Made by a program: the position numbers and the translations under genes. From assembly GCA_950022655.1 (NCBI GenBank), contig OX465584.1, forward strand, positions 56,657,789 to 56,721,788: a stretch of 64,000 bases of DNA, given 5' to 3'. Shown one piece after another: positions 1 through 64,000 of this stretch. This stretch comes from Alentia gelatinosa (lineage: Eukaryota > Annelida > Polychaeta > Phyllodocida > Polynoidae). Numbering within the stretch: position 1 is the stretch's first letter; each line of letters starts with the position of its first letter. Below the pieces are notes generated by a model, which saw only the letters and a list, made by a program, of their open reading frames with translations, ran no database searches and had not been told where the DNA came from.

Positions 1-814
1 ATCCATTGGTAACTGGACCCGCCACCTGGTGTTTTATTAAGTGTCGGGGGGCAAGATGGCAGCTTCCACGATACAATAGCTATGTGCCTGTGTTTTCCTT
101 GGCCTCACGATGCGGAGCTAAAGTTCTGAGTCATTGTGAGCAGTTGACAATGGAGTGTGAGCAGCTCAGAGCGGCGCGGGGAGCGCAGGAGCTGCTCACT
201 GGACCAGACTCGTCGGCGGAGCATGCACCGCAACAATACCATGACCCAGAAAAGAGCGCCGACAAAAGGCCTATACAGGGCCGGGCAAATAATGAGTGGT
301 TCCTGCCTGACCACAAACCAACCACAAGGGCTGGGCAGTCTTCTGTCACCCCTCTGAGGGGTTGGGGAGGAGGAGACGGGGGCCAGGGGGATTGGGGAAG
401 AAGGAGGGAGGGGTGGGTTGTCCCAGGCAGCACAGAGGTACCTACCGGCCTGCCATCACTGCCAATTCTTATCACACGTATAACCTCTGAAGAAAAAATA
501 ATTAAATCTTGGCTGGCAAGAGTCAATAGGCACGGAAAGGTATTGTGGGAAGGCCCGACCACAAAGCACGGCTTTTCATTGGTCGACACGGCCGATTGTG
601 CCTCCGCCTGTCGGCCACGGACGGAACTTGGCCGCAGCCCACCCCTCAGTATTGTGACTCCGGACAACGCATGCGCCGGGGATTCTTTCCCCGGACAATG
701 CGTATTGTCTCCCCGGACAATACGCGCTCCGGCGTCCCGTCACCATGGAGACGACGATTGTTGGTAGGTACTGGAGGAAGAAGAAGGAGAAGGACGGGGC
801 AGCCTTGGTGTTGG
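1..814. promoter_or_regulatory. CpG-containing promoter-like patch
   Basis: The patch holds a YY1-type site AAGATGGCAGC at 53-63, two GAGCWGCTC palindromes (159-167, 189-197) and an RFX X-box-like site GTCACCATGGAGAC at 739-752. Three near-identical CCCCGGACAAT segments lie between about 660 and 720. Open frames here run across CpG-rich DNA without coding-like composition, so I do not call a gene. The motifs fit a promoter or enhancer, but no TATA box or defined start can be fixed. Confidence 0.35.
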
Positions 815-890
815 TCACTCTCCTAGCAGATCTTTTGGGCGCTGGCGCTTACTAATCTCTGCCCCGACCTAAAGCTGGTTTCCCTGAGTA
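815..890 (+). repeat. Dispersed repeat, partial copy (GCAGATCTT...CTAATCTCTGC)
   Basis: The segment from CACTCTCCTAGCAGATCTT through CTAATCTCTGCCCC to AAAGCTGG is paralogous to 63904-63970 at the far end of the window, at roughly three quarters identity by eye. In that other copy the sequence continues into GGAGACACAGCAAGCGAGT, which is also found at 15270 inside an inverted-repeat element. This copy diverges after AAAGCTGG. Confidence 0.6.
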
Positions 891-1536
891 TCCACTGAAG
901 ACAGGGGAGACCAGCGTACATTTCAGATTCAAAACAAGCCAACTGTCAAAAGTTGTTGAAGCCAAACAACTCTGATATGAGTCTGATTTTATATGACAAA
1001 TAACAGAAATGGGTATAAATAATTTACCATATAATATGTTTTTATCTGTATATACATATAGAACCGTAAATACTGCCCAAAGCGCTAAAAATTTAGGATA
1101 TCTGAAAAACGGGCGGATGGGACAGATCTTGTCCCAAACAGGCTTGCAGACATTCAAGCGGCCGCAGAAAGTAGAGCGCAGGATGTCTGCTGGGAGAGTG
1201 GGTGTTGGTTGGTGAGGAGGTATCGGCGAGGGGCGGGGGTGAGGTTTGAAGTGTGGAGATATGCGGCTGAGGGCCCTCCTTGCCCGTGGTTGGCGCTGCT
1301 GGGTCTCTGTCCCCATGATAAAGCCCTTTCCTGGTGCCCTTGTCCTCCCAAACAAAGACCTCCGGTGGTGCACACCAGAGGACTGTTTCCTGGATCCTGC
1401 CCCCTCACCGGCACCCTCCACTAGGTCATCCGCTGTCCCAGGTCCCGAACACTTCCTCTACCATAGCTTTGAGTCAGCTTTCAGGGCCACAAAGGCCATT
1501 ATTCAGCGAAGAAGTCATAAACTTTCTGGCTGCACA
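891..1536. other. Interval without recognisable gene
   Basis: A mixed AT-rich (900-1100) then GC-richer (1150-1450) stretch. Short open frames exist on both strands but overlap each other and lack coding-like composition. I see no repeat copy here. Confidence 0.4.
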
Positions 1537-1605
1537 TAGACTTGCTCAAGACTTTGATTATGGACATAATTAAGATTATTAAGAAAATTATTTTGAAACA
1601 TTTTA
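1537..1605 (+). mobile_element. Truncated family-A hAT-like MITE
   Basis: It begins TAGACTTGCTCAAG and continues ACTTTGATTATGGACAT like the 5' end of the family-A MITE (intact copies at 42521 and 38436). It then decays into an AT-rich stretch and has no 3' terminus. Confidence 0.6.
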
Positions 1606-1672
1606 ACTTCCTCCAACGCCTGACAGGCCCAGAAATCAGTATCCATGCGAGGAGGGGTGAGGTAGGTTGAGG

Positions 1673-1695
1673 CAACGAGTCTCTATACTCGTTGG
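1673..1695 (+). repeat. Family-H 23-bp palindrome
   Basis: Half-site CAACGAGT, spacer CTCTAT, half-site ACTCGTTGG. The same 23 bases occur at 15490-15512 (same strand) and at 22863-22885 (opposite strand). The flanks of the three copies are unrelated. Confidence 0.85.
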
Positions 1696-1980
1696 TTGAG
1701 GGGAAGCCAGTCTAGGCAGCATACACTGGGCAGTGGTACAAGATGCGAGTATCTTACAATGGGACTTAAACAATAAACTCAGCATCTATGGTATGAAAAC
1801 AGACTTTTTGACCATCAACAGAAAAGTAGATTTTTCAAAGAGAGACAAACAATGGCTACTTACAATACGAAAGCTGTGGCGAATGAATGGCTCGACTTGG
1901 AACAAACCTAAACAAGTAGCTCTCAATGACTCAAGTCCTTGTGGCCGAGCACCTCACTTGTTGACCATGTGTCCAGGAGG

Positions 1981-1994
1981 GTTGCCATAGTAAC
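1981..1994. promoter_or_regulatory. RFX X-box-like site
   Basis: GTTGCCATAGTAAC matches the palindromic RFX X-box consensus (GTTNCC-AT-GGNAAC) except for one base in the right half. Five similar sites lie elsewhere in the window. Confidence 0.5.
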
Positions 1995-3590
1995 GGAGTG
2001 TCTTCAACGCGGCGTTGACAACCGCGTCCACCCCTGACCCATTAGGACTGTGCTAATGTCAGGTCCAGCCCCCCCCCTCCCATCCCACCCCCACCCCCTA
2101 CACCCTCCCCCTGGTGAGAGACGTCCACACTGACCACCCTCTTTTTATTAACCCTTGAGATTCCGCAGCTTCGGATTTTTCTATACTAATGTTCACATTT
2201 TCTCTGTGTATCACCGTTGATGTCATATACCGTATATATATATACCCTTAATTCACGGATAAGCTGTTCTATGGATCATAACGTATGAGCAGTCATTAGG
2301 AAACAGATTAACACATGGATCGTTGCCAAAAATCTAATGTCTGAAGAACTGTAAAGAACTGGTCTAAGATAATCCACATTTCCTCTGGTCGTCCTTATGC
2401 CTTACTTATGTAACAACCCCAATGGTACATACGAGGAGTAGGTTTGCGTATCTAGCGCAGGATGTATCGTATTTCGGTAGTTTCTCAGCTGTGGGAAAAT
2501 AATCCGTGACGTGGGAAATGAAGTAGACAATCCTTCCCATGCACCTCAACTCCCCATAAACAGCCGCCCCAACTCCTTTTCCTTTGTTCCCATACACATA
2601 CACCTTTGTCCACTCGCACTCCAGCACCAAGTCACCCCTCCTGGGTCTGTGAGTGTACATAAGAGGGAGGGGGTGGAGGGGCTGGTGGTTTGGGGTCTCC
2701 AGTAACCCGCGGGGGTGGGCTGGTACCCTCCTGGTTCCTCCTGCGAACCCGGCACCAGTCTAGAGAGACGCCGGCCACCAGGGTGAGCCACCAGGCAGCG
2801 TCTGGAGGAACGCAGACAAACAAACACGTCACAATGGGACGATCGGATGCGCAGCCCCCCAATGAAGCACCCTCACCCCCCTTACCCCCTCCTCACCCCT
2901 ACTACCGCATACCGCCAGCACTGCAGTGAGGGCTCGACTTACGGCGCAGTGCTTTCAAGTACCCGACGTTAGCTATGCGGCGCCAAGTGGGTATTAATCA
3001 CATTTTGTTACAAGATTGTTTACAATGCACATTTTCTCGTCTGTATGGGTTCAATGGACATCACCCATAATACACACTCAATTATGAGTATGGTTTTAAG
3101 CCAAGCCCAAAGGTACACTCTGGACCAATGCGTTGGCAATTGTTGATGGGCCCGATCACCTAGCTGTTTTAGTATCTAGATGTGGTTTTCAGTTCTTGCT
3201 GATATCGTCGACCGTTACTTTGGAAGAAAACTTAGTTTCAAACGCTTCACAAGGTTTTAATATTGACGATCTATAAAAAGTGAATTATGATTATGATCTA
3301 GTTATGATCTATTCAATCTGTATGCACAAGATATTCACAGATCGGTAATATCAGGATTGAGGCCTATCTAATCACAGTAAGAATATACCAATGGCAAAAT
3401 GTTGAAGTAAACCAGATTTGAAAAGGGGATTGACTTTAACCTGAGATATTGGTGTTCCCGATCTGTCATACAAATATTGAAATAAGAATCGTAAGTTTAA
3501 CCAATGATGGTAAATTATTCATCCCATGATTGTAAGTTTAGGTGATCCATACATGCCTGACGAGTTATGGTACAGTTATGGTACAGTCAG
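1995..3590. other. Interval without recognisable gene
   Basis: C-rich low-complexity DNA at 2070-2120, CpG-poor AT-rich DNA from 2940 to 3560, and short overlapping open frames at 2500-2930. A small direct repeat, GTTATGGTACA twice, lies at about 3563-3585. I see no element copy or convincing exon. Confidence 0.4.
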
Positions 3591-3594
3591 CACC

Positions 3595-3700
3595 CCATAG
3601 GGAGAGCTTTACGAGCTGCTCGGCCGAGCGGTTGTGAGCGGCGTGGAGTAACTCGACCCGCCCGGCGCGGGAGACAATGAAAGGTGACCCTGACGCGGTG
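3595..3700. promoter_or_regulatory. CpG-rich patch with a GAGCTGCTC palindrome
   Basis: The patch is dense in CG dinucleotides, with GAGCTGCTC at 3613-3621 and a degenerate partner (CGAGCGGTTGTGAGCG) just downstream. It is consistent with a small regulatory CpG island. No associated gene could be assigned. Confidence 0.35.
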
Positions 3701-4597
3701 GCGGGTAACAATGGTGTTAAGGGCGGGGACAGGGCTTAGAGTGGGGGCCAGGTAGGGGCGGACGGGGGAAGCCGGGGCCTGGAGAGGATCAAACGGAGGC
3801 CGCCGCCTAATGCTTAGTGTCGTCGGCGGGTAATTGAGAGAACACGCGTGGGTCAGGCCCGACACTTTACGCGGGAACGAAACAATTGTCGTCTGTTGTT
3901 ACAAAACTGGCAACGGGCCAAATTGCAAGGTCAATTCCTGCAGCTAAAACTGCTACTACATTGTTTTTCTTCCGGATTTGATTTGAATAGGTGAATTGGC
4001 ATTTGTAATGTGTATGTAAACAGTCGGAAGAAAAAAGGTTTCTTTCGATAGAAGTATATGCTTGTTTACCCATCATTTTGATGCCTCTTTTTCTGTAGAT
4101 ATCGTGATGCCACCCTCGGGCTCTTGTACTCATACAGCCAGGAATATTTGACCTTGGCAGGCGAGCAGACGACAATCAGCAATGACAGATCAAAAGCCGC
4201 TTCTTGTCGACAGAAATGGCGCCTCTCGCCGCAAATCTCGGCCAACGCGCGGAGCCGCGAGACCAGTGGCGACGCCCGTCGGCGGGTAGGCAATGTGACA
4301 AAAGTGACAGGCGGGGACAAGACAAGAGAAACCCGATCCAACGCGCCTGTTGTGATTTGGTCCCGTCGCCCTTTGTATCCTGACTTCCCTTGTCAGTTTT
4401 ATCAGAACGCCCGACAGCGCCTACCAGCCTCGTTCCCACCTCCATCTGTGGGCGCGTTCGTAAAACTGTGAGCACATACGTGGAGGTGACAGAATCTGTT
4501 TAGAGGTCACTGGAACCTCTGAGCTGCTCCACTGAGCAGTCACATCTTCCCCATCGTTTATATATCCACAAATTAACAATGACATCTGAAAATGCTC

Positions 4598-4776
<179 letters not shown>

Positions 4777-5616
4777 CCAAGCGCCATATATATTGACGAC
4801 TATAAAAAGGCAATTCCACACATAGCCAACCAAGATCTGCTACGATAACCAAGAAACAATGACCCCTGAAAATATACCCCACAGGAGGGGATTAGAACCA
4901 CATGTGTCGTTTAAAACAGAGGTGGGGGTATCAATACTGATTAAGGGGGGTGAGTGAGGGAGGGTATCATCTGGGGGATATCAACCGTCCCTGGTCCGCC
5001 CTGTCCCCGCTTTGTCTGGCCATTACAGGAAAGGGGCAAGACAACACCCTGACTGACCGCTCTAGGGGGTAATGGGGTGATGGGGTGGAGTACAGGGGTG
5101 TGCGAGTGGCATGGGCCATATGTTGACTACAGGGCAGACCAGATACCCCCAGGGACTGTGGTGAGACTGGGGGAGGGGTGGGGGTGGAGGAGAGTGGGTG
5201 CAACAGCTGGCTTCATTGTGGGAACATTTTACAGAAGCAGTCTACTCTGACAACCTGCAAAACACGGGACTTACTTCCGCTGTGATTTTTCTTCACCCAC
5301 ATTTTCCGAAATCAGGAAATGAAATCCCCATGGGTGGTGGATTTTTCCCATCCACTTGTACATCATGTCCTTATTCCGCCGACAAAGATTATAGTGACTT
5401 GGAAAGGTTCTCTCCAGACTGTGTTGTTAAGTACTAAGTAGATCTACGTTGTACATCTGGTCACTCAATCATTCTGGAATTGGTGCTAGCAAGAAGTCTT
5501 GATTGAAACTAGTGTTATTATGTGGGTTTTTATACATAAAAAGCCATCGAATAAGATAGACATGTTATGCCAGAGATCCATACTTGGTAACCCAGAGACG
5601 TATGTATCGCTGAATA
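4777..5616. other. Interval without recognisable gene
   Basis: G-rich purine-biased plus strand at 4920-5200 and an ordinary AT-balanced stretch after it. I see no repeat family or exon-like segment. Confidence 0.4.
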
Positions 5617-5618
5617 GA

Positions 5619-5707
5619 TAATTACCCGAGGTACTTACCTAGTACTGATGGGGAATTGATGTTCCTACGAGCCTAGGGACATTTTCATGAGCCCTAGGAT
5701 AACAGGG
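5619..5707 (+). mobile_element. Family-D ~90-bp hairpin element
   Basis: It starts ATTACCCGAGGTACTTACC, passes GGGGAATTGATGTTCCTACG and ends in the stem-loop GCCTAGGGAC...GAGCCCTAGG followed by ATAACAGGG. Other copies are at 12060 (+), 26519 (-), 31692 (-) and 33053 (-). Confidence 0.75.
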
Positions 5708-5970
5708 ATTTTGAAATTTTGTTGTTTAAGCAAAAAGTTGACCATTTTTGAAGGTATGTGTTGTACGATTTTTGGGTGTTTTCCCTGTGTGTCCTTGGGC
5801 ACTAAGAAAATAGTCCCTCGGTGAGTGGGAATTCGGTGATGTGTACGCAATGTTCCCTTGTGATGTGTAAACAAGAAGAAAAGAATGACGGATCTGCACA
5901 TGATGATAAGGCTTCATTCGACGTATATCTATATCTGACTGATTTCATATGATGCCATTTATATCATAAA

Positions 5971-6082
5971 CCAATGGCCAATAATCCTGAAAGATAACCC
6001 AAGGGCCAATAATCCTGTAAGATAACCCAATGGCCAATAATCTTGTAAGATAACCCAAGGGCCGATAATCCTGTAAGAATGG
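5971..6082 (+). repeat. 28-bp tandem repeat, four units
   Basis: Four head-to-tail units of a 28-mer containing GGCCAATAATCCTG followed by TAAGATAAC. Units begin at 5971, 5999, 6027 and 6055. The last unit ends in an extra inverted GGCCATTGGC. Confidence 0.95.
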
Positions 6083-6127
6083 CCATTGGCATGTTTGAGC
6101 TCAGCCTCGACAACTAACTGTCCAGAC

Positions 6128-6171
6128 TCCATATGTTAATCTTCATATGTTAATCTTCATATGTTAATCCT
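6128..6171 (+). repeat. 14-bp tandem repeat, three units
   Basis: Three units of CATATGTTAATCTT, the last slightly diverged. Confidence 0.9.
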
Positions 6172-6854
6172 CATTACTTACCTGAGACTTCGCCAGATAA
6201 GGTACAACTAACCACCAGAAGGCTGGAAGCCAATGTCCACTCTTCCCCAGTCCACTGTGGAGACCCTCTGTCCTTGGCTTCTGAGTAGCTCTGAGCATGG
6301 GTCCTTAGTTACTTATAATGGGCCTTGCTCGTCCACCCCTCGCCTTATAACCCCCACCACACAGACCCACACTGTTAAGACAGCGGGGTGGATCCCAGTG
6401 AGCGCCAGTCCTAAGTACAATATCCCTAATTGGCTGAATAAGCTCAAACGGTTGCGTCGGGCCTTTAACATGCATGGCATAATCACTTACAAGAAGAGGG
6501 TTTTTTTTCTTTTAATTCCTCGGGCCCCTGTGAGCCCGCCCTGCCCATGGTACATCAAAGTGTGTATAGGGCGTGGTCCTTTGCTCGATAGTGAGGGTTG
6601 GATGATTGGGGCACAAGACATGCTTTCCTACGAGCCCCCTTCCAGCCCCCACACGGGAACATGCCTCACCCCGCCGCCTACCGGACGACTGTGAAGTCTT
6701 TACGTGGACTCATTTTCTTTCGGTCAGCAAAGCTGCGCGCGCACATCATTAGCTCGCATCAAAAACAAATACTGTCCGTGCATGCTGTGGTTGGTGCCCC
6801 CTCCCTCCCACCTTCTCTCCCGCACACCCCACGCCCACTCCTTATGTCTTACCT

Positions 6855-7061
6855 CTAGACTTGCTCAAGTCTGTGATTATGAACATTCATTGAATGGTTA
6901 AACAGAATCAGAATAAAGTTCATTATAGTATGTATGCATCCTTCTCTGACTGCCCCATGAATCAAAGACTTGTCCAGTAGGAACAGAACCTCCTGTTTAT
7001 GCCCCCCTGTATCCCAGCTAGGAGGGTAGCCATATAGGATGCAGGGACTGGAGCCGGTCTA
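6855..7061 (+). mobile_element. Family-A hAT-like MITE, near full length
   Basis: Termini CTAGACTTGCTCAAG and GGAGCCGGTCTA. The flanks TCTTACCT and TCTTACCC match at 7 of 8 bases, which fits the 8-bp target duplication of hAT elements. The interior carries the family landmarks: AACATTCATTGAATG, CCTTCTCTGACTG, ATGAATCAAAGACTTGTCC and GGATGCAGGGACTGG. Confidence 0.85.
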
Positions 7062-7263
7062 TCTTACCCCCACCATGCGGAGCCACAGTAGCGTGCCCCC
7101 CACCCCCACCCCCACCGCCCAGTCACGACGGAGAAATCAAAACAAAACCGGAAGAACATAAACAGCCATTAAAACGACGTCATCACTGAGTAGGGGACGC
7201 TGTCTTCAAACGCGGCTCTGGCGTCTTGACCGCGTCCTTTTTCAGCGTCCATCAGACGCCAAG

Positions 7264-7274
7264 ATGGCGGCCAG
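7264..7274 (+). CDS. Possible minimal first coding exon (ATG with YY1 site and splice donor)
   Basis: AAGATGGCGGC at 7261-7271 is a perfect YY1 consensus that contains an ATG. The three codons ATG-GCG-GCC are followed by AG|GTGCGT, a good 5' splice donor at 7275. In animals YY1 sites of this form often overlap the start codon of housekeeping genes, with a very short first coding exon. Upstream DNA (7185-7260) is CpG-rich. No downstream exon was identified, so the gene is unknown and this remains a motif-based guess. Confidence 0.3.
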
Positions 7275-7299
7275 GTGCGTCCCGTCAAAGAACGACCCC

Positions 7300-9285
7300 C
7301 CTCCCACCCTCTCTTCTACAACCCCCACGCTTCTTCTGTTCTCTCCTCATCCTTTAAACCTTCCCCAATCCTACTATCTTCCTATTTAATGATCAACTAT
7401 ACAGACTCTTGTTAGCAACGTGTGACCTCTAGCTATGGCCATGGACATTTATAAATAAAAACACACTTTAATGACTACTCAATAATGATCTCAAACGCAT
7501 CTCCTTGTACTCGAAATCTACCACGGCTGCCACTATCCTCTTCCTTTATCTTCTGCTATACTCCCTTCCCGTGGAATACACCCACTTCCGGAACTACTTT
7601 AATTCTGTTTGAGTATCCCCAGAACTACTTTCTTCTGTTTGGGTATTCCCAGCATGAGAACAAGCAGTCTTTATATATTGCGACTTGCGGGAGGAACTTG
7701 GCATGACAGTGAGCGTCTGTTCTCCTTGCCCCGCCCTGAGCATGCGCAGATAAAAGAAAGTTTGCTAACGATGACGAAAGTCGTCTGCTCAGTGTACGCG
7801 GGGCGCGGGAAGCAGGAGGCCGCCATTACTGAGTGGTTATAGGATAAAAATGACCACCGCTCGCCTCATCCTTTCTCTCCTCTATGAAAAAAACCATATT
7901 TGATGTCTTTGAGAGTGAAATCATAATGGTTTCCAGTCTCCACTGATCAGTCACGCTCACTGTACACAAGCAGGATGGTGTTTTTTAACTCTTGTCGTTA
8001 AGGTTTATGTTTGATACGGTGCTTGGAGAGTGTTCTATAATCACAGGAGTGGTGGGGGAGAGTGGGAGACAATATGGTGTCTATCATTACCATTACCACC
8101 AGAGATTATGTATGAAAAATAATATTTAAATTTTTTTTATAGATATTTTATTCATACTGGAGGGTTTACTAGGGTAGGGACTTGAAGACTGTAGGTTTCT
8201 GTATGAAAAATTATTGGTGGTAGGGGAGACGTAGTAACAAATACGCACACTATAAGAAAGTAGTCCCTAGCGCGAGTAAGAAACCCAACTTGTACATTCA
8301 TATAGATTATCATTATTCAAAGATGCATGCAGTTTCAGTTAGTGCATTGACAAACCAAGCACCCTGTTCTGACAAATTCCCATTCTCATAAGAAAATCTC
8401 CCCCGTAACATCTTGTTATCTGAATCCCAGCTTATCAATAAACACAACAAACACTTGATTTTAGTTGATTGTTAATCGTCCGGAAAGTGGCAGTCCTATT
8501 GGCCCAGCATCCCCTAAGTGATTCAATAAAGGAAAATTGCCGGGAGAGAGAGAAAAAAACAACTACCCAGTGAAGAGGCATCACTCTCCGACTTTGTTTC
8601 CGCACCCAATGACAACACCGCAAGAGGCGGCAAGAAGAGGGCCGGAGAGTGTAGAACAAGGGGGGGTACTTTGTGGTATTGCGTTCTTAGTGGGTGTAAT
8701 TGCGGCGTGCGGCGCAGGGTGGCGCATCAAGCGGCGTACGCCGGAATCCGACTGCCCTTTTTTTCTGGCGGTGCCGCTTGTGCCGTCGACGCGTTGTAAT
8801 TGGCATTGTTTGTTACTCTGGTTCCCAGCGGAGCGGCGCATCAAACGACGCCGTCTAGCGGCAAAAGATGACATGATCTCTGAAATGATCCTTCCGGAAC
8901 TAAGAGGCGTCGAGTCGACTGGCGGCCAGGGGCATGGCAAGCACCAAGTACCCCAAATATCGCCCAGACTCTCTGTACCCATTGCAGGCCCCCCTTTTAT
9001 TCTTCTTGCATGGACCGTAGACCAGACAAAACACCCAACAACAGCCTCAGAGGCTGTACCCTGAGTTTTGTACCCCTCTCCTGTTCCAGTCCATTCGCCC
9101 CTGATTGCAGGCTTGGAAAGTGCGACACTGTGGGTTGGTGTTTCATCATAGACTACAGACCCGAGTCGTTCTACAGACTGGAGGTTTGTGTTGTGTTATA
9201 GATCATGGCTCTGTATTACAGATCGTAGCTGTACTATAGATCGCAAGCATGTGATGTGGAAATAGATGTTATATGCTCGCTGTCT
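7300..9285. other. Interval without recognisable gene
   Basis: Contains an NRF1-like site GAGCATGCGCAGA at 7738-7750 and a short CpG-rich patch at 8690-8900. That patch holds two diverged copies of a GGCGCATCAARCGGCG segment (8722 and 8835), which generate open frames on both strands. The flanks are AT-rich. No family was recognised. Confidence 0.4.
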
Positions 9286-9289
9286 TTTT

Positions 9290-9550
9290 CAGAATTATCT
9301 CACTCCTGGTATCTTATTTCCCTCCATAGATTCGTACCCAATACCCATGGAGTATTTATATTAAAAAAAACTCAATGGGGATTATGTCACAAATGCTAGC
9401 CAATAAGTCAATGTGGGAGATGAAATACATGTATATTGAAAACCTATCTAAGTTTACAGTCAGTCCTCGTTTGAATCGCTATGTAATTCACGCGGCTTCA
9501 CCTTGTGAATTACTACGCTTTTCAAATCGGATGGGATACGAGCTCTGACC
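9290..9550 (+). mobile_element. Family-C1 body plus hairpin element
   Basis: The body starts near TCTCACTCCTGGTATCTT and contains the paired arms GAGTATTTATA/AAAAACTCAATG. It is followed by an imperfect hairpin at 9468-9532: arms CGTTTGAATCGC...GTAATTCAC and GTGAATTAC...TTTTCAAATCG. The same hairpin is present in the copy at 29509-29567. Confidence 0.65.
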
Positions 9551-9559
9551 ATAAACATT

Positions 9560-11620
9560 CATAGGTTTCCTCTATGGTAACATTTACACGATAATCTGTA
9601 TGAATCTGCTGTTCTTATGTACACAGTTTACATATTAGTGCTGAAGTATGAGCTTGAATATCTTCTGCAGTGAACTTGCAGCTTTATACTTCATAACTTA
9701 CAGACCCAACCATATGATCCACCATAAAAGCTTCCTGTCTACTTATCAGTCTCCTGTCCATTGCACTACATTGACAAGCTCCCTGTCCCTTTCGCTCTGT
9801 CCCCCACTCTACCCTAATAACCCTATCCCCAACCCCCTACCCCATGCACTATCCTTCCACCAGATCCGCACACGATCCATGATCCATTCCGCTGAACAAA
9901 ACTTGGCAGCAACCATTGTAGGCGAGCTCCGCCACCCCGCATCCTCCCCCCTCCCCCCTCCGAGTAGCTCCCCCTATCGGGCTCTGCGCAAAGCTGCGTG
10001 GGCCGGCGGCAGATCTGACTTTTGTTCTAGTCCCCCGCCCCCCACACCCACCCCCTTCAGCCACCACTTTGTGTGAACCCTCTTCAAAGCTGTCCTTCTT
10101 GGCTACGTCCTCTGCTGGCTGGTGAAACAATCAGACAAGACGGAACAAAACTTTGCCCTCCACCCCAGCAGAGGGCAGCAGCAGCGTGCAGGCCAACTGC
10201 CTTCTCCTCGAGAATAAAAAAAAGTAAATAAAAGAAGAACCCGAAAGAAGTCTATTGAGCGGTGCTGGGGGGCTGGGGGTGGCGGGGTAGAGGCATGGCG
10301 CGGCACAGGGGTGCGGGTGGCCAACCTATGACTTCACCAGGCTGCCTTTTGTCTTTTTGTTTATATGGGGATCATTGGCGATCCAATGAAAGGTCAATTG
10401 AAGGGGTTGATGCCGTGCGGGTGGGTGGAGGGATACAGGGATGTGATCGGGGGTAGGGGAGGGGGGTTGACCAAAAGGCTGGTGTTTTCTTGAGATCAGA
10501 GAAATGGCCACAAAGCAGTGGCGACTTGCAGCTGAAGAAAGAGACTCAAAGAAGCCGGCCATACTTATTATTTATTGTACAAAAGGTACGTGCCCATTGC
10601 CTCGCGCATGCGCATGTGTGCTGGGGTCATCCAGGGTTCTTGATATATCAACGGCCAAAACGGTGGATCTCGCACTGAGTACTGTGTGGGTAGCCTTTTT
10701 GGCCAGGACGTTCTAATTGAAAAAAACCATAACAGAAGTATAAACCTTCCTGTGGTGGTGTGGTCTCGTTTACTCCTCTTTAATCACTGTAGTCTAGGAT
10801 TATTACTCTATTAATCATATTTTTGTTTGTTTGTTTGGGTAGCTTAACGTCCAATTTGTTCAATTAGACTTCATATGTTGATAATTAGAATTGGGTTAAA
10901 AAAACAATATGTAAATATAGTTTGATCGACAATTGTTATTCGTAAGCACTTTCACTACTTTTAATCTAGAATTGAGTTAGAAAAAAAGAATTCACAAATA
11001 TAGTTTGATCGACAATTGATGCTCCACAAGACATGAGCGGTAAAACTAATAGAGGTGATACACCTTCCTAAGTTACTTGAAATTAAAACCAAAACACCAC
11101 CACCAAAACCACATGTATGTGCAAATAATTTGCCCCTAAGGAAGTGCACTGAAAATAGACGAAACGTTGCAAATCTCAAATCCCCCCGCTCTATCTCGAT
11201 GTGTTATTATCCCCAAATAATTTCACTTTTAACCAAATCTGTTTGTCTGGATTTCCGATGAACTTATTACTACGTGGATGTTATTTGTCCGAATGCGGTT
11301 TAGATTAAATGAAGACAGAGTGTGTCTTGTTAAAGTAAACATACCTCGCAGCCTACAACAACGCCTTGAGTTGCTCAGAGTCGGTTGCTTCTGCTCGTGA
11401 GCAGTTGTTACAGGCCCCCACAATGCATCCATTATGGATGTACCTGCCGGCCGACGGGAACAGGGAGATCAATGCGACAGGGGGGGTGATAACAATGCCA
11501 GGTGAGAATGGGGTATACACCTGGAGATGTACCTGGGGAGAGCATGAGAGGAGAGACCACCATCAGGGGTGCTGAGGGGTGAACCTCTACCCAGGTGGAT
11601 TTACTTACAATGCAATATCT
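9560..11620. other. Interval without recognisable gene
   Basis: It holds a perfect NRF1 palindrome GCGCATGCGC at 10604-10613 next to a 70-codon open frame, pyrimidine-rich DNA at 9770-9860, and a GC-rich patch at 9920-10040. The near-repeated phrase TAGTTTGATCGACAATTG occurs at about 10918 and 11000. Nothing here is confidently coding. Confidence 0.4.
10821..10852 (-). mobile_element. SINE tail remnant
   Basis: TTTGTTTGTTTGTTTGGGTAGC followed by TTAACGTCCA is the complement of the ACGTTAA-(A)CAAAC tail seen on the SINEs at 11951 and 35170. Only the 3' end is present. Confidence 0.55.
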
Positions 11621-11623
11621 GAG

Positions 11624-11890
11624 ATTATCCTACCCCTAATAAAAACTCCATAGACTTAACATGGGATTTCTTTATGTCACAGGTGTGACATAAAGTGTTG
11701 TTTATGCCACTACTTTCTGATACTGAAAAAATATGGAAACGGGGTAGGATAAAATCTAGACGCCACTCTTTTGAGTTTGAGTTTATTTATGTCACTCATT
11801 TTGTTGGCTTCTTAATATCACTCGTCTTCGACTCGTGAAATTACAGAGCCAACAAAATGCGTGACATAAATAAACTCAGACTCAAACTCG
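11624..11890 (+). mobile_element. Family-B body plus hairpin element
   Basis: Body bounded by TTATCCTACCCCT (11624) and its complement GGGGTAGGATAA (11741). It is followed by a hairpin (11773-11890) with arms GAGTTTGAGTTTATTTATGT and the complementary ACATAAATAAACTC. The loop holds a second smaller inverted pair (CACTCGTCTTCGACTCGTG). Confidence 0.8.
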
Positions 11891-11950
11891 TGACTTCTCT
11901 TCATATTATATATTATTTGAGTAAGTGAATTCTCAGATGGGTGGATTCTA

Positions 11951-12410
11951 GCTTGGTTTGGATTGGTTGGGTTTGATTCAACGTCCAGTTAACCATTGGA
12001 GGTTATGACCAGACTTTCTCAAGGTTCTTTTGCACCAGAAGGGTAGAGATCGAATATGTAATTACTTACCTTAGTAAAAATATGAAGGAGAATTAAGGGT
12101 CTTGCTAGCCTAGGGACGCTACTGAGTGCCCTAGGGTAACTGGGCTACACATTGACCGAGGAGAGAGTTCTTTTACTGCCCATACCATATCTATGTCTAT
12201 AGACATGGTATGAGAACGATTGACCTTTGATATAGCAGTAAATTTACGACTGCTGGGGATGAAGGAGAAGAGTGGCTGCAGGAGGACTCGAACCCACAAA
12301 GTCCTACAATCTTGGGATTACAAGTTCACCCACAATGTTGGGATTACAAGTCCATCAACAATCTTGGGATTCCAAGTCCAGTGCCTTAACCACTGAACTG
12401 ACTCCCCACT
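11951..12410 (-). mobile_element. tRNA-derived SINE, interrupted
   Basis: Read on the minus strand, a Pol III A-box TGGTTAAGGCACTGG (12378-12392) and B-box GGGTTCGAGTCC (12284-12295) head the element. A body shared with the copy at 35170-35470 follows, then an ACGTTGAATCAAACCC tail (11951-11990). Between the boxes a 26-bp segment containing TTGGGATTACAAG is present three times (12312, 12338, 12364), where the other SINE has one. A family-D element (12060-12144) is inserted in the body. The tRNA of origin looks Leu/Ser-like from the GTGGTTAAGGC phrase. Confidence 0.8.
12060..12144 (+). mobile_element. Family-D element nested in a SINE
   Basis: ATTACTTACC...GAAGGAGAATTAAG...GCCTAGGGAC...GTGCCCTAGGGTAAC interrupts the SINE body between sequences that are contiguous in the copy at about 35270-35310. 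Confidence 0.75.
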
Positions 12411-12601
12411 CCCTTATTGAGGGTGGGGAACTCCCCCCCCCCCCCCCCTTATGGATTCTAGCAGTGACAATAGAATATATATTTGATTGACAGCTCATCC
12501 CAGGTGTGAGCTCCTGGGGTGGGTGGGTGGAGGCCTGGAGGTCCCAGACACACCTCTCAAAACACACTGATCAATGCAGAGAGCGGGTGGTGAGCTGGTA
12601 G

Positions 12602-12610
12602 GAGCAGCTC
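12602..12610. promoter_or_regulatory. GAGCWGCTC palindrome
   Basis: A single GAGCAGCTC copy in ordinary-composition DNA, followed 30 bp later by GCATTGTGGG, a ZNF143-like half motif. Confidence 0.5.
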
Positions 12611-12649
12611 AATACCCTATCAATGTTGCATGGAGCGACCGCATTGTGG

Positions 12650-13460
12650 GCCCTCGTCTTTTGTTATCACACTACAATACCGCTTTATCGTCAGTCGGTG
12701 TGTGAAATCCTGCTTTGCTCTGCCTGGCTAGGTTAGAAACCACCTACTATGCACTGAAGTCTTGGGCAAAACAAACTTTTCTTGTTGAGACAGAGAGAGG
12801 AGGGGAGAGAGTGAGAGTTGGTTCTTCCTGGGCGAGCGCCTCTGAGTACGTGCAAATATTGACTCGGATGATAATCACCATAGGTATTGTGTGGTTGTTG
12901 AAAGCCGAGATGTGATGAATTGTTTGGACATTGTGATTAAGATCTATTACACATAAACATACCGTATATCTCCACATTTATGTGTGTATATCAGGTATTT
13001 GTGCAGTCTCTATAATAACTTTTTACGAGGATAAATGGACCACCATGGTGATTGTATTAACAATCGTTCGCAAAATCATTCAAAATATTTCATGGGTTTT
13101 GATAGAGAACAATAGACCACGTTCAACTATTAGTTTTATCATATTGCAGCGGTAGAGAATTGTATGTATGTATGTATGTATGTATGCATGTATATCTATA
13201 CACACACAAGCAATATTGACTGGCTTCAGATATAAGTGGTCGTATGCTCTGAGGAGTTGACATCAGTAATATCCGAGCATCCGAGCGCATGTAAGGATAT
13301 AACGCCAATGCAATTCCGAGTAGTATACAACCGCTTTTATCTGAAACCAGTCTATATTGTATTTATCATCAACCTTTCCCTGACAAGTGGGGTACTGATA
13401 TTAGTTCATTTAGGTACGCACTATTTTTTTTCATACGCACTATTTTTCCGTATGTGCCAG
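12650..13460. other. Interval without recognisable gene
   Basis: AT-balanced DNA with a (GTAT)n microsatellite at 13161-13190. No repeat family or convincing exon. Confidence 0.4.
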
Positions 13461-13462
13461 CT

Positions 13463-13523
13463 TTGGCAGCCCGGAGCATACTTTATATCCGTATGCTCCG
13501 GGTATAGTGACACACGCTGCCAA
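13463..13523. repeat. Perfect inverted repeat / cruciform
   Basis: Inner stem CCCGGAGCATAC (13470-13481) pairs with GTATGCTCCGGG (13491-13502) across a 9-nt loop. An outer stem pairs TTGGCAGC (13463-13470) with GCTGCCAA (13516-13523). The upstream sequence contains the direct repeat TACGCACTATTTTT. Confidence 0.85.
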
Positions 13524-13841
13524 TGTGTTTTTCTATTGACTCTATGCATTAGGTGTATGACAAATACAGATCTGTAAAATAGAGAATAGGAGTCCTATAT
13601 TCAATGATAGCAGAATACAATTATAACTTACAAAGCCTAATAAGAACACAACGTACTTTCCGTGAGCAATGTGAAATAAGTCAATTCATTGTTGAATATG
13701 AAGAAGATCCCGCACAATAAACTGTTATCCCGGAAATGTAGCAGGAAGTGGCATAGACCCCTCGCTGCAGGCGCGGAAGTGGGAGCACAATGCTGTAAGG
13801 AGGAGCTCACTGTATGAGTGACTCTCTGTCTGCATCTTTAT

Positions 13842-13973
13842 GAGCAGCTCAGAGCACCTACACTTCTATCAGGATTACAGCCTTTGTATATAATGCATGA
13901 CAACGGATGTGCGGCAGGAGAGGTCCGTCCGGTGGCGGGGGCGGCGGGGGGGGTGACTACTTCTGAGCTGCTC
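13842..13973. promoter_or_regulatory. Pair of GAGCWGCTC palindromes
   Basis: TGAGCAGCTCA at 13841 and TGAGCTGCTCA at 13964 bracket a G-rich patch. Both extend to an 11-bp palindrome by the flanking T/A pair. Confidence 0.5.
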
Positions 13974-14342
13974 ATATCGAGTCGCTCACTTAAAAGAACA
14001 GTCCAGGATATTGACTGACAACTCACCTCTGCCCACCCCTACCGACATAGAACAAACACCTGAGCAACTCACCTTCCTGGCCTAAACCTCCGGGGGGAGA
14101 GCGAGCCTCGACACCTTGGTATTGTGAGTGATCTCAAGAAGGCGAGCGGCATTTATAATGTATGTCTTCTGACCCCAGCACAGACAGTGGAAGCCTACAG
14201 AGAGCTAGAGGGACTCATTGTCAGCGTGTCTGTTTGATCTTGGACAGAAATGAGTCTCAATAATCCCCAAAAGAGTATTAATAATAAACGTAAAACACAG
14301 ACGCGAGTACAGAGCGTCAACAGTAAAGGGCATTCGTATACC

Positions 14343-14632
14343 TTATCCTACCCCTCATATAAATCTCCGTAGACTTAACATGGTGTGACTGTGTGCAATG
14401 GCTATGCCATAAAATCTTTATATTCCATGCGTGACATATAAAGTTCAAAACCCTTGAGGATAAGATCTAAACATCACACTACCGAGAAAAGTCACAAAAT
14501 CCATATAATTGTTTACATGGTGTTCATTGTCTTCCACTATAGATATCACTCAGCTGCGCTTCATGATATCATTCCGCGATGACAACTCATGCCACATTAA
14601 CAATCATGTGGAATTTTGTTACGTTTCTTGAT
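14343..14632 (+). mobile_element. Family-B body plus hairpin element
   Basis: Begins TTATCCTACCCCTCATATAAA. The body ends at GAGGATAAGATCTAAACATC. A hairpin follows with arms TCACAAAATCCATATAATTGTT (14483) and AACAATCATGTGGAATTTTG (14600). The loop contains a subpalindrome around GATATCACTCAGCTGCG. Confidence 0.75.
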
Positions 14633-14639
14633 AGTACAA

Positions 14640-15260
14640 TATCTTATATACATTGGCTAAGTCATATATAAATCATTATGACCGATTATCAGTATAGATT
14701 TTTTTCTTATTTTGTAATTCAAAATGGTGCTTAAATAAAACGCAAGAGAAAATGAAGGACATTGATATAACCCAGAGATCGACACGACAGTCCCTCTTCC
14801 GTTATTATGTCTTTCTGAGATATAGGTGTCCAAATCCCTATCAGGTGGGACTGGGGTTAATTCTGATATCTCGTACATGACCAGGTGATCAGTGGACCGA
14901 CAGGGTATCTACCCTACAGGTGAGGAGCAGTTCCCCCGCACGCTGAGTCGGTCATGAGCAGGTGTGAGCAGTTCAGGTCTCCAGCCTAGAGCCACTCCAC
15001 ACCCCACACCCCACACACAGACAGCTCCCACAGGCAGGCGTGGACCTCTCTCAGAGGGTGTATACCCACCAACACCACCACCACCACCAAGACCACCAAG
15101 ACCAGCACGTGCCTCCCGCCAAACCCTGCCCCACTTCCTGATCCAGTCCGCACCCAATGACCCCTGCCAGGGAGGCCCGACAGGCAGAGACGAGGGACAA
15201 CTGAAGGTAGTGGGGGTTGGTGGGTTGGTGGGTGGGCTGGTCGCCGACGAGTTGGTGGGT
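14640..15260. other. Interval without recognisable gene
   Basis: C- and CA-rich low complexity at 14990-15110 produces open frames on both strands. No exon can be separated from composition here. Confidence 0.35.
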
Positions 15261-15262
15261 TT

Positions 15263-15488
15263 CAAGCTGGAGACACACCAAGCGAGTCAAGGCAGCGATC
15301 TCCATAATCGCCAACACAAAATGGTACATATTTGGAATATTGTTTCATTGTGATATCTCCCACCAATAATTTAGCGTATCAGAAGCAATAATCCAGTAAA
15401 ATATGAAAAAATAGCTCACATACACAACATTTTGTGTTGGCAATTCCGGAAATCGCTTCGTTTCTCGCTTGGTGTGTCTCCGGTATCA
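15263..15488. mobile_element. Inverted-repeat element with ~55-bp arms
   Basis: The left arm 15268-15322 (GGAGACACACCAAGCGAGTC...GCCAACACAAAATG) is complementary to the right arm 15428-15484 (TTTTGTGTTGGC...CTCGCTTGGTGTGTCTCC). A ~105-bp AT-rich loop separates them. The left arm is paralogous to 63968-64000. A family-H palindrome begins two bases after the right arm. Confidence 0.8.
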
Positions 15489-15489
15489 G

Positions 15490-15512
15490 CAACGAGTCTC
15501 TATACTCGTTGG
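15490..15512 (+). repeat. Family-H 23-bp palindrome
   Basis: Identical to 1673-1695 and to the complement of 22863-22885. It directly abuts the inverted-repeat element that ends at 15488. Confidence 0.85.
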
Positions 15513-15671
15513 TTTCAGTGATGACTCCCCGCGTATGTATTTCTAGGAGTGTGTCGCACAGACCTACACAGCTTGGCTATGTAAGAGACTCCATGTTGGT
15601 TAAACCCTACCACATGGCAGCTATCATCTCATCACCAACCCTTCTCCGCTCGCTCGCTCGCTCGCCTGACT

Positions 15672-15689
15672 CCCCCCCCCCCCCCCCCC
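15672..15689 (+). repeat. Poly-C tract, 18 bp
   Basis: An uninterrupted C run directly after a (GCTC)n microsatellite. One of eleven such tracts of 13 bp or more in the window. Confidence 0.9.
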
Positions 15690-15916
15690 ACCACCCCACA
15701 CAGCCACCCGTCAGCCAGAGAAACTGGGGCTTGTTAGATCTAGGAGCTATCGATTAGAGGCCGTGATTTTAGAAAGGACCCGCCTGATTGGGTCGTGGCT
15801 AGTTATATTAGACCCCGTAAGGCGCGCTGCTTCAGTACGCCCCCTATCGTACACGGACGGAGTCATCTATTTAGACCCAAGAATGTATATGTAGAATCTT
15901 AACACATAAACGACGA

Positions 15917-16224
15917 GTTTTATTATCGAATCTTTAACGTATTTCTCTGCCATTATACTAAGTCTCCTGCCATTATACTGAGTCTAAACCGGAATGGCCA
16001 ATATCCCGCTTAGGTCAAGTTTCTGCATCGTACCCCAGGGTGCCTTGACCTTGGCTAGTATTGATTATTTGTTTTATTATTGAATCTTTAACGTATTTCA
16101 CTGCCATTATACTAAGTCTCCTGCCACTATACTGAGTCTAAGTCGGAATGGTCAATATCCCACTTAGGTCAAGTTTCTGCATCGTACCCCAGGGTGCCTT
16201 GACCTTGGCTAGTATTGATTATTT
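15917..16224 (+). repeat. 154-bp tandem duplication
   Basis: Two head-to-tail 154-bp copies (15917-16070 and 16071-16224) begin GTTTTATTATYGAATC and end TTGATTATTT. Each copy contains an internal near-duplication of CTGCCATTATACTRAGTCT. The copies differ at few positions, so the duplication is recent. Confidence 0.95.
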
Positions 16225-16599
16225 GCCCATATTGACCCCCTGCATTGGCTGGCCTGATGATGGTCCGTTGTCCTACCAATCCACCCCTCACCTCCCACTA
16301 AACCCGACCCAGCGGGCCGCACACACCCGGGATCAGACCGACCACCCACGGGCGGATCCAAGGATCTTTAGATCATTCACCCAGGTGCCTATTCTAGGTC
16401 TGCGCTAACCCTTTTCCTCCAGCGCTCAGAAAATTATATTCCATCCAAAAAAAAATCCGAAATCCTTCAAAATCTTGGAAACAATTCCACTGGCGATTGT
16501 GAGTAGTGATATCAGGATACTTATGGTAGAGTATGAACAGAATTGGTTGGTTATTAGATGAGTTACGACGGAAAGTGTAAGACATTTTGCGGTAGTTTT

Positions 16600-16980
16600 G
16601 ATGATGGCGGTCGGCAGGCACGCGGCGGCGTTCACCCGGGGTGAGCGCGCGGACGCGGGGCGGGGCGCACGGGCGCACGGACCGAGTGGCCGGCCCTGCC
16701 CGGCGCCGACAACAAAGCTGGCCGCCGCTTCAAAGCGTCCGAGTCAACGGGGTACGAAATGAACAAGAGACGCAGATTAATCAAAAGAAGGGCTATTCAG
16801 TTTACTGAGCAGCTCGTTCCCTGGCCCGCCCGCCCGCCCGCCGCCCGCTGGACCGGCTCGGCGGCTGCGGGCGGCCGGGCAACAGGGACACGAGCCCCGG
16901 CGACTGACCGCGCGGAAGGAGCGGGCAGCGTGCAGGCAGAACATCTCCCCATTGGTTTTAATATTCCGCCGGCCGCCTCT
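16600..16980. promoter_or_regulatory. CpG island
   Basis: Very CG-dense DNA with a GAGCAGCTC palindrome at 16807-16815. Overlapping open frames on both strands are Pro/Arg/Ala-rich and look compositional. A promoter or first-exon region is likely, but its orientation cannot be told. Confidence 0.45.
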
Positions 16981-17339
16981 AATGTGTGCCTCCATACAGA
17001 AAGAGGGGGTCTATAGGTGCAGGTCCGGTACAGTACAGGCACGTTCAACATCTACAATGCAAGTTCCTGGTATGTGTATATACATATGAAACTGAAGTAA
17101 AAGTGATAAACTTTGGGGTTAGTTTAGGTGTGGTGGTATATATGATAACAGGATATAATTCCAGGTACGAAATGAAATACGGTATGATTTCGGTAACTTC
17201 TATAACCCACGAATCGGTGGAGAGTGTTTTAATCATGTCTCTATGAAATCACCCCTGATTGGTGGGGTGGGGTAGTACTCCCTGTGAGGGTGTGTGAGGA
17301 CAAAGATATTACCCTGAGTGAGACAACGTCACCCCCCGT

Positions 17340-18050
17340 GGTGGGCTGGTGCCCTCATTGCACGCAGAACCCGGGCCGAGCAGTTCCGAGCGGCTCCGAG
17401 CTGCTCCGAGCGGCTCGTGTCATTAGCGCAGTGTCCTACTTGAGTTCATGAGTAACTCACAGTCGTGTGACAGTCAGTGGCCCGTGAAAGGGTTCTCCTT
17501 GTATTGCCTGCACCCACCTCCCACCCCCTTCTCCTCCTTCCACACACACCACCCCGCTCAACACACACACACACCCCAATGTCTCACCCAGTCATCTGTG
17601 TTCTCCACACCACCCCACCAGCTGTAGCCTACCCCCCGTGAAGCCAACCCCAGTGCGTACTCCCCCTTCGCGCCCTGAATATTGAATATTAAGGACAAAG
17701 GACGTTAATTAAGTCAAACAATAGAGTCCAGGGAGATGTGGTGGGTTGAGGGGGAGGGCGGTGCGAGGGGCAGCGGGTACCGGGGCGCGGGTGCAGGCGT
17801 GCCGTCACACAAGGCCCCAGCGCCCGGCCCCTGTGATGGAATGCCCGGCCGCCCGTGCTCGGAGCTGCTCGGCCGGGCGGGGTGAGCTGGTCGGCCCCGG
17901 CACACGGCCCGCCGCCACCGACCCGCCGCATTCTCCTCACACAAGCAGCCTTTGATCACAAAAGGGCGCGGGGCAGGCAAAGAAAGGCCCGATCACGTCT
18001 GCGGACTGCGGTCAGGGCCGGCGATTGATAGGCTGATCTGCCCACCGCCC
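17340..18050. promoter_or_regulatory. CpG-rich region with a four-unit GAG-N3-CTC array
   Basis: Four 10-bp units, GAGCAGTTCC, GAGCGGCTCC, GAGCTGCTCC and GAGCGGCTCG, run head to tail from 17378 to 17417. Another GAGCTGCTC lies at 17862-17870 inside a denser CpG island (17750-17940). The exact 10-bp phasing suggests repeated sites on one helical face. Confidence 0.5.
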
Positions 18051-18104
18051 CAGGCCGCCTTTTTATGGGGCTTTATACGAGTTCGTAGGCCGTGGTGTTT
18101 ATAC

Positions 18105-18478
18105 GTGATGAACTCACTCTATGTGGACCTGCAGACATATATACAAGTTTACCTATACTACCATTATTAACGTTTGGTATATGCCCACCGCAGTGTCCAC
18201 GATGGTCTTGACCCAATGTTGTGCAAAGTTACGGAAAACTAAATGAAGAATCCTCTTATTGTGATAATAGATTTCACAATGGGAAATTAAAGTGATGAAC
18301 TCAGTCTATGTGAATTTGTTTACTAGTTTACCTATACGATCATTATTAACTTTTAGGTGAATACCCACCGCAGTGTCCACGATAGGCATTCACCCAAAGT
18401 TGAAAAAGGTAAGGGAAAACTAAAATACCAATACTGTAATTATGATGATGAATTGCAAAATGGAAAATTTAAGTATGA
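18105..18478 (+). repeat. 187-bp tandem duplication
   Basis: Copies start at 18105 and 18292 with GTGATGAACTCA. Both contain CATTATTAAC and the conserved ACCCACCGCAGTGTCCACGA. They are more diverged than the 154-bp pair at 15917. Confidence 0.9.
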
Positions 18479-18479
18479 A

Positions 18480-20100
18480 AATTAAGGTCAGAGTGTCAGT
18501 AAATGGGAGTTATCCCCAATATTATCAATAGCTAATGACACAGAAACAATATGTATGTTATATGAGGGTCTAAATGAAGATCCTATTCTGGCCATGTAGC
18601 TGAGATAGTTAAGTAAATGTGTATGTTTACGTGCAGCCTCATTTCCTTGTTTATAATTACCCAATGACAAAATGATTTCAACTAGATGTTTAAGTCAGAT
18701 TTTCCCAGGTATCCATGAAAAAAAAAAGGAAAAGCAGTAAATATATGAAATTCTTTTGACTGGGTCTCCTTCTACATATTATTCTCTTACATTCAATCTT
18801 ATTGAATGGTTTATAGCACATCATTTCTATCACGAAAGTCCCAGAATTCTTTTCTAGAAACAAAGAGGTTTACAGAGGCATTTCAAAGGGATTATAGAAC
18901 GAGGAGGCTACTTTCAGAATGCTCTATGTTGTGTATTTACAAATACATGATATTTAATTTAGAACCAAGTACGTGTCTTTTCGTACGCCCACTCGTCCAG
19001 ATGTCGGGCTATTTCCATCATAACATGTTCCTGGCCTGGTGCCACTTCTATAGAAACTCGACTTTATCATGAAAACATGCTGAAAACATTAAAACCTCGA
19101 ATCCAAGCAAAGACATGAAAGGAAACCTGACAGGGTATTTCGGCGGATACAAATAACCAACCATTGACAACCCTTGAAAGAAGAAATTTAAAAAAAACAC
19201 GCTCGCAACTAACATAAGCCGGCGTGGGAACAAGAGCAACTCCCACAGTCATAAAGAAGGCCTGTTGTTTTATACTCGCTATTTATGGTTGCCTTTGTTT
19301 GCACCCCATATACTTTGTAACTCACAACGGATAAGCCAATTCGTCGACCCCTGAAAGAACAACAATACCAAATGTCCCCTACGAGTAGCTGTGACAAGTC
19401 AGTGCCCATTGTTCGCCAGTCTACTTAAGCGTGACCCTCCACGGCTAAGTTTACTACCACCACCGCCTCCCCCTCCCTCCCCGCCCGACCACTTCCTCCA
19501 GGGGGGCCCAGTGGAGGAGAGCCCAGCGCACATGGTGCCGCCACTCACTCACCCAACACTCATATGGTACTCATTAAGCAAACAAAAGACTGGCTACTGA
19601 CTGGAGCTCCGCTTGGAGACAATGTGGAACAGCTTGCCAGTTGCTCACCGTGTTTAGGGCTGACCTCTGCTGGGTAGGAAAGTACTGCTCTGTGTTGCTC
19701 CTCCCCAATCTTTCCTGTCCTGTCTCGAGTGAATAACTTTCCCAACGAACTGCTAGCTCCTTCCTTGCTGAATCTTCCGTGAACGTCGTCACTTGACAAT
19801 CCGCGTGGCCAAAGTGTTGTGTAATACCATCCACTCAGGTAGTGAAGAACTCGTGAGCACTAGAAACTGTGGTCAATATTAATAATAAATATTGTTCCAA
19901 TGTTGCGATCATAAATAGTTGGTAGCTGCTGCCGAAGTATTGTTGTGTATACATATAACAATGCTGTCGTTCATCACACCCCCATGGCAATGATAATAAC
20001 AGGAGGGCGCGCAGGCGTTGAGTAAAACCACTACTTGTAGAGGCGGCGACCAGATCGCAACTGCTCGGCGGAGGCCAAGTATTGAGCTTCTGCTCACCAG
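18480..20100. other. Interval without recognisable gene
   Basis: AT-rich then mixed DNA. Open frames at 18806-19072 (+) and 19048-19252 (-) have no recognisable family or splice context. A pyrimidine-rich patch lies at 19440-19500. Confidence 0.4.
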
Positions 20101-21080
20101 GTGAACAGTGTGCTGGTGTTCCCGGGAGTGTAGCCGTTGTTTTGCCGGGAGCCGGAGCCGTGTGGTGCCGGCGGCCGCTGTCGATGGTCCGTGCCGCTCC
20201 TCACTCACTGGCTCGACTCACTGGAGAAGGAGGGGTGGATTGAGCTGCTCCAACCCTTGCTGCCTCCCGCTGCTGGAGCTGCTCCTCTTGTCCGCGGCGC
20301 CTCACGCTTCTGGGCTACCTACTGGAGGACGGCGCGGGCCGGTAGGGGGAGCCAGCGGGCGGAGGCGGGGCCCAGCGGCGCAGGAGGAGTAGCAGGAGGA
20401 CGCATGCAGGCAGTGAGCAGCTCGGGGGAGAGGGGGAAGCCACAGACCGGAGTCGTGGAGCAACTCAGGCCGTTATGAGAGCGTGCGACGGCCGCCACCC
20501 ACCACGTACACAACACCGCTTCTCCAGGGGGTCAGTGATGCCTCCTTCTACTGCTCCGTGAGTCACTCAGGTGGCTGTGAGCAGCTCGACCCGCTGACAC
20601 CAGGCGAAGTACCGCTTACAGGAGGATAACAGGTGATAATGGTGTACAGAACCCGGCGTGGTACTTTGGTGGTACTGTGGTACTGTCCCCGTCGCCGTTA
20701 GATCCGCGCCCGCCGCCCGTAGCGAGCTGCTGCGACTCCTCCTCCGTCCTCGAGTCGCTCTGAGCAGCTCTGAGCAGCTCTCTGGGCAGCTTTGCCTGCC
20801 GCGCCGACCCGCGCCGCGCCCGCAACAACGCGTCACAACCGCGTGAGTCAAAAGCACGCGCGCGGCACGACCAGCCCGCACTGTGCTGTGAGGGGCGGCG
20901 AGAGTACAGGGCGGCAGCGTGGAGTCCCCCACAGCCACCGCACACACAGTGAGTGGCCCAGTAGAAGTCGTCACACTCCAGTATTACTCAGAGCCTTGTG
21001 TCTCTTACTATTGTTGTTGGTGGTGGTGATAGAGGCCCGTATGGACGCGTCCGGTGTGGTGGCGAGTTGGGGATAAGGTA
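20100..21080. promoter_or_regulatory. Large CpG island, densest GAGCWGCTC cluster
   Basis: Roughly 1 kb of CG-dense DNA carrying exact GAGCWGCTC at 20242, 20276, 20415, 20579, 20762 and 20772. A three-unit 10-bp array starts with the variant GAGTCGCTC at 20752. Further variants GAGCAACTC and GAGTCACTC also occur. Open frames here are compositional on both strands. This is the strongest candidate promoter/enhancer block of the first third of the window. Confidence 0.5.
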
Positions 21081-21322
21081 GGTGCGACCTGCTGGCACTG
21101 CGGGTGTCAGGAGGAGGAGGAGGAGCAGGAGGAGGAGGGTTGGGAGAGTTGGATCATCAACATACAGGTTTGGATCATCAATCTCTGCCCGGTCAGCGCA
21201 CACCGGCTGTTGACCGTGGAGGCGGGATGAGGGTTGGAGGAGGGGAGGGTGGGGGTGAAGATCCTACCATGTAAGACCACGCCCACTCGGTCTTTGTACT
21301 GCCACTGCCTTATGACCGCTGT

Positions 21323-21331
21323 GAGCTGCTC
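21323..21331. promoter_or_regulatory. GAGCWGCTC palindrome
   Basis: GTGAGCTGCTCAC, extended to a 13-bp perfect odd palindrome. A variant GAGTAGCTC lies 20 bp downstream. Confidence 0.5.
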
Positions 21332-21445
21332 ACAAGGTAAAGAGTAGCTCAGTTAATTGTGTAACTTCAGCAGCGCCCCCGTGTACACACTGAGTACCTC
21401 CTTACTTTAGGAACACTCTCTCCACATGGCACTATGTACACTTTA

Positions 21446-21735
21446 TCTCACCCCTGGTAGTTTTGACCCAAACGCTTACCATTGGGAACTCGTTCTCCAT
21501 GCCCCTACGAGTATTGCAGTCCATTCTCCATGGTCTATATCCTATACATCGTCCATTCCTTTAGTGTGTACAGGGGTGCGATAAATACAGAAAACAACTC
21601 GTTTTGGTTAAAGAAGTCCTTCTCCAACTCGTTTGAATGCTAGGTGATATTCACTCGGCTGCCACCTCATTCATATCACTCCACATCAAACTCGTGGAGA
21701 ATGACGACTTTGACCAAAACTTGTTGGTTTATTCT
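21446..21735 (+). mobile_element. Family-C2 body plus hairpin element
   Basis: Body from TTATCTCACCCCTGGTAG to TACAGGGGTGCGATAAAT. It is followed by a hairpin with arms CGTTTTGGTTAAAGAAGTCC (21602) and GACTTTGACCAAAACTTG (21708). Close copies are at 44972 (+) and 49785 (-). Confidence 0.85.
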
Positions 21736-21792
21736 TAAGTACCCAACCATGAACTGCTCACTCCACTTTCTCCGCTCTGCGCTTCCATCATT

Positions 21793-21801
21793 GAGCTGCT
21801 C
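21793..21801. promoter_or_regulatory. GAGCWGCTC palindrome
   Basis: TTGAGCTGCTCAG, an isolated exact copy 60 bp after the family-C2 element. Confidence 0.5.
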
Positions 21802-22192
21802 AGTGCCCACTCACTCGTAGGTCATACTCCGCAGAGTCCCACAAAACGGGGCCTCATTGTGTATCGTCATGCTATTAACCCAAGTTTCTGCGAATGGGGT
21901 CAGTCTCCTGTCACGGTCCATTGAACGCTGACGACCTTGACCTTGGCCCCTGGTCAATGACCGGAACGAGAGCGTGAAAATGGCTTCACTCATATCTCGG
22001 GAGTCACGGTGGGTGATTCACATTCGCTGTAGTTATAGAATTTATTGGCGTATTTGTATTTCATATTGAAATACATCAGAAGAATGGCAGGACCTCCGAA
22101 CAGTTGAGAAGGGGGGAATAACTTAGTTAAATAAGCGGGGGGTACCTGTGACTAATGTTCAGATCATGGCACGCCAATTGCTTTCCGCACGT

Positions 22193-22206
22193 GTTGCCAT
22201 GGTAAC
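22193..22206. promoter_or_regulatory. Perfect RFX X-box
   Basis: GTTGCCATGGTAAC, the canonical palindromic RFX-binding X-box, is preceded by an overlapping E-box CACGTG (22189-22194). In animals paired contexts like this are typical of ciliary-gene and enhancer sites. The target gene is unknown. Confidence 0.65.
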
Positions 22207-22295
22207 TAACCTCTGATCCCTAGTCACGCTCCCCTGGTGGCAGAAATGAGAACCGTTATATATGGGCGGCAGAGGTGTGTCTGTGTGTGTGTGGT

Positions 22296-22332
22296 GGGGG
22301 GGGGGGGGGGCGCGGGGGCGGGGGGGGGGGGG
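22296..22332 (+). repeat. Poly-G tracts
   Basis: Runs of 15 and 13 G separated by CGCGGGGGC, following a (TG)n stretch. They could form a G-quadruplex and are hard to sequence and assemble. Confidence 0.9.
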
Positions 22333-22449
22333 TCGTGGCCTTACACAAAAAAAAACCTAACCCTTAGCCCATAAAATCACAGCCTTCCATGCCGATTAGG
22401 CCTACTTTGTGTAGCCTAGCTCCTACACATTATTCACTCCATAGCTCCT

Positions 22450-22825
22450 ACCCATTGTTCATTCATATTTATATAGAACGTCCTGACCATGCTGTACAAG
22501 TCACAGAACGAGATGCTAATTTACCATTTGTACGGACCGAGGTGTTTACGCCGAGTTCCGTACAAACAGTAAATTAGCATCTCGTTCTGTGACTTGTACA
22601 AGCATGGTTGGACGTCATATATTTACTATATACCCGAAATTTAAAAAAAAATCAATTTCATTTTTCTTAACAACCAAAATTTTGATAAATGTGTATGGCT
22701 AGGTGGTCCGTATTTTAGTGTACGGACCAGTGGCCCGTACAACATTTTTACGTCATATGCCAAAACAGTGCGTATTTACAGTATATACGGCATGGGTATA
22801 TAATAAATACCCATCTTCACTAACC
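22450..22825 (+). mobile_element. Family-E hairpin element, copy 1
   Basis: A ~135-bp hairpin (22478-22612) has arms CTGTACAAGTCACAGAACGA and TCGTTCTGTGACTTGTACA. A ~200-bp tail follows with an A/T-rich middle, a second inverted pair GTACGGACCAGTGGCCCGTAC, and the end GTATATACGGCATGGGTATA. The whole unit recurs in reverse at 52560-52915. Confidence 0.9.
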
Positions 22826-22862
22826 CCAGAGTTATCTAGTCACCCACCAGCCACCACTACAA

Positions 22863-22885
22863 CCAACGAGTATAGAGACTCGTTG
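22863..22885 (-). repeat. Family-H 23-bp palindrome
   Basis: Exact reverse complement of the copies at 1673 and 15490. It lies just beyond the end of the family-E element. Confidence 0.85.
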
Positions 22886-22929
22886 CTACAACTCTCACCC
22901 ACCTCACTCTTGCTTCGAGACCTCTTCGC

Positions 22930-23620
22930 CCACCCCACAGACTGGATGGAACCTCCGCATACAGCCCACCCCCCCCCCCCCCCCCCTCACCCTGCCATTA
23001 CCCCTGTCAACCCCGCTACCCCATACCCTGGTGAAATCACGGACTAGGTACATAGTTATGTGGTGTGGCTCCAGGGGGTGGACTAGTCACAAAGCCCTGA
23101 GCATCCCATCATGGCTCACACATCCCTGCCGCCACCTCCACCGTCATCGCAGCTACCCCCTCCTCCCTCACACCACCGACTCTTTTATCTGCCGCTGTGG
23201 CATTCATCTCCACTGAAATCATCCCATGTATACCGCATAATACAAGGCGTACAAAACCGCACTGCAACATGCAGCAATTCTACCCACCAGATTATCTTCT
23301 ATTTTTTTATTACACATACTTTCCAATCCAACATAAAGAAATTCCCTATTTTATAACCCCCATTGATTTGGTTTTTTTTCAAGATTTCCATTTTGTTCCT
23401 CTTACTTTTTTTCTATTCAGATTTCTAGGGTTTTCTGGAATTTCTTTGGACAGACAGTCAACTGTTTTTCTTTCCGTTTTCCTTTTGAAAGAATACCAGG
23501 AACCCCTATGGTGTACACCCGACCCTACCCCAGCATGACTGGCCTATTTTTCCAAAGAAAAAACACCAATCCATGCGCCATGAAAAAAAAAAGATATTTT
23601 TCTCCTACCCCCAAGGGCGG
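22930..23620. other. Interval without recognisable gene
   Basis: An 18-bp poly-C tract (22969-22986), then strongly T-rich plus-strand DNA (23290-23500) that yields Phe-rich open frames. These look compositional. Confidence 0.4.
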
Positions 23621-23622
23621 TA

Positions 23623-23851
23623 TCATTGGGGGAGCATAGGAGGTGGGGGATTCTTTATTCCATCACGAAATGACGAGTCAGATAAATACAGAGAACTTCT
23701 TTCTCCATCGTGGTGGGTGTTCGGGCTGGCAATAGAGGCGAAGGTAGGGGCTGGGGGAAAGGTCCCAGGTACAACATACATTGATGTAGCCACCACTAGT
23801 GCAGCCATCATAGGGCCGGACCCTCCAGTGAACCAGGCGCCATATTTTAAA
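23623..23851 (-). CDS. Unrecognised coding-like open frame (possible exon)
   Basis: On the minus strand an ATG at 23851 opens a frame reading MGLKYGAWFTGGSGPMMAAL, then a hydrophobic run to VVPGTF and a Ser/Asp-rich tail ending ...PPPPMLPQ. The mixed composition and one membrane-like hydrophobic segment (about residues 12-32) look more protein-like than neighbouring frames. No family, no clear splice sites and no poly(A) pairing were recognised. The opposite strand is also open here, so chance openness is quite possible. Confidence 0.2.
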
Positions 23852-24169
23852 CCCATCTCGTCCACCGCGAAATTGGAAATGGCCACAGGTCACATGACCC
23901 AGAAAATGGACGCTGTGCTGGCTGTGCCAACAAGTCGCCGCCCTCCCTCCCCTCCTGCTGTCCTCCAGTGATTCTCCTCCATGGTAGACACGGCTTCCTA
24001 GACACACTCCTCCTGGGTTGCCCGCAGAGCCCTGGCCCGTCCTCCAATTATACACAGAGTGCCCCCTTGTCAGACGAGGCAACACAAAGCGAGCAGCTGT
24101 TGGCCCAGGTCGTTACTGATTCTACTCCTCTGCCACCAGGTGGGAGTGCGGTGAGAGGAGGGACGGGGT

Positions 24170-24300
24170 GTGACTTGCTCAAGTCTTGGATTATGAACAT
24201 TCAATAAAATTTAACGCTTAATCAGGAAGACATGCATAATAATAAGTAGCCTTTCCATGACCGGTCCAGGAATCTAATTATCAAAGTAAAGAGGGGCTGA
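24170..24300 (+). mobile_element. Family-A MITE, diverged copy
   Basis: Starts TGACTTGCTCAAGTCTTGGA, then AACATTCAATAAAATT, GCCTTTCC and GACCGGTCCAGGAATC. It belongs to a diverged sublineage shared with the next copy and lacks a clear 3' terminus. Confidence 0.7.
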
Positions 24301-24301
24301 G

Positions 24302-24425
24302 TTAGACTTGCTCAAGTCTTTGATTTTGAACATTCAATGAATTCTAGCACTAAATCTGGAAGAAATGCATAAGTAGCCTTTCCCTGACCGGTCCAGGAAT
24401 CAAATTATCAGGTCGAAGAGGGAAG
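24302..24425 (+). mobile_element. Family-A MITE, diverged copy
   Basis: TTAGACTTGCTCAAGTCTTTG, AACATTCAATGAATTC, GCCTTTCCCTGACCGGTCC. It is the closest relative of 24170-24300, so the two probably arose by local duplication. Confidence 0.7.
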
Positions 24426-24603
24426 GAGTCTTTGATTATGAACGTTCATTAAATGATCAAAGACGATCAGAATGAAGTTCATTATAGTATGAATCCTTCT
24501 CTGACTGGCCCATGAATCAAAAACTTGCCCACTATGAACAGAATCTCCTGTTAGGAGGTGGAGGGATAGGCATAACATGGATACACGGACTGAAGCCAAT
24601 CTA
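24426..24603 (+). mobile_element. Family-A MITE, 5'-truncated
   Basis: Begins inside the family at AGTCTTTGATTATGAACG and runs through CCTTCTCTGACTGGCCCATG to GACTGAAGCCAATCTA. Confidence 0.75.
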
Positions 24604-24656
24604 GGAGGGAGTGTGTGTTGGGGATAGGGAGGGGGTGGGCAGTGGTAGGAGGAAGG

Positions 24657-24820
24657 TTGGACTTGCTCAAATCTTTGATTATGGACATTCATTAAATGAT
24701 TAATCACAATCAGAATTAAGTTCATTTAAGTATGTATCCTTCTCTGACTGGCCCATGAATCAAAAACTTGTATCCCACCGAGGAAGGTAGCCATAGGATG
24801 CAGGGACTGGCACCAGTCTA
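24657..24820 (+). mobile_element. Family-A hAT-like MITE with perfect TSD
   Basis: The termini TTGGACTTGCTCAAA and GGCACCAGTCTA are flanked on both sides by GAGGAAGG (24649-24656 and 24821-24828), a perfect 8-bp target duplication. This identifies hAT-type integration. Confidence 0.92.
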
Positions 24821-24949
24821 GAGGAAGGTATACGTGTGCAGAGAGGGGTAGTGGGGTATGATGTCAGAGCAGGAGCAGTCAGACCCAACCACAAATCCCA
24901 CTAACCGGCCGACGACGAATGGCCCCGCCCTGCAAAGGTGTGCAAAAGT

Positions 24950-25100
24950 GATCAGCGAAATGAACCCGGTGCAACACCGCCTCGGGGTCCCTGTAGGTGG
25001 CGCTTCAAAGCGACGGCCGCTTGGTGGAGCTGCGAGCGGCGCGAGGGATGCCGGGAAGACGGGACGCCGGCCGCCAGGGGGCCAGGGGGGAATCCCTTTT
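24950..25100. promoter_or_regulatory. Small CpG island
   Basis: A CG-dense patch, open on both strands, Gly/Arg-rich in every frame. No promoter motif beyond composition. Confidence 0.3.
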
Positions 25101-25350
25101 TGACGGGTGCGTTATTGCACGCTTTCTGCGCCTGTGGAGAGCGTTTCACGACTTCCGGTTCATCCATCATGCACCGCGGCAGCCTTCCCGACATTCAGTA
25201 GCAATTACTGGCAGTGTCCGAGTGACACGACTGCAGCGACCCCTATCGTCCTAGCTACACCGTTCTCTATTATCTCTCACCAGAGATTTTTTCTCCTTTT
25301 TTTTTCATTTGCTCCAGTTTCTTTTTCATCCGTTCTTATTCTTTCCACAG

Positions 25351-25779
25351 AAAACTACATTGCCAGCCCTCCCTACTAACTTAAAAACCATTCCCAACAG
25401 GCAATTACATGGAAAAAGGAGAAACTGCCTCCTTTGCATGTTGGGCTTTGCTAATACAAAAACAATGTGCCATATTTGATAACGCTTATCGTATGGGGGC
25501 TGTTAACACATGTATGCCAAAGAATTATGAAACAGTAGAAGTCTATGGTGCAGGAAAAAATTGTTTGTCAGAAGCAGAAATGCCATCCTTAATATCCCTT
25601 TTCTAGATTTCCATAAAAGAAAAGTCGGAAATGACCTAGGTGGGTATTTCTTTCTCCTTCCTCTTTGCCCCTAAGAAAAAAATCTTTCTTTGTTTTCCAC
25701 TCAGATTAAATCCAGATTTCTCGTTCCAGATGTTAACGGTAAACCCCTTCCTGATAGCGCACACCCAGTATCGAAATGA
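25351..25779 (+). pseudogene. Coding-like segments with splice acceptors, frame-disrupted
   Basis: Three adjacent stretches look protein-coding but lie in different frames. After a strong acceptor (polypyrimidine tract then CCACAG at 25350) a frame reads LPTNLKTIPNRQLHGKRRNC and continues with a C-x2-C plus C cysteine pattern to a stop near 25470. After CCCAACAG (25400) a second frame reads MEKGETASFACWALLIQKQC and stops at 25606. After TTTTCCACTCAG (25704) a 24-codon frame reads IKSRFLVPDVNGKPLPDSAH and stops at 25779. Cysteine pairs near a C-terminus recall piggyBac-type transposases, but I cannot show homology. A decayed gene or transposon tail fits best; a real multi-exon 3' end is the alternative. 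Confidence 0.3.
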
Positions 25780-25859
25780 GAAATGCATGACCGTATGCGT
25801 GTATATCACCAATGCCATTTCTCAAAATACCACGCAATGTTGAAATCTCAAGGTGAAAC

Positions 25860-26225
25860 AGCCCTCAACGACTAGACATTGTCTGTGCCTCATATCTTGA
25901 CTAGATTCTGCATCCAATTACCTCTATCATCGCTGAACGTATTCCCTTCCCTTCCACACGCTATCTCCTTATGGCCTAGCCATATGTCACCCGCCGTACC
26001 TCCAGTAGCTTGACCTTTGACCTCACATATCCCTTGCGCGCCCTAACCTTGGTACATTTGTTTGCTGGGCGGATGACAAGGCAGCCCCCCGTCACGTCGG
26101 CACCTACAAAGGTGCAGGAGGAACGTAGGCCAAGCCCAGGAGGAGGTCCACTGTGGAGCGAGGTATTTCTACCCCGTGATGACAGTCAGGTATACAGTAG
26201 GGGGTCTCCGGTACTCTCATACATA
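25860..26225. other. Interval without recognisable gene
   Basis: Mixed composition, one open frame at 26010-26220 running into the AT-rich tandem repeat. No support for coding. Confidence 0.35.
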
Positions 26226-26234
26226 AAAGAAGAT

Positions 26235-26770
26235 ATATATATTTACATATATGCGTACTATGTATACTCCTAAATTCTTGGAATCATTCACGATGATATG
26301 TTCTTCTATTCACTCTAATATAATATGGAGTTTTTTTAGGCATTCCTCAACAAAGGATATGTATATATTTACATACATGTCTAATATGTATACCCCTAAA
26401 TCCTTGGAATAATTCGCGATGATACCTTCTCCTATTCCCTATAGAATAAAATAGTTTTTTTGAGTAGGCATTCCTCAACAAAGGATATGTATATATTTAT
26501 ATATACATGTATTTCTTATGTGTCCCTAGGCTCGCAAGAACCTTAATTCTCCTTCACACTTTTACCAAGGTAAGTATTCGGATAATTACCTATATGTATA
26601 CCCCTAAATTCCTGGAATCATTCGCGACGTTGTCTTTTTCCTATTCCCTTCAGAATAAAATATGTTTTTTTCTGTGAAAGCATTCCTCAACAAAAGGATA
26701 TATTCTCCTATTCCCTTTTAGAATGAGATGTTTTTCTGTATAGGCATTCTTCAACGAAGGAATTCTTATA
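26235..26770 (+). repeat. ~126-bp AT-rich tandem repeat interrupted by family D
   Basis: The phrase TGTATACYCCTAAATTC recurs at 26261, 26387 and 26595, each followed by GGAATMATTCRCGA, TATTCCC and GGCATTCCTCAACAAAGGA. A partial fourth copy starts near 26702. The 208-bp gap between copies 2 and 3 equals one unit plus the family-D element at 26519-26590. Confidence 0.9.
26519..26590 (-). mobile_element. Family-D element, 3'-truncated
   Basis: TGTCCCTAGGCTCGCAAGAA...GGATAATTACC, inserted in the 126-bp tandem repeat. It lacks the ACTGAGTGCCC arm of the terminal hairpin. Confidence 0.8.
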
Positions 26771-27366
26771 CAACAACGTATATGCCTTCATTTTGTATTC
26801 TGTGAATCAATGATTGTGTTACGTATATTTACGTTGCTAAGGCACGTTCGCATTCCCACGTACACCACACGAATAAACCTCTTGCATTATACCATGTAGG
26901 CCTATATTCCTGGTTAACTATTCACAACACAATTCTAATAATAAAACTTCCACAAAACTTCCAGTATTGAGTTTCAATCTCTGCGTCTTTCGATCGTCAC
27001 CGCATCCTGTAGTTTCTAAAACGATACCACTTTGGTCTTGTTACTAGTTCTTCACTGTCAGGTTACACGTAGGGAGCTATTTGTCACACCCACGCCTGAG
27101 AGATGGTGCCTATTAACTCACAAACTCATTTAGAAAGTAAAAGCCATTACTAAACTCACAATTATACTACCGAGAACGGTTGTTCATTGAATATAATCAC
27201 CTCGATAGCAATGAGGATATACTAATATGTCGTATCAATTATTGTAGAAACTTTACTAGTAATAGGTAGCTCTGAGATTTAATTGACTAAATTCACATTC
27301 TCAGGATTGTTGTATTTTCTAGGAACAGACCCCGTATGGACTGGCAACCAACAAGTATTTCATATT

Positions 27367-27645
27367 ATTCTACCCCTCATATAAGTCTCAATAGACTCAA
27401 CATAACGTGACTGTATGCCATGGTTGTGCCATAAATGTCTATATGACATGCATGACATATGAAGTTAAAAACATGTGACAGGGTAGGATTAAATCTAAAC
27501 ATCACTCAATTTCATAGAATTCTTTACATGGCTATCATTGTCCTCCACTACAGATATCACTCAGCTACGCTTCAAGAAATCATTCCACAAAGACAACTCA
27601 CACCATACAAACAATCACACGAAATTCCGTGATGTTTCTTGATAT
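27367..27645 (+). mobile_element. Family-B body plus hairpin element
   Basis: TTATTCTACCCCTCATATAAG opens a body that ends GGGTAGGATTAAATCTAAAC. It is followed by a hairpin core CATTGTCCTCCACTACAGAT...CTTCAAGAAATCATTCCAC closely related to the copy at 14343. Confidence 0.75.
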
Positions 27646-27694
27646 ACCCCTCTCCCTTTCTTTCCCCATGATACCTTCCCTTGTAAACCATCCA

Positions 27695-27932
27695 CACACA
27701 CACACACACCTACACACACACACACATTGACTCATCGCGATGTTCCCCGAATTCCACCAGGAATTCGCGGGTTACTTCACAGGGGTTTCCTGGGAGCTTC
27801 ATTAAGGAATTCCCGGCATATGAATCAGGGTTGGTGATGGGTGGTGGTGGAGGTGGTGGTGGTGGGGGTGGTGGTGTGGGACCACGCCCCGCTGACTCGT
27901 GGGTCGTGGGTCGTGGGTCGTGGGTCGTGGGG
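27695..27932. repeat. Low-complexity block: (CA)n, GGTGGT and CGTGGGT heptads
   Basis: (CA)n at 27695-27726, GGT-rich DNA at 27838-27880, and five units of the heptad CGTGGGT at 27897-27931. Confidence 0.9.
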
Positions 27933-27974
27933 CAGGTGAGGTAGTAGACTGGCTCCAGTCCCTGCATCCTATTG

Positions 27975-28379
27975 TTTTTTTTATCCATCGTATACAAAGT
28001 CCCCATTGAAAATGTATGGAGACTCAGTAAACCACTACCCATTGTATAAAACCTGTCAGATACCATCACTCTGGTATACGGATTCAAATCTGTGGTATAC
28101 GGCCTCAAAACCATGGTATACAGGAGAAATAGTCCCTTTTTGCCATAGTGCAAAGAAATAGTTCCTAATGTTATACCCGGTAATATGGCAATTATTGGGT
28201 TTAATTTATTCAAAAAGATTGATAATAAATGCAACAAACGATGATTTTGTGGACAGGCAGCTCGGTAAACCACTCGCGGTTGACCTTGTAATACATTCGC
28301 TAACGTTTGTGTATTACTACATGTCAACTTCTCGTGGTTTACGGCCGCCTGTCCACAAAACCATCGATTATTGTCTATA
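27975..28379. mobile_element. Hairpin-bearing insertion inside the MITE
   Basis: About 400 bp with four GGTATAC/GTATAC phrases (28007-28112) and a 137-bp hairpin (28240-28376). The arms CGATGATTTTGTGGACAGGC and GCCTGTCCACAAAACCATCG sit around a loop containing TTGTAATACATTCGC / TGTGTATTAC. The layout resembles families B and C, but the sequence is unrelated. Confidence 0.7.
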
Positions 28380-28732
28380 TCCTCCTCGCTGGGATACAGG
28401 GACTGTACAATCGGTAATGGTGTTGGATTTCAGGCGCTGTTTAGCTCCAGTATTCCCAACACTCTCCATACAGATATCCTGGCTACTGGTCAAGATATCT
28501 GTTGGGAGATTGATGCCTTCTCACTTTGGTCTCATTCGGGTCACAGTCAGGAGAAGGTGAAATTTAATTGCTTTGACAACACAGGCAGCCAGGGAACTGG
28601 AGGAGGGGAGGGGTAGGAGGAGGTATCGGGTTACAGGGAGTATCTTGGGGCCATAAACAGGATATTCTGTTCATAGTGGACAAGTCTTTGATTCATGGGC
28701 CAGTCATGAACTTTAATTCTGATTGTTATGAT

Positions 28733-28798
28733 CAAATTCTCCCTGGCGGACTAGGTTTAGGCATTTCTGCCTCCACCCCGTACGGTTTGAACCAGAAA
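28733..28798 (+). mobile_element. Short poly(A)-tailed retro-insertion
   Basis: A 65-70-bp foreign segment ending GAACCAGAAAAAAAAA is flanked by copies of TTCTGATTGT on both sides. That fits target-primed retroposition of a severely 5'-truncated LINE or SINE end. Confidence 0.6.
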
Positions 28799-28846
28799 AA
28801 AAAATTCTGATTGTGTTTAATCATTTAATGAATGTTCATTATGGAA

Positions 28847-28925
28847 CTATGGAATTTTGGAAGAACGCCATAAGGCGAATTTGATATGTCTTGTATCTAT
28901 GCTTGTGATTGAATAAAAAAAAAAA
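28847..28925 (+). mobile_element. Second poly(A)-tailed insertion
   Basis: GAACTATGGAATTTTGGAAG...GTGATTGAATAAA followed by a long A tract interrupts the MITE between GAATGTTCAT and ATCAAAGACTTG. AATAAA immediately before the poly(A) suggests a retroposed 3' end. Confidence 0.6.
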
Positions 28926-28951
28926 ATTATCAAAGACTTGAGCAAGTCTAG

Positions 28952-29380
28952 TGAGGCGGGTGAGGAGGATAGGCTGTGGTTAAGGCGCCGGTGTATTGTT
29001 TCGCACTCTTCATGCACATACTTAGTGAGTAACTCATTCCGTGTGGGACTGACTCAAGGAGCTGCTCGTGGCCGAGTCTCCGGGAGGCTCAGTCTTTTGT
29101 TGAGAGTCCTACTTCATCGGGGAGTGCCTCTGTATACCAGGCATACTTTTACTTCCATCTAAAAGTATTGTCCAGTTGCTTTTGTCTCCCACACTAAGAT
29201 GAGAATAAAAGAGAGCTGCCATCCATGTTCAAATAATCATTATTGTATTGATCTTTACCCTGTACATTGTATATACAATTGGGAACTTCACGTTGTTTTT
29301 AAAAAAAGTCGAAAAAAACTGGGGCCTGTTTAATAACCTAGGATCGTGCATGAAGACCCTTATATCGAAACGAGTTGGTT
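28952..29380. other. Interval with a GAGCTGCTC site, no gene
   Basis: GAGCTGCTC at 29059-29067, with a GAGTAACTC variant 45 bp upstream. Otherwise unremarkable DNA. Confidence 0.4.
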
Positions 29381-29384
29381 TCTG

Positions 29385-29508
29385 TATTCATCTCACCCCT
29401 GTACACACTAAAAGAATGGACGGTACACAGCATATTGACCATAGAGAAAGGACTGCAATACTTGTAGGAGCATGGAAAACGAGCTCCCTATGAAAGTTAA
29501 GGGTCAGG
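29385..29508 (-). mobile_element. Family-C2 fragment
   Basis: ATCTCACCCCTGTACACACT...GACTGCAATACTTGTAGGAG...AACGAGCTCCC matches the C2 body (complement of 21490-21590). It is joined directly to a C1 element. Confidence 0.7.
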
Positions 29509-29765
29509 GTTTGAATCGCGTAGTAATTCACAAGGTGAAGCTGCGTGAATTACCCAACGATTCAAACGAGATGGAATCGAGCTGTGACCCAAAACTTTTA
29601 TGGATTTCTGAATTTATCTCACCCTTCACAATGACTAATAGGAAAACAGTTGTGATATATTCCCCCATTGGATATTTTTCCTAAATATCTCATGGGCATT
29701 GGATACGAGTTAATAATGTTAAGCCTATGGAGAAAAAATACCAGGGGTGAGTTAAATAGTCTTCG
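29509..29765 (-). mobile_element. Family-C1 body plus hairpin element
   Basis: Hairpin 29509-29567 has arms GTTTGAATCGCGTAGTAATT and AATTACCCAACGATTCAAAC. Read on the minus strand it follows a body that begins at about 29765 with AACTCACCCCTGGTATTTTT. Confidence 0.75.
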
Positions 29766-29819
29766 TCATGTTATAACACAATACACTCAGCCGTCTCCAA
29801 TGCTCCCTCCTATAACGTT

Positions 29820-30075
29820 GCAGTATAATGAGCTGCTCGGAGCTGCTCGTCCCGTGTCTATGTCTCCTTCTCTCTCAGCCTCACGCCCGGACTTCACGGG
29901 GAGCCCATTGCCTGTCGTCACAGCAACCAAGGAGCAGCTCGCAACCAAAAATAACCAACAAGAGCTGCTCAGAGCTGCTCGTCCAACAACAGCGGGCGGC
30001 GGGAGCGAGTGGCCGCCGGGACAACGGGAGGCGGGGCCCGGGTGAGGAGGGCGGGCGGCCGGGGTCGACAGGGGG
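29820..30075. promoter_or_regulatory. CpG island with five GAGCWGCTC palindromes
   Basis: Exact copies at 29830, 29840, 29932, 29962 and 29972. Two pairs are tandem at 10-bp spacing. The second half (29990-30070) is CG-dense. A promoter/enhancer role is inferred from the motif density. Confidence 0.5.
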
Positions 30076-30079
30076 AGGC

Positions 30080-31290
30080 TCAACCAAAGTTGCCCACGTC
30101 ATAGGAAGTTTGGTGTACGTTGTCTCCCCTTGTATTGTGGCAGGTGCATAATCTCAGCAGATCCCACAACAGAGTGGAAGCCGAGGACAGAAGTACAACA
30201 AAGAGATGGGGGTCGCAATAAACATGATCCAAGTGAAATATATTATACTCCATTAATATATTATACTCCATTATTGGATTGTTTCAAAAGCCGAACTTGA
30301 AGACCCTAAATCATGACTATATAATATATATATATATATTCATTTCCATAAATAGATTTCCCGATGATATGCACGAGAGTTCGGGAGGGTTATTCTTTTT
30401 TTTTTAATCCATAATTATCCTACTTATCTAGATAACTCTCGAAACATGTTTTGATCTCATTTTTTTTCTCTTTTATTTTGATTAATGGAAATCCAGAGCA
30501 GGATAGTTTTTAGTCAAGTACAACTCAACGACTTCCTCAATCTGGTTTTGGTGATTGACTTTATTTTATGCAGCAGGGTCCAATTTCGGTGGAGTTGCCT
30601 TTGTCAAGTCATAAAGTCAAGTAAAGAAATAGTCAAAACATATTTCTTTACTAGAATCCAAGCTTTGATGTAAAGTTGTTAAACATTGGGAAAATTCTCA
30701 TATCTAATGACCTTATTTCAGTGAGTAGCTCACTGGGGTATCTTTTGTGAGTCAGTATGAGTAGTTTTGATCTTGGAGTAAGGGTTTTTAATCGCAGTCA
30801 GGGACTGCCTGCTGTGTGTTAACTGACATCACACCACCCACCACTGTGATCTGTATGACAACTGGGACGTGGTACATAAAGAAAGCCACTTTTATACCCC
30901 TGAATGATCATGACGGGCTTCTGACAGGTATGGGGAAGGATGTCGGTGTCTAGATGTCTGTCTGTATCCAGAAGACACCCTCAGTCTGTGTGTGTTCGTA
31001 TGCTGGAGCATACAGGGGTATATGTTGGCACCAAGGGGTGAGGGGGTGCACCCTTATGATGTATACTGCCCAGCTGTTGTTGTGGATCACTCCAGCAGAT
31101 GCCTGGAGGGACAGGATGGGGGTCTGTCATAAGACAACCACCATGGGGTGCGTATGTGTGGTGAGCGGTAGGGTAGCGGTAGGAGGGGGGTGGTATAAGG
31201 ATGGGTGAGGTGCGTGAGGTGTGCCACCAGATAGGAGGATGATTCAGAGGCTCCTGCAGATAAAAAGATGGCTTATCTCGGAGCCATCCC
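30080..31290. other. Interval without recognisable gene
   Basis: AT-rich from 30240 to 30720, including (AT)n at 30320-30342. A GAGTAGCTC variant lies at 30724. GC-richer open frames at 30954-31320 occur on both strands and look compositional. Confidence 0.4.
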
Positions 31291-31294
31291 AACA

Positions 31295-31312
31295 GAGCAG
31301 CTCGGAGCAGTT
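31295..31312. promoter_or_regulatory. GAGCAGCTC with a phased variant
   Basis: GAGCAGCTC is followed exactly 10 bp later by GAGCAGTTC, another instance of the 10-bp phased arrangement. Confidence 0.5.
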
Positions 31313-31691
31313 CGCCCACCCTCCCCCGCTAAGATCTGACCCCTGTGACCCCTGTACGCCGGAGGGTGCGGGGTATAAATACACCGCCGTGACCACTAAC
31401 ACCTCGCCCTTTCTTCTCCACCTATCCCTCCTGTCCACACCTCCAACACAAGTCCTTCTTTTATTGTCCCCCGTTTCATATTGTAACCTTTCACTTTTGA
31501 CTGGGATTGATTGTCTTCGGTTCCACTGGCCTATATATTTCTTTATTTATTTAGATTTTTACAAATGTTCTTCCAACGCATTGTAGACTTATCATGAGTA
31601 ACTGGATAACATTTCATGGTATTTACAATGGTATGATATTCTATGTAGCATTCACTACATATAACTGTGAGTTCTAACTCGCCTTGGGGAA

Positions 31692-31781
31692 CCCTGTTAT
31701 CCTGGGGCACTCAGTCGTGCCTCAGGCTCGTTAGAACACCAATTCCCCTTCATACTTCTACCAAGTAATCGGGTAATTACC
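31692..31781 (-). mobile_element. Family-D element
   Basis: CCCTGTTATCCTGGGGCACT...AATTCCCCTTCATACTTC...GGGTAATTACC. Full length relative to 5619-5707, in reverse orientation. Confidence 0.75.
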
Positions 31782-31799
31782 TAAATTTAGGCATCCACT

Positions 31800-32130
31800 T
31801 GTATTTTCATTTATTTAAATGTATATCCTTATGTACATGTTCTTTTCTATCTATGCACACGTTCTTTTCTCTTCATTCTATCTATTTCCCTACGCCACAC
31901 CAAAGAGGGAAGAATGAACTAAATTCTACCCTCTTTGCCGACACTTACCTACTACCTCGTACAAGAATGCACATGAACAATATACAAATATAAATCCAAA
32001 ATACACAAATTCAAAACAAATGGATAACTAAGGTCCATCCGAGTGAAAAGGCTTGTACTTTAATTAGCCTTGAGTTGTTTTAACTATATCATTGCTAGCT
32101 GGAGAGCAATGTTATAACCGTGTAGACCTA
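31800..32130. other. Interval without recognisable gene
   Basis: AT-rich, pyrimidine-biased plus strand; nothing recognised. Confidence 0.35.
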
Positions 32131-32132
32131 GA

Positions 32133-32310
32133 TGAGAAGATTTCAAACATTACCTACAGAAAACACGTTGTTCTATTATCATCCCCTGTGGCACCCCGGA
32201 GAAGATCAAGGGGCAGCCCAGTGAGGAGGTGGTAAAAGAAGGCCAGGGGCAGCCTTTGAAGTGGCCAAAATCTACTCCAGGTGGAACTGTCACAAGAAAG
32301 GCTGGCTGAA
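32133..32310 (+). pseudogene. Coding-like fragment, possible LINE remnant
   Basis: Open frame from about 32133 to a TGA at 32308-32310, with an acceptor-like CATTACCTACAG at 32158. It reads IIIPCGTPEKIKGQPSEEVV and continues Lys/Gly-rich. The PCGTP phrase recalls C-terminal regions of some non-LTR retrotransposon ORF2 proteins. That resemblance is from general familiarity, not alignment. No reverse transcriptase motif is present, and the opposite strand is open too. Confidence 0.2.
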
Positions 32311-32429
32311 CTGCACGTGATACCAGTTCACACGGACCAGTTTTCAGAACTTTGTCTTCTGATGCCACGCGTTACTAAGCAAAGAGCGCGGGGCAAACAC
32401 TGGTCCGTTGCTATACGTGCCCACTGGTA

Positions 32430-33050
32430 CCCCCCCCCCCCACACACACACACACACTTTCTCCAGCACCAGCCTATGCTTTTCTCCTGGGTTGTATTTA
32501 GTGAAGTTCAAGGGTGGCATTCACCTGTTCTAAGACAGGATGTTGACAAGTCAAAGGCGTGGGGAGTGATGGCCGGGTGGGACGTGGGAGGTAGGTTCTA
32601 GGGGTACTGTGAGTGGTCCCAGTATAGCACATTGAATATATCCCTATTATATCTCTATTATCCCTATAGCCTGGTATAAACGTCCATAAGCTTAAAATTA
32701 GGGACTCGTATATTGCAAGAAGTATTGCCTTCTTATTTCTTTTCAATTTTTCCCGCAATGGGGATGTTCTTCAAATTGAATTATTGTATGCAGGTTTGGT
32801 TACTATGGTTAGGATTGAATTGAATTATGGATAATTCAATTGATCAAAAGTGTTTTCGTAACACCGATTACTTTGTGTTTTATAGACCAAGCACACAACC
32901 CCTCTCCAACCTTTCTCCAGAGACTATAGATATTCCTACTCACTACGGGATTTTATATTTCAATGTTTTTTATAACAAAGTTTCTTTAAACCTTTGAGGT
33001 GGAATGTATTGGGAAGGAAGGTGGGTCCCTGTATCCCTAAGGAACCTGGA
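32430..33050. other. Interval without recognisable gene
   Basis: A short C12 plus (CA)n tract at 32430-32457, then AT-rich DNA. No exon-like segment. Confidence 0.4.
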
Positions 33051-33052
33051 AA

Positions 33053-33119
33053 CAGTGTCCTAGGCTCGTAGGAACATCAATTCTCCTTCAGTACTTGGGT
33101 AAGTACCTCGGGTAATTAT
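33053..33119 (-). mobile_element. Family-D element, truncated
   Basis: GTGTCCTAGGCTCGTAGGAA...CATCAATTCTCCTTCAGTAC...CTCGGGTAATTA. It retains one hairpin arm only. Confidence 0.7.
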
Positions 33120-33183
33120 CTATACCTGAAATCTACGGTCTGTGCTTCTGTCTGCTCAGTGAAGGGGGTTTCCAGCACTGACA

Positions 33184-33216
33184 TGACGTCATCTGGACGG
33201 AGGTTTGGAGCTGCTC
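33184..33216. promoter_or_regulatory. CRE palindrome plus GAGCTGCTC
   Basis: A perfect CREB/ATF site TGACGTCA (33184-33191) lies 17 bp upstream of GAGCTGCTC (33208-33216). The following GC-rich 33240-33350 could be a 5' exon in either of two frames. Confidence 0.5.
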
Positions 33217-33613
33217 TATAGTTACTACACAACCAGGGTTGTCTGGCGGCGTACCCGGTAACCCTGGCACTGCCCGGGGCCGGCTGCCTGCATACCAGCT
33301 GACCCTCACCTTCCCCGGCTCTGAGCTGCGATCTGCTCAGAGCACCTCCCCGTTTTTATTATTTCTCTCTCCGAGTTGCCCTCTCTCCCTGCCCTTCCAT
33401 GTCAGAATCTTACTGTGTATTTCTAGTCCCCAGTAGGTCCTTATAGTGGGGGAATTTTTTTTAATTTATTTTTTTTGTGTGTGCCTCGTATCTACATCCT
33501 TATAGTGGGGGGTTTGTGGGGTGGGTTTCTTGGCTGGCTGGCTGGCTGGCTGGGATCGTACCCTACCAGGTTATACTCCACACACACTCTCACTACACCT
33601 ACTCTACACCCAG

Positions 33614-33730
33614 GAGGAAGAGGAGGACATGGAGGGAGGTCCAGGGGAGGACTCCATTCACAAGTCCCCCCGTTCCCACCTCCACCAGCCCACCCCTCCA
33701 CGGTGGCCCCTACTGGAGGAAGCAGTCAAG
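33614..33730 (+). CDS. Candidate internal exon, 117 nt, phase 0
   Basis: Bounded by a pyrimidine-rich acceptor (CTACTCTACACCCAG) and a donor (GTCAAG|GTATGG), this 39-codon segment is open in the frame that uses both sites exactly. It encodes an acidic start (EEEEDMEGGPGED), then a Ser/His/Pro-rich stretch ending in a PRWPLLEEAVK-like helix. Length divisible by three, GC-rich third positions and mixed charge are coding-like. No family is recognised; an intrinsically disordered acidic linker is likely. Other frames are also open across part of it because of the Pro-rich composition. Confidence 0.4.
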
Positions 33731-33849
33731 GTATGGTCTATGTACACAGGTGTACGAGCACCGACTTGCACCCCAGTGCCCCCTAACCGCTGAGTCCAGA
33801 ACTACAAATCCTCAAGCCGCCAGCCGCCTGCCCCCAGTTTACCCACTGC

Positions 33850-33938
33850 TGACTTAATAAACATTGGGATTTTGCCACTGTACAAACATAAAACAGCTCT
33901 CAGTGTCTGGCACCAGGCTGACTAATGGAAGAATATTA

Positions 33939-33979
<41 letters not shown>

Positions 33980-34850
33980 CATACATACATAATATATATA
34001 CAGATATATGTTCCTGATAAGATAAATATCAAAATATGATACCAGGTGTGTATATGTTTTATCATTTCTGTGTGATTATTACCACTGTTGTCTCGATATC
34101 TGTTCATGAATAAAATATCAAAATATGATATCAGGTGTATATATGTGTTATCATTTCTGTGTGATTATTACCACTGTTAACTCGATATCTGTCCATGAAT
34201 AATAACTTATTTGTATTGAGTTAAGATTTGTTGTATTTTTCTTTTGTTGTTGTTTGTTTTTGGTCGTGTTTTTTTCTCAGGGGGTGTCGAACAGGATGTG
34301 GTCAGAATAGACGAGTCATCCTAAGAAGACAATACAACTCAGTTCGCAGTGTTCGGTTTCTTTTAGTGCCCTACAAGGTCAGGCCCAATGCTGCCTTCTA
34401 TTTTTACCGTCCTGACTAAAATAAAACTCTTACAATCACCGAAACAACTTTCATTATTCTACCTACCACAAGGAATAAACAAAGATCCCTCGTCTGAAGA
34501 AAAAAACAATAATTGATGAGTTAATGTAAGGCCATCACTAGCTGATAATGTTTGTGTATCTTCCGTGAAAATATACCAGGAAAGGTACAAATAGCAGTGT
34601 CTGCAGATCCCAACTTTTAGGGCTGGCCCGAGTAGTAGGTAATCGTATTTTGCAGTAGCCCGAGTGGCCGAGTCGCGAGCTGTCAGAGGGAAACTCTATG
34701 CCACCGCCTGTGTTTGTTATTCCAAACAGTTGAGTAAGCCGAGAAGGGATTCCCTCTGCCAACAATGTTTCCATCAGGACCGACCATTTCTCTACAGCGC
34801 CTCTGTTTGGAGAGCAGGCGGCGACTCAAGGGCCGTCACGTGACAATGGT
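33850..34850. other. Interval without recognisable gene; AT microsatellite and tandem pair
   Basis: (AT)n/(ACAT)n at 33935-34000. Two near-identical ~115-bp segments sharing AATATCAAAATATGATAYCAGG and TTATCATTTCTGTGTG (about 34022 and 34115) form a tandem duplication. The remainder is ordinary. Confidence 0.6.
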
Positions 34851-34918
34851 GGTCGCTATGGTAACGCAGTTGGGTTGCTATGGTGACCGGTCAGTCCGAC
34901 CTCCAGGCGCCATCTTGG
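34836..34918. promoter_or_regulatory. Compact promoter: E-box, two X-boxes, YY1
   Basis: CACGTG (34837-34842), X-box GTCGCTATGGTAAC (34852-34865), X-box GTTGCTATGGTGAC (34874-34887, 22 bp after the first) and the YY1 motif GCGCCATCTTGG (34908-34919, minus orientation) lie within 85 bp. Two RFX sites two helical turns apart beside YY1 strongly suggest a core promoter, perhaps of a cilium-related gene. Gene and direction are not established. Confidence 0.6.
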
Positions 34919-34952
34919 AATTTGAGTGACCATACTATGGGGTGGGTGGGAA

Positions 34953-34971
34953 GGGGGGGGGGGGGGGGGGG
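34953..34971 (+). repeat. Poly-G tract, 19 bp
   Basis: Uninterrupted G run just downstream of the X-box/YY1 cluster. Confidence 0.9.
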
Positions 34972-35169
34972 TTCTGACCAAGTGTCTGTCTGTTGGTGGC
35001 ATCCAGCTCCCAGCACAATCTCAGTGAGCGTTCCTTTGACCTAATAACGCAACGCGCAGGCGTATACGTACGTGCGATAGGCGGCAAGGTATGACCTCTG
35101 CACGTGCAAAAAAATTGAATGTCTGATGGGGACTATTGAATTAAACCTCACTTGTTATGCATGGAGCTG

Positions 35170-35470
35170 GGATTTGTTTGGTTTGTTTTAGTTTGTTTTA
35201 ACGTCCAGTCAATCATTGTAGGTCCTTACCAGACTTTCTCAGGTTCCTTTACACCACAAGGGTAGTAATGAATTCAGGCAGAAATCTCACCCCTACACAT
35301 TTACCGAGGTGAGAGTTCTTTTACTTCCCACACCGCATAGACATCGTATGAGAAGGACTGGCCTTTGATATAGCAGTATATCTACCACCTCTGGGGGTGG
35401 GACTTGAACCCACAAAGTCCTACAACCTTGGGGTTACAAGTCCGGTGCTCTAACCACTAACTCCCCACCT
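35170..35470 (-). mobile_element. tRNA-derived SINE, near full length
   Basis: On the minus strand: A-box TGGTTAGAGCACCGG (35442-35456), B-box GGGTTCAAGTCC (35400-35411), a body with AAAGAACTCTCACCTCGG and GAACCTGAGAAAGTCTGG, and the tail ACGTTAAAACAAACTAAAAC. It is the uninterrupted counterpart of 11951-12410. Confidence 0.85.
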
Positions 35471-35479
35471 AACCCTAAC

Positions 35480-38270
35480 TGTGGGGGGAGATTGGGGGTA
35501 ACTGGGGAAATGCAGGTTGGAGAATTTCATCAGGCGGTATCAGCTCCAAGCATCGGCGAGCGGGCACATCTGGCCGCTTTCCGGTAACACAACACACCTC
35601 AAGTCCCTATAGATGGCGCTTTGTCTATTTAAACTGTCTCATCGGATATTCCCCACCAGTAAACGTGTACGTCGGGGAGTGGGAGGGTGGGGGGAGAGCG
35701 GGTCACTCTCCTATCACTTCCCTGGGCCTGATACCCTTTTCTTTGTCCACCTCCGGCCCAGGAGAGTTCCACCGGGCAGGACGGGGTCAAAGAGACGCGC
35801 ATTTCGATGTCTTGTTATCCGCGAGGAAATCTGATTTCCGTAAGACAATTTCATCATCTATAATCAGGGCCGGCGTTTCCGGCGAATTTCTTATTCAGGT
35901 GTTGGGGCCTGGGACACCCTCCCCCCACATACACAGCCTCTGACCACCCCCACCCCACACACAAATCCTCACCAGGAGGAGAAGAAAAGTAGGAGAGTGG
36001 CTCGCTGGGAGATGGGCAGCGGATGGACGGGTTGAAAGGGAACAGTTGTCCTTTTAATAAATGATCACTTTCCCGCCACTGCAGGGCTGGGAGCAGACGA
36101 CAGGATAATTCAATCCCGGACGCATTCTTATTCAAACAATGTATCAATAATGGATGGCGGGGCGGCGCGCGGGCCCTCAACCTGTTGTTGGGCCGTGACT
36201 CCAGGGTCTGAGGGGTGGACGAGGGCAGGCTTCACCCCACACCCCAGCGATGCCCTTCCACCCTGCTCCACAAACAAAGCATACCCAGGAGTACGCTCCC
36301 CTCCACCTCCCACCTTTGTCAGGGGCCACTCAGGAAAGGACCGGTGCCAGATTCCACTCAGCACAATGAGATTACCCCGTGCCCCGCCCTGTTGTTCTTC
36401 GGGGCCTTGTTCCCGCCTCAAAAATCAATGTTTTACACCTCAAAGTCCGTAGACAGGCGTCATTTAGGTCTCAGGCCCCGTGGAATCCCCAGTGTGGATC
36501 CTAAATATGCAGTGTGGTGTTCCCTGATTAGTGCGGACGTGATATTTAGGAGCCTGGGCTTTGGGTTTCACCTCCGTGTTTCGGGATATCGCCGTCACCA
36601 TTCTCCAAACAGATCCTCTCCGCTTTTGGGGGGATAAGGGAGGCATCAAACATGTGCTGAGAGAGTGTGTCCTCACACCTCCAGTGTCCGCACCAATAAT
36701 AAACGAGCGCCAAATGCGGACTGGTGACAAAACCAGGATCCGTTATCGCCGTATTGTTCCCACGGTGGGATTCTCAAGAACTCCTCCTCGCTTTATCTCT
36801 ATGTCAAAAGACGCGCTGGGAGAGCGGGAGATGCGGTTTGTGTGTTAATCACAGGGGAAACATTTATCTTCGGGATCCGCCGACTCGGTGACAGATTGTC
36901 GGCGACAGTCGGGGTGTGCGCATCGACAGATACCGGCCACAATGGACCACAGACGTCCTGCCCGCGTCAGACATCTTTTATTGTCATTCGAGATGACAAT
37001 AGCTCGCCGCGCCAGTGACAAATGGAATGTAAACACCCACCATACAGACGCAACCAGTGCCTTTAACAGTGCGCCGATCAATACCCTCCACGCCTCGGAG
37101 CGACGCGCGAATTTCCCGCCAATCCTCATTCTACAAACTTCTCCTTGGCGGATTAAAAAGGAATTGAATGAAATATATGCGCAATTACATGCGTAATGCA
37201 GTGTGAAAATTTGATGATTATTCACAGAGTGGTTTTTGAGATACGGTTAAAAATGTCCGACATTGCGATGTACACATCCGTCGCGAGCGGGTTTTTCTTC
37301 GCGCGCCCGCCACAATGGGCCCGGGCGGGGCAGGACTCAATAGGCTAACTCTGTCATGATCTGACAGGGATCGCGCTCCCCACTGATCCCTCAGCCTCTG
37401 CGGGCCGGCACGCCTCTTACCAATGATCCACGACAATAAGACAAGATCAACACCCATAAAAACAACCCCTCCTGGGCCGACAATGCGCTTTATTCGCCAT
37501 ATTGGCCTCTGTATTGCCTCCCAGAGCCCGTGAGGCGAATACAAAGGATGCCACTTTGGGGCCGGGATCAGGCCCCGATGGAGCGACTCCTGCAGTAAAA
37601 GCAGACGACAATGCGAATTCCCGCCAAACTAGTGCGTTCGTCTTCATCTCCATATTTCTATCTTTGGACGAGTGCTTCAAGAAATAGTGCCGCGGGTTCT
37701 GTGCGCCTGGTGGAGGGCGAGACACCTTCCGACAGTTTTCTTTTCATGGAGGATGTTTTAAAGGCTCTTAATATCATTTTCTTTTCATGGAGGTGTTTGA
37801 AAGGCTGTAAATCTCGATTTCAATTCTCCCCTATTTTCATGGCTGTCATCTGTAGTCGAAGTATGAACAATTTCGAGAAAGATTACATTTTGTATAGCTT
37901 TTAAAGACTTTCTCTTTCAACAACTTACTTGGAGTTTGTCTTTTTATCTATCTTAAAGCAATTAAGTATTTCCGGGAACAAACAAAGTTCATTGATTCTT
38001 TAAAACTTATGTTTGAAAAACAACCAAAACTATATGACTCACATAAGACAAGGGAGACAAAAAACCATAATAAAGCCCAGTTTGTAAAGTGGCCTGGGGC
38101 GGGAACGCCTGACAGACTGTGGCGACTCCTTGCGGGCCGCCGAGAGTTTGAGACAAAACAGATGCGCATGCGTACTTGAGAGGACGCCGCCGGTTTGTTC
38201 TTGGTTCCGGTTTGCCCTCGGAAGTAGCGCGGGGACTTGTGGGGCGCGTGTCGGCATTCCGCGCAACAGT
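35480..38270. other. Repeat-poor, CG-containing interval with TF sites
   Basis: The longest stretch with no recognised repeat. It contains E2F consensus sites TTTCCCGCC at 36069-36077 and 37112-37120, ACAATRG-type Sox-like motifs (for example 37003), and an NRF1 palindrome TGCGCATGCG at 38163-38172. Many overlapping open frames exist on both strands, none coding-like enough to call. It could hold conserved non-coding regulatory DNA. Confidence 0.4.
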
Positions 38271-38278
38271 AGGTGTGT

Positions 38279-38405
38279 GGGGGGGGGGGGGGGGTGTGTG
38301 CGGCAGCGGGGTGGAGGTGGTGGTGGAGGTGGTGGCCAAGCGGTGGCCAGTCAAGCTAGTCCCTGGAGGAACAGAGCCTTGGAGGTGGGGGGGGGGGGGG
38401 GGGGG
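38279..38405 (+). repeat. G-rich low complexity with two poly-G tracts
   Basis: G runs of 16 (38279-38294) and 19 (38387-38405) flank a GGTGGTGGA-rich segment. Confidence 0.9.
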
Positions 38406-38435
38406 TGTAGGTAGCTGCTAGCCTTTGCCTCACCC

Positions 38436-38586
38436 CTAGACTTGCTCAAGTCTTTGATTATGAACATTCATTAAATCAGAATGAAGTTCAATAGTATATA
38501 TATCCTTCTCTGACTAGCCCATGAGTCCCTGTATCCCAACCAGGAGGGTAGCCATAGCATAGGATGCAGGGACTGGAGCTAGTCTA
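38436..38586 (+). mobile_element. Family-A hAT-like MITE with perfect TSD
   Basis: CTAGACTTGCTCAAG...GGAGCTAGTCTA, flanked by CCTCACCC at 38428-38435 and 38587-38594. It lacks the ATGAATCAAAGACTTGTCC module, which makes it a 151-bp short form. Confidence 0.93.
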
Positions 38587-38705
38587 CCTCACCCCATGCC
38601 CCGACACACACCATGGAGGGGTTATGGGGTGCTCACACGGGGTGTTTACCATTAATCTCTCCAGTGCCAGGAAGTACAGCATGCACATGGCCCTCAGTCC
38701 CCCGA

Positions 38706-38719
38706 GTTACCATGGTAAC
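38706..38719. promoter_or_regulatory. Perfect RFX X-box
   Basis: GTTACCATGGTAAC is a 14-bp perfect palindrome matching the RFX consensus. It lies in a CG-containing patch with ACAATGGCC 30 bp downstream. Confidence 0.65.
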
Positions 38720-38759
38720 AAGACGCCTCGCGCATGGTCGACAATGGCCGACGTTTGAT

Positions 38760-39700
38760 CAGCGTCGGGAAGAACGGGATTGTTTACACTTGTGGTGTGC
38801 CTGTTGGCCGCACGGTGGCGCCACCTCGGGAAGATCACCCATTAAACGTGAAAACGCTGACCCTGGCCTGAACTTGGTTAATTACACCCACAGTCATGAA
38901 AGGGACATCGTATGTGCTATGTCCAGTTTTAAAAATTGTACCCAAGGACAAACAAAGTCCTTTAAACTTCTCAGGGAAAGGTGATTCTGTTTACTTTCGG
39001 AACGTCTGGTTCAAGGGTCAGATACTTAGTGTTCCTGTTATTCGTATATACGTGGCAGTTTCAAACTAGTTTTATGTTGCATTATAGAAAGCACTAGTAA
39101 AATACATGGACGCCCCTGAGTCGAATGTCGTCTGCTTGTCTGTCGTCAATTGGACGGCTCTGGGCAGCCGACATTTCGACATCACAAACAGGAAATCAAA
39201 GAGATGAAGAAATCCTTGAAGAAACCTCCCCAAGAAAAACACTCCTAGAAATGGCCGCTGGAGCATAAGTAAGATTAAAAGACGACTTTCTCATATTGTA
39301 TCCTTCTTCTTCTTCATCTAAGCGGATTAACAAAGTCAAGAGGACAGTATTTAGAAGGAAATGCGAAATAAAAGGAAATAACAGGAAACTACAGCATGGA
39401 GAAGTGGGATGGGGAGGAGGGGGATGTGGGGATGAGAGGAACGGGGCTGCAGACGGCACCGGGGGAAAGACGAGATTAAATCCAGCAAAGATAATCCCAT
39501 TAAATCTTTTATCTCCTGCTGGAGGGGTGTAACCCGACCGTGGAGGTGGCTATACGGCAGGGAGGGGTCGGGGCCGGTAGGAGAACGGGGTGAGGGTGGA
39601 TTCCCACTAGGAGATTGTTGCCCCGGAGACTGGTGCATGTCAGAGTCGCCGGGAAACGCCAGTCGCACAGTGGGTGGGAGGGCATAGTCCGCGACTAGCG
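38760..39700. other. Interval without recognisable gene
   Basis: Mixed composition. Open frames on both strands at 39200-39530 span purine-rich DNA. No family recognised. Confidence 0.35.
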
Positions 39701-39708
39701 GCCTGAAC

Positions 39709-39728
39709 ATTTCAAACATGTTTGAAAT
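39709..39728. repeat. 20-bp perfect palindrome
   Basis: ATTTCAAACATGTTTGAAAT, perfect with no loop, isolated. Confidence 0.9.
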
Positions 39729-39844
39729 ATAACCGCAAGAAACTAGTGCCTTTTTGGTTTTGACTGAATTCAGGAACTCATGCATGAACCATAGGGGATG
39801 GGGCAAGAGTCGGCACTGACTTAGCATTTTTGTGTTCTGACTTA

Positions 39845-40392
39845 CTGACATGGGAGATTCCTAGAAATGTGTGCTCATAGTTGCTTACATAGCACATGCC
39901 CCGAAATCGCCTAGTGGAAATCGGGCATTAGAGACATGGGATATTCCAAGAAATTTCTGCTCATAGTCGCCGACTGAAGCCCCGTACAGGGCATGAGATC
40001 GGCTCGTGGTCATCGGGCATTAGGGACATAGGAGACTCCCACATATGTGTGCTCCTAGTTGCAAACTGAAGCCCCACAAATGCCATTAAAATCGCCTAGT
40101 GGGAATCAGGCATTAGGGACATGGGAGATTCCTACAAATTTCTGCTGATAGTTGCCGACTGAAGCCTCACACATAACATAAAATCGCCCAGTGGGAATCG
40201 GGCAAGAGGACAATGGGAGATCCCTAGGAATGTGTGCTCATAGTCGCCAACTGGTGCCCCACACATGCCATTAAAATCGCCTAGTGGGAATCAGCCATTG
40301 GCAACATGGGAGATTCCTACAAATTTCTGCTCATAGTCGCCGACTGAAGCCCTACACATACCATAAAATCGCCCAGTGGGAATTGGGCATAA
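39845..40392 (+). repeat. ~92-bp tandem repeat with alternating monomers
   Basis: Six units begin near 39848, 39935, 40027, 40119, 40214 and 40304 at CATGGGAGATTCC. Two monomer types alternate. One has AATGTGTGCTC and ATGCCATTAAAATCGCCTAG; the other has AATTTCTGCTC and CATAAAATCGCCCAG. This gives a dimeric higher-order unit of about 185 bp. A single related monomer lies at 57238-57325 on the minus strand. Confidence 0.92.
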
Positions 40393-40399
40393 GAGTGTG

Positions 40400-40885
40400 G
40401 CGGGCAGGGGCAGGTGGGAGCACGGGGGTCTGGAGGATGCATGGGCGCCCTCTGCTGAGGAGACACGGCATATGGTTCCTATCTGTGCAGCTTTCATGAT
40501 CCCACAGAGATTGAGTAGTGGGGGGCGGGAGGGGGGCGCCCCTCAAAACTCCCCCGACAAATGATCCCGGCGAAAGCTTGAGGCAAAGACAAGATCGGTG
40601 CTGACTCCTATAACCTGCCCCTCTGCTTTCTACTGTGCATACTCTCCTTTACATACCTTCCATCATCCAGCCTTCTAGTTCCATATGTACCTATTCCATT
40701 GCCGTAAATCCCCGGAAACCTTGGAGCTACACTTCAAAGCCACGTCGATGCTAACTTGATAACACCTCCAGAAGGTTATCTGTCATTGACCTGTTGTCTG
40801 GAGGTGGGGTTAGAGAAATAACTCAAGTTTCTACAATATAATAAGTTCCCGATAAATAATTCAATCTAGAATACATCATAATGGA
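40400..40885. other. Interval without recognisable gene
   Basis: Short open frames across 40380-40560 on both strands; nothing recognised. Confidence 0.35.
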
Positions 40886-41062
<177 letters not shown>

Positions 41063-41069
41063 TACTATG

Positions 41070-42510
41070 AATTCGGAATCCTCCATATGAATTATCTACA
41101 GGAGGAACTATTCGCTAAAATTAGGTGATATTTTCCTGGGAAGTCAGTTTCTTTCTCATCTTGATGTAAGCTGTGGATGTACACTCTCCCAGCTGAGGCT
41201 GGATGGAGGATAAGAAAAGGTGTGAAGGGGCCCGACATTGATGCTTCGTGGAGGAGGTGTTGATCCGGAGCGAAATCACAAAACATACCTCAGAAGAAAG
41301 CGCCTCCCCAAACACACCTCACACAACGCCCGCCAGAGAACATCGCCAACTCGGCCCCCGCGCCGATTCGGCCCCAAGACCATCTCGGCCCCACATCTTC
41401 ACCACTTGAAAGCATAGGTTAGCAGACGCACGCGCAGAATCCCTCTAACCTCCATTGATACCGTGGACAACAAAGACGCTGCCTCACCTACCACTTCCGG
41501 CCTGTGCGTGCGCACCCTGCGCAAACTTCCGGTGGCGGGAGAGGTGTATGATAAATGCAGTATCAACATACAGTCGGCTTCTAAGATGTAGTGTCCCTGA
41601 GTAACTAATAACAAGGCTATAGATACTATTGTCTCTGTGTGGATTCAGTGTTTTGATCTCTATATATCCGTACACTAAAAACTCAGTGCATGCATCCATA
41701 TCGCCCATGCATCTATGGCACAAGAATTTTCCTCATACGCTATACAGAAAAAACAATTTTTTACAAATTAACAAATCATAATATATTTATCCCCGTGGTA
41801 TAACCAACGAGTATAGAGAAACTATACTCGTTGGTATAACAAAGTTTCACAAACTTGACAAAGTTCATGCATGTGGAAAAATGTCTCGTATATATATACA
41901 TGTATATCTGAACTCTATATAAGTATACGCCAAAGTAGGTGTATATCTAAATATAAATAAACTACATGTGTATGTACACGTGCCATTTCAATACAGCACC
42001 AAGTGATTCAACACATATAAGAATATGTAAAGGAACATCAACAAGAAGTTATGAAGATACATATATGAGTTCACGAGGTCAGAGATAGATTGTAATCCAT
42101 ATTGTTAGTGAATCGAAACTGTATTCCTCTTTGTGATCAATAAAGAGCGTAGCTCATATATATATATATATATATATATAAAGATATCATAAATGTGAAT
42201 ATCATAAATGGTTTTAAAATAGAGTACGTCAAGTGCAAGTCCACGGTACATACAGCATCAGACGAGTCCTCCATGCACAAGAAGTATTAGGACTGTTACA
42301 AATAAAGTTGGTGGTGGCTGCCCCTGGTTGAGCGAGTCGAACGTGCGCCATGTAATAGCGGCACGTGTGGCCGTGCTTACCCCTAACACAGACTAGATTT
42401 ACGGCACACACAGGGCAGGAGAATAAATGAGATATCCCACCCCCTCTCCGCGCAAGACAGCTACAAAAAAACACAGAACAAGGCAAGAGATTGGTCCTGG
42501 CAAGGTGGTG
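41070..42510. other. Interval without recognisable gene
   Basis: A CG-richer patch at 41330-41545 contains GTGCGTGCGCACCCTGCGCA (NRF1-like half sites) and CTTCCGG. The rest is AT-rich, with (AT)n at 42156-42180. No exon recognised. Confidence 0.4.
41804..41834. repeat. Family-H palindrome, expanded loop
   Basis: CCAACGAGTATAG...CTATACTCGTTGG: the same arms as the 23-bp family-H palindrome, but longer arms and spacer (31 bp). Confidence 0.8.
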
Positions 42511-42520
42511 ACGGTTTATA

Positions 42521-42721
42521 TTAGACTTGCTCAAGTCTTTGATTATGGACATTCATTGAATGATTGGACACAATAAGAATAAAGTTCATTTAAGTACGTA
42601 TCCTTCTATGACTGGCCCATGAATCAAAGACTTGTCCAATAGGAACAGAACTTCTTGTATGTGTCCCCCTGTATCCCAGCGAGGAGGGTAGCCATAGGAT
42701 GCAGGGACTGGAGCCAGTCTA
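42521..42721 (+). mobile_element. Family-A hAT-like MITE, best full-length copy
   Basis: TTAGACTTGCTCAAG...GGAGCCAGTCTA, 201 bp, flanked by GGTTTATA on both sides (42513-42520, 42722-42729), a perfect 8-bp TSD. It contains all family modules and is a good reference copy. Confidence 0.95.
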
Positions 42722-42729
42722 GGTTTATA

Positions 42730-43585
42730 GTTTAACCAAGGTGTGAGGAGTCAGGGGAGTTGGACTGGGGGCTGGTTTATAAGCTAAGTGGATTGTTTAT
42801 CTATGTTAGCCTCCGATCTGTGAAAAAATACAACAACATAACACTTGTGTTAAAAAAAGAGGAATCGTTTCAACAAGTACAGTTTGATACAAATCACTGT
42901 CATTGCACTTTAAGGTGATGTTCAAAGAAGAGTTTATCTAACTTATCTGAAAATTGTAAGAGTTGTATGATCTGGCTACAGGTCTTAACATTCCCTATTT
43001 AAATTCTTTTAACCTGGCCACATGACAAGCTCTAGACCTATGAGTACATGTATACATAATTCTTTCCACTTAGCGGATATTGTTTCCTTATGAAAGTTAT
43101 CTTGATGAGCCAAACAAGAAAAATACCTAGCAATTAAAAATGTGGAGCCTGTGGGAGATGGGATTATTTCCCCTAACAGTTACTCCTCCAGCGAAAATAA
43201 AAGCTTTAAAAAAAGAGTAAGATGCAATTCACACTTAATGGGAATTTCAGTCTATTTAGGCGGATATATAAAAAAGAAACAAGTTGTGCGTGTTAAGAAT
43301 GCAGTTAACTAGGGCCTCGGAATAACCAATTACCATTGCAAAACGACTTCAAATCTCCTATCTGGAATATATCCAACACAAGATCAGCCTAGTAAGCACT
43401 TCTGTCATGCTATTAGTTTCTCTCCCCTTTTTGTTTCACCCCTCCCCAACCCCTTCATGGGAGATCCGTAGAAATCCAGACTCGGTCCGGCCCGGCTCCA
43501 TTTACCACAGAGTATCGCGAACAAAAAAAAACACAGAACGAGACAGAAGACGAATATAAAGGAGAAGAAGAAAGGGTGAAGATGG
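42730..43585. other. Interval without recognisable gene
   Basis: AT-rich DNA; no repeat family or exon recognised until the purine-rich stretch at 43510. Confidence 0.4.
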
Positions 43586-43587
43586 AG

Positions 43588-43755
43588 GATGTGCTTGGAG
43601 AGTGAGCGAGAAGAGGACCCCCTGCATCGTCCGTTGTCAGTGAACCTGCAAGACTCCGGTCGGTTGTCGTGTGGCAGATGCCTCTGTACCTTTCACCAGC
43701 GGACCAGTGCTCAAAGCTTGGCTAAAGATTGCCTGGAGGAAACAACGGACTGGAG
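43588..43755 (+). CDS. Candidate exon with donor site
   Basis: A frame opening with ATG in AGGATGTGCTTGGAG reads MCLESEREEDPLHRPLSVNL, continues LQDSGRLSCGRCLC and ends ETTDW at a donor CTGGAG|GTGAAC (43755|43756). Without splicing it stops within three bases, at the TGA. Two alternative frames are also open; one ends at another donor, GCTGCAG|GTATGG, at 43845. So the frame choice is uncertain. Mixed charge and cysteine content look coding-like. No family recognised. Confidence 0.3.
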
Positions 43756-43859
43756 GTGAACACGAGGCGCCCTGGAGGGGTGGGGTACAAGACCAGGGGG
43801 GTCCGAAATCAAATCACCTCCAGATGCAAACCCCAGGCGCTGCAGGTATGGAGAGCTAG

Positions 43860-44530
43860 AGTTGGGATGTGTGAGGTGATGCCAACTATTTCTCCTCTTT
43901 GTGAATCCTTTTTCTTATTTTTCTACCCTCATTGAAATATTAACATACGTATAGCTGAAAAGAGATTGTTGGAATAAGCCAAGCAGGAGCAACGAATAGC
44001 GGCACACACACATACACAAAGAGCAGTACGGGTAGTGTTGGTGGAGGTAGGCGTCTATAGGTGTTTTGTTATCTCTTAAAAGTGGTGTCTGTTGGTGTGA
44101 TTGAACCCCCTGGAGGTGCCTGCACACAGGAGGTATCAGGACAGCTCGTGCTCTCCAATAACAAGCCACCCCCATCCACCCCTCTGTGCCCCTTCATCCT
44201 CTATTCTTTCTTATCTCTGACCTGGGCTTCTCTGTTTCCCATCTCTCCTACCCTACCTCACCCTCCTTACCTAATTCTATCGGTATCCAACCCGATTTTC
44301 ATCCCTCAGCCTTGAAACTTTTTTTTCATGGCATCTCTTGATGGAATTTAGGGTTTTTCAATTTAAGTTTTAATTCAATGTATGGATAACATTATTCTCC
44401 TACCTTAAAATCTGTTTACTGTACTTATTTATTTCCTAGTTATATGTAGTCAAAATGCGCGAGTTGATAATGCACACTTAGTGAGGGAACTGAAATAGGT
44501 TCGGGCTGCCTCTGAGTAATTCTTCCAGCA
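43860..44530. other. Interval without recognisable gene
   Basis: Pyrimidine-rich plus strand at 44170-44310; AT-rich afterwards. No exon confidently defined. Confidence 0.35.
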
Positions 44531-44537
44531 CTTCCTC

Positions 44538-44760
44538 ATTATCTCACCCCTGGTATTTTTCTCCATAGGATTAACATTGGGAACTCGTACCCAACAACTG
44601 TTGAGTATTTAGAAAAAAATACTCAATGTGGGATTATATCACAAAGGTTAGCCCATTTGTCAATATGAGGGGTGAGATAGATTCAGAAACCTTCTCAGGT
44701 GGAGAGTTCGTATCCCATCGCGTTTCGCAACGCTTTTTCATCGAATTATGTCAAGACTGT
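44538..44760 (+). mobile_element. Family-C1 element
   Basis: TTATCTCACCCCTGGTATTT...internal pair GAGTATTTAGAAAAAAATAC...GAGGGGTGAGATAGATTC, then a degraded hairpin around CATCGCGTTTCGCAACGC. Confidence 0.8.
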
Positions 44761-44971
44761 GTCAATAATTGAGGTAGAAACTTGAAATAAAGATCAGTAT
44801 ATAGCTTCAGATGAATGGGAAACAGTTGCTAAGGATATATTTTGATTTACGATAGGCAACATATATTTATTTGCCATTGTTTGTTACACGGGAACGTCGC
44901 CTCCCGAAAACGAAGCGTATCGTCCAATTTATGAAGTGTATCGTTCAGAGCGTGCTGGCTTCCAAGCGTAT

Positions 44972-45265
44972 CATCCATTATCTCACCCCTGGAATACATG
45001 TCCACAGCCTGAACTTTAGGATCTCGTTCTCCATGCCCCTTCAAGTATTGCAGTCCGCTCTCCATGGTCTATATCCTGTTTATTGCCCATTCTTTTAGTG
45101 TGTACATGGGTGAGATAAATACCAAAAGCTACCCGTTTTGGTCAAAGAAGTCATTCTTCAACTCATTGAATGCTATTGATATTCACTCAGCTGTCCCCTC
45201 GTTCATATCACACCGCATCAAACTCGTGGAGAATGACGACTTTGACCAAAACTTGTTGGTTTCTT
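44972..45265 (+). mobile_element. Family-C2 body plus hairpin element
   Basis: TTATCTCACCCCTGGAATAC...GTACATGGGTGAGATAAATA followed by a hairpin with arms CCGTTTTGGTCAAAGAAGTC and GACTTTGACCAAAACTTG. Close to 21446-21735 in both body and hairpin. Confidence 0.85.
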
Positions 45266-45678
45266 CTCTAGTATTCGCTGACTCTTGCTGTTTCTCATCT
45301 CCCCATCTCCGGGCCCCCCTTCCCCGGTCTCCCCCCTCACGCCTGCCGTCACCACCCGTCTCCCTCCCGCCCTACTCTCCCCGGAACCTCAGCGCAGCCG
45401 GTCTTGCTATCAGTGATTGTCTTGGCAGCACTTCTAAGACAATCCTTCCCCACTGTAAACACCATCTATTCCTTTCCCCCTTGCTCCTACCAAAGACCCT
45501 CCTCAGCCACCACCCCCTCTCTCTCCATCCCCACATATGTTTTTCTGCCGCCACCGCTTTACTGCAACAGAGGTAAAAATTTGAAACAAAACGGTGTCGA
45601 GCTGATGAGGTAGGAGGGAGGTGGTGCAGCTGTTGTGGCTTCGTTTATTTCTCTCCACTGCGGATCGTGACTATGCAG

Positions 45679-45862
45679 TGGCGGGAGCTGGAGGGAAGGC
45701 CCCCCGATCCTGGACACCGGCCAGTCACACTCCCCGCCGGCCGCCCGCGTGGAGGAACACTCCGGCGGCTACGACAGGCTGCAGGAGGAACACATCACAA
45801 ACTCCTCCAAACAATTCCCGGGAAAACATGACAACATCTCAAAGCTAATCACCAAGGCATGA
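45679..45862 (+). CDS. Candidate terminal coding exon, 60 codons
   Basis: After a pyrimidine-rich tract and acceptor GACTATGCAG (AG at 45677-45678), one base completes a split codon. Then 60 codons run uninterrupted to TGA at 45860-45862. The peptide begins GGSWREGPPILDTGQSHSPP, continues through RVEEHSGGYDRLQEEHITNS and ends SKLITKA. Third positions are strongly G/C, the residue mix is hydrophilic and balanced, and no low-complexity run explains the openness. It reads like a cytoplasmic or disordered C-terminal tail. No family is recognised. The stop codon overlaps a GAGCTGCTC palindrome (45861-45869). Upstream exons could not be linked with confidence; 33614-33730 and 43588-43755 lie on the same strand. 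Confidence 0.5.
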
Positions 45863-45869
45863 GCTGCTC

Positions 45870-46850
45870 AGTTTGCCTCTTCGTGAGTGAGTCAGTGGGA
45901 AGTTGTCAACGTGCCCAGCTGTTGTCTTGGTGTGTTACAGTAGAGACTTAAAAAAAAATATCTAAAAAAAAAAGTTGTTGCCCACCTCGAGTTTCACTTC
46001 ACGAAGGAAGTTTGGGGCTTCTAGTTTTTCATATCTCAACTAGTTAACATCAGAAGAAACATCAACTTCCCCCCATCCTTGTAAAGACAAAGGATCTCTG
46101 GGACAACACAAGTGAAGAAGTTTGGATAAACATAAAGTCAGCACTTACCTCAATCGTTCAACTCGATGCTATATCCAAGTGTAGATAGAAACTTAATAAC
46201 TTTTCAAGTCCGATCCAATGAAGGTTCAGCGTACCCAACGCTTGTGTACAATATATATATATATATATAATATGCAATAAATAATGTTTACAATAAATTA
46301 ATATAAATAAATAAGTTAAATAAATAAGGGATGGAGTCGGTCCTCAGTGGTGCATCGATGTGCTGTGCGCTAGCATGGCACTAGGCCAAGACGCTGGAGT
46401 GGTGTGGAGTGCAGGAGGAGACCGTGGAGAATGGCGGGGGAGGGTGTGTGTGCGTGAGGCTGTAGCGCTACCACTGCACTCTGCTCCTGTTGTTTGGTGT
46501 CCAGTGGGCAGACAACGACTGCTGTGCACCGCCCCGCGATAGGCGACCGGAGCAGACACACAGGAGGAAGCCTGGAGGAGTAACCAGGAACACAGGGGGG
46601 CAGCCAAGCCGCACTGGGTATCATCTGTACACTGGAGGGGGTGTGGGTGGTACTACCTACCGGATGGAGGGATGGGTGTGTGTGTGTGTGAGGGGGTTAC
46701 AACAATGAAGCTGGGGTTGTGGCGGTGTGTGCCTTGTGTAGGGGGCCTCTGGTGTTGTGGGTACTGGAGTGGTATCTCCGTAACAACACCCCTACACACA
46801 CACAGACACGTACGGCTTTAACTGCCTTTGTACCGTGTTTTATTACCCAC
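45870..46850. other. Possible 3' flank and interval without recognisable gene
   Basis: If 45679-45862 is a last exon, this is its 3' UTR side. AT-rich DNA with several AATAAA-like hexamers occurs at 46270-46330. GC-richer open frames at 46340-46710 exist on both strands and are not convincing. Confidence 0.35.
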
Positions 46851-46852
46851 CA

Positions 46853-47215
46853 AATACAAAGTGTCCATAGTTAACCTGGAGGAACTCTATATGGACTTAC
46901 CCGGTGCATAGGGATGTGTTGTATTATCTACACAATACAAAGTGCCCATAGTTAACCTGTAGGAACTCTATATGGACTTACCTAGACTTGCTCAAGTCTT
47001 TGGTTATGAGCATTCATTAAATGATTAAAATGATTAGAATAAAGTTCATTATAGTACATGTATGTATCCTTCTCCGACTGGCCCATGTATCCCAGCAAGG
47101 AGGGTATCTATAGTATGCAGGAATTGGAGCCAGTCTAGGACCTACCCGGTACATAGGGATATGTTGTATGATCTATCCATTGTAGTGGTCAAAGTAAACC
47201 TACAGGAACTCTAGG
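46853..47215 (+). repeat. 81-bp tandem repeat interrupted by a MITE
   Basis: The unit AATACAAAGTGYCCATAGTT...CTCTATATGGACTTACC begins at 46853 and 46934. A third unit resumes at 47138 (GGACCTACCCGGTACATAGG) after the family-A MITE at 46982-47137. Confidence 0.9.
46982..47137 (+). mobile_element. Family-A hAT-like MITE
   Basis: CTAGACTTGCTCAAG...GGAGCCAGTCTA with flanks GGACTTAC and GGACCTAC (7 of 8). Inserted in the 81-bp tandem repeat. Confidence 0.9.
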
Positions 47216-47248
47216 ATAGACTATCTTCAGTCCCTGTATCCTCTGCCT

Positions 47249-47392
47249 TAGACTGGCACCAGTCCCTGTATCCTTCCACCTATCCCACCCCTCCTCTCCT
47301 TGATGATTCCTTGACCAGTTACACTGCAACATACTTTATCATAATTTTGTTTAATCACGAATATCAATAATCAAAGACTTAAGCAAGTCTAC
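47249..47392 (-). mobile_element. Family-A hAT-like MITE with perfect TSD
   Basis: TAGACTGGCACCAGTCCCTG...CTTAAGCAAGTCTAC flanked by CTCTGCCT (47241-47248, 47393-47400). Internally deleted and diverged. Confidence 0.9.
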
Positions 47393-47477
47393 CTCTGCCT
47401 ATCCCTACACCTCCACAACCCGCCTCGCCTAAGGATTATTTGCAATGCATTCCGCCCTGATACAGTTTAACTATACA

Positions 47478-47512
47478 TTGAAAGTTCATAATCAAAGGCT
47501 TGAGCAAGTCTA
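47478..47512 (-). mobile_element. Family-A terminal fragment
   Basis: TTGAAAGTTCATAATCAAAG...CTTGAGCAAGTCTA, only the terminal ~35 bp. Confidence 0.6.
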
Positions 47513-47777
47513 TGATTAAGAGCACTAAGTGGGGCATAACGAGTCGTGATTCAAAGTGTACCATTGTTTACTTGCCATCCTCGGCTGCGGTATACATTAT
47601 AGGAGAGAACAACAGGAGTTGTTCCTGAAATTGTATTGTGTGGTAAGGTAAGGACGGTGGGCAAAAATCCCGAACTCTATCATTCCGCTGTGATAATCAT
47701 AATGCAATTGTATACTAATGTGACCCATTTCTGTTGGCCCTTCCTGGCGACCTGAAGCATTTCTTCACCGAATAACT

Positions 47778-47936
47778 ACCCCCTAAAGGACGATGTCCCC
47801 TAAAGCGGGGTGTCTCCTTATGCGGAGTTAAAATAATTTCTTAAAAGAGGGACAAATTTCCGTTCCGAGCAAATTTTCCCCCTTAAACGGGGTGTCCCCC
47901 CTTAAGCGGGGTGTCCACCCTTCAGCGGGGTGTCCC
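47778..47936 (+). repeat. Hairpin-forming ~19-bp repeat (CCCCTTAAGCGGGGTGTC)
   Basis: Three adjacent units (47879-47936) and one or two diverged ones at 47780-47818. Each unit is itself a small inverted repeat, CCCC-TTAARC-GGGG. Confidence 0.85.
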
Positions 47937-47939
47937 GTG

Positions 47940-49780
47940 TGATATTACAATAATAATGTTTAAGCGGTGACACAACCGGTGTATCAAGCATACAACATAT
48001 CTGGAGCTTTACTTTGCTTGTACATTATTTGCTTGTATATAATTGTCCTTTTCCATATCATTTTTGACGACATCGTGGAAGATTGTCTGGATACGGTTAT
48101 ATTGTCTATAAAAATACTTAAATAGAAAAAAAAAAAATTCGGATACGCGAAAACGTATGAGGAAACATTTTTTATATAACTTAAATAGAAAAAAAATACA
48201 GAAAAAATCTCGCGATCGGCAGTGCGACGCCCCACCGCCTGCCCCACGCCCCCCCCCCCCCCCCCCCCCCCCCGGCACACCTCCAGTACGTAGCGTGTCC
48301 CGTCGTACGGTGTCCGCGGAACACCTGAGACCCGGAGAGGGTTGTACTGACACCTGGAGGCCTGGAGTCATGTGGTGTGGTGATGAGAACTATGGGGCGC
48401 CAAATGTCACCTCACTAAAATCACCAATTGTCAATATAATTCAATATAAGCCAAATCTAAAGTGGTCAACTGTATGATAAATTAGTATAATGTTCAGCCC
48501 GTCTATGACACCTTTTGAAATTGAAGAAGAGAAGGATCCTTGGTGCTCTAAATAAGTTCGCAGAATTATATTTAGTTGACATACGGTGCCTCATAAGGGT
48601 GATCATGGTGGGGTGGTAGCAGTGGGAGCTGAGATGTTGGTGTCTGTTGCTCAGTGGAGACCCCTGTGGAGGTGTCAAGCATAAACTCCACGAGGACCAG
48701 TTCATTTTCAGTTATTCTCATCTACGAACATTAAAGGCATATCCTACAATTCACGGTGATGCCACCTGCCGATTGTTAAATATTGTGATTTACCAGTCGA
48801 AACTGGTTCCTTGTGATTTATCCTTATTTAAAAATGAGTATGTTTCACGTTTTATCCAGTTTATCCAGTCTAAATAGGTAAAATAGGCCAATTTACATTT
48901 ACCTTATTCATTCAGGAGATGTACTGAAAAATATGGAATCTGAATAAAAAAAACTAGCACGGTGACCCTCGGTTGTTAAGTTAGATATATGTTCTATAGC
49001 ACTTGAAGATCATCATATTCAATTTCAAGGAAATTGATACGGGTTTTAATTTTCTAGCGAAATTTTCCGAAATGCCTTTAAGTTCCCAATTGACCTTAAG
49101 AATGAACTTTAGACTATATTTAAACTGCAGCGTGATGTATTGTGCATTAAGTCAATTCTTATCAACAAAAGAACCCCACTGATATACACGTTTCCCTCTC
49201 TCGTCAATCCTACACCAAACAAAAACCAGAAATGCTATTGAACGCGCCGACATTGTATCGTGACTATGAGACACTAAGAGTCAACTTTCTCCTCAAGTCA
49301 TCCAGGTTGACATTGGATCATGTGAGAAGAAGTTCGTGGAAACGTGAATAATCATCCCATGACTAAGCCAAAGGGTGAAGAATGGGAGCGTTGTGTCTGT
49401 ACTCACCGCTAGATGGCTCCCCGCCCCCCTGGGCACCTGCCATTCTTGTACGGCGGAGTGTGACGATGTTAAAGGGGCGGTGGGACCCGCCGATAGGGGT
49501 GTGGTGAGGGGTGCGATTGAGACTGTACTTTTATTTATGACGCCTCTCTTTTATGGGTGAGAACTGATTGTCCTCGACCTATCAGGCTCAGGATGACCTC
49601 TGAGAGTGACCTTCACGCTGACCTAGATACAGAATTAACCACACACCTGGATCTTTTACTTGTATCTTAACTAGTTCCACATCTGTGTGTTGTTACCAGA
49701 GTATGCATCAATCTACCCTCCAAACTACCCTCTTTAGACAGCCTGAAACTCCTGTGTGTCAGATTGAAGAGGAAATCAAC
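47940..49780. other. Interval without recognisable gene
   Basis: Includes a 25-bp poly-C tract (48249-48273) in a CG-rich patch. AT-rich DNA follows. A short acceptor/donor pair around TGGAGACCCCTGTGGAG (about 48654-48670) is too small to call. Confidence 0.4.
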
Positions 49781-49784
49781 AAGT

Positions 49785-50086
49785 TTGGGTCAAAGTCATC
49801 ATTCTCCATGAGTTTGATGTGGAGTGATATGACGAGACAAAAGTCGAGTGAATATCATATAGCATTCAAACGAGTTGGAGAAATATCCCCAACGAGTATA
49901 GATATCACACAGCATTCAAACGAGTTTTTTTTAATTTATTTATCTCACCCCTGTACACACGAAGTGTATGGACAACACACAGGGTATAAATCATGGAGAA
50001 TTGACTGCAATACCCGTAGGGGCATGGAGAACGAGTTCTAAATGTTCAGCATATGGGGCAAAAATACCAGGGGTGGGATAATAGTA
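49785..50086 (-). mobile_element. Family-C2 body plus hairpin element
   Basis: Complement of the 21446 and 44972 copies: hairpin 49790-49930 (GTCAAAGTCATCATTCTCC...AACGAGTTGGAG), then the body 49945-50086 ending ACCAGGGGTGGGATAATA. The hairpin contains a half family-H motif, CCAACGAGTATAG. Confidence 0.85.
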
Positions 50087-50150
50087 TAATATTTCGGTAT
50101 TTTCATAAACCTTACTTCGCCAATTTTTTTTAACCTGGACAGGGTAGACC

Positions 50151-50314
50151 ATAGACTTGCTCGAGTCTTTGATTATGAACATTCACTAAATGATTAATCA
50201 CAACCAGAATAAAGTTCATAAAAGTATACATGTATCCTTCTCTGACTGGCCCATTACTTGCTTGTATCCCAGCAAGGAGGGTAGCCATAGGGTGCAGGGA
50301 CTGGAGCCAGTCTA
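50151..50314 (+). mobile_element. Family-A hAT-like MITE
   Basis: ATAGACTTGCTCGAG...GGAGCCAGTCTA with flanks GGTAGACC and GGTATACC (7 of 8). Confidence 0.9.
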
Positions 50315-50329
50315 GGTATACCATTGTTC

Positions 50330-52555
50330 AATATCTTTTATTAGATTCTAACCGTTGGAGAGAACATAATAGAGAGAGATTTCAATAATTTAACATATGT
50401 TATGCAAGCTCACCGACCCAACCAGAGCCAATCATTACTGTTTTTTATATTTTACTCAAAGGCAAATTTTTACACCAGTGTTTCATACGAAAGGTAAATC
50501 AGAAACACTTCATGGTTTATCAGTGATTCTTGAAACGTCTTCAGGTATCGGAGAAACATTAGGTAAAATCATCTCTTGAGGCCACCATAGATTCTAGTCA
50601 CAATTCGCGCACTTGGTTTACAGATCTAACCCTCATGTTGATAGTTCACTCACGATGGACATTCGTTGACCCAGATCTGTCTTTTCAGGGCCCATCTCAG
50701 CCAATCAAATCCGTCGACACAAGTCGTTTAGGCAGATGTGATTGTTAATGGCCGCTTCCGGTGCTGACCCGTGCCGCCCCCTACCGGCACAATGCCTCGT
50801 AATCAAACGCTGCCCAAAATACCGCCGGCTCCCTACCCGTTTCAACATATGTTGTGGATTAACTCCAGTACCCTTCAACCCCCTCGCCTCACCCCCTACC
50901 TCCACAATCGCCCTTTTCGCTGATCTGAGCCTTGATATGCGTTTATTCACAACATTTGTCTTACTCCTTCCAAAAGCTCTCCACATAATACACCAGAGAG
51001 GAGATTGTGGTCACAGCCGATTCGTGAACGTCGTTCGTGTCTGTTTGAAACACAGAACCTAGAACCGGTAAACAGGAACTTGAAAGGCATCTGTAGCGAG
51101 CTACCTGTCTCTACGCAGTTGTCTTGAGTTTACATTGATGAGAATTGATGAAGAAACCATCAACACAGGTCAGATTCAGAGCGAGGCCAGCCGACTGAGA
51201 CGCTACCTCTGGCAGCCACGGTCAAGGTCAGTCAGTCCCAGGGGTCAGGAGGTCACGGTGGCGTCCCCTGGTGAGTGAGCGGGCACCTAAGGATTATCAC
51301 TACTCTCCAAGCATATATGTTCCCTATAGAGCATATACATTGTAATAGAGAGCGGTTCAAGCCTGTGGTTGGAGACTGGACGGGATTATCTGAGGCTGAG
51401 CGGGTGGTGGGCGCAAGAAAACAACAACTGGATTAGCTAAGACCCGTTGGTATGGAAACGGAGGGACAGCGCCTATCTCCAGCCCCAGGGATGCGAGGTC
51501 AACTGACACTACAAAGGACCATATGGCGATGACTGAGGGGTGAATATATTTAAATCCAAGAGTAGCTCACTCCCACCGGACTGTCCATCCTGCTCAATAT
51601 ATATGTATATGGAGAGTGTGTTATGCTTTCCTGCCCTGTTGTTATCCTTGTAGACAGGGTGCATTAAGTGCACGTGGAATAGTTGTACGGTTTCTCCAAA
51701 AGAGTGGTATTCTTTGGATATTTCTGTATGATCAAATGATGTTATGGATCGTGTATATATACTACATATAGGGGTTATTTGAACTTTGTAATAGGCAAAG
51801 CCATGAAAACCAATTGCCGAGTCAATTGAGGCTAATGCCCCTTTAGCGGGTTGTTAGAACTTCAGATCCTTAAATGAGAACCGGTTTGATCAATTGATTT
51901 ATGTATTAATGAAAGACCCAATAAAGAAATCGATAAAAAATAGTAGTGTAGTTTAGTTGTAAATACTGGAGATTGTGCCAACATACAATATCACGATACA
52001 ATGTTGGAATTGTTGATGATAATTCAAAATGGCTTCATATTATGAATAAGATTCCCAATCACCTTACCTCATTGTAAGCAATGGATATGATTATTGCAAA
52101 TCAAAGGATAACTCTATTAAAACTTTATACGATAATTAAGCACACAAAAAAATGTCCGAGGCGAATACATAATAGAAAGCAGTAGGGTTAGCTGAGCCAC
52201 AATCTCCCATCAATCATTCGCTAACCACTCGTCACTGAGGGACACATCTCAGTCTCTACCTCACTCCATTTTTCTACATTTCTTTCTGCTGCTACCGGTG
52301 AGTATAGAGGAGTACTTGTTGGTGCGACGAGGCCTAATTTCAATGGACTGGGTGGTATTTGTGTGTGGTATTTTTTCTGCTTCTCCTGACAGATGTCATC
52401 TACTCTAGGTACTAAAGTAGGTTGTGCTTCTCTATTCTGGTGTAAAGCCACGCTAACTCGTTGGCCACACACATACAAGCACATATACAGACACACGCAC
52501 ATAGGTGACCTAACATTTGAAGATTACTTGTATATTAGACGACCGATCACGCAGA
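50330..52555. other. Interval without recognisable gene
   Basis: AT-rich with a GC-richer patch at 50740-50920. An X-box-like GTTGGTATGGAAAC lies at 51446-51459. A degraded family-H motif (GGTGAGTATAGAGGAGTACT) lies at 52288-52318. Short open frames only. Confidence 0.4.
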
Positions 52556-52559
52556 GAAA

Positions 52560-52920
52560 GGTACTTCATTTTACTATATACCCATGCCGTATATACTGTA
52601 AATACGCACCGTTTCGGTATATGACGTAAAAGTACTGTACGGACCAGTGGTCCGTACACCAAAATACAGACTACCTACCCAAACACATTTATTAAAGTCT
52701 TGGTTGTTAAGAAAAATGAAATTGATTTTTTTTTAAAATTTCGGGTATATAATAAATATATAACGTCCAACCATGCTTGTACAAGTCACAGAACTCGATG
52801 ACAATTTACGGTTTGTACCGAACTCGGCGTAAACGCCTCGGTCCGTACAAACCGTAAATGAGCATCTCGATCTGTGACTTGTACAGCATGGTCAGGACGT
52901 TCTATATAAATATCTAATGT
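52560..52920 (-). mobile_element. Family-E hairpin element, copy 2
   Basis: Reverse complement of 22450-22825 over essentially the whole length: TATACCCATGCCGTATATAC, GTACGGACCAGTGGTCCGTAC, then the hairpin 52772-52908 with arms CTTGTACAAGTCACAGAACT and GATCTGTGACTTGTACAGCA. Confidence 0.9.
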
Positions 52921-52924
52921 TATC

Positions 52925-53485
52925 CCAATTTTATCCAATATACCCTCAGAAACAGTGTCAGTCATTTTGAGAGAAATTCAAACTCACTCAGTTTGGTGGC
53001 AGCCTGTTATGGAAATCATCTCGAACTCACCTATGAACAAAAAGAAGGAACATGATTAGTTATAGATAAATAACATTAATAATGTCAATGTACCAGACAA
53101 CTGCTACAGATCCCTTAATTAGCTACATTGTACCGGGGACATGTACATTGTGGCAAGTCAGAATCTCCGGGAAAAAAGTCCCATCCAAAATTAGATCAAA
53201 TCATCATATGCTTCAAAATAAGTTTATCTAATATTCGTTCAATATTAATCATTTTAAATCAGTCATATTACTCTCATTTACCATCAGAACTCACTGTCAT
53301 AAAATGTTTTGCACACTAAAACCCCGAAAAAATAGAGAATTATATACTATTGTAAGTATACACCAGATTACCACCATGCCTGACAGTGCTGTGCCATTAG
53401 GGCGTGATCTTGAAATACAAGTCTTCCAAGAAACTTTATGTTCCAATATACTTGTTATAATTAATGTAAGTGGATTATACAATAC
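52925..53485. other. Interval without recognisable gene
   Basis: AT-rich; open frame 53304-53513 (+) runs into a tandem repeat and is not convincing. Confidence 0.35.
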
Positions 53486-53490
53486 TACTG

Positions 53491-53680
53491 GTTTTGTGTA
53501 CGATTTCCTGTAATCACTTTGTAGTTCACGCGTAGCAATATACTCGCATTCACTCGGGTATTACTTCGCATCAAATACAATAACGACTGGTTTTGTGTAA
53601 CAGTTCCTGTAATCACCTCGTAGTCTAATATCCTCACATTCTTTCGGATATTACTTCGCATCAACTACTCGGATATTACG
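53491..53680 (+). repeat. 99-bp tandem duplication
   Basis: GTTTTGTGTA...TTCCTGTAATCAC begins at 53491 and 53590. Each copy contains TCGGRTATTACTTCGCATCAA. Confidence 0.9.
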
Positions 53681-54059
53681 GCCACTCGCACACAATACCA
53701 ATCATTCTTGTGTATATAAACAACGATGTTAGTACTATACTCGTTTATATAAACGATGGCTTACTCTGAGTGAGGTAACACCACCACACCACAGCCTCCA
53801 CCCGTTCTCTAATGTTGAGCGTTTAACTTGGATCTACCACTGTCAGTGAGCACACCCTCCCCTATGGTGCTCACCCCGTGCCTTGCCCAATTTTCGTGCT
53901 GGGTTTCTATGCTGCGGCCAGGCGCCAAGGACCAGGATGAAAGCCACAACAACACAAAACAAGGCGGACTGGACTTGGCAGACGACACTGCCTATTCTCC
54001 CCTCACTCTCCCCTCACTCTCCCCCCGCCCCTTCTCCCCGTATCTATTTTCCATTATTT

Positions 54060-54200
54060 CCGGTGCGGCGCGTGCGCCTGCGCGTTGAGCATGCGCGGTA
54101 GGGTGTACCGGAACGCCGCCGCCGCCGCCGCGTCCACTGCCAGAACGAGGCAAACTGGCCGCCATTGTGGTCCTTCCCGGTTCGTTCTCCAAGCACAAAC
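54060..54200. promoter_or_regulatory. CpG-rich promoter-like patch with NRF1, ETS and YY1 sites
   Basis: NRF1-type GCGTGCGCCTGCGC and GAGCATGCGCGG (54069-54097), ETS-type CCGGAA (54109) and TTTCCGG, a (CCG)n run, and the YY1 motif GGCCGCCATTGTGG (54157-54170). On the minus strand the YY1 site contains an ATG (54165) opening MAASLPRSGSGRGGGGG, a plausible but unproven N-terminus. A family-A MITE abuts the patch at 54208. Confidence 0.45.
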
Positions 54201-54207
54201 CTGGACG

Positions 54208-54492
54208 TAGACTGGCTCCAGTGCATACATCCTACGGCTATCCCTCCACCTACCTCACCCCTCCATGCTGGGATACAGTCAGAAGGAAACATACTATAAT
54301 GAACTGTATTCTGATTGCGTTGAATCATTTAATGAATGTTCATAATCAAAGACTTGAGGAAGTCTGCCCCTCCATCTACCTTACCCCTTCTCGCTGGAAC
54401 CATGCAGTGGTTAGGCAAGGATGCATTTTATAATGAACTTTATTCTGAATCATATAATGAATGTTCATAATCAAAGACTTGAGCAAGTCTAT
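54208..54492 (-). mobile_element. Composite of two family-A MITEs within one TSD
   Basis: The outer termini TAGACTGGCTCCAGTG and CTTGAGCAAGTCTAT are flanked by CCTGGACG on both sides (54200-54207, 54493-54500), a perfect TSD. Inside, a second copy of the 5' terminal module (CAAAGACTTGAGGAAGTC) ends near 54366 and a second partial body follows. Tandem duplication within the element, or mobilisation as a dimer, would explain this. Confidence 0.88.
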
Positions 54493-54589
54493 CCTGGACG
54501 TCCTCTTTTCCCCTGGAGTTGTAACTTAGTGTGTTTTTTTGGGAAACGCTTGGAGAGTGAAGGATGATAGTTAGAATGCACTGGGTTGA

Positions 54590-54596
54590 TGTGTGT

Positions 54597-54627
<31 letters not shown>

Positions 54628-54752
54628 TACCCAGCGCTACATACCATTGTTAGCGTCGTGCCTTGTAGGTCTGCACTGCACCTACCCCCCATGCCTCCCC
54701 CTCCCCTCCCCCAACCCTGCCCTGACACTACCCTCCCCCCCCCCCCCCCCCA
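54590..54752 (+). repeat. (TG)n with poly-G 17 and poly-C 17
   Basis: (TG)n leads into G17 at 54611-54627, and C17 lies at 54735-54751. The two tracts could pair as a long inverted repeat with a 107-bp loop. Confidence 0.9.
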
Positions 54753-54759
54753 CCCACCA

Positions 54760-55700
54760 TCACCGTGATGCAGGGTGCCCTTGCTCACCACCCAAACGGA
54801 CTCGACGTGAAAATGCGACTTTAAATATTGCAGTGGCGCGGCGAAAGAAAAGTCGGGAACATTGGGTGGCGACAAAGGTACAGTCAAGCCGACTAGATGA
54901 TAGACATCGATCGGCCGCCAGACGGGCACAATGGTAAAAAGGGCATTATTTAGCGCCATCAGTGAAATTATTTATACAGGAATCAGCCCGGAGTCTCCCC
55001 TACAAGCACCTTTTACTTCACTTTGAGAGCCGCAGTCAGGAAATGAATTGCTCCCGGTCTCGGCATAAATGTGTCCACTGCGCAGCCGCCACGCGCACGT
55101 CCGGGGGAGGTATAGGTGGCGCTGGCGTCGGAATGGGACGCGCGGTGATAGGAGCGTCCCATGACGGGTAATGTTCAGTGCGCATGCGTGGGGGGTCCCT
55201 GTAGGAAATACCTGCTTATTATGAGGAGGTGACCTCTGGCCGGCCTGCGCCCCTCCCGGTACCTCACCTCTAACCCCGCCCTGATGCATTGTTTAGCTAT
55301 CATATCAGTTCCCTTTCATTATTCATCATTTCATTAGCCTCTTTGGCACGAGCCACTGACCACCTCTGAATTCCCGCGCATCGCCAGCGCCCCCTTAGCG
55401 GTGGCGGCGCTAACTAACCGGATAACCTGTCCACACCCAAATAACCTTGCCGCGCCAGTGCCCCCTCAGCGCGCGCCCGCCTGCCTGCCACCAGGGGAGC
55501 GGTGGTAGATCATCCCGCCCCACAAACGCCCGTCAAGACAAACCCCACTTTGGTGTAAATCTACGACGACGTTGACCACTCCTTACGACCCCCTGAGCCA
55601 CAGCAGCGAGGTGCCCGCCTATAACCTCCTTTACATTTTTGTAAGGTACCCTAAAAGTCTGTCGGTGGTACCACGGACTGTATGGCAGTATCAATATGCG
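54760..55700. other. CG-containing interval, promoter-like motifs, no gene called
   Basis: NRF1 palindrome TGCGCATGCG at 55179-55188 and CG-rich DNA at 55080-55160 and 55370-55520. Open frames on both strands, not coding-like enough to call. Confidence 0.4.
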
Positions 55701-55711
55701 TGGTATCTGTT

Positions 55712-55892
55712 GTTATCCTACCCCGCATATAAATCTCCATAGACTTAACATGGTGTGACTGTATGCCCCGGTTATGCCATAAAATATGTATATGCCACTG
55801 GTAAAATATGAAGTTAAAAACATGTGAAAGGGTAGGATGAAATCTAAACATCACTCAATTTCATATGAAATTTCGTGATGTTTCATGATAGT
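55712..55892 (+). mobile_element. Family-B element, hairpin collapsed
   Basis: TTATCCTACCCCGCATATAA...GGGTAGGATGAAATCTAAAC, then only the short palindrome ATTTCATATGAAAT plus CGTGATGTTTC. The body is intact but the hairpin middle is deleted. Confidence 0.8.
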
Positions 55893-55899
55893 ATTAGTT

Positions 55900-56755
55900 T
55901 TCCCTCACTTTTCAATATGTAAGTGTCACGACCTATTGTAATCAATAGATTTTTGTCAAATGCAATCTTGATAAGCCAGTCATCCTCCGATTACGTTTAT
56001 TAAACAATATTTACCGTGGATCGTCCCTGAGGTTCCCCATCGCTTCATAGGTCGTATCGTCCAGTCTAATTACCGTTTGTAGATCATTAAAAAAGCCCCT
56101 GTTCATAATACTAGGCATTACTTGTGCTTCATTGTCACATGGCGAAGATACTGATCGTGTCTGGTGAGTTCACTACGCAACCAATATGCATGGTGTAGTT
56201 TAAAGTTCTACGGTTCTTCATGCAGTTCATGAATACCATATTATATGAAATAGCATCAATGCAACCTTTATCAAAGGATATTGAAATTCTAGATATAGGT
56301 GCATGTATTGTTCTCTGTTGATATGATGAGTTTAGAACGGCTTCTCGGAAATTGCAACGTATTTTAAAATAATTGAAAAATTCCTGAGGGTTAGGATTAT
56401 ATATAAGCCAATTGAATATTTCAAAACTGTAGTTCGACGATGATGAAAGATATATATTACCAGCCTATTTTGTCCCATAAATGTTGACTTCAGTCGGCCA
56501 GGACAGTGAGAGAACTTGTCAACCATATCAAAGGAAAGCTAATCATGGCAGAACCTGCCAGTGCTGTCATCGTCTTATCAACTGTTAGAGTGGACATCAG
56601 AAAATCTAGGTCAACTTCAGCTTCATTCCGTCTTGACTTCATCACGATTCGGACGCTGACCTCTCACTCTCCCAGCAGAGGCGTCCCGGCCCCGCACCCT
56701 TCATATCCCAAGGGTCTTGTCCGAGGCCAGGCTGTGGCCATTAATCTCAGCCCGG
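55900..56755. other. Interval without recognisable gene
   Basis: AT-rich; open frame 56506-56781 (+) runs into the GAGCAGCTC array and has no recognisable domain. Confidence 0.35.
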
Positions 56756-56759
56756 CTCT

Positions 56760-56788
56760 GAGCAGCTCTGAGCAGCTCTGAGCAGCTC
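56760..56788. promoter_or_regulatory. Three GAGCAGCTC palindromes at exact 10-bp spacing
   Basis: GAGCAGCTC at 56760, 56770 and 56780, each separated by a single T. The cleanest phased array in the window. Confidence 0.6.
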
Positions 56789-56856
56789 ACAACGACGACA
56801 CCATGACCCGCACCTGACAGCCATTGAGTTACTCCTCACAGGTAGGTCAGCCCGCT

Positions 56857-57176
56857 GTGGTGCCAAAAACCGTCACCCTGCCAAAAATGGTAATTATCGC
56901 CCACCCAATACACGCATGCGTCTGGCCACGTTCTTCTGTTCAGATATCACGGACTATTGGACGTACTATTATTTGGATGTGATTTTAATGTAAATAAATG
57001 AAAAGAATAGTATTTGGACATGAGAATTACATGTCGTGATATGTCGTAATATGCTTAATTTCGGCAAATTTTTCACTCTCCAATGGTGGACTTCATCACT
57101 GCGCATGTTTGCTCATGCGCACAAGATACTAGTGGGCGATAATTACCATTTTTGGGTAACCGTTTTGGCACTACAC
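56857..57176. mobile_element. 320-bp MITE with ~45-bp TIRs (family G)
   Basis: The left TIR 56857-56904 (GTGGTGCCAAAAACCGTCAC...GGTAATTATCGCCCAC) is the complement of 57132-57176 (GTGGGCGATAATTACC...GGCACTACAC) with few mismatches. The AT-rich interior contains an inverted TGCGCATG/CATGCGCA pair (57099-57120). Only copy seen. Confidence 0.88.
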
Positions 57177-57237
57177 CGCCATGAGATACTCGCAGTCGCA
57201 TTGAAGATGTACCTCATTACAAGGATAGTCTTAAGCC

Positions 57238-57325
57238 CAGTTCCCACTAGATGATTTGGGGGCATCTAGCAACCGTTGGCGACTATCAGCCAAAAGTTTC
57301 TAAGAATTTGCTGAGTCGCCAAGTG
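57238..57325 (-). repeat. Solitary monomer of the 92-bp repeat
   Basis: Its complement reads ATTCTTAGAAAC..., GCTGATAGTCGCCAAC, CATCTAGTGGGAACTGGGC, which aligns with the 39.85-40.39 kb tandem unit at reduced identity. Confidence 0.65.
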
Positions 57326-57329
57326 GGAA

Positions 57330-57760
57330 CGCAAAATGGCAGAATCGTCGACTATTGCCTTTATCCCCATAATTTGGGCTTGACACGCGCATAGACCATA
57401 TGTAGGTATCCAATAAGTCAGTGGGTTTACACGGTCCGGCATTAGCTGGTTCCCGTCATTGTATGGTGATAGACCCTCGAGCCATATCCCTCAATCATTG
57501 CGGTTTAACAGATTTTATGTAACTGAAATTGGAAATCCGATGCCAGAATTGGATATGTCAGATGTTTCTACATTTACATGCCAAATTATATTCAGTTTCT
57601 CCAATTAGAAATAGAAAAATGGCAGTTTATCCGGGAAAGGTGGCCATGGTGTGGCCAGCAAGTTGGGAATGGATCCTTTAGGTAGCCGCAGCGATATCAG
57701 GGAGTTAAGTAATGTCTGGAGGGTGTATAGGGGATTTCATTATGCACTATGTATCTGGGA
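57330..57760. other. Interval without recognisable gene
   Basis: Ordinary AT-rich DNA. Confidence 0.35.
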
Positions 57761-57765
57761 TATAC

Positions 57766-58075
57766 TATTATCCTACCCCTAATAAAAAAACTCCATAGGT
57801 TTAACATTGGGTCACTGTATTTGGACTGGAGTTCAGAAAAATGAAAAATATCGCTCTAGTGGGATACACTTGACAAATGACGTCATTTGTTAATGTAGAA
57901 GTAATTTCTATGGGCGGGGTAGGATAAATTCTAAACCAAACTCGAGTTAGTCGTGTTATTGTTCATCGCACTCCATCAAGATCGTGTATTACTGCTCTCG
58001 GCTTTGCCACGCGCAGTAATACGCGATCTTGCCGTCATGCGATAAACAACAACACGACTAACTCGAGTTTGGTTT
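57766..58075 (+). mobile_element. Family-B body plus long hairpin
   Basis: TTATCCTACCCCTAATAAAA...GGGGTAGGATAAATTCTAA. The hairpin (57934-58075) has arms AACCAAACTCGAGTTAGTCG and CGACTAACTCGAGTTTGGTT, perfect over about 24 bp. An inner pair, CGTGTATTACTGC / GCAGTAATACGCG, surrounds the loop. Confidence 0.9.
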
Positions 58076-58079
58076 CTCC

Positions 58080-58890
58080 ATAGTATTTAAATGATAACTC
58101 GGATTTGCATGAATAATGAGATTACACAATTAAGAGAACAGACTGGCATATCATCATAAACATTAAAGTTGTCCTCTAATAGGAATTTTATCCAAATGAA
58201 TTTGGGTTGACAGCAGATATATATCTTTTACTTTTGGAGACTTTTTTGTTTTGGTAGTGATTCAGGTAAACTTAAGGTGTTGTTAAAGTAGTGATCCATA
58301 TTCAACTCATTGTACATTGATGGTAAGTGACATCAAAGCTCCACTGAAGAAAGCATATCTAAATTCCCCATTAGCGCAGTTAGAATTCAACCTGATCAGT
58401 ACTGGTCAAGTTGATACTCGGACATTTCACGTGTTTGTCCCCAATCTATATCTAGATAGCCGTCCGGTGACCCTTGGAATTCCTCATTGACCATAGACTT
58501 GCAACAGTCCACATGTTATATTTTTAAGTACCTCCTGTCGCATAGCAATCTACCAGAACGTAAGTATTGAAAGATATATTTCACAATTCTAATGACATAA
58601 TTGAAAAAATCCAATCTGTCGAACACCGGGTTAAAAGGCAATTCAATGCCTATGGCGTCGTGTAGGTGGATTTTGTTGTCGTTGCAAATTTCAAATAAAT
58701 GATAAGATAGAGGGCACGTCTAATGAGGACCTAACAGCTGCATGTACAAATCAATGTCATCCCCCGTCTCAGGTATCCCCACAGAGCAGGCTCGCTGTAC
58801 CAATATTAGTGCAGCAAATCATGAGGATGATAGGGTGTGATGTTGGCGGTGGTATCAATGATGGGTTATTCTGAGGGCAATATCCAAGTC
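58080..58890. other. Interval without recognisable gene
   Basis: AT-rich; no repeat family or exon. Confidence 0.35.
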
Positions 58891-58892
58891 AT

Positions 58893-59850
58893 AGTATTAT
58901 ATGGAGACCTGGTTAGTGTGACTGAATCAAGTATGTTCCGTGTTGTTTTGGTCAGAGATATTCAGCGAGGTTGAAGAACGAGGTAAATATTTCCGACCAA
59001 AACAACAAGGAAAAGATATGATTCAGTCACACTCACTATGTTCCCTTATCATTATGTACCTGGAAATCATTAATATGCCATTTTATAACTCACTAAATAG
59101 CAGAATGACAGGTATATGATAATATATACCTGTGGCCGTATATCCTACATATACCTTCCGCTCCTACCCAAGCTACCCATGTCGCATTGATGGCCGTACG
59201 TCACACTGTGGCGTACGAGGTAAAACTTTGCCATTTTAGGTACATGTACATGTATATGATAATACTAGAACAGGCTCTCTTCATATGTCAAAATATATCC
59301 CTCTACGGCATTGGGGTATATCTCACTAATTTCACTGCTTATTTTGATGTACGAACACAGTGAGCTAGTTTCCCTATATCATTTCCAAATTTTGAGAATT
59401 TTTGAGAAGTCTAGTTCGTTAAGAATTCTTCGCCCATAGAGCGCAGTGAGAACCTTGTACAGATTATGACTCATGGTCTTCTCGAAATTTACAAAACAGG
59501 GAGAGCAAATTTTATTGTACGAACACAGTGAGCCAGTTTCCCTATATTATTATATACCCGTACACGAATGTCTCTAGTAGTAATGATTTCATGCATCCAC
59601 ACTGTGGCGTAATATATATAATACTATCCTCTGTACCACGTGACCATTGATTCTTCTATTTAGTGAGTTGTAGGATGGCATTTTAATCATTTCTAGGTAT
59701 ATAATAATAGAAAGACATAGTGAGTGTCATAGATATATTCCATCTGTTCCTCGATATACTCACTTCATTCTTCGAATTCGGTGAGTATTTCTGACCAAAA
59801 TATCTCTGATCAGATTCCATTCAGATACACTAACCATGTCTTTCTATATC
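58893..59850. mobile_element. Large inverted-terminal element with terminal hairpins (family F)
   Basis: The left end is a hairpin (58900-59045; arms AGTGTGACTGAATCA...TGTTGTTTTGGTC and the complement) followed by TATCATTATGTACC...CCATTTTATAACTCACTAAATAGC. The right end (59650-59845) is its inverted counterpart: CTATTTAGTGAGTTGTAGG...CTAGGTATATAATAATAG, then a second hairpin. The interior holds direct repeats of GTACGAACACAGTGAGC (59350, 59518) and CACACTGTGGCGTA (59203, 59598). No transposase frame remains. Confidence 0.75.
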
Positions 59851-60740
59851 ATTTCCCAATTTTTAGAACCAAATGTGTAGACTTGGTTTCTATACCTGGA
59901 TATTTGGTCTTCTCGAAATTTACAAAACAAGGAGATCAGTGTATGCATTATGTGTCAGGATAATAATGCACACATGTGTCAGGATAAGAATGCACACGGC
60001 AGGTGTGGGGTGGTCCTGTATCAAAGCTCGCAGTGCACCGCTTCACAGAGAACACCACATCGATACCCCTCATAAAAATTCTCTTTAATTTGCTTCTTGT
60101 TGTTCCGCGGCCGGGTTTACAACCGTGGTAATTAATAACCGTACTCATCATAGGGGCATGAACGGAGGCTAATAAACAACGACAGGGTACATAAACCAGT
60201 TTCTTTATGTTATCATATTCTCGCCATTATTTAGCACATGAAACCACCCCGCGACGAATTATCGTTGTATAATAGGGTTAAGTATGGCTGAATGATGTAA
60301 TTATTAACTACTGCTTTATCATTATGCAGGGATGTCAGTTGGGGTCATAGGAAAATAGGAAATATTTTTCATGTGGTATTTACTGCCGCAGAAAACATGG
60401 AAAACACTTTGATATCTTCTATGAAATGGGGCAGAGGGCATGTAGGTAAGTTTGAGCCAAGGTTTATTGGTGTGAATGAATGTATTCGCTCTTTGTTTTA
60501 CACAAGAACAAATATGTATAAACTGAAAATGAAAACAAGGATTTTATTGGAAATGAGGAAAACTGCCATCCCTGATTGTGTCTGGAGGTATTCTTCAGGG
60601 ACGTATCGGGAATACCACCAGTCATAATGGACGATAATGTAGAGGTATGCTCACCCTCAACCCCTGCCACCCCTCCTGCCCTCACCTCATCTCCATGGTA
60701 ATTTGGGACGGTGGGGGATAGTGATACGCAACCCTGATCC
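59850..60740. other. Interval without recognisable gene
   Basis: 59905-59935 repeats the TGGTCTTCTCGAAATTTACA phrase from inside family F (59468). An 84-codon frame at 60373-60627 (+) contains a donor-like G|GTAAGT at 60445 but no recognised domain, so I do not call it. Confidence 0.4.
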
Positions 60741-60743
60741 ATC

Positions 60744-61605
60744 CACCACACCCCCACACCCCACACCACACCCCCCCTCACACCACACCCCTCACACCAC
60801 ACCACACCCCCACCCCTCACACCACACCCCACCCCTCACACCACACCCCCACCCCTCACACCACACCCCCACCCCTCACACCACACCCCACCCCTCACAC
60901 CACACCCCCACCCCTCACACCACACCCCCACCACTCACACCACACCCCACCCCTCACACCACAATCCCACCCCTCACACAACACCCCTCACACCACACCT
61001 CCACCCCTCACACCACACCCCTCACACCACACCCCCACCCGTCATACCACACCCCCACCCCTCACACCACCCCCACCCCTCACACCACACCCCCACCCCT
61101 CACACCACACCCCCACCCCTCACACCACACCCCCACCCCTCACACCCCACCCCCACCCCTCACACCACACCCCCACCCCTCACACCACACCCCCACCACT
61201 CACACCACATCCCCACCCCTCACACCACACCCCCACCCCTCACACCACACCCCTCACACCACACCACACCACACCACACCCTTCACACCACACCCCCACC
61301 CCTCACACCACACCCCTCACACCACACCCCCACCCCTAACCCCCCCCCCTTCACACCACACCCCAACCCCTCACACCACACCACACCACACCCCCACCCC
61401 TCACACCACACCCCTCACACCACACCCCCACCCCTAACCCCCCCCTTCACACCAAACCCCCACCCCTCACACCACACCCCTCACACCACACCACACCACA
61501 CCCACACCCCTCACACCACACCACACCACACACCCACCCCTCACACCACACACCCACCCCTCACACCACTCCATCCCTCACACCACACACCCACCCTTCA
61601 CACCC
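60744..61605 (+). repeat. C-rich minisatellite, ~19-bp unit
   Basis: About 860 bp of variants of CACACCACACCCCCACCCCT with higher-order irregularity and almost no G on the plus strand. The His/Thr/Pro frame across it is an artefact. Confidence 0.97.
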
Positions 61606-61839
61606 CGAGGGTTGGCTCTCTTGACGCCCTTTGTGTCAGGGCCGGGTCATGACGTATCGCTGCAGGTCGTGACAGGGGGGTCATGACAGGGGCACGTTGT
61701 GGTTATCTAACCTTTGGCACCGGCCCCGATAAGCCTGTCACAGGGTGGCCTAATTATCGGGCTGGCTGTCAGTGTCTGCCCTTATTATCGCTCAGCCGTT
61801 CGGCTAGTTAACTCTGATTGATTACGCACAATAACGCGC

Positions 61840-62180
61840 CATTATCCACGCCCATATGCCGCCAGTACCTGAGCCCGACGCGCAACGCATTGTGGGAAGC
61901 TCGCCCCCGCACTCCCAGGGGGCGCCACCCACTCACCCCGGCGTCTCGTAGTGGTCACGTGCTGGTCACCTAATCTCGCGGCGCTCCTTCTCTTTCTCGC
62001 GAGACCCCGACGCGGGCGGCGGCCATTTTTCACTGGGCGCCTGGCGGTCAGCAGCGTCCACTGCAAGAATCAGCCAATCAGCGCGCTCAGCGCCCGTCGG
62101 CCCGGACCTTGCACTTCCAATTTGGCCGCTTGTAGAACAAGGTGTGATTAAGTGCGCGCCTGCCCGGCCCGGGTCTTGTC
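61840..62180. promoter_or_regulatory. Strong CpG-island promoter
   Basis: A ZNF143-like GCATTGTGGGAAG (61887-61899), an E-box GTCACGTG (about 61955), the perfect palindrome TCTCGCGAGA (61995-62004), a YY1-type GGCGGCCATTTTT (62018-62030) and CCAATCA (about 62073) lie within 200 bp of CG-dense DNA. This is the combination seen at animal housekeeping promoters. YY1 and CCAAT positions suggest a start site near 62000-62060. The direction is undecided. Confidence 0.6.
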
Positions 62181-62184
62181 CAAT

Positions 62185-62585
62185 CAGGAGGCCCCTTCTA
62201 AAGCCGGATAATTGATCCTGTCGACCCAGGCGCGGTCGATCCAGCCGAGTCTTTGTTGTAGGTCGGCCATTGTCGACCCCTTTTCCTTCCTCCGGTCAAG
62301 GTGACCTCTGTCCGCAGACGACAATCTAATCTCCACAATGTCATTCCGCTTGATCTAGAATCATTGTTCTCGATGCGATTTTCCTCCGCGTGAGCTGAGA
62401 CGGTCAGAGAGACAGAGAAATGAGACGAGGCCTGATGCGTGTCTAGCCTCCAAATTTACCTTATCAACCTGACGGTGTGTTTATACGCCACGTGCACAAT
62501 ATACGGGTCTAAAGCGGGATTCACACGATGGGATTCATGTACCTCACAGGGTTCAAAATCCCATGATAATCTGTTCATTTTTAGC
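62185..62585. other. Downstream flank of the CpG promoter
   Basis: Mixed composition with GGTCAAGGTGACCT (about 62296), a nuclear-receptor-like inverted pair. No exon fixed. Confidence 0.35.
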
Positions 62586-62590
62586 GGTAA

Positions 62591-62779
62591 ATGTCGCAAA
62601 CAATTGCAAGACAGAAAACATGTCTCAGGGAAATGGAACCATACACTTTAGATGAAGAAATTGTTTTAGAGTACTTAATCTCAGCAGGATTTGTCTCAGA
62701 CAAACACCCTGTGAGATACATAAACGAGTTTGGAGTGCGCAGTAAAATGAACGAGCCGACAGCCAAGAGAATATTCTGA
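62591..62779 (+). CDS. 62-codon coding-like ORF, unrecognised
   Basis: ATG in GGTAAATGTCG opens MSQTIARQKTCLREMEPYTL, then an acidic helical stretch LDEEIVLEYLISAGFVSDKH, and ends AKRIF at a TGA. The balanced charge, absence of low complexity and helix-like pattern look coding. The upstream TTCATTTTTAG at 62584 could also make it a last exon. It lies about 550 bp from the CpG promoter at 61840-62180. No family recognised. It may be a small protein or a terminal exon. Confidence 0.35.
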   Translation: MSQTIARQKTCLREMEPYTLDEEIVLEYLISAGFVSDKHPVRYINEFGVRSKMNEPTAKRIF

Positions 62780-63900
62780 AGTACTCCAAATGAGATGGTG
62801 AACGGGGACTCAGACCAAACGCGAATATGTTTCTGATTTTATCTTAGCAAATATTTATCAGTTTAAAGCCCATTGACTGATTGAGTATGAGTTACCGTAC
62901 TCGCAAGCCTGTTGAGTACGGGTTCCTAATGTTAAGCTTATATGGACGTTTATACCAGGCTAAGATGATATTCCTCTCCTATATTACAAGGCTAAGATAA
63001 AGGCTATTACTAACCTCCTGGAGACTCCCGATGAGATATCGTGCCAGCAGACATTGCGAATTGCGCACGCGCGGGAAATTCACGTGAGATCAAAGGATCG
63101 GGGAGGAGAGCGCAATGCTCTATGAAAACATGTCCATTGGCAGTGTAGCTAGTTGTAATTTAGGGGCTCCGGGTGTGGAGGGGTTGGAGAGGGGGAGAGG
63201 GTTGAGAGGTTGAGTAGGTAGTATGCGGGGGACCCTTGATCATGACAACAAGGGCACAGAGAGGGGTGAGCCTCGACTGAGGTCATTACTGATTGTCGTC
63301 TGCTAGTTTTCGCGCGCTTTCCTTGGCGCGCGCGTGACGTAGGACGTAGGCTGCAGTTGATTGGCGGAATCTGAAGAGCCACAGGACCGTTTTGATAGCG
63401 GCAGTCATGTGCCTATTATCATGTGGGATTATTTCTAACCTCCTTACCCCTACCCCTCTCGGGCAAGCACCCCCACCCCCTCCCCACCCCACTCTTCTTT
63501 ATCATCATTTCCATTGCTGTATGGGGCCAAGCGAGGGACAATCGACGCCACCAAACGAGCGCTGCGCACACCACTATGGATGCAGCCACATAACACGGAC
63601 CTCTCTTCCTAATGCCCCATTTAGGGCCCCGACAGTATCCCTTCATCTTTCTACGGTGCCCCGAACATGAATCTTCCGACTGCTTTCATCAGGGCGCTGC
63701 GACTGGGGACCCGGGTCCATTTGGGCGGGAGTTGGGGACTTTATTGTTTATAATCGGGTCGTCTGTGTGTGAACTAACAGAGGAAGCGTCTCTGTGTCGG
63801 CGGCGTCTCCTCCAGCGCGGGAACAGACGCCCGGTGTACGCCTACTGGAGGTGTTGTTCTCACCACCCGACGCCCTCACAGCCCCTGGAGGAGAGAGGAG
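62780..63900. other. Interval without recognisable gene
   Basis: AT-rich to 63050. Then a CG patch with an E2F-like GCGCGGGAAA (63069-63078) and GCGCGCGTGACGTAGGACGTAGG. Open frames at 63149-63670 occur on both strands and are not convincing. Confidence 0.4.
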
Positions 63901-63903
63901 CGA

Positions 63904-64000
63904 GCCACTCTCCCAGCAGATCTTCCACGGCGCTAGTGCTAGCTAATCTCTGCTTCAACCCAAAGCCGGAGACACAGCAAGCGAGTAACAGCAGCGATCT
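63904..64000 (+). repeat. Dispersed repeat copy, cut by window end
   Basis: GCCACTCTCCCAGCAGATCT...CTAATCTCTGCTTCAACCCA is paralogous to 815-890. Its continuation GGAGACACAGCAAGCGAGTA...CAGCGATCT matches the arm at 15270-15300. This joins two otherwise separate fragments into one family. Confidence 0.65.

Follow-up and report, generated by a model that had tools for sequence, protein, structure and literature searches.

GAGCWGCTC, an abundant palindrome of the annelid Alentia gelatinosa, recurs in single-copy DNA and in unlike minisatellites and is a candidate protein-binding site

Why should a 64-kb stretch of the Alentia gelatinosa genome (hereafter the window, taken at its full length) carry 30 copies of one 9-bp palindrome, GAGCWGCTC? 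Outside a few animal groups, little is known of regulatory or architectural motifs that are specific to one lineage, and a 9-bp palindrome with approximately 56,000 copies would open direct biochemical access to such a putative annelid factor. Here we examine the abundance of the palindrome, its arrangement and its sequence context, and weigh the explanations that could account for it.

Abundance of the palindrome

All 30 coordinates listed in the initial annotation proved to hold an exact GAGCWGCTC (13 with A and 17 with T at the centre), and no additional copies were present in the whole window. Dinucleotide shuffles (n = 100) gave a mean of 0.24 copies and a maximum of 2, a local 2-kb dinucleotide model predicted 0.26, and Markov models of the third, fourth and fifth order predicted 0.55, 1.03 and 3.79. 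The enrichment of about 60-fold given in the annotation is a fair figure, because the excess is approximately 55–125-fold against the shuffle, local 2-kb and third-order expectations. Among all 256 W-centred palindromes, GAGCWGCTC ranked first in the window (30 observed, 0.23 expected), and the runner-up outside the AT palindromes, GCTCWGAGC (11 copies), is its everted arrangement. GAGC was followed by GCTC 32 times at a gap of one base, never at gap 0, once each at gaps 2 and 3, and 11 times at gap 11, which corresponds to the 10-bp tandem echo; the centre was W in 30 cases and S in 2. The flanks that complete TGAGCWGCTCA, described as frequent, are indeed favoured, but the bias is modest (7 of 30 copies). 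Six one-mismatch relatives in the window have GAAC arms.

Over the 1.234-Gb genome, in which the mitochondrial gene order is annelid-like, we counted 55,778 copies of GAGCWGCTC, some standing alone in unique DNA and others within tandem repeats of differing construction, far above the 3,835–4,827 expected from Markov models of orders 1–3 trained on 140 kb. The reversed control was counted 2,805 times genome-wide against 1,721–2,195 predicted by the same orders, and the calibrated excess is therefore about 9-fold. The 6,884 S-centred copies stand to the W-centred ones as 1 to 8, compared with a W:S ratio of 2.0–2.4 to 1 from composition (Markov orders 1 and 3); this preference is a relative one, because S-centred copies are themselves 2.7–3.6-fold over expectation. 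The distribution is patchy: among the matches listed, the first 3.35 Mb of C1 held 16 copies and the next 0.45 Mb held 68, and the window, with 469 copies per Mb against a genome mean of 45 per Mb, is a hot spot. In 180 kb of sequence chosen by position, 4 copies were observed against 0.56 expected, and there GAGCWGCTC tied with three other palindromes of the same GC class.

Tandem tracts and single copies

The claim that the copies are not embedded in a larger repeat was true only in part, since 12 of the 30 window copies lie within seven short tracts of 10-bp period and 18 lie outside them (Table 1). Head-to-tail minisatellite structure was seen for these 12 copies and for the arrays described below but not for the other 18, for which the 10-bp echo was at most weak and the signal of a third half-site was also weak (7/36, where the baseline is 6%; a count of 6 was reached at offset 22 and at offset 43).

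Table 1 Tracts and individual copies of GAGCWGCTC in the window
Positions	Feature
159..167	Non-tract copy
189..197	Non-tract copy, 30 bp downstream of copy at 159
3612..3655	Degenerate tract, 10-bp period, one exact copy (3613-3621)
4521..4529	Non-tract copy
12602..12610	Non-tract copy
13842..13850	Non-tract copy; third half-site GAGC at +10
13965..13973	Non-tract copy
16807..16815	Non-tract copy
17376..17417	10-bp-period tract: GAGCAGTTC, GAGCGGCTC, exact GAGCTGCTC (17398), GAGCGGCTC
17862..17870	Non-tract copy within a segment of 17 bp; GCTC at -5 as third half-site
20242..20250	Non-tract copy, GC-rich cluster 20.2-21.8 kb
20276..20284	Non-tract copy, GC-rich cluster 20.2-21.8 kb
20415..20423	Non-tract copy, GC-rich cluster 20.2-21.8 kb
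20579..20587	Non-tract copy, GC-rich cluster 20.2-21.8 kb
20751..20794	10-bp-period tract: exact copies 20762, 20772 preceded by GAGTCGCTC
21323..21331	Non-tract copy, GC-rich cluster 20.2-21.8 kb
21793..21801	Non-tract copy, GC-rich cluster 20.2-21.8 kb
29059..29067	Non-tract copy
29830..29849	Pair of exact copies, 10-bp spacing (29830, 29840)
29932..29940	Non-tract copy, 30 bp upstream of 29962 pair
29962..29981	Pair of exact copies, 10-bp spacing (29962, 29972)
31293..31314	Exact copy 31295, then GAGCAGTTC in 10-bp register
33208..33216	Non-tract copy
45861..45869	Non-tract copy
56753..56788	Triplet of exact copies, 10-bp spacing (56760, 56770, 56780)

Arrays longer than 1 kb occur outside the window, and the palindrome was present in arrays with periods of 10 bp (loci L008, L026 and L027), 12 bp (L005), 12/19 bp (L046) and 14/22 bp (L047), as well as longer periods of 55 bp (L027), 56–58 bp (L030) and 66 bp (L007). 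Because these arrays have unlike periods and spacers and the palindrome in common, it is the 9-mer that recurs and not one repeat unit. Genome-wide, 2,600 pairs of copies were found at 10 bp and 9,834 with a gap of 0–30 bases, compared with 0 and 2 pairs, respectively, for the reversed control. The centre base was common to both members in all five window pairs 10 bp apart and, among the matches listed, in all but two of the 10-bp pairs over the genome. Loci picked from lists contained long decaying arrays (L006, L007, L008, L026 and L027), and the decamer tract was found in none of the sixteen 10-kb stretches L009–L024, though L009, L014 and L015 hold copies. Within tracts, conservation was 0.55–0.87 for the arms and 0.44–0.93 for the spacer, with an alignment profile that favoured the arms; in 10 of the 13 tracts, the spacer base scored below the average of the arms, often by a small margin. 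The arrays may thus be ordinary decaying tandem repeats, as the spacer is often little less conserved than the arms.

Sequence context

At the 22 copy clusters in the window, GC content was 0.54 against 0.46 and CpG density 53 per kb against 36 (48 when GC-matched), with no rise in the CpG observed/expected ratio (P = 0.26). The proposed location in CpG-rich, promoter-like DNA therefore held for GC and CpG density but not for the observed/expected ratio; a CpG-island artefact was considered and dropped. An association with promoters is only hinted at by the higher GC of the clusters, in a window where a Pfam search recognized no gene among the filtered open reading frames (ORFs) covered, namely 150 of 162 with at least 80 aa and 150 of 187 with 58–79 aa. 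The sole matches among these 300 ORFs, PRIMA1 (E = 0.0028) and Mpo1-like (E = 0.0093), were regarded as chance. An Rfam scan of the window gave nothing at the gathering threshold, ARAGORN found none there, and the triple decamer was absent from viral contigs.

Origin of the copies

We tentatively favour, at a little short of an even chance, the reading that GAGCWGCTC is the site of a putative dimeric or multimeric DNA-binding protein, with tandem amplification as a secondary process. The centre preference, the gap specificity in the window and the unlike arrays that share the same palindrome all support this reading. A dimeric factor had been suggested in the initial annotation, and the suggestion survives both the genome-wide count and the search for a transposon family, but it overlooked the tandem-array side. 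An abundant sequence-specific protein of this annelid would recognize GAGCWGCTC as a dimer, with one subunit per GAGC half and A/T preferred at the dyad, and might assemble into larger multimers on half-sites that alternate in 5-bp steps (GAGC-N-GCTC-N-GAGC). Sites would build up in GC-richer, mostly single-copy DNA, where closely spaced ones would undergo local tandem duplication and give rise to minisatellites, most often of the 10-bp period that would align successive sites along the same side of the helix. Such sites may act at promoters or as architectural elements. In a bolder form that we consider unlikely, a putative annelid multimer would read GAGC half-sites that alternate at intervals of 5 bp, its target sequence would have spread through single-copy DNA and independently entered many unlike minisatellites, and binding, or breakage at bound sites, would be coupled to the birth of tandem repeats genome-wide.

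The main rival, to our mind somewhat unlikely, holds that the palindrome either arises as a by-product when tandem repeats form or triggers their formation, with no need for a binding protein: a sequence at which breaks or template switches readily occur, or a minisatellite seed that has been dispersed, would expand locally and then decay to single copies. The long decaying arrays argue for this, as do the close pairs counted against the reversed control and the centre base that copies 10 bp apart usually have in common, as duplicates would. A decayed array is expected to leave neighbours, however, and the 18 window copies with at most a weak echo therefore count against it; moreover, slippage alone leaves the same 9-mer under different array spacers unexplained, and L009–L024 lack decamer tracts even where copies occur. 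The patchy density and the strong link of the palindrome with minisatellites would also suit a motif for meiotic recombination or for breaks (PRDM9-like or directed by a nuclease), the activity of which would mark the motif and drive minisatellite growth, but such motifs are expected to erode, not to accumulate, and we judge this explanation improbable.

Carriage by a transposon or another family of dispersed repeats is highly improbable, and the copies do not lie in one family. Repeats within the window total 9,952 bp and contain none of the 30 copies (approximately 4.7 expected by area), 24 copies match nothing in 284 kb of window and loci, and the remaining 6 do so only via the tandem unit itself. 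The little that favours it is that, after masking of the tandem tracts, 26 of the 228 copies fetched had an inter-locus repeat no more than 100 bp away, and a single copy (L003:2227) lay inside one. Eight of the 30 window copies lie within 100 bp of such a repeat, compared with 34% of the bases examined overall; given these eight and the masking of tandem tracts, the idea that copies avoid repeats was dropped. Least probable of all is a compositional or coding artefact, for which the GC-richer surroundings of the clusters speak and against which stand the local-composition expectation, the gap and centre preference and the lack of a convincing protein-family match among the 300 ORFs.

Comparison with known elements

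The p53-family response element is a repeated RRRCWWGYYY, and the half-sites of GAGCWGCTC fit RRRC/GYYY in a palindromic arrangement with a 10-bp period; its core, however, is C-W-G, with one base, versus CWWG. This candidate was rejected on the single-base centre (GAGCNNGCTC occurs once and GAGCNGCTC 32 times in the window). The heat-shock element consists of alternating nGAAn units and resembles the present motif in its alternating inverted 5-bp units and multimer-like layout, but its half-site is GAA and not GAGC; it was rejected because the arms are GAGC in all 30 exact copies and GAAC only in the six one-mismatch relatives. Direct inspection of GAGCAGCTC and GAGCTGCTC found no CANNTG, which excluded an E-box. 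The CTCF motif is long and non-palindromic, and GAGCWGCTC is not that motif.

Another annelid, Dimorphilus gyrociliatus, served as a comparison system through its CTCF sites (PMC7854359). In ctenophores, the accessible text of PMC12221973 describes the GC-rich CTEP1/CTEP2 loop motif, read by lineage-specific zinc-finger proteins, which is short, lineage-restricted and widespread at promoters and enhancers, contains two CpGs and was located at loop anchors by chromatin data. GAGCWGCTC resembles the CTEP motif as a short, widely found and putatively lineage-restricted word, whereas, as known here from sequence, it contains no CpG, is palindromic around a W centre and shows tandem amplification. 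The genome-wide excess and the presence in single-copy DNA were found together, as for a lineage-specific architectural or promoter motif of the CTEP/CTCF kind. Among the papers listed, a literature search found no description of GAGCWGCTC as an element, and string matches that also refer to palindromes, judged from listings, were taken as incidental. The accessible text on the MNS16A minisatellite reports units that bear GATA1 sites (PMC5438627), similar to the GAGCWGCTC arrays if their putative binding is accepted; MNS16A is one locus there, whereas here one palindrome occurs in unlike minisatellites at many loci, so that whether a bound site seeds tandem repeats becomes testable.

GAGCWGCTC is over-represented in the window and across the genome

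The 30 positions that the initial annotation had listed for the palindrome GAGCWGCTC (W, A or T) proved exact, and the list is complete for the window. A dinucleotide shuffle predicts 0.24 copies and local composition 0.26; a 5th-order model, which itself already contains most of the 9-mer, predicts 3.8. The word tops the ranking of all 256 W-centre palindromes in the window, and the everted form GCTCWGAGC (11 copies) ranks second among the non-AT ones because adjacent GAGC half-sites often come at 5-bp steps. Two variants with one mismatch, GAGTWGCTC (9) and GAACTGCTC (5), are frequent throughout the window as well, which suggests that transitions at half-site bases 3 and 4 may be tolerated.

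The excess is real and strong genome-wide. Across the 1,234,393,884-bp assembly (101 contigs; the window is C6:56657789-56721788) we counted 55,778 copies, against 3,835, 4,167 and 4,827 expected from Markov models of orders 1–3 built from 14 position-chosen 10-kb stretches. This raw excess is 11.6–14.5 fold; since the letter-reversed control word also exceeded its own prediction (2,805 versus 1,721–2,195 by the same models), calibration brings the excess to about 9 fold. The S-centre form GAGCSGCTC, whose words contain CpG, occurs 6,884 times (reversed control, 5,076), itself 2.7–3.6 fold above the models. The W:S centre ratio is thus 8.1 to 1, whereas 2.0 to 1 (order 1) or 2.4 to 1 (order 3) would be expected from composition; composition explains part of the ratio, leaving a net W preference of about 3.4–4 fold.

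Density is highly uneven. Among the matches listed, the first 3.35 Mb of contig C1 holds 16 copies, about the chance rate, and the following 0.45 Mb holds 68. Eighteen position-chosen 10-kb stretches (180 kb) contain 4 copies, against 30 in the 64-kb window; those 4 compare with 0.56 expected and are level with three other palindromes of the same GC class. The 10 kb preceding the window has 3 copies and the 10 kb following it none, and stretches at 56.3, 56.6, 56.8 and 57.1 Mb have 0, 1, 0 and 0. The genome-wide excess is derived from the count over the whole genome, and hot domains carry it.

The palindrome occurs both singly and in unlike tandem arrays

The pattern is more complex than the initial annotation supposed. 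Its statement that the copies are not embedded in a larger repeat holds for 18 of the 30, which lie outside 10-bp tracts; the other 12 fall inside seven tracts of 20–44 bp with a 10-bp period. Genome-wide, 2,600 pairs lie exactly 10 bp apart (reversed control, 0) and 9,834 are separated by gaps of 0–30 bases (reversed control, 2), and arrays exceed 1 kb at three fetched loci (L008, L026 and L027). Units of the 10-bp arrays vary in the tenth base among the places listed and the loci fetched. Other arrays differ in build, and the 9-mer is what they share; a large part of the L005 array consists of a variant unit, GAGCTGTACTGT. The pair places inspected (0–30-base gaps) were the first 100 listed, all at C1 3.4–4.7 Mb, and array loci were picked from lists of this kind; the proportions of the different periods are therefore no genome-wide estimate. 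With a unit-registering profile that favours the arms, spacer conservation scored below the mean of the arms in 10 of 13 array tracts, often slightly, and the centre base showed no conservation trend.

Around the 18 copies outside tracts, a third half-site at a 10-bp offset matched at three or more of four bases in 7 of 36 cases, where the baseline is 6% (p 0.006 taking this offset alone; of the 51 offsets scanned, two more reached 6). This signal is at most weak, and the copies are therefore best seen as independent 9-mers rather than array relics.

Arrays and other features (C, contigs; L, loci fetched from the genome)
Feature	Location	Unit or remark
12-bp spacing, first kind	L005	GAGCTGCTCTGT
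12-bp spacing, second kind	L046	GAGCAGCTCACA
19-bp unit	L046	
14- and 22-bp units	L047	ATAGAGATAG-type spacer
55-bp unit	L027	
56–58-bp unit	L030	
66-bp unit	L007	
S-centred array	C1:4721309-4721701	recurrent GAGCSGCTC, often 30-bp steps
Dispersed repeats	window 6840-7070, 24142-24821, 38422-38595, 50149-50320, 54242-54495 and others	as many as 11 matches per stretch within the window
133-bp tandem	window 24172-24410	
Tandem array	window 39893-40390	periods 92 and 185 bp, 2.6–5.4 copies
Minisatellite	window 60744-61604	20-bp units CACCACACCCCCACCCCTCA, about 45 copies
Homeodomain run	C14:7542280-9406341	minus strand

The S-centred array on C1 runs against the W-centred rule among the matches listed. 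Strand asymmetry is strong at the window minisatellite (GC skew −0.51 over 60–62 kb).

A transposon carrier was ruled against, as none of the 30 copies lies inside within-window repeats (9,952 bp). Compared with 284 kb of window and loci, 24 copies have no match and 6 match through the tandem unit only. With tandem tracts masked, an inter-locus repeat lies within 100 bp of 26 of 228 copies versus 34% of bases, a comparison biased by the inclusion of array-chosen loci and by masked arrays being unable to match; for the window alone the figure is 8 of 30. The copies are thus not inside repeats, though no avoidance of repeats is claimed. The dispersed repeats of the window are possibly the source of two other enriched words, GACTTGCTCAA and GACT-6-AGTC, and possibly of the 133-bp tandem.

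A proposed dimeric protein's site, or possibly a product of tandem repetition

A site of two-fold symmetry whose gap is fixed and whose dyad favours A/T would fit a dimeric DNA-binding protein, as would its presence both in single-copy DNA and as the shared element of unlike arrays; half-sites alternating every 5 bp might allow higher multimers on one helix face. From these sequence features we tentatively regard GAGCWGCTC as the putative site of a dimeric or multimeric protein, a reading whose chances we put at nearly even. A precedent for a widespread motif that is read by lineage-specific factors is CTEP1/2 of ctenophores (PMC12221973). The abundant open-chromatin motif described in one annelid study is CTCF (PMC7854359). 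That tandem-repeat biology by itself creates the word seems the less likely reading, being weakened by the 18 window copies outside tracts and by the unlike spacers among arrays. We slightly lowered the binding-site reading and slightly raised the tandem-repeat one on two grounds: part of the W/S ratio is compositional, and the argument from repeat avoidance was dropped.

Sequence context and other genome features

The 22 GAGCWGCTC clusters are GC-rich (0.54 versus 0.46; none of 5,000 random draws was as high), with 53 CpG per kb versus 36 (GC-matched, 48) and a CpG observed/expected ratio of 0.71 versus 0.68 (p 0.26). No protein family was convincingly recognised among the 300 window ORFs scanned, so the promoter-like character proposed in the initial annotation is a guess.

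Contig C101 (15,368 bp) is mitochondrial, with COX1 open under the invertebrate code, 20 tRNAs found by ARAGORN and proteins recognised by eye. Its order is F-E-P-T-..-C-G-M-..-V-..-L(tag)-A-S(tga)-nad1-I-..-S(tct)-nad2-cox1-N-cox2-D-Y-cox3-Q-..-cob-L(taa)-W-..-H-nad5, which matches the annelid ground order except that G and L(taa) have moved: tRNA-Gly sits between the Cys and Met tRNAs, and tRNA-Leu(taa) follows cob and precedes Trp (loci L040, L025 and L041). The genome is accordingly probably that of an annelid. The genome has 127 homeodomain matches, and their run on C14 is perhaps a Hox cluster stretched across nearly 2 Mb.
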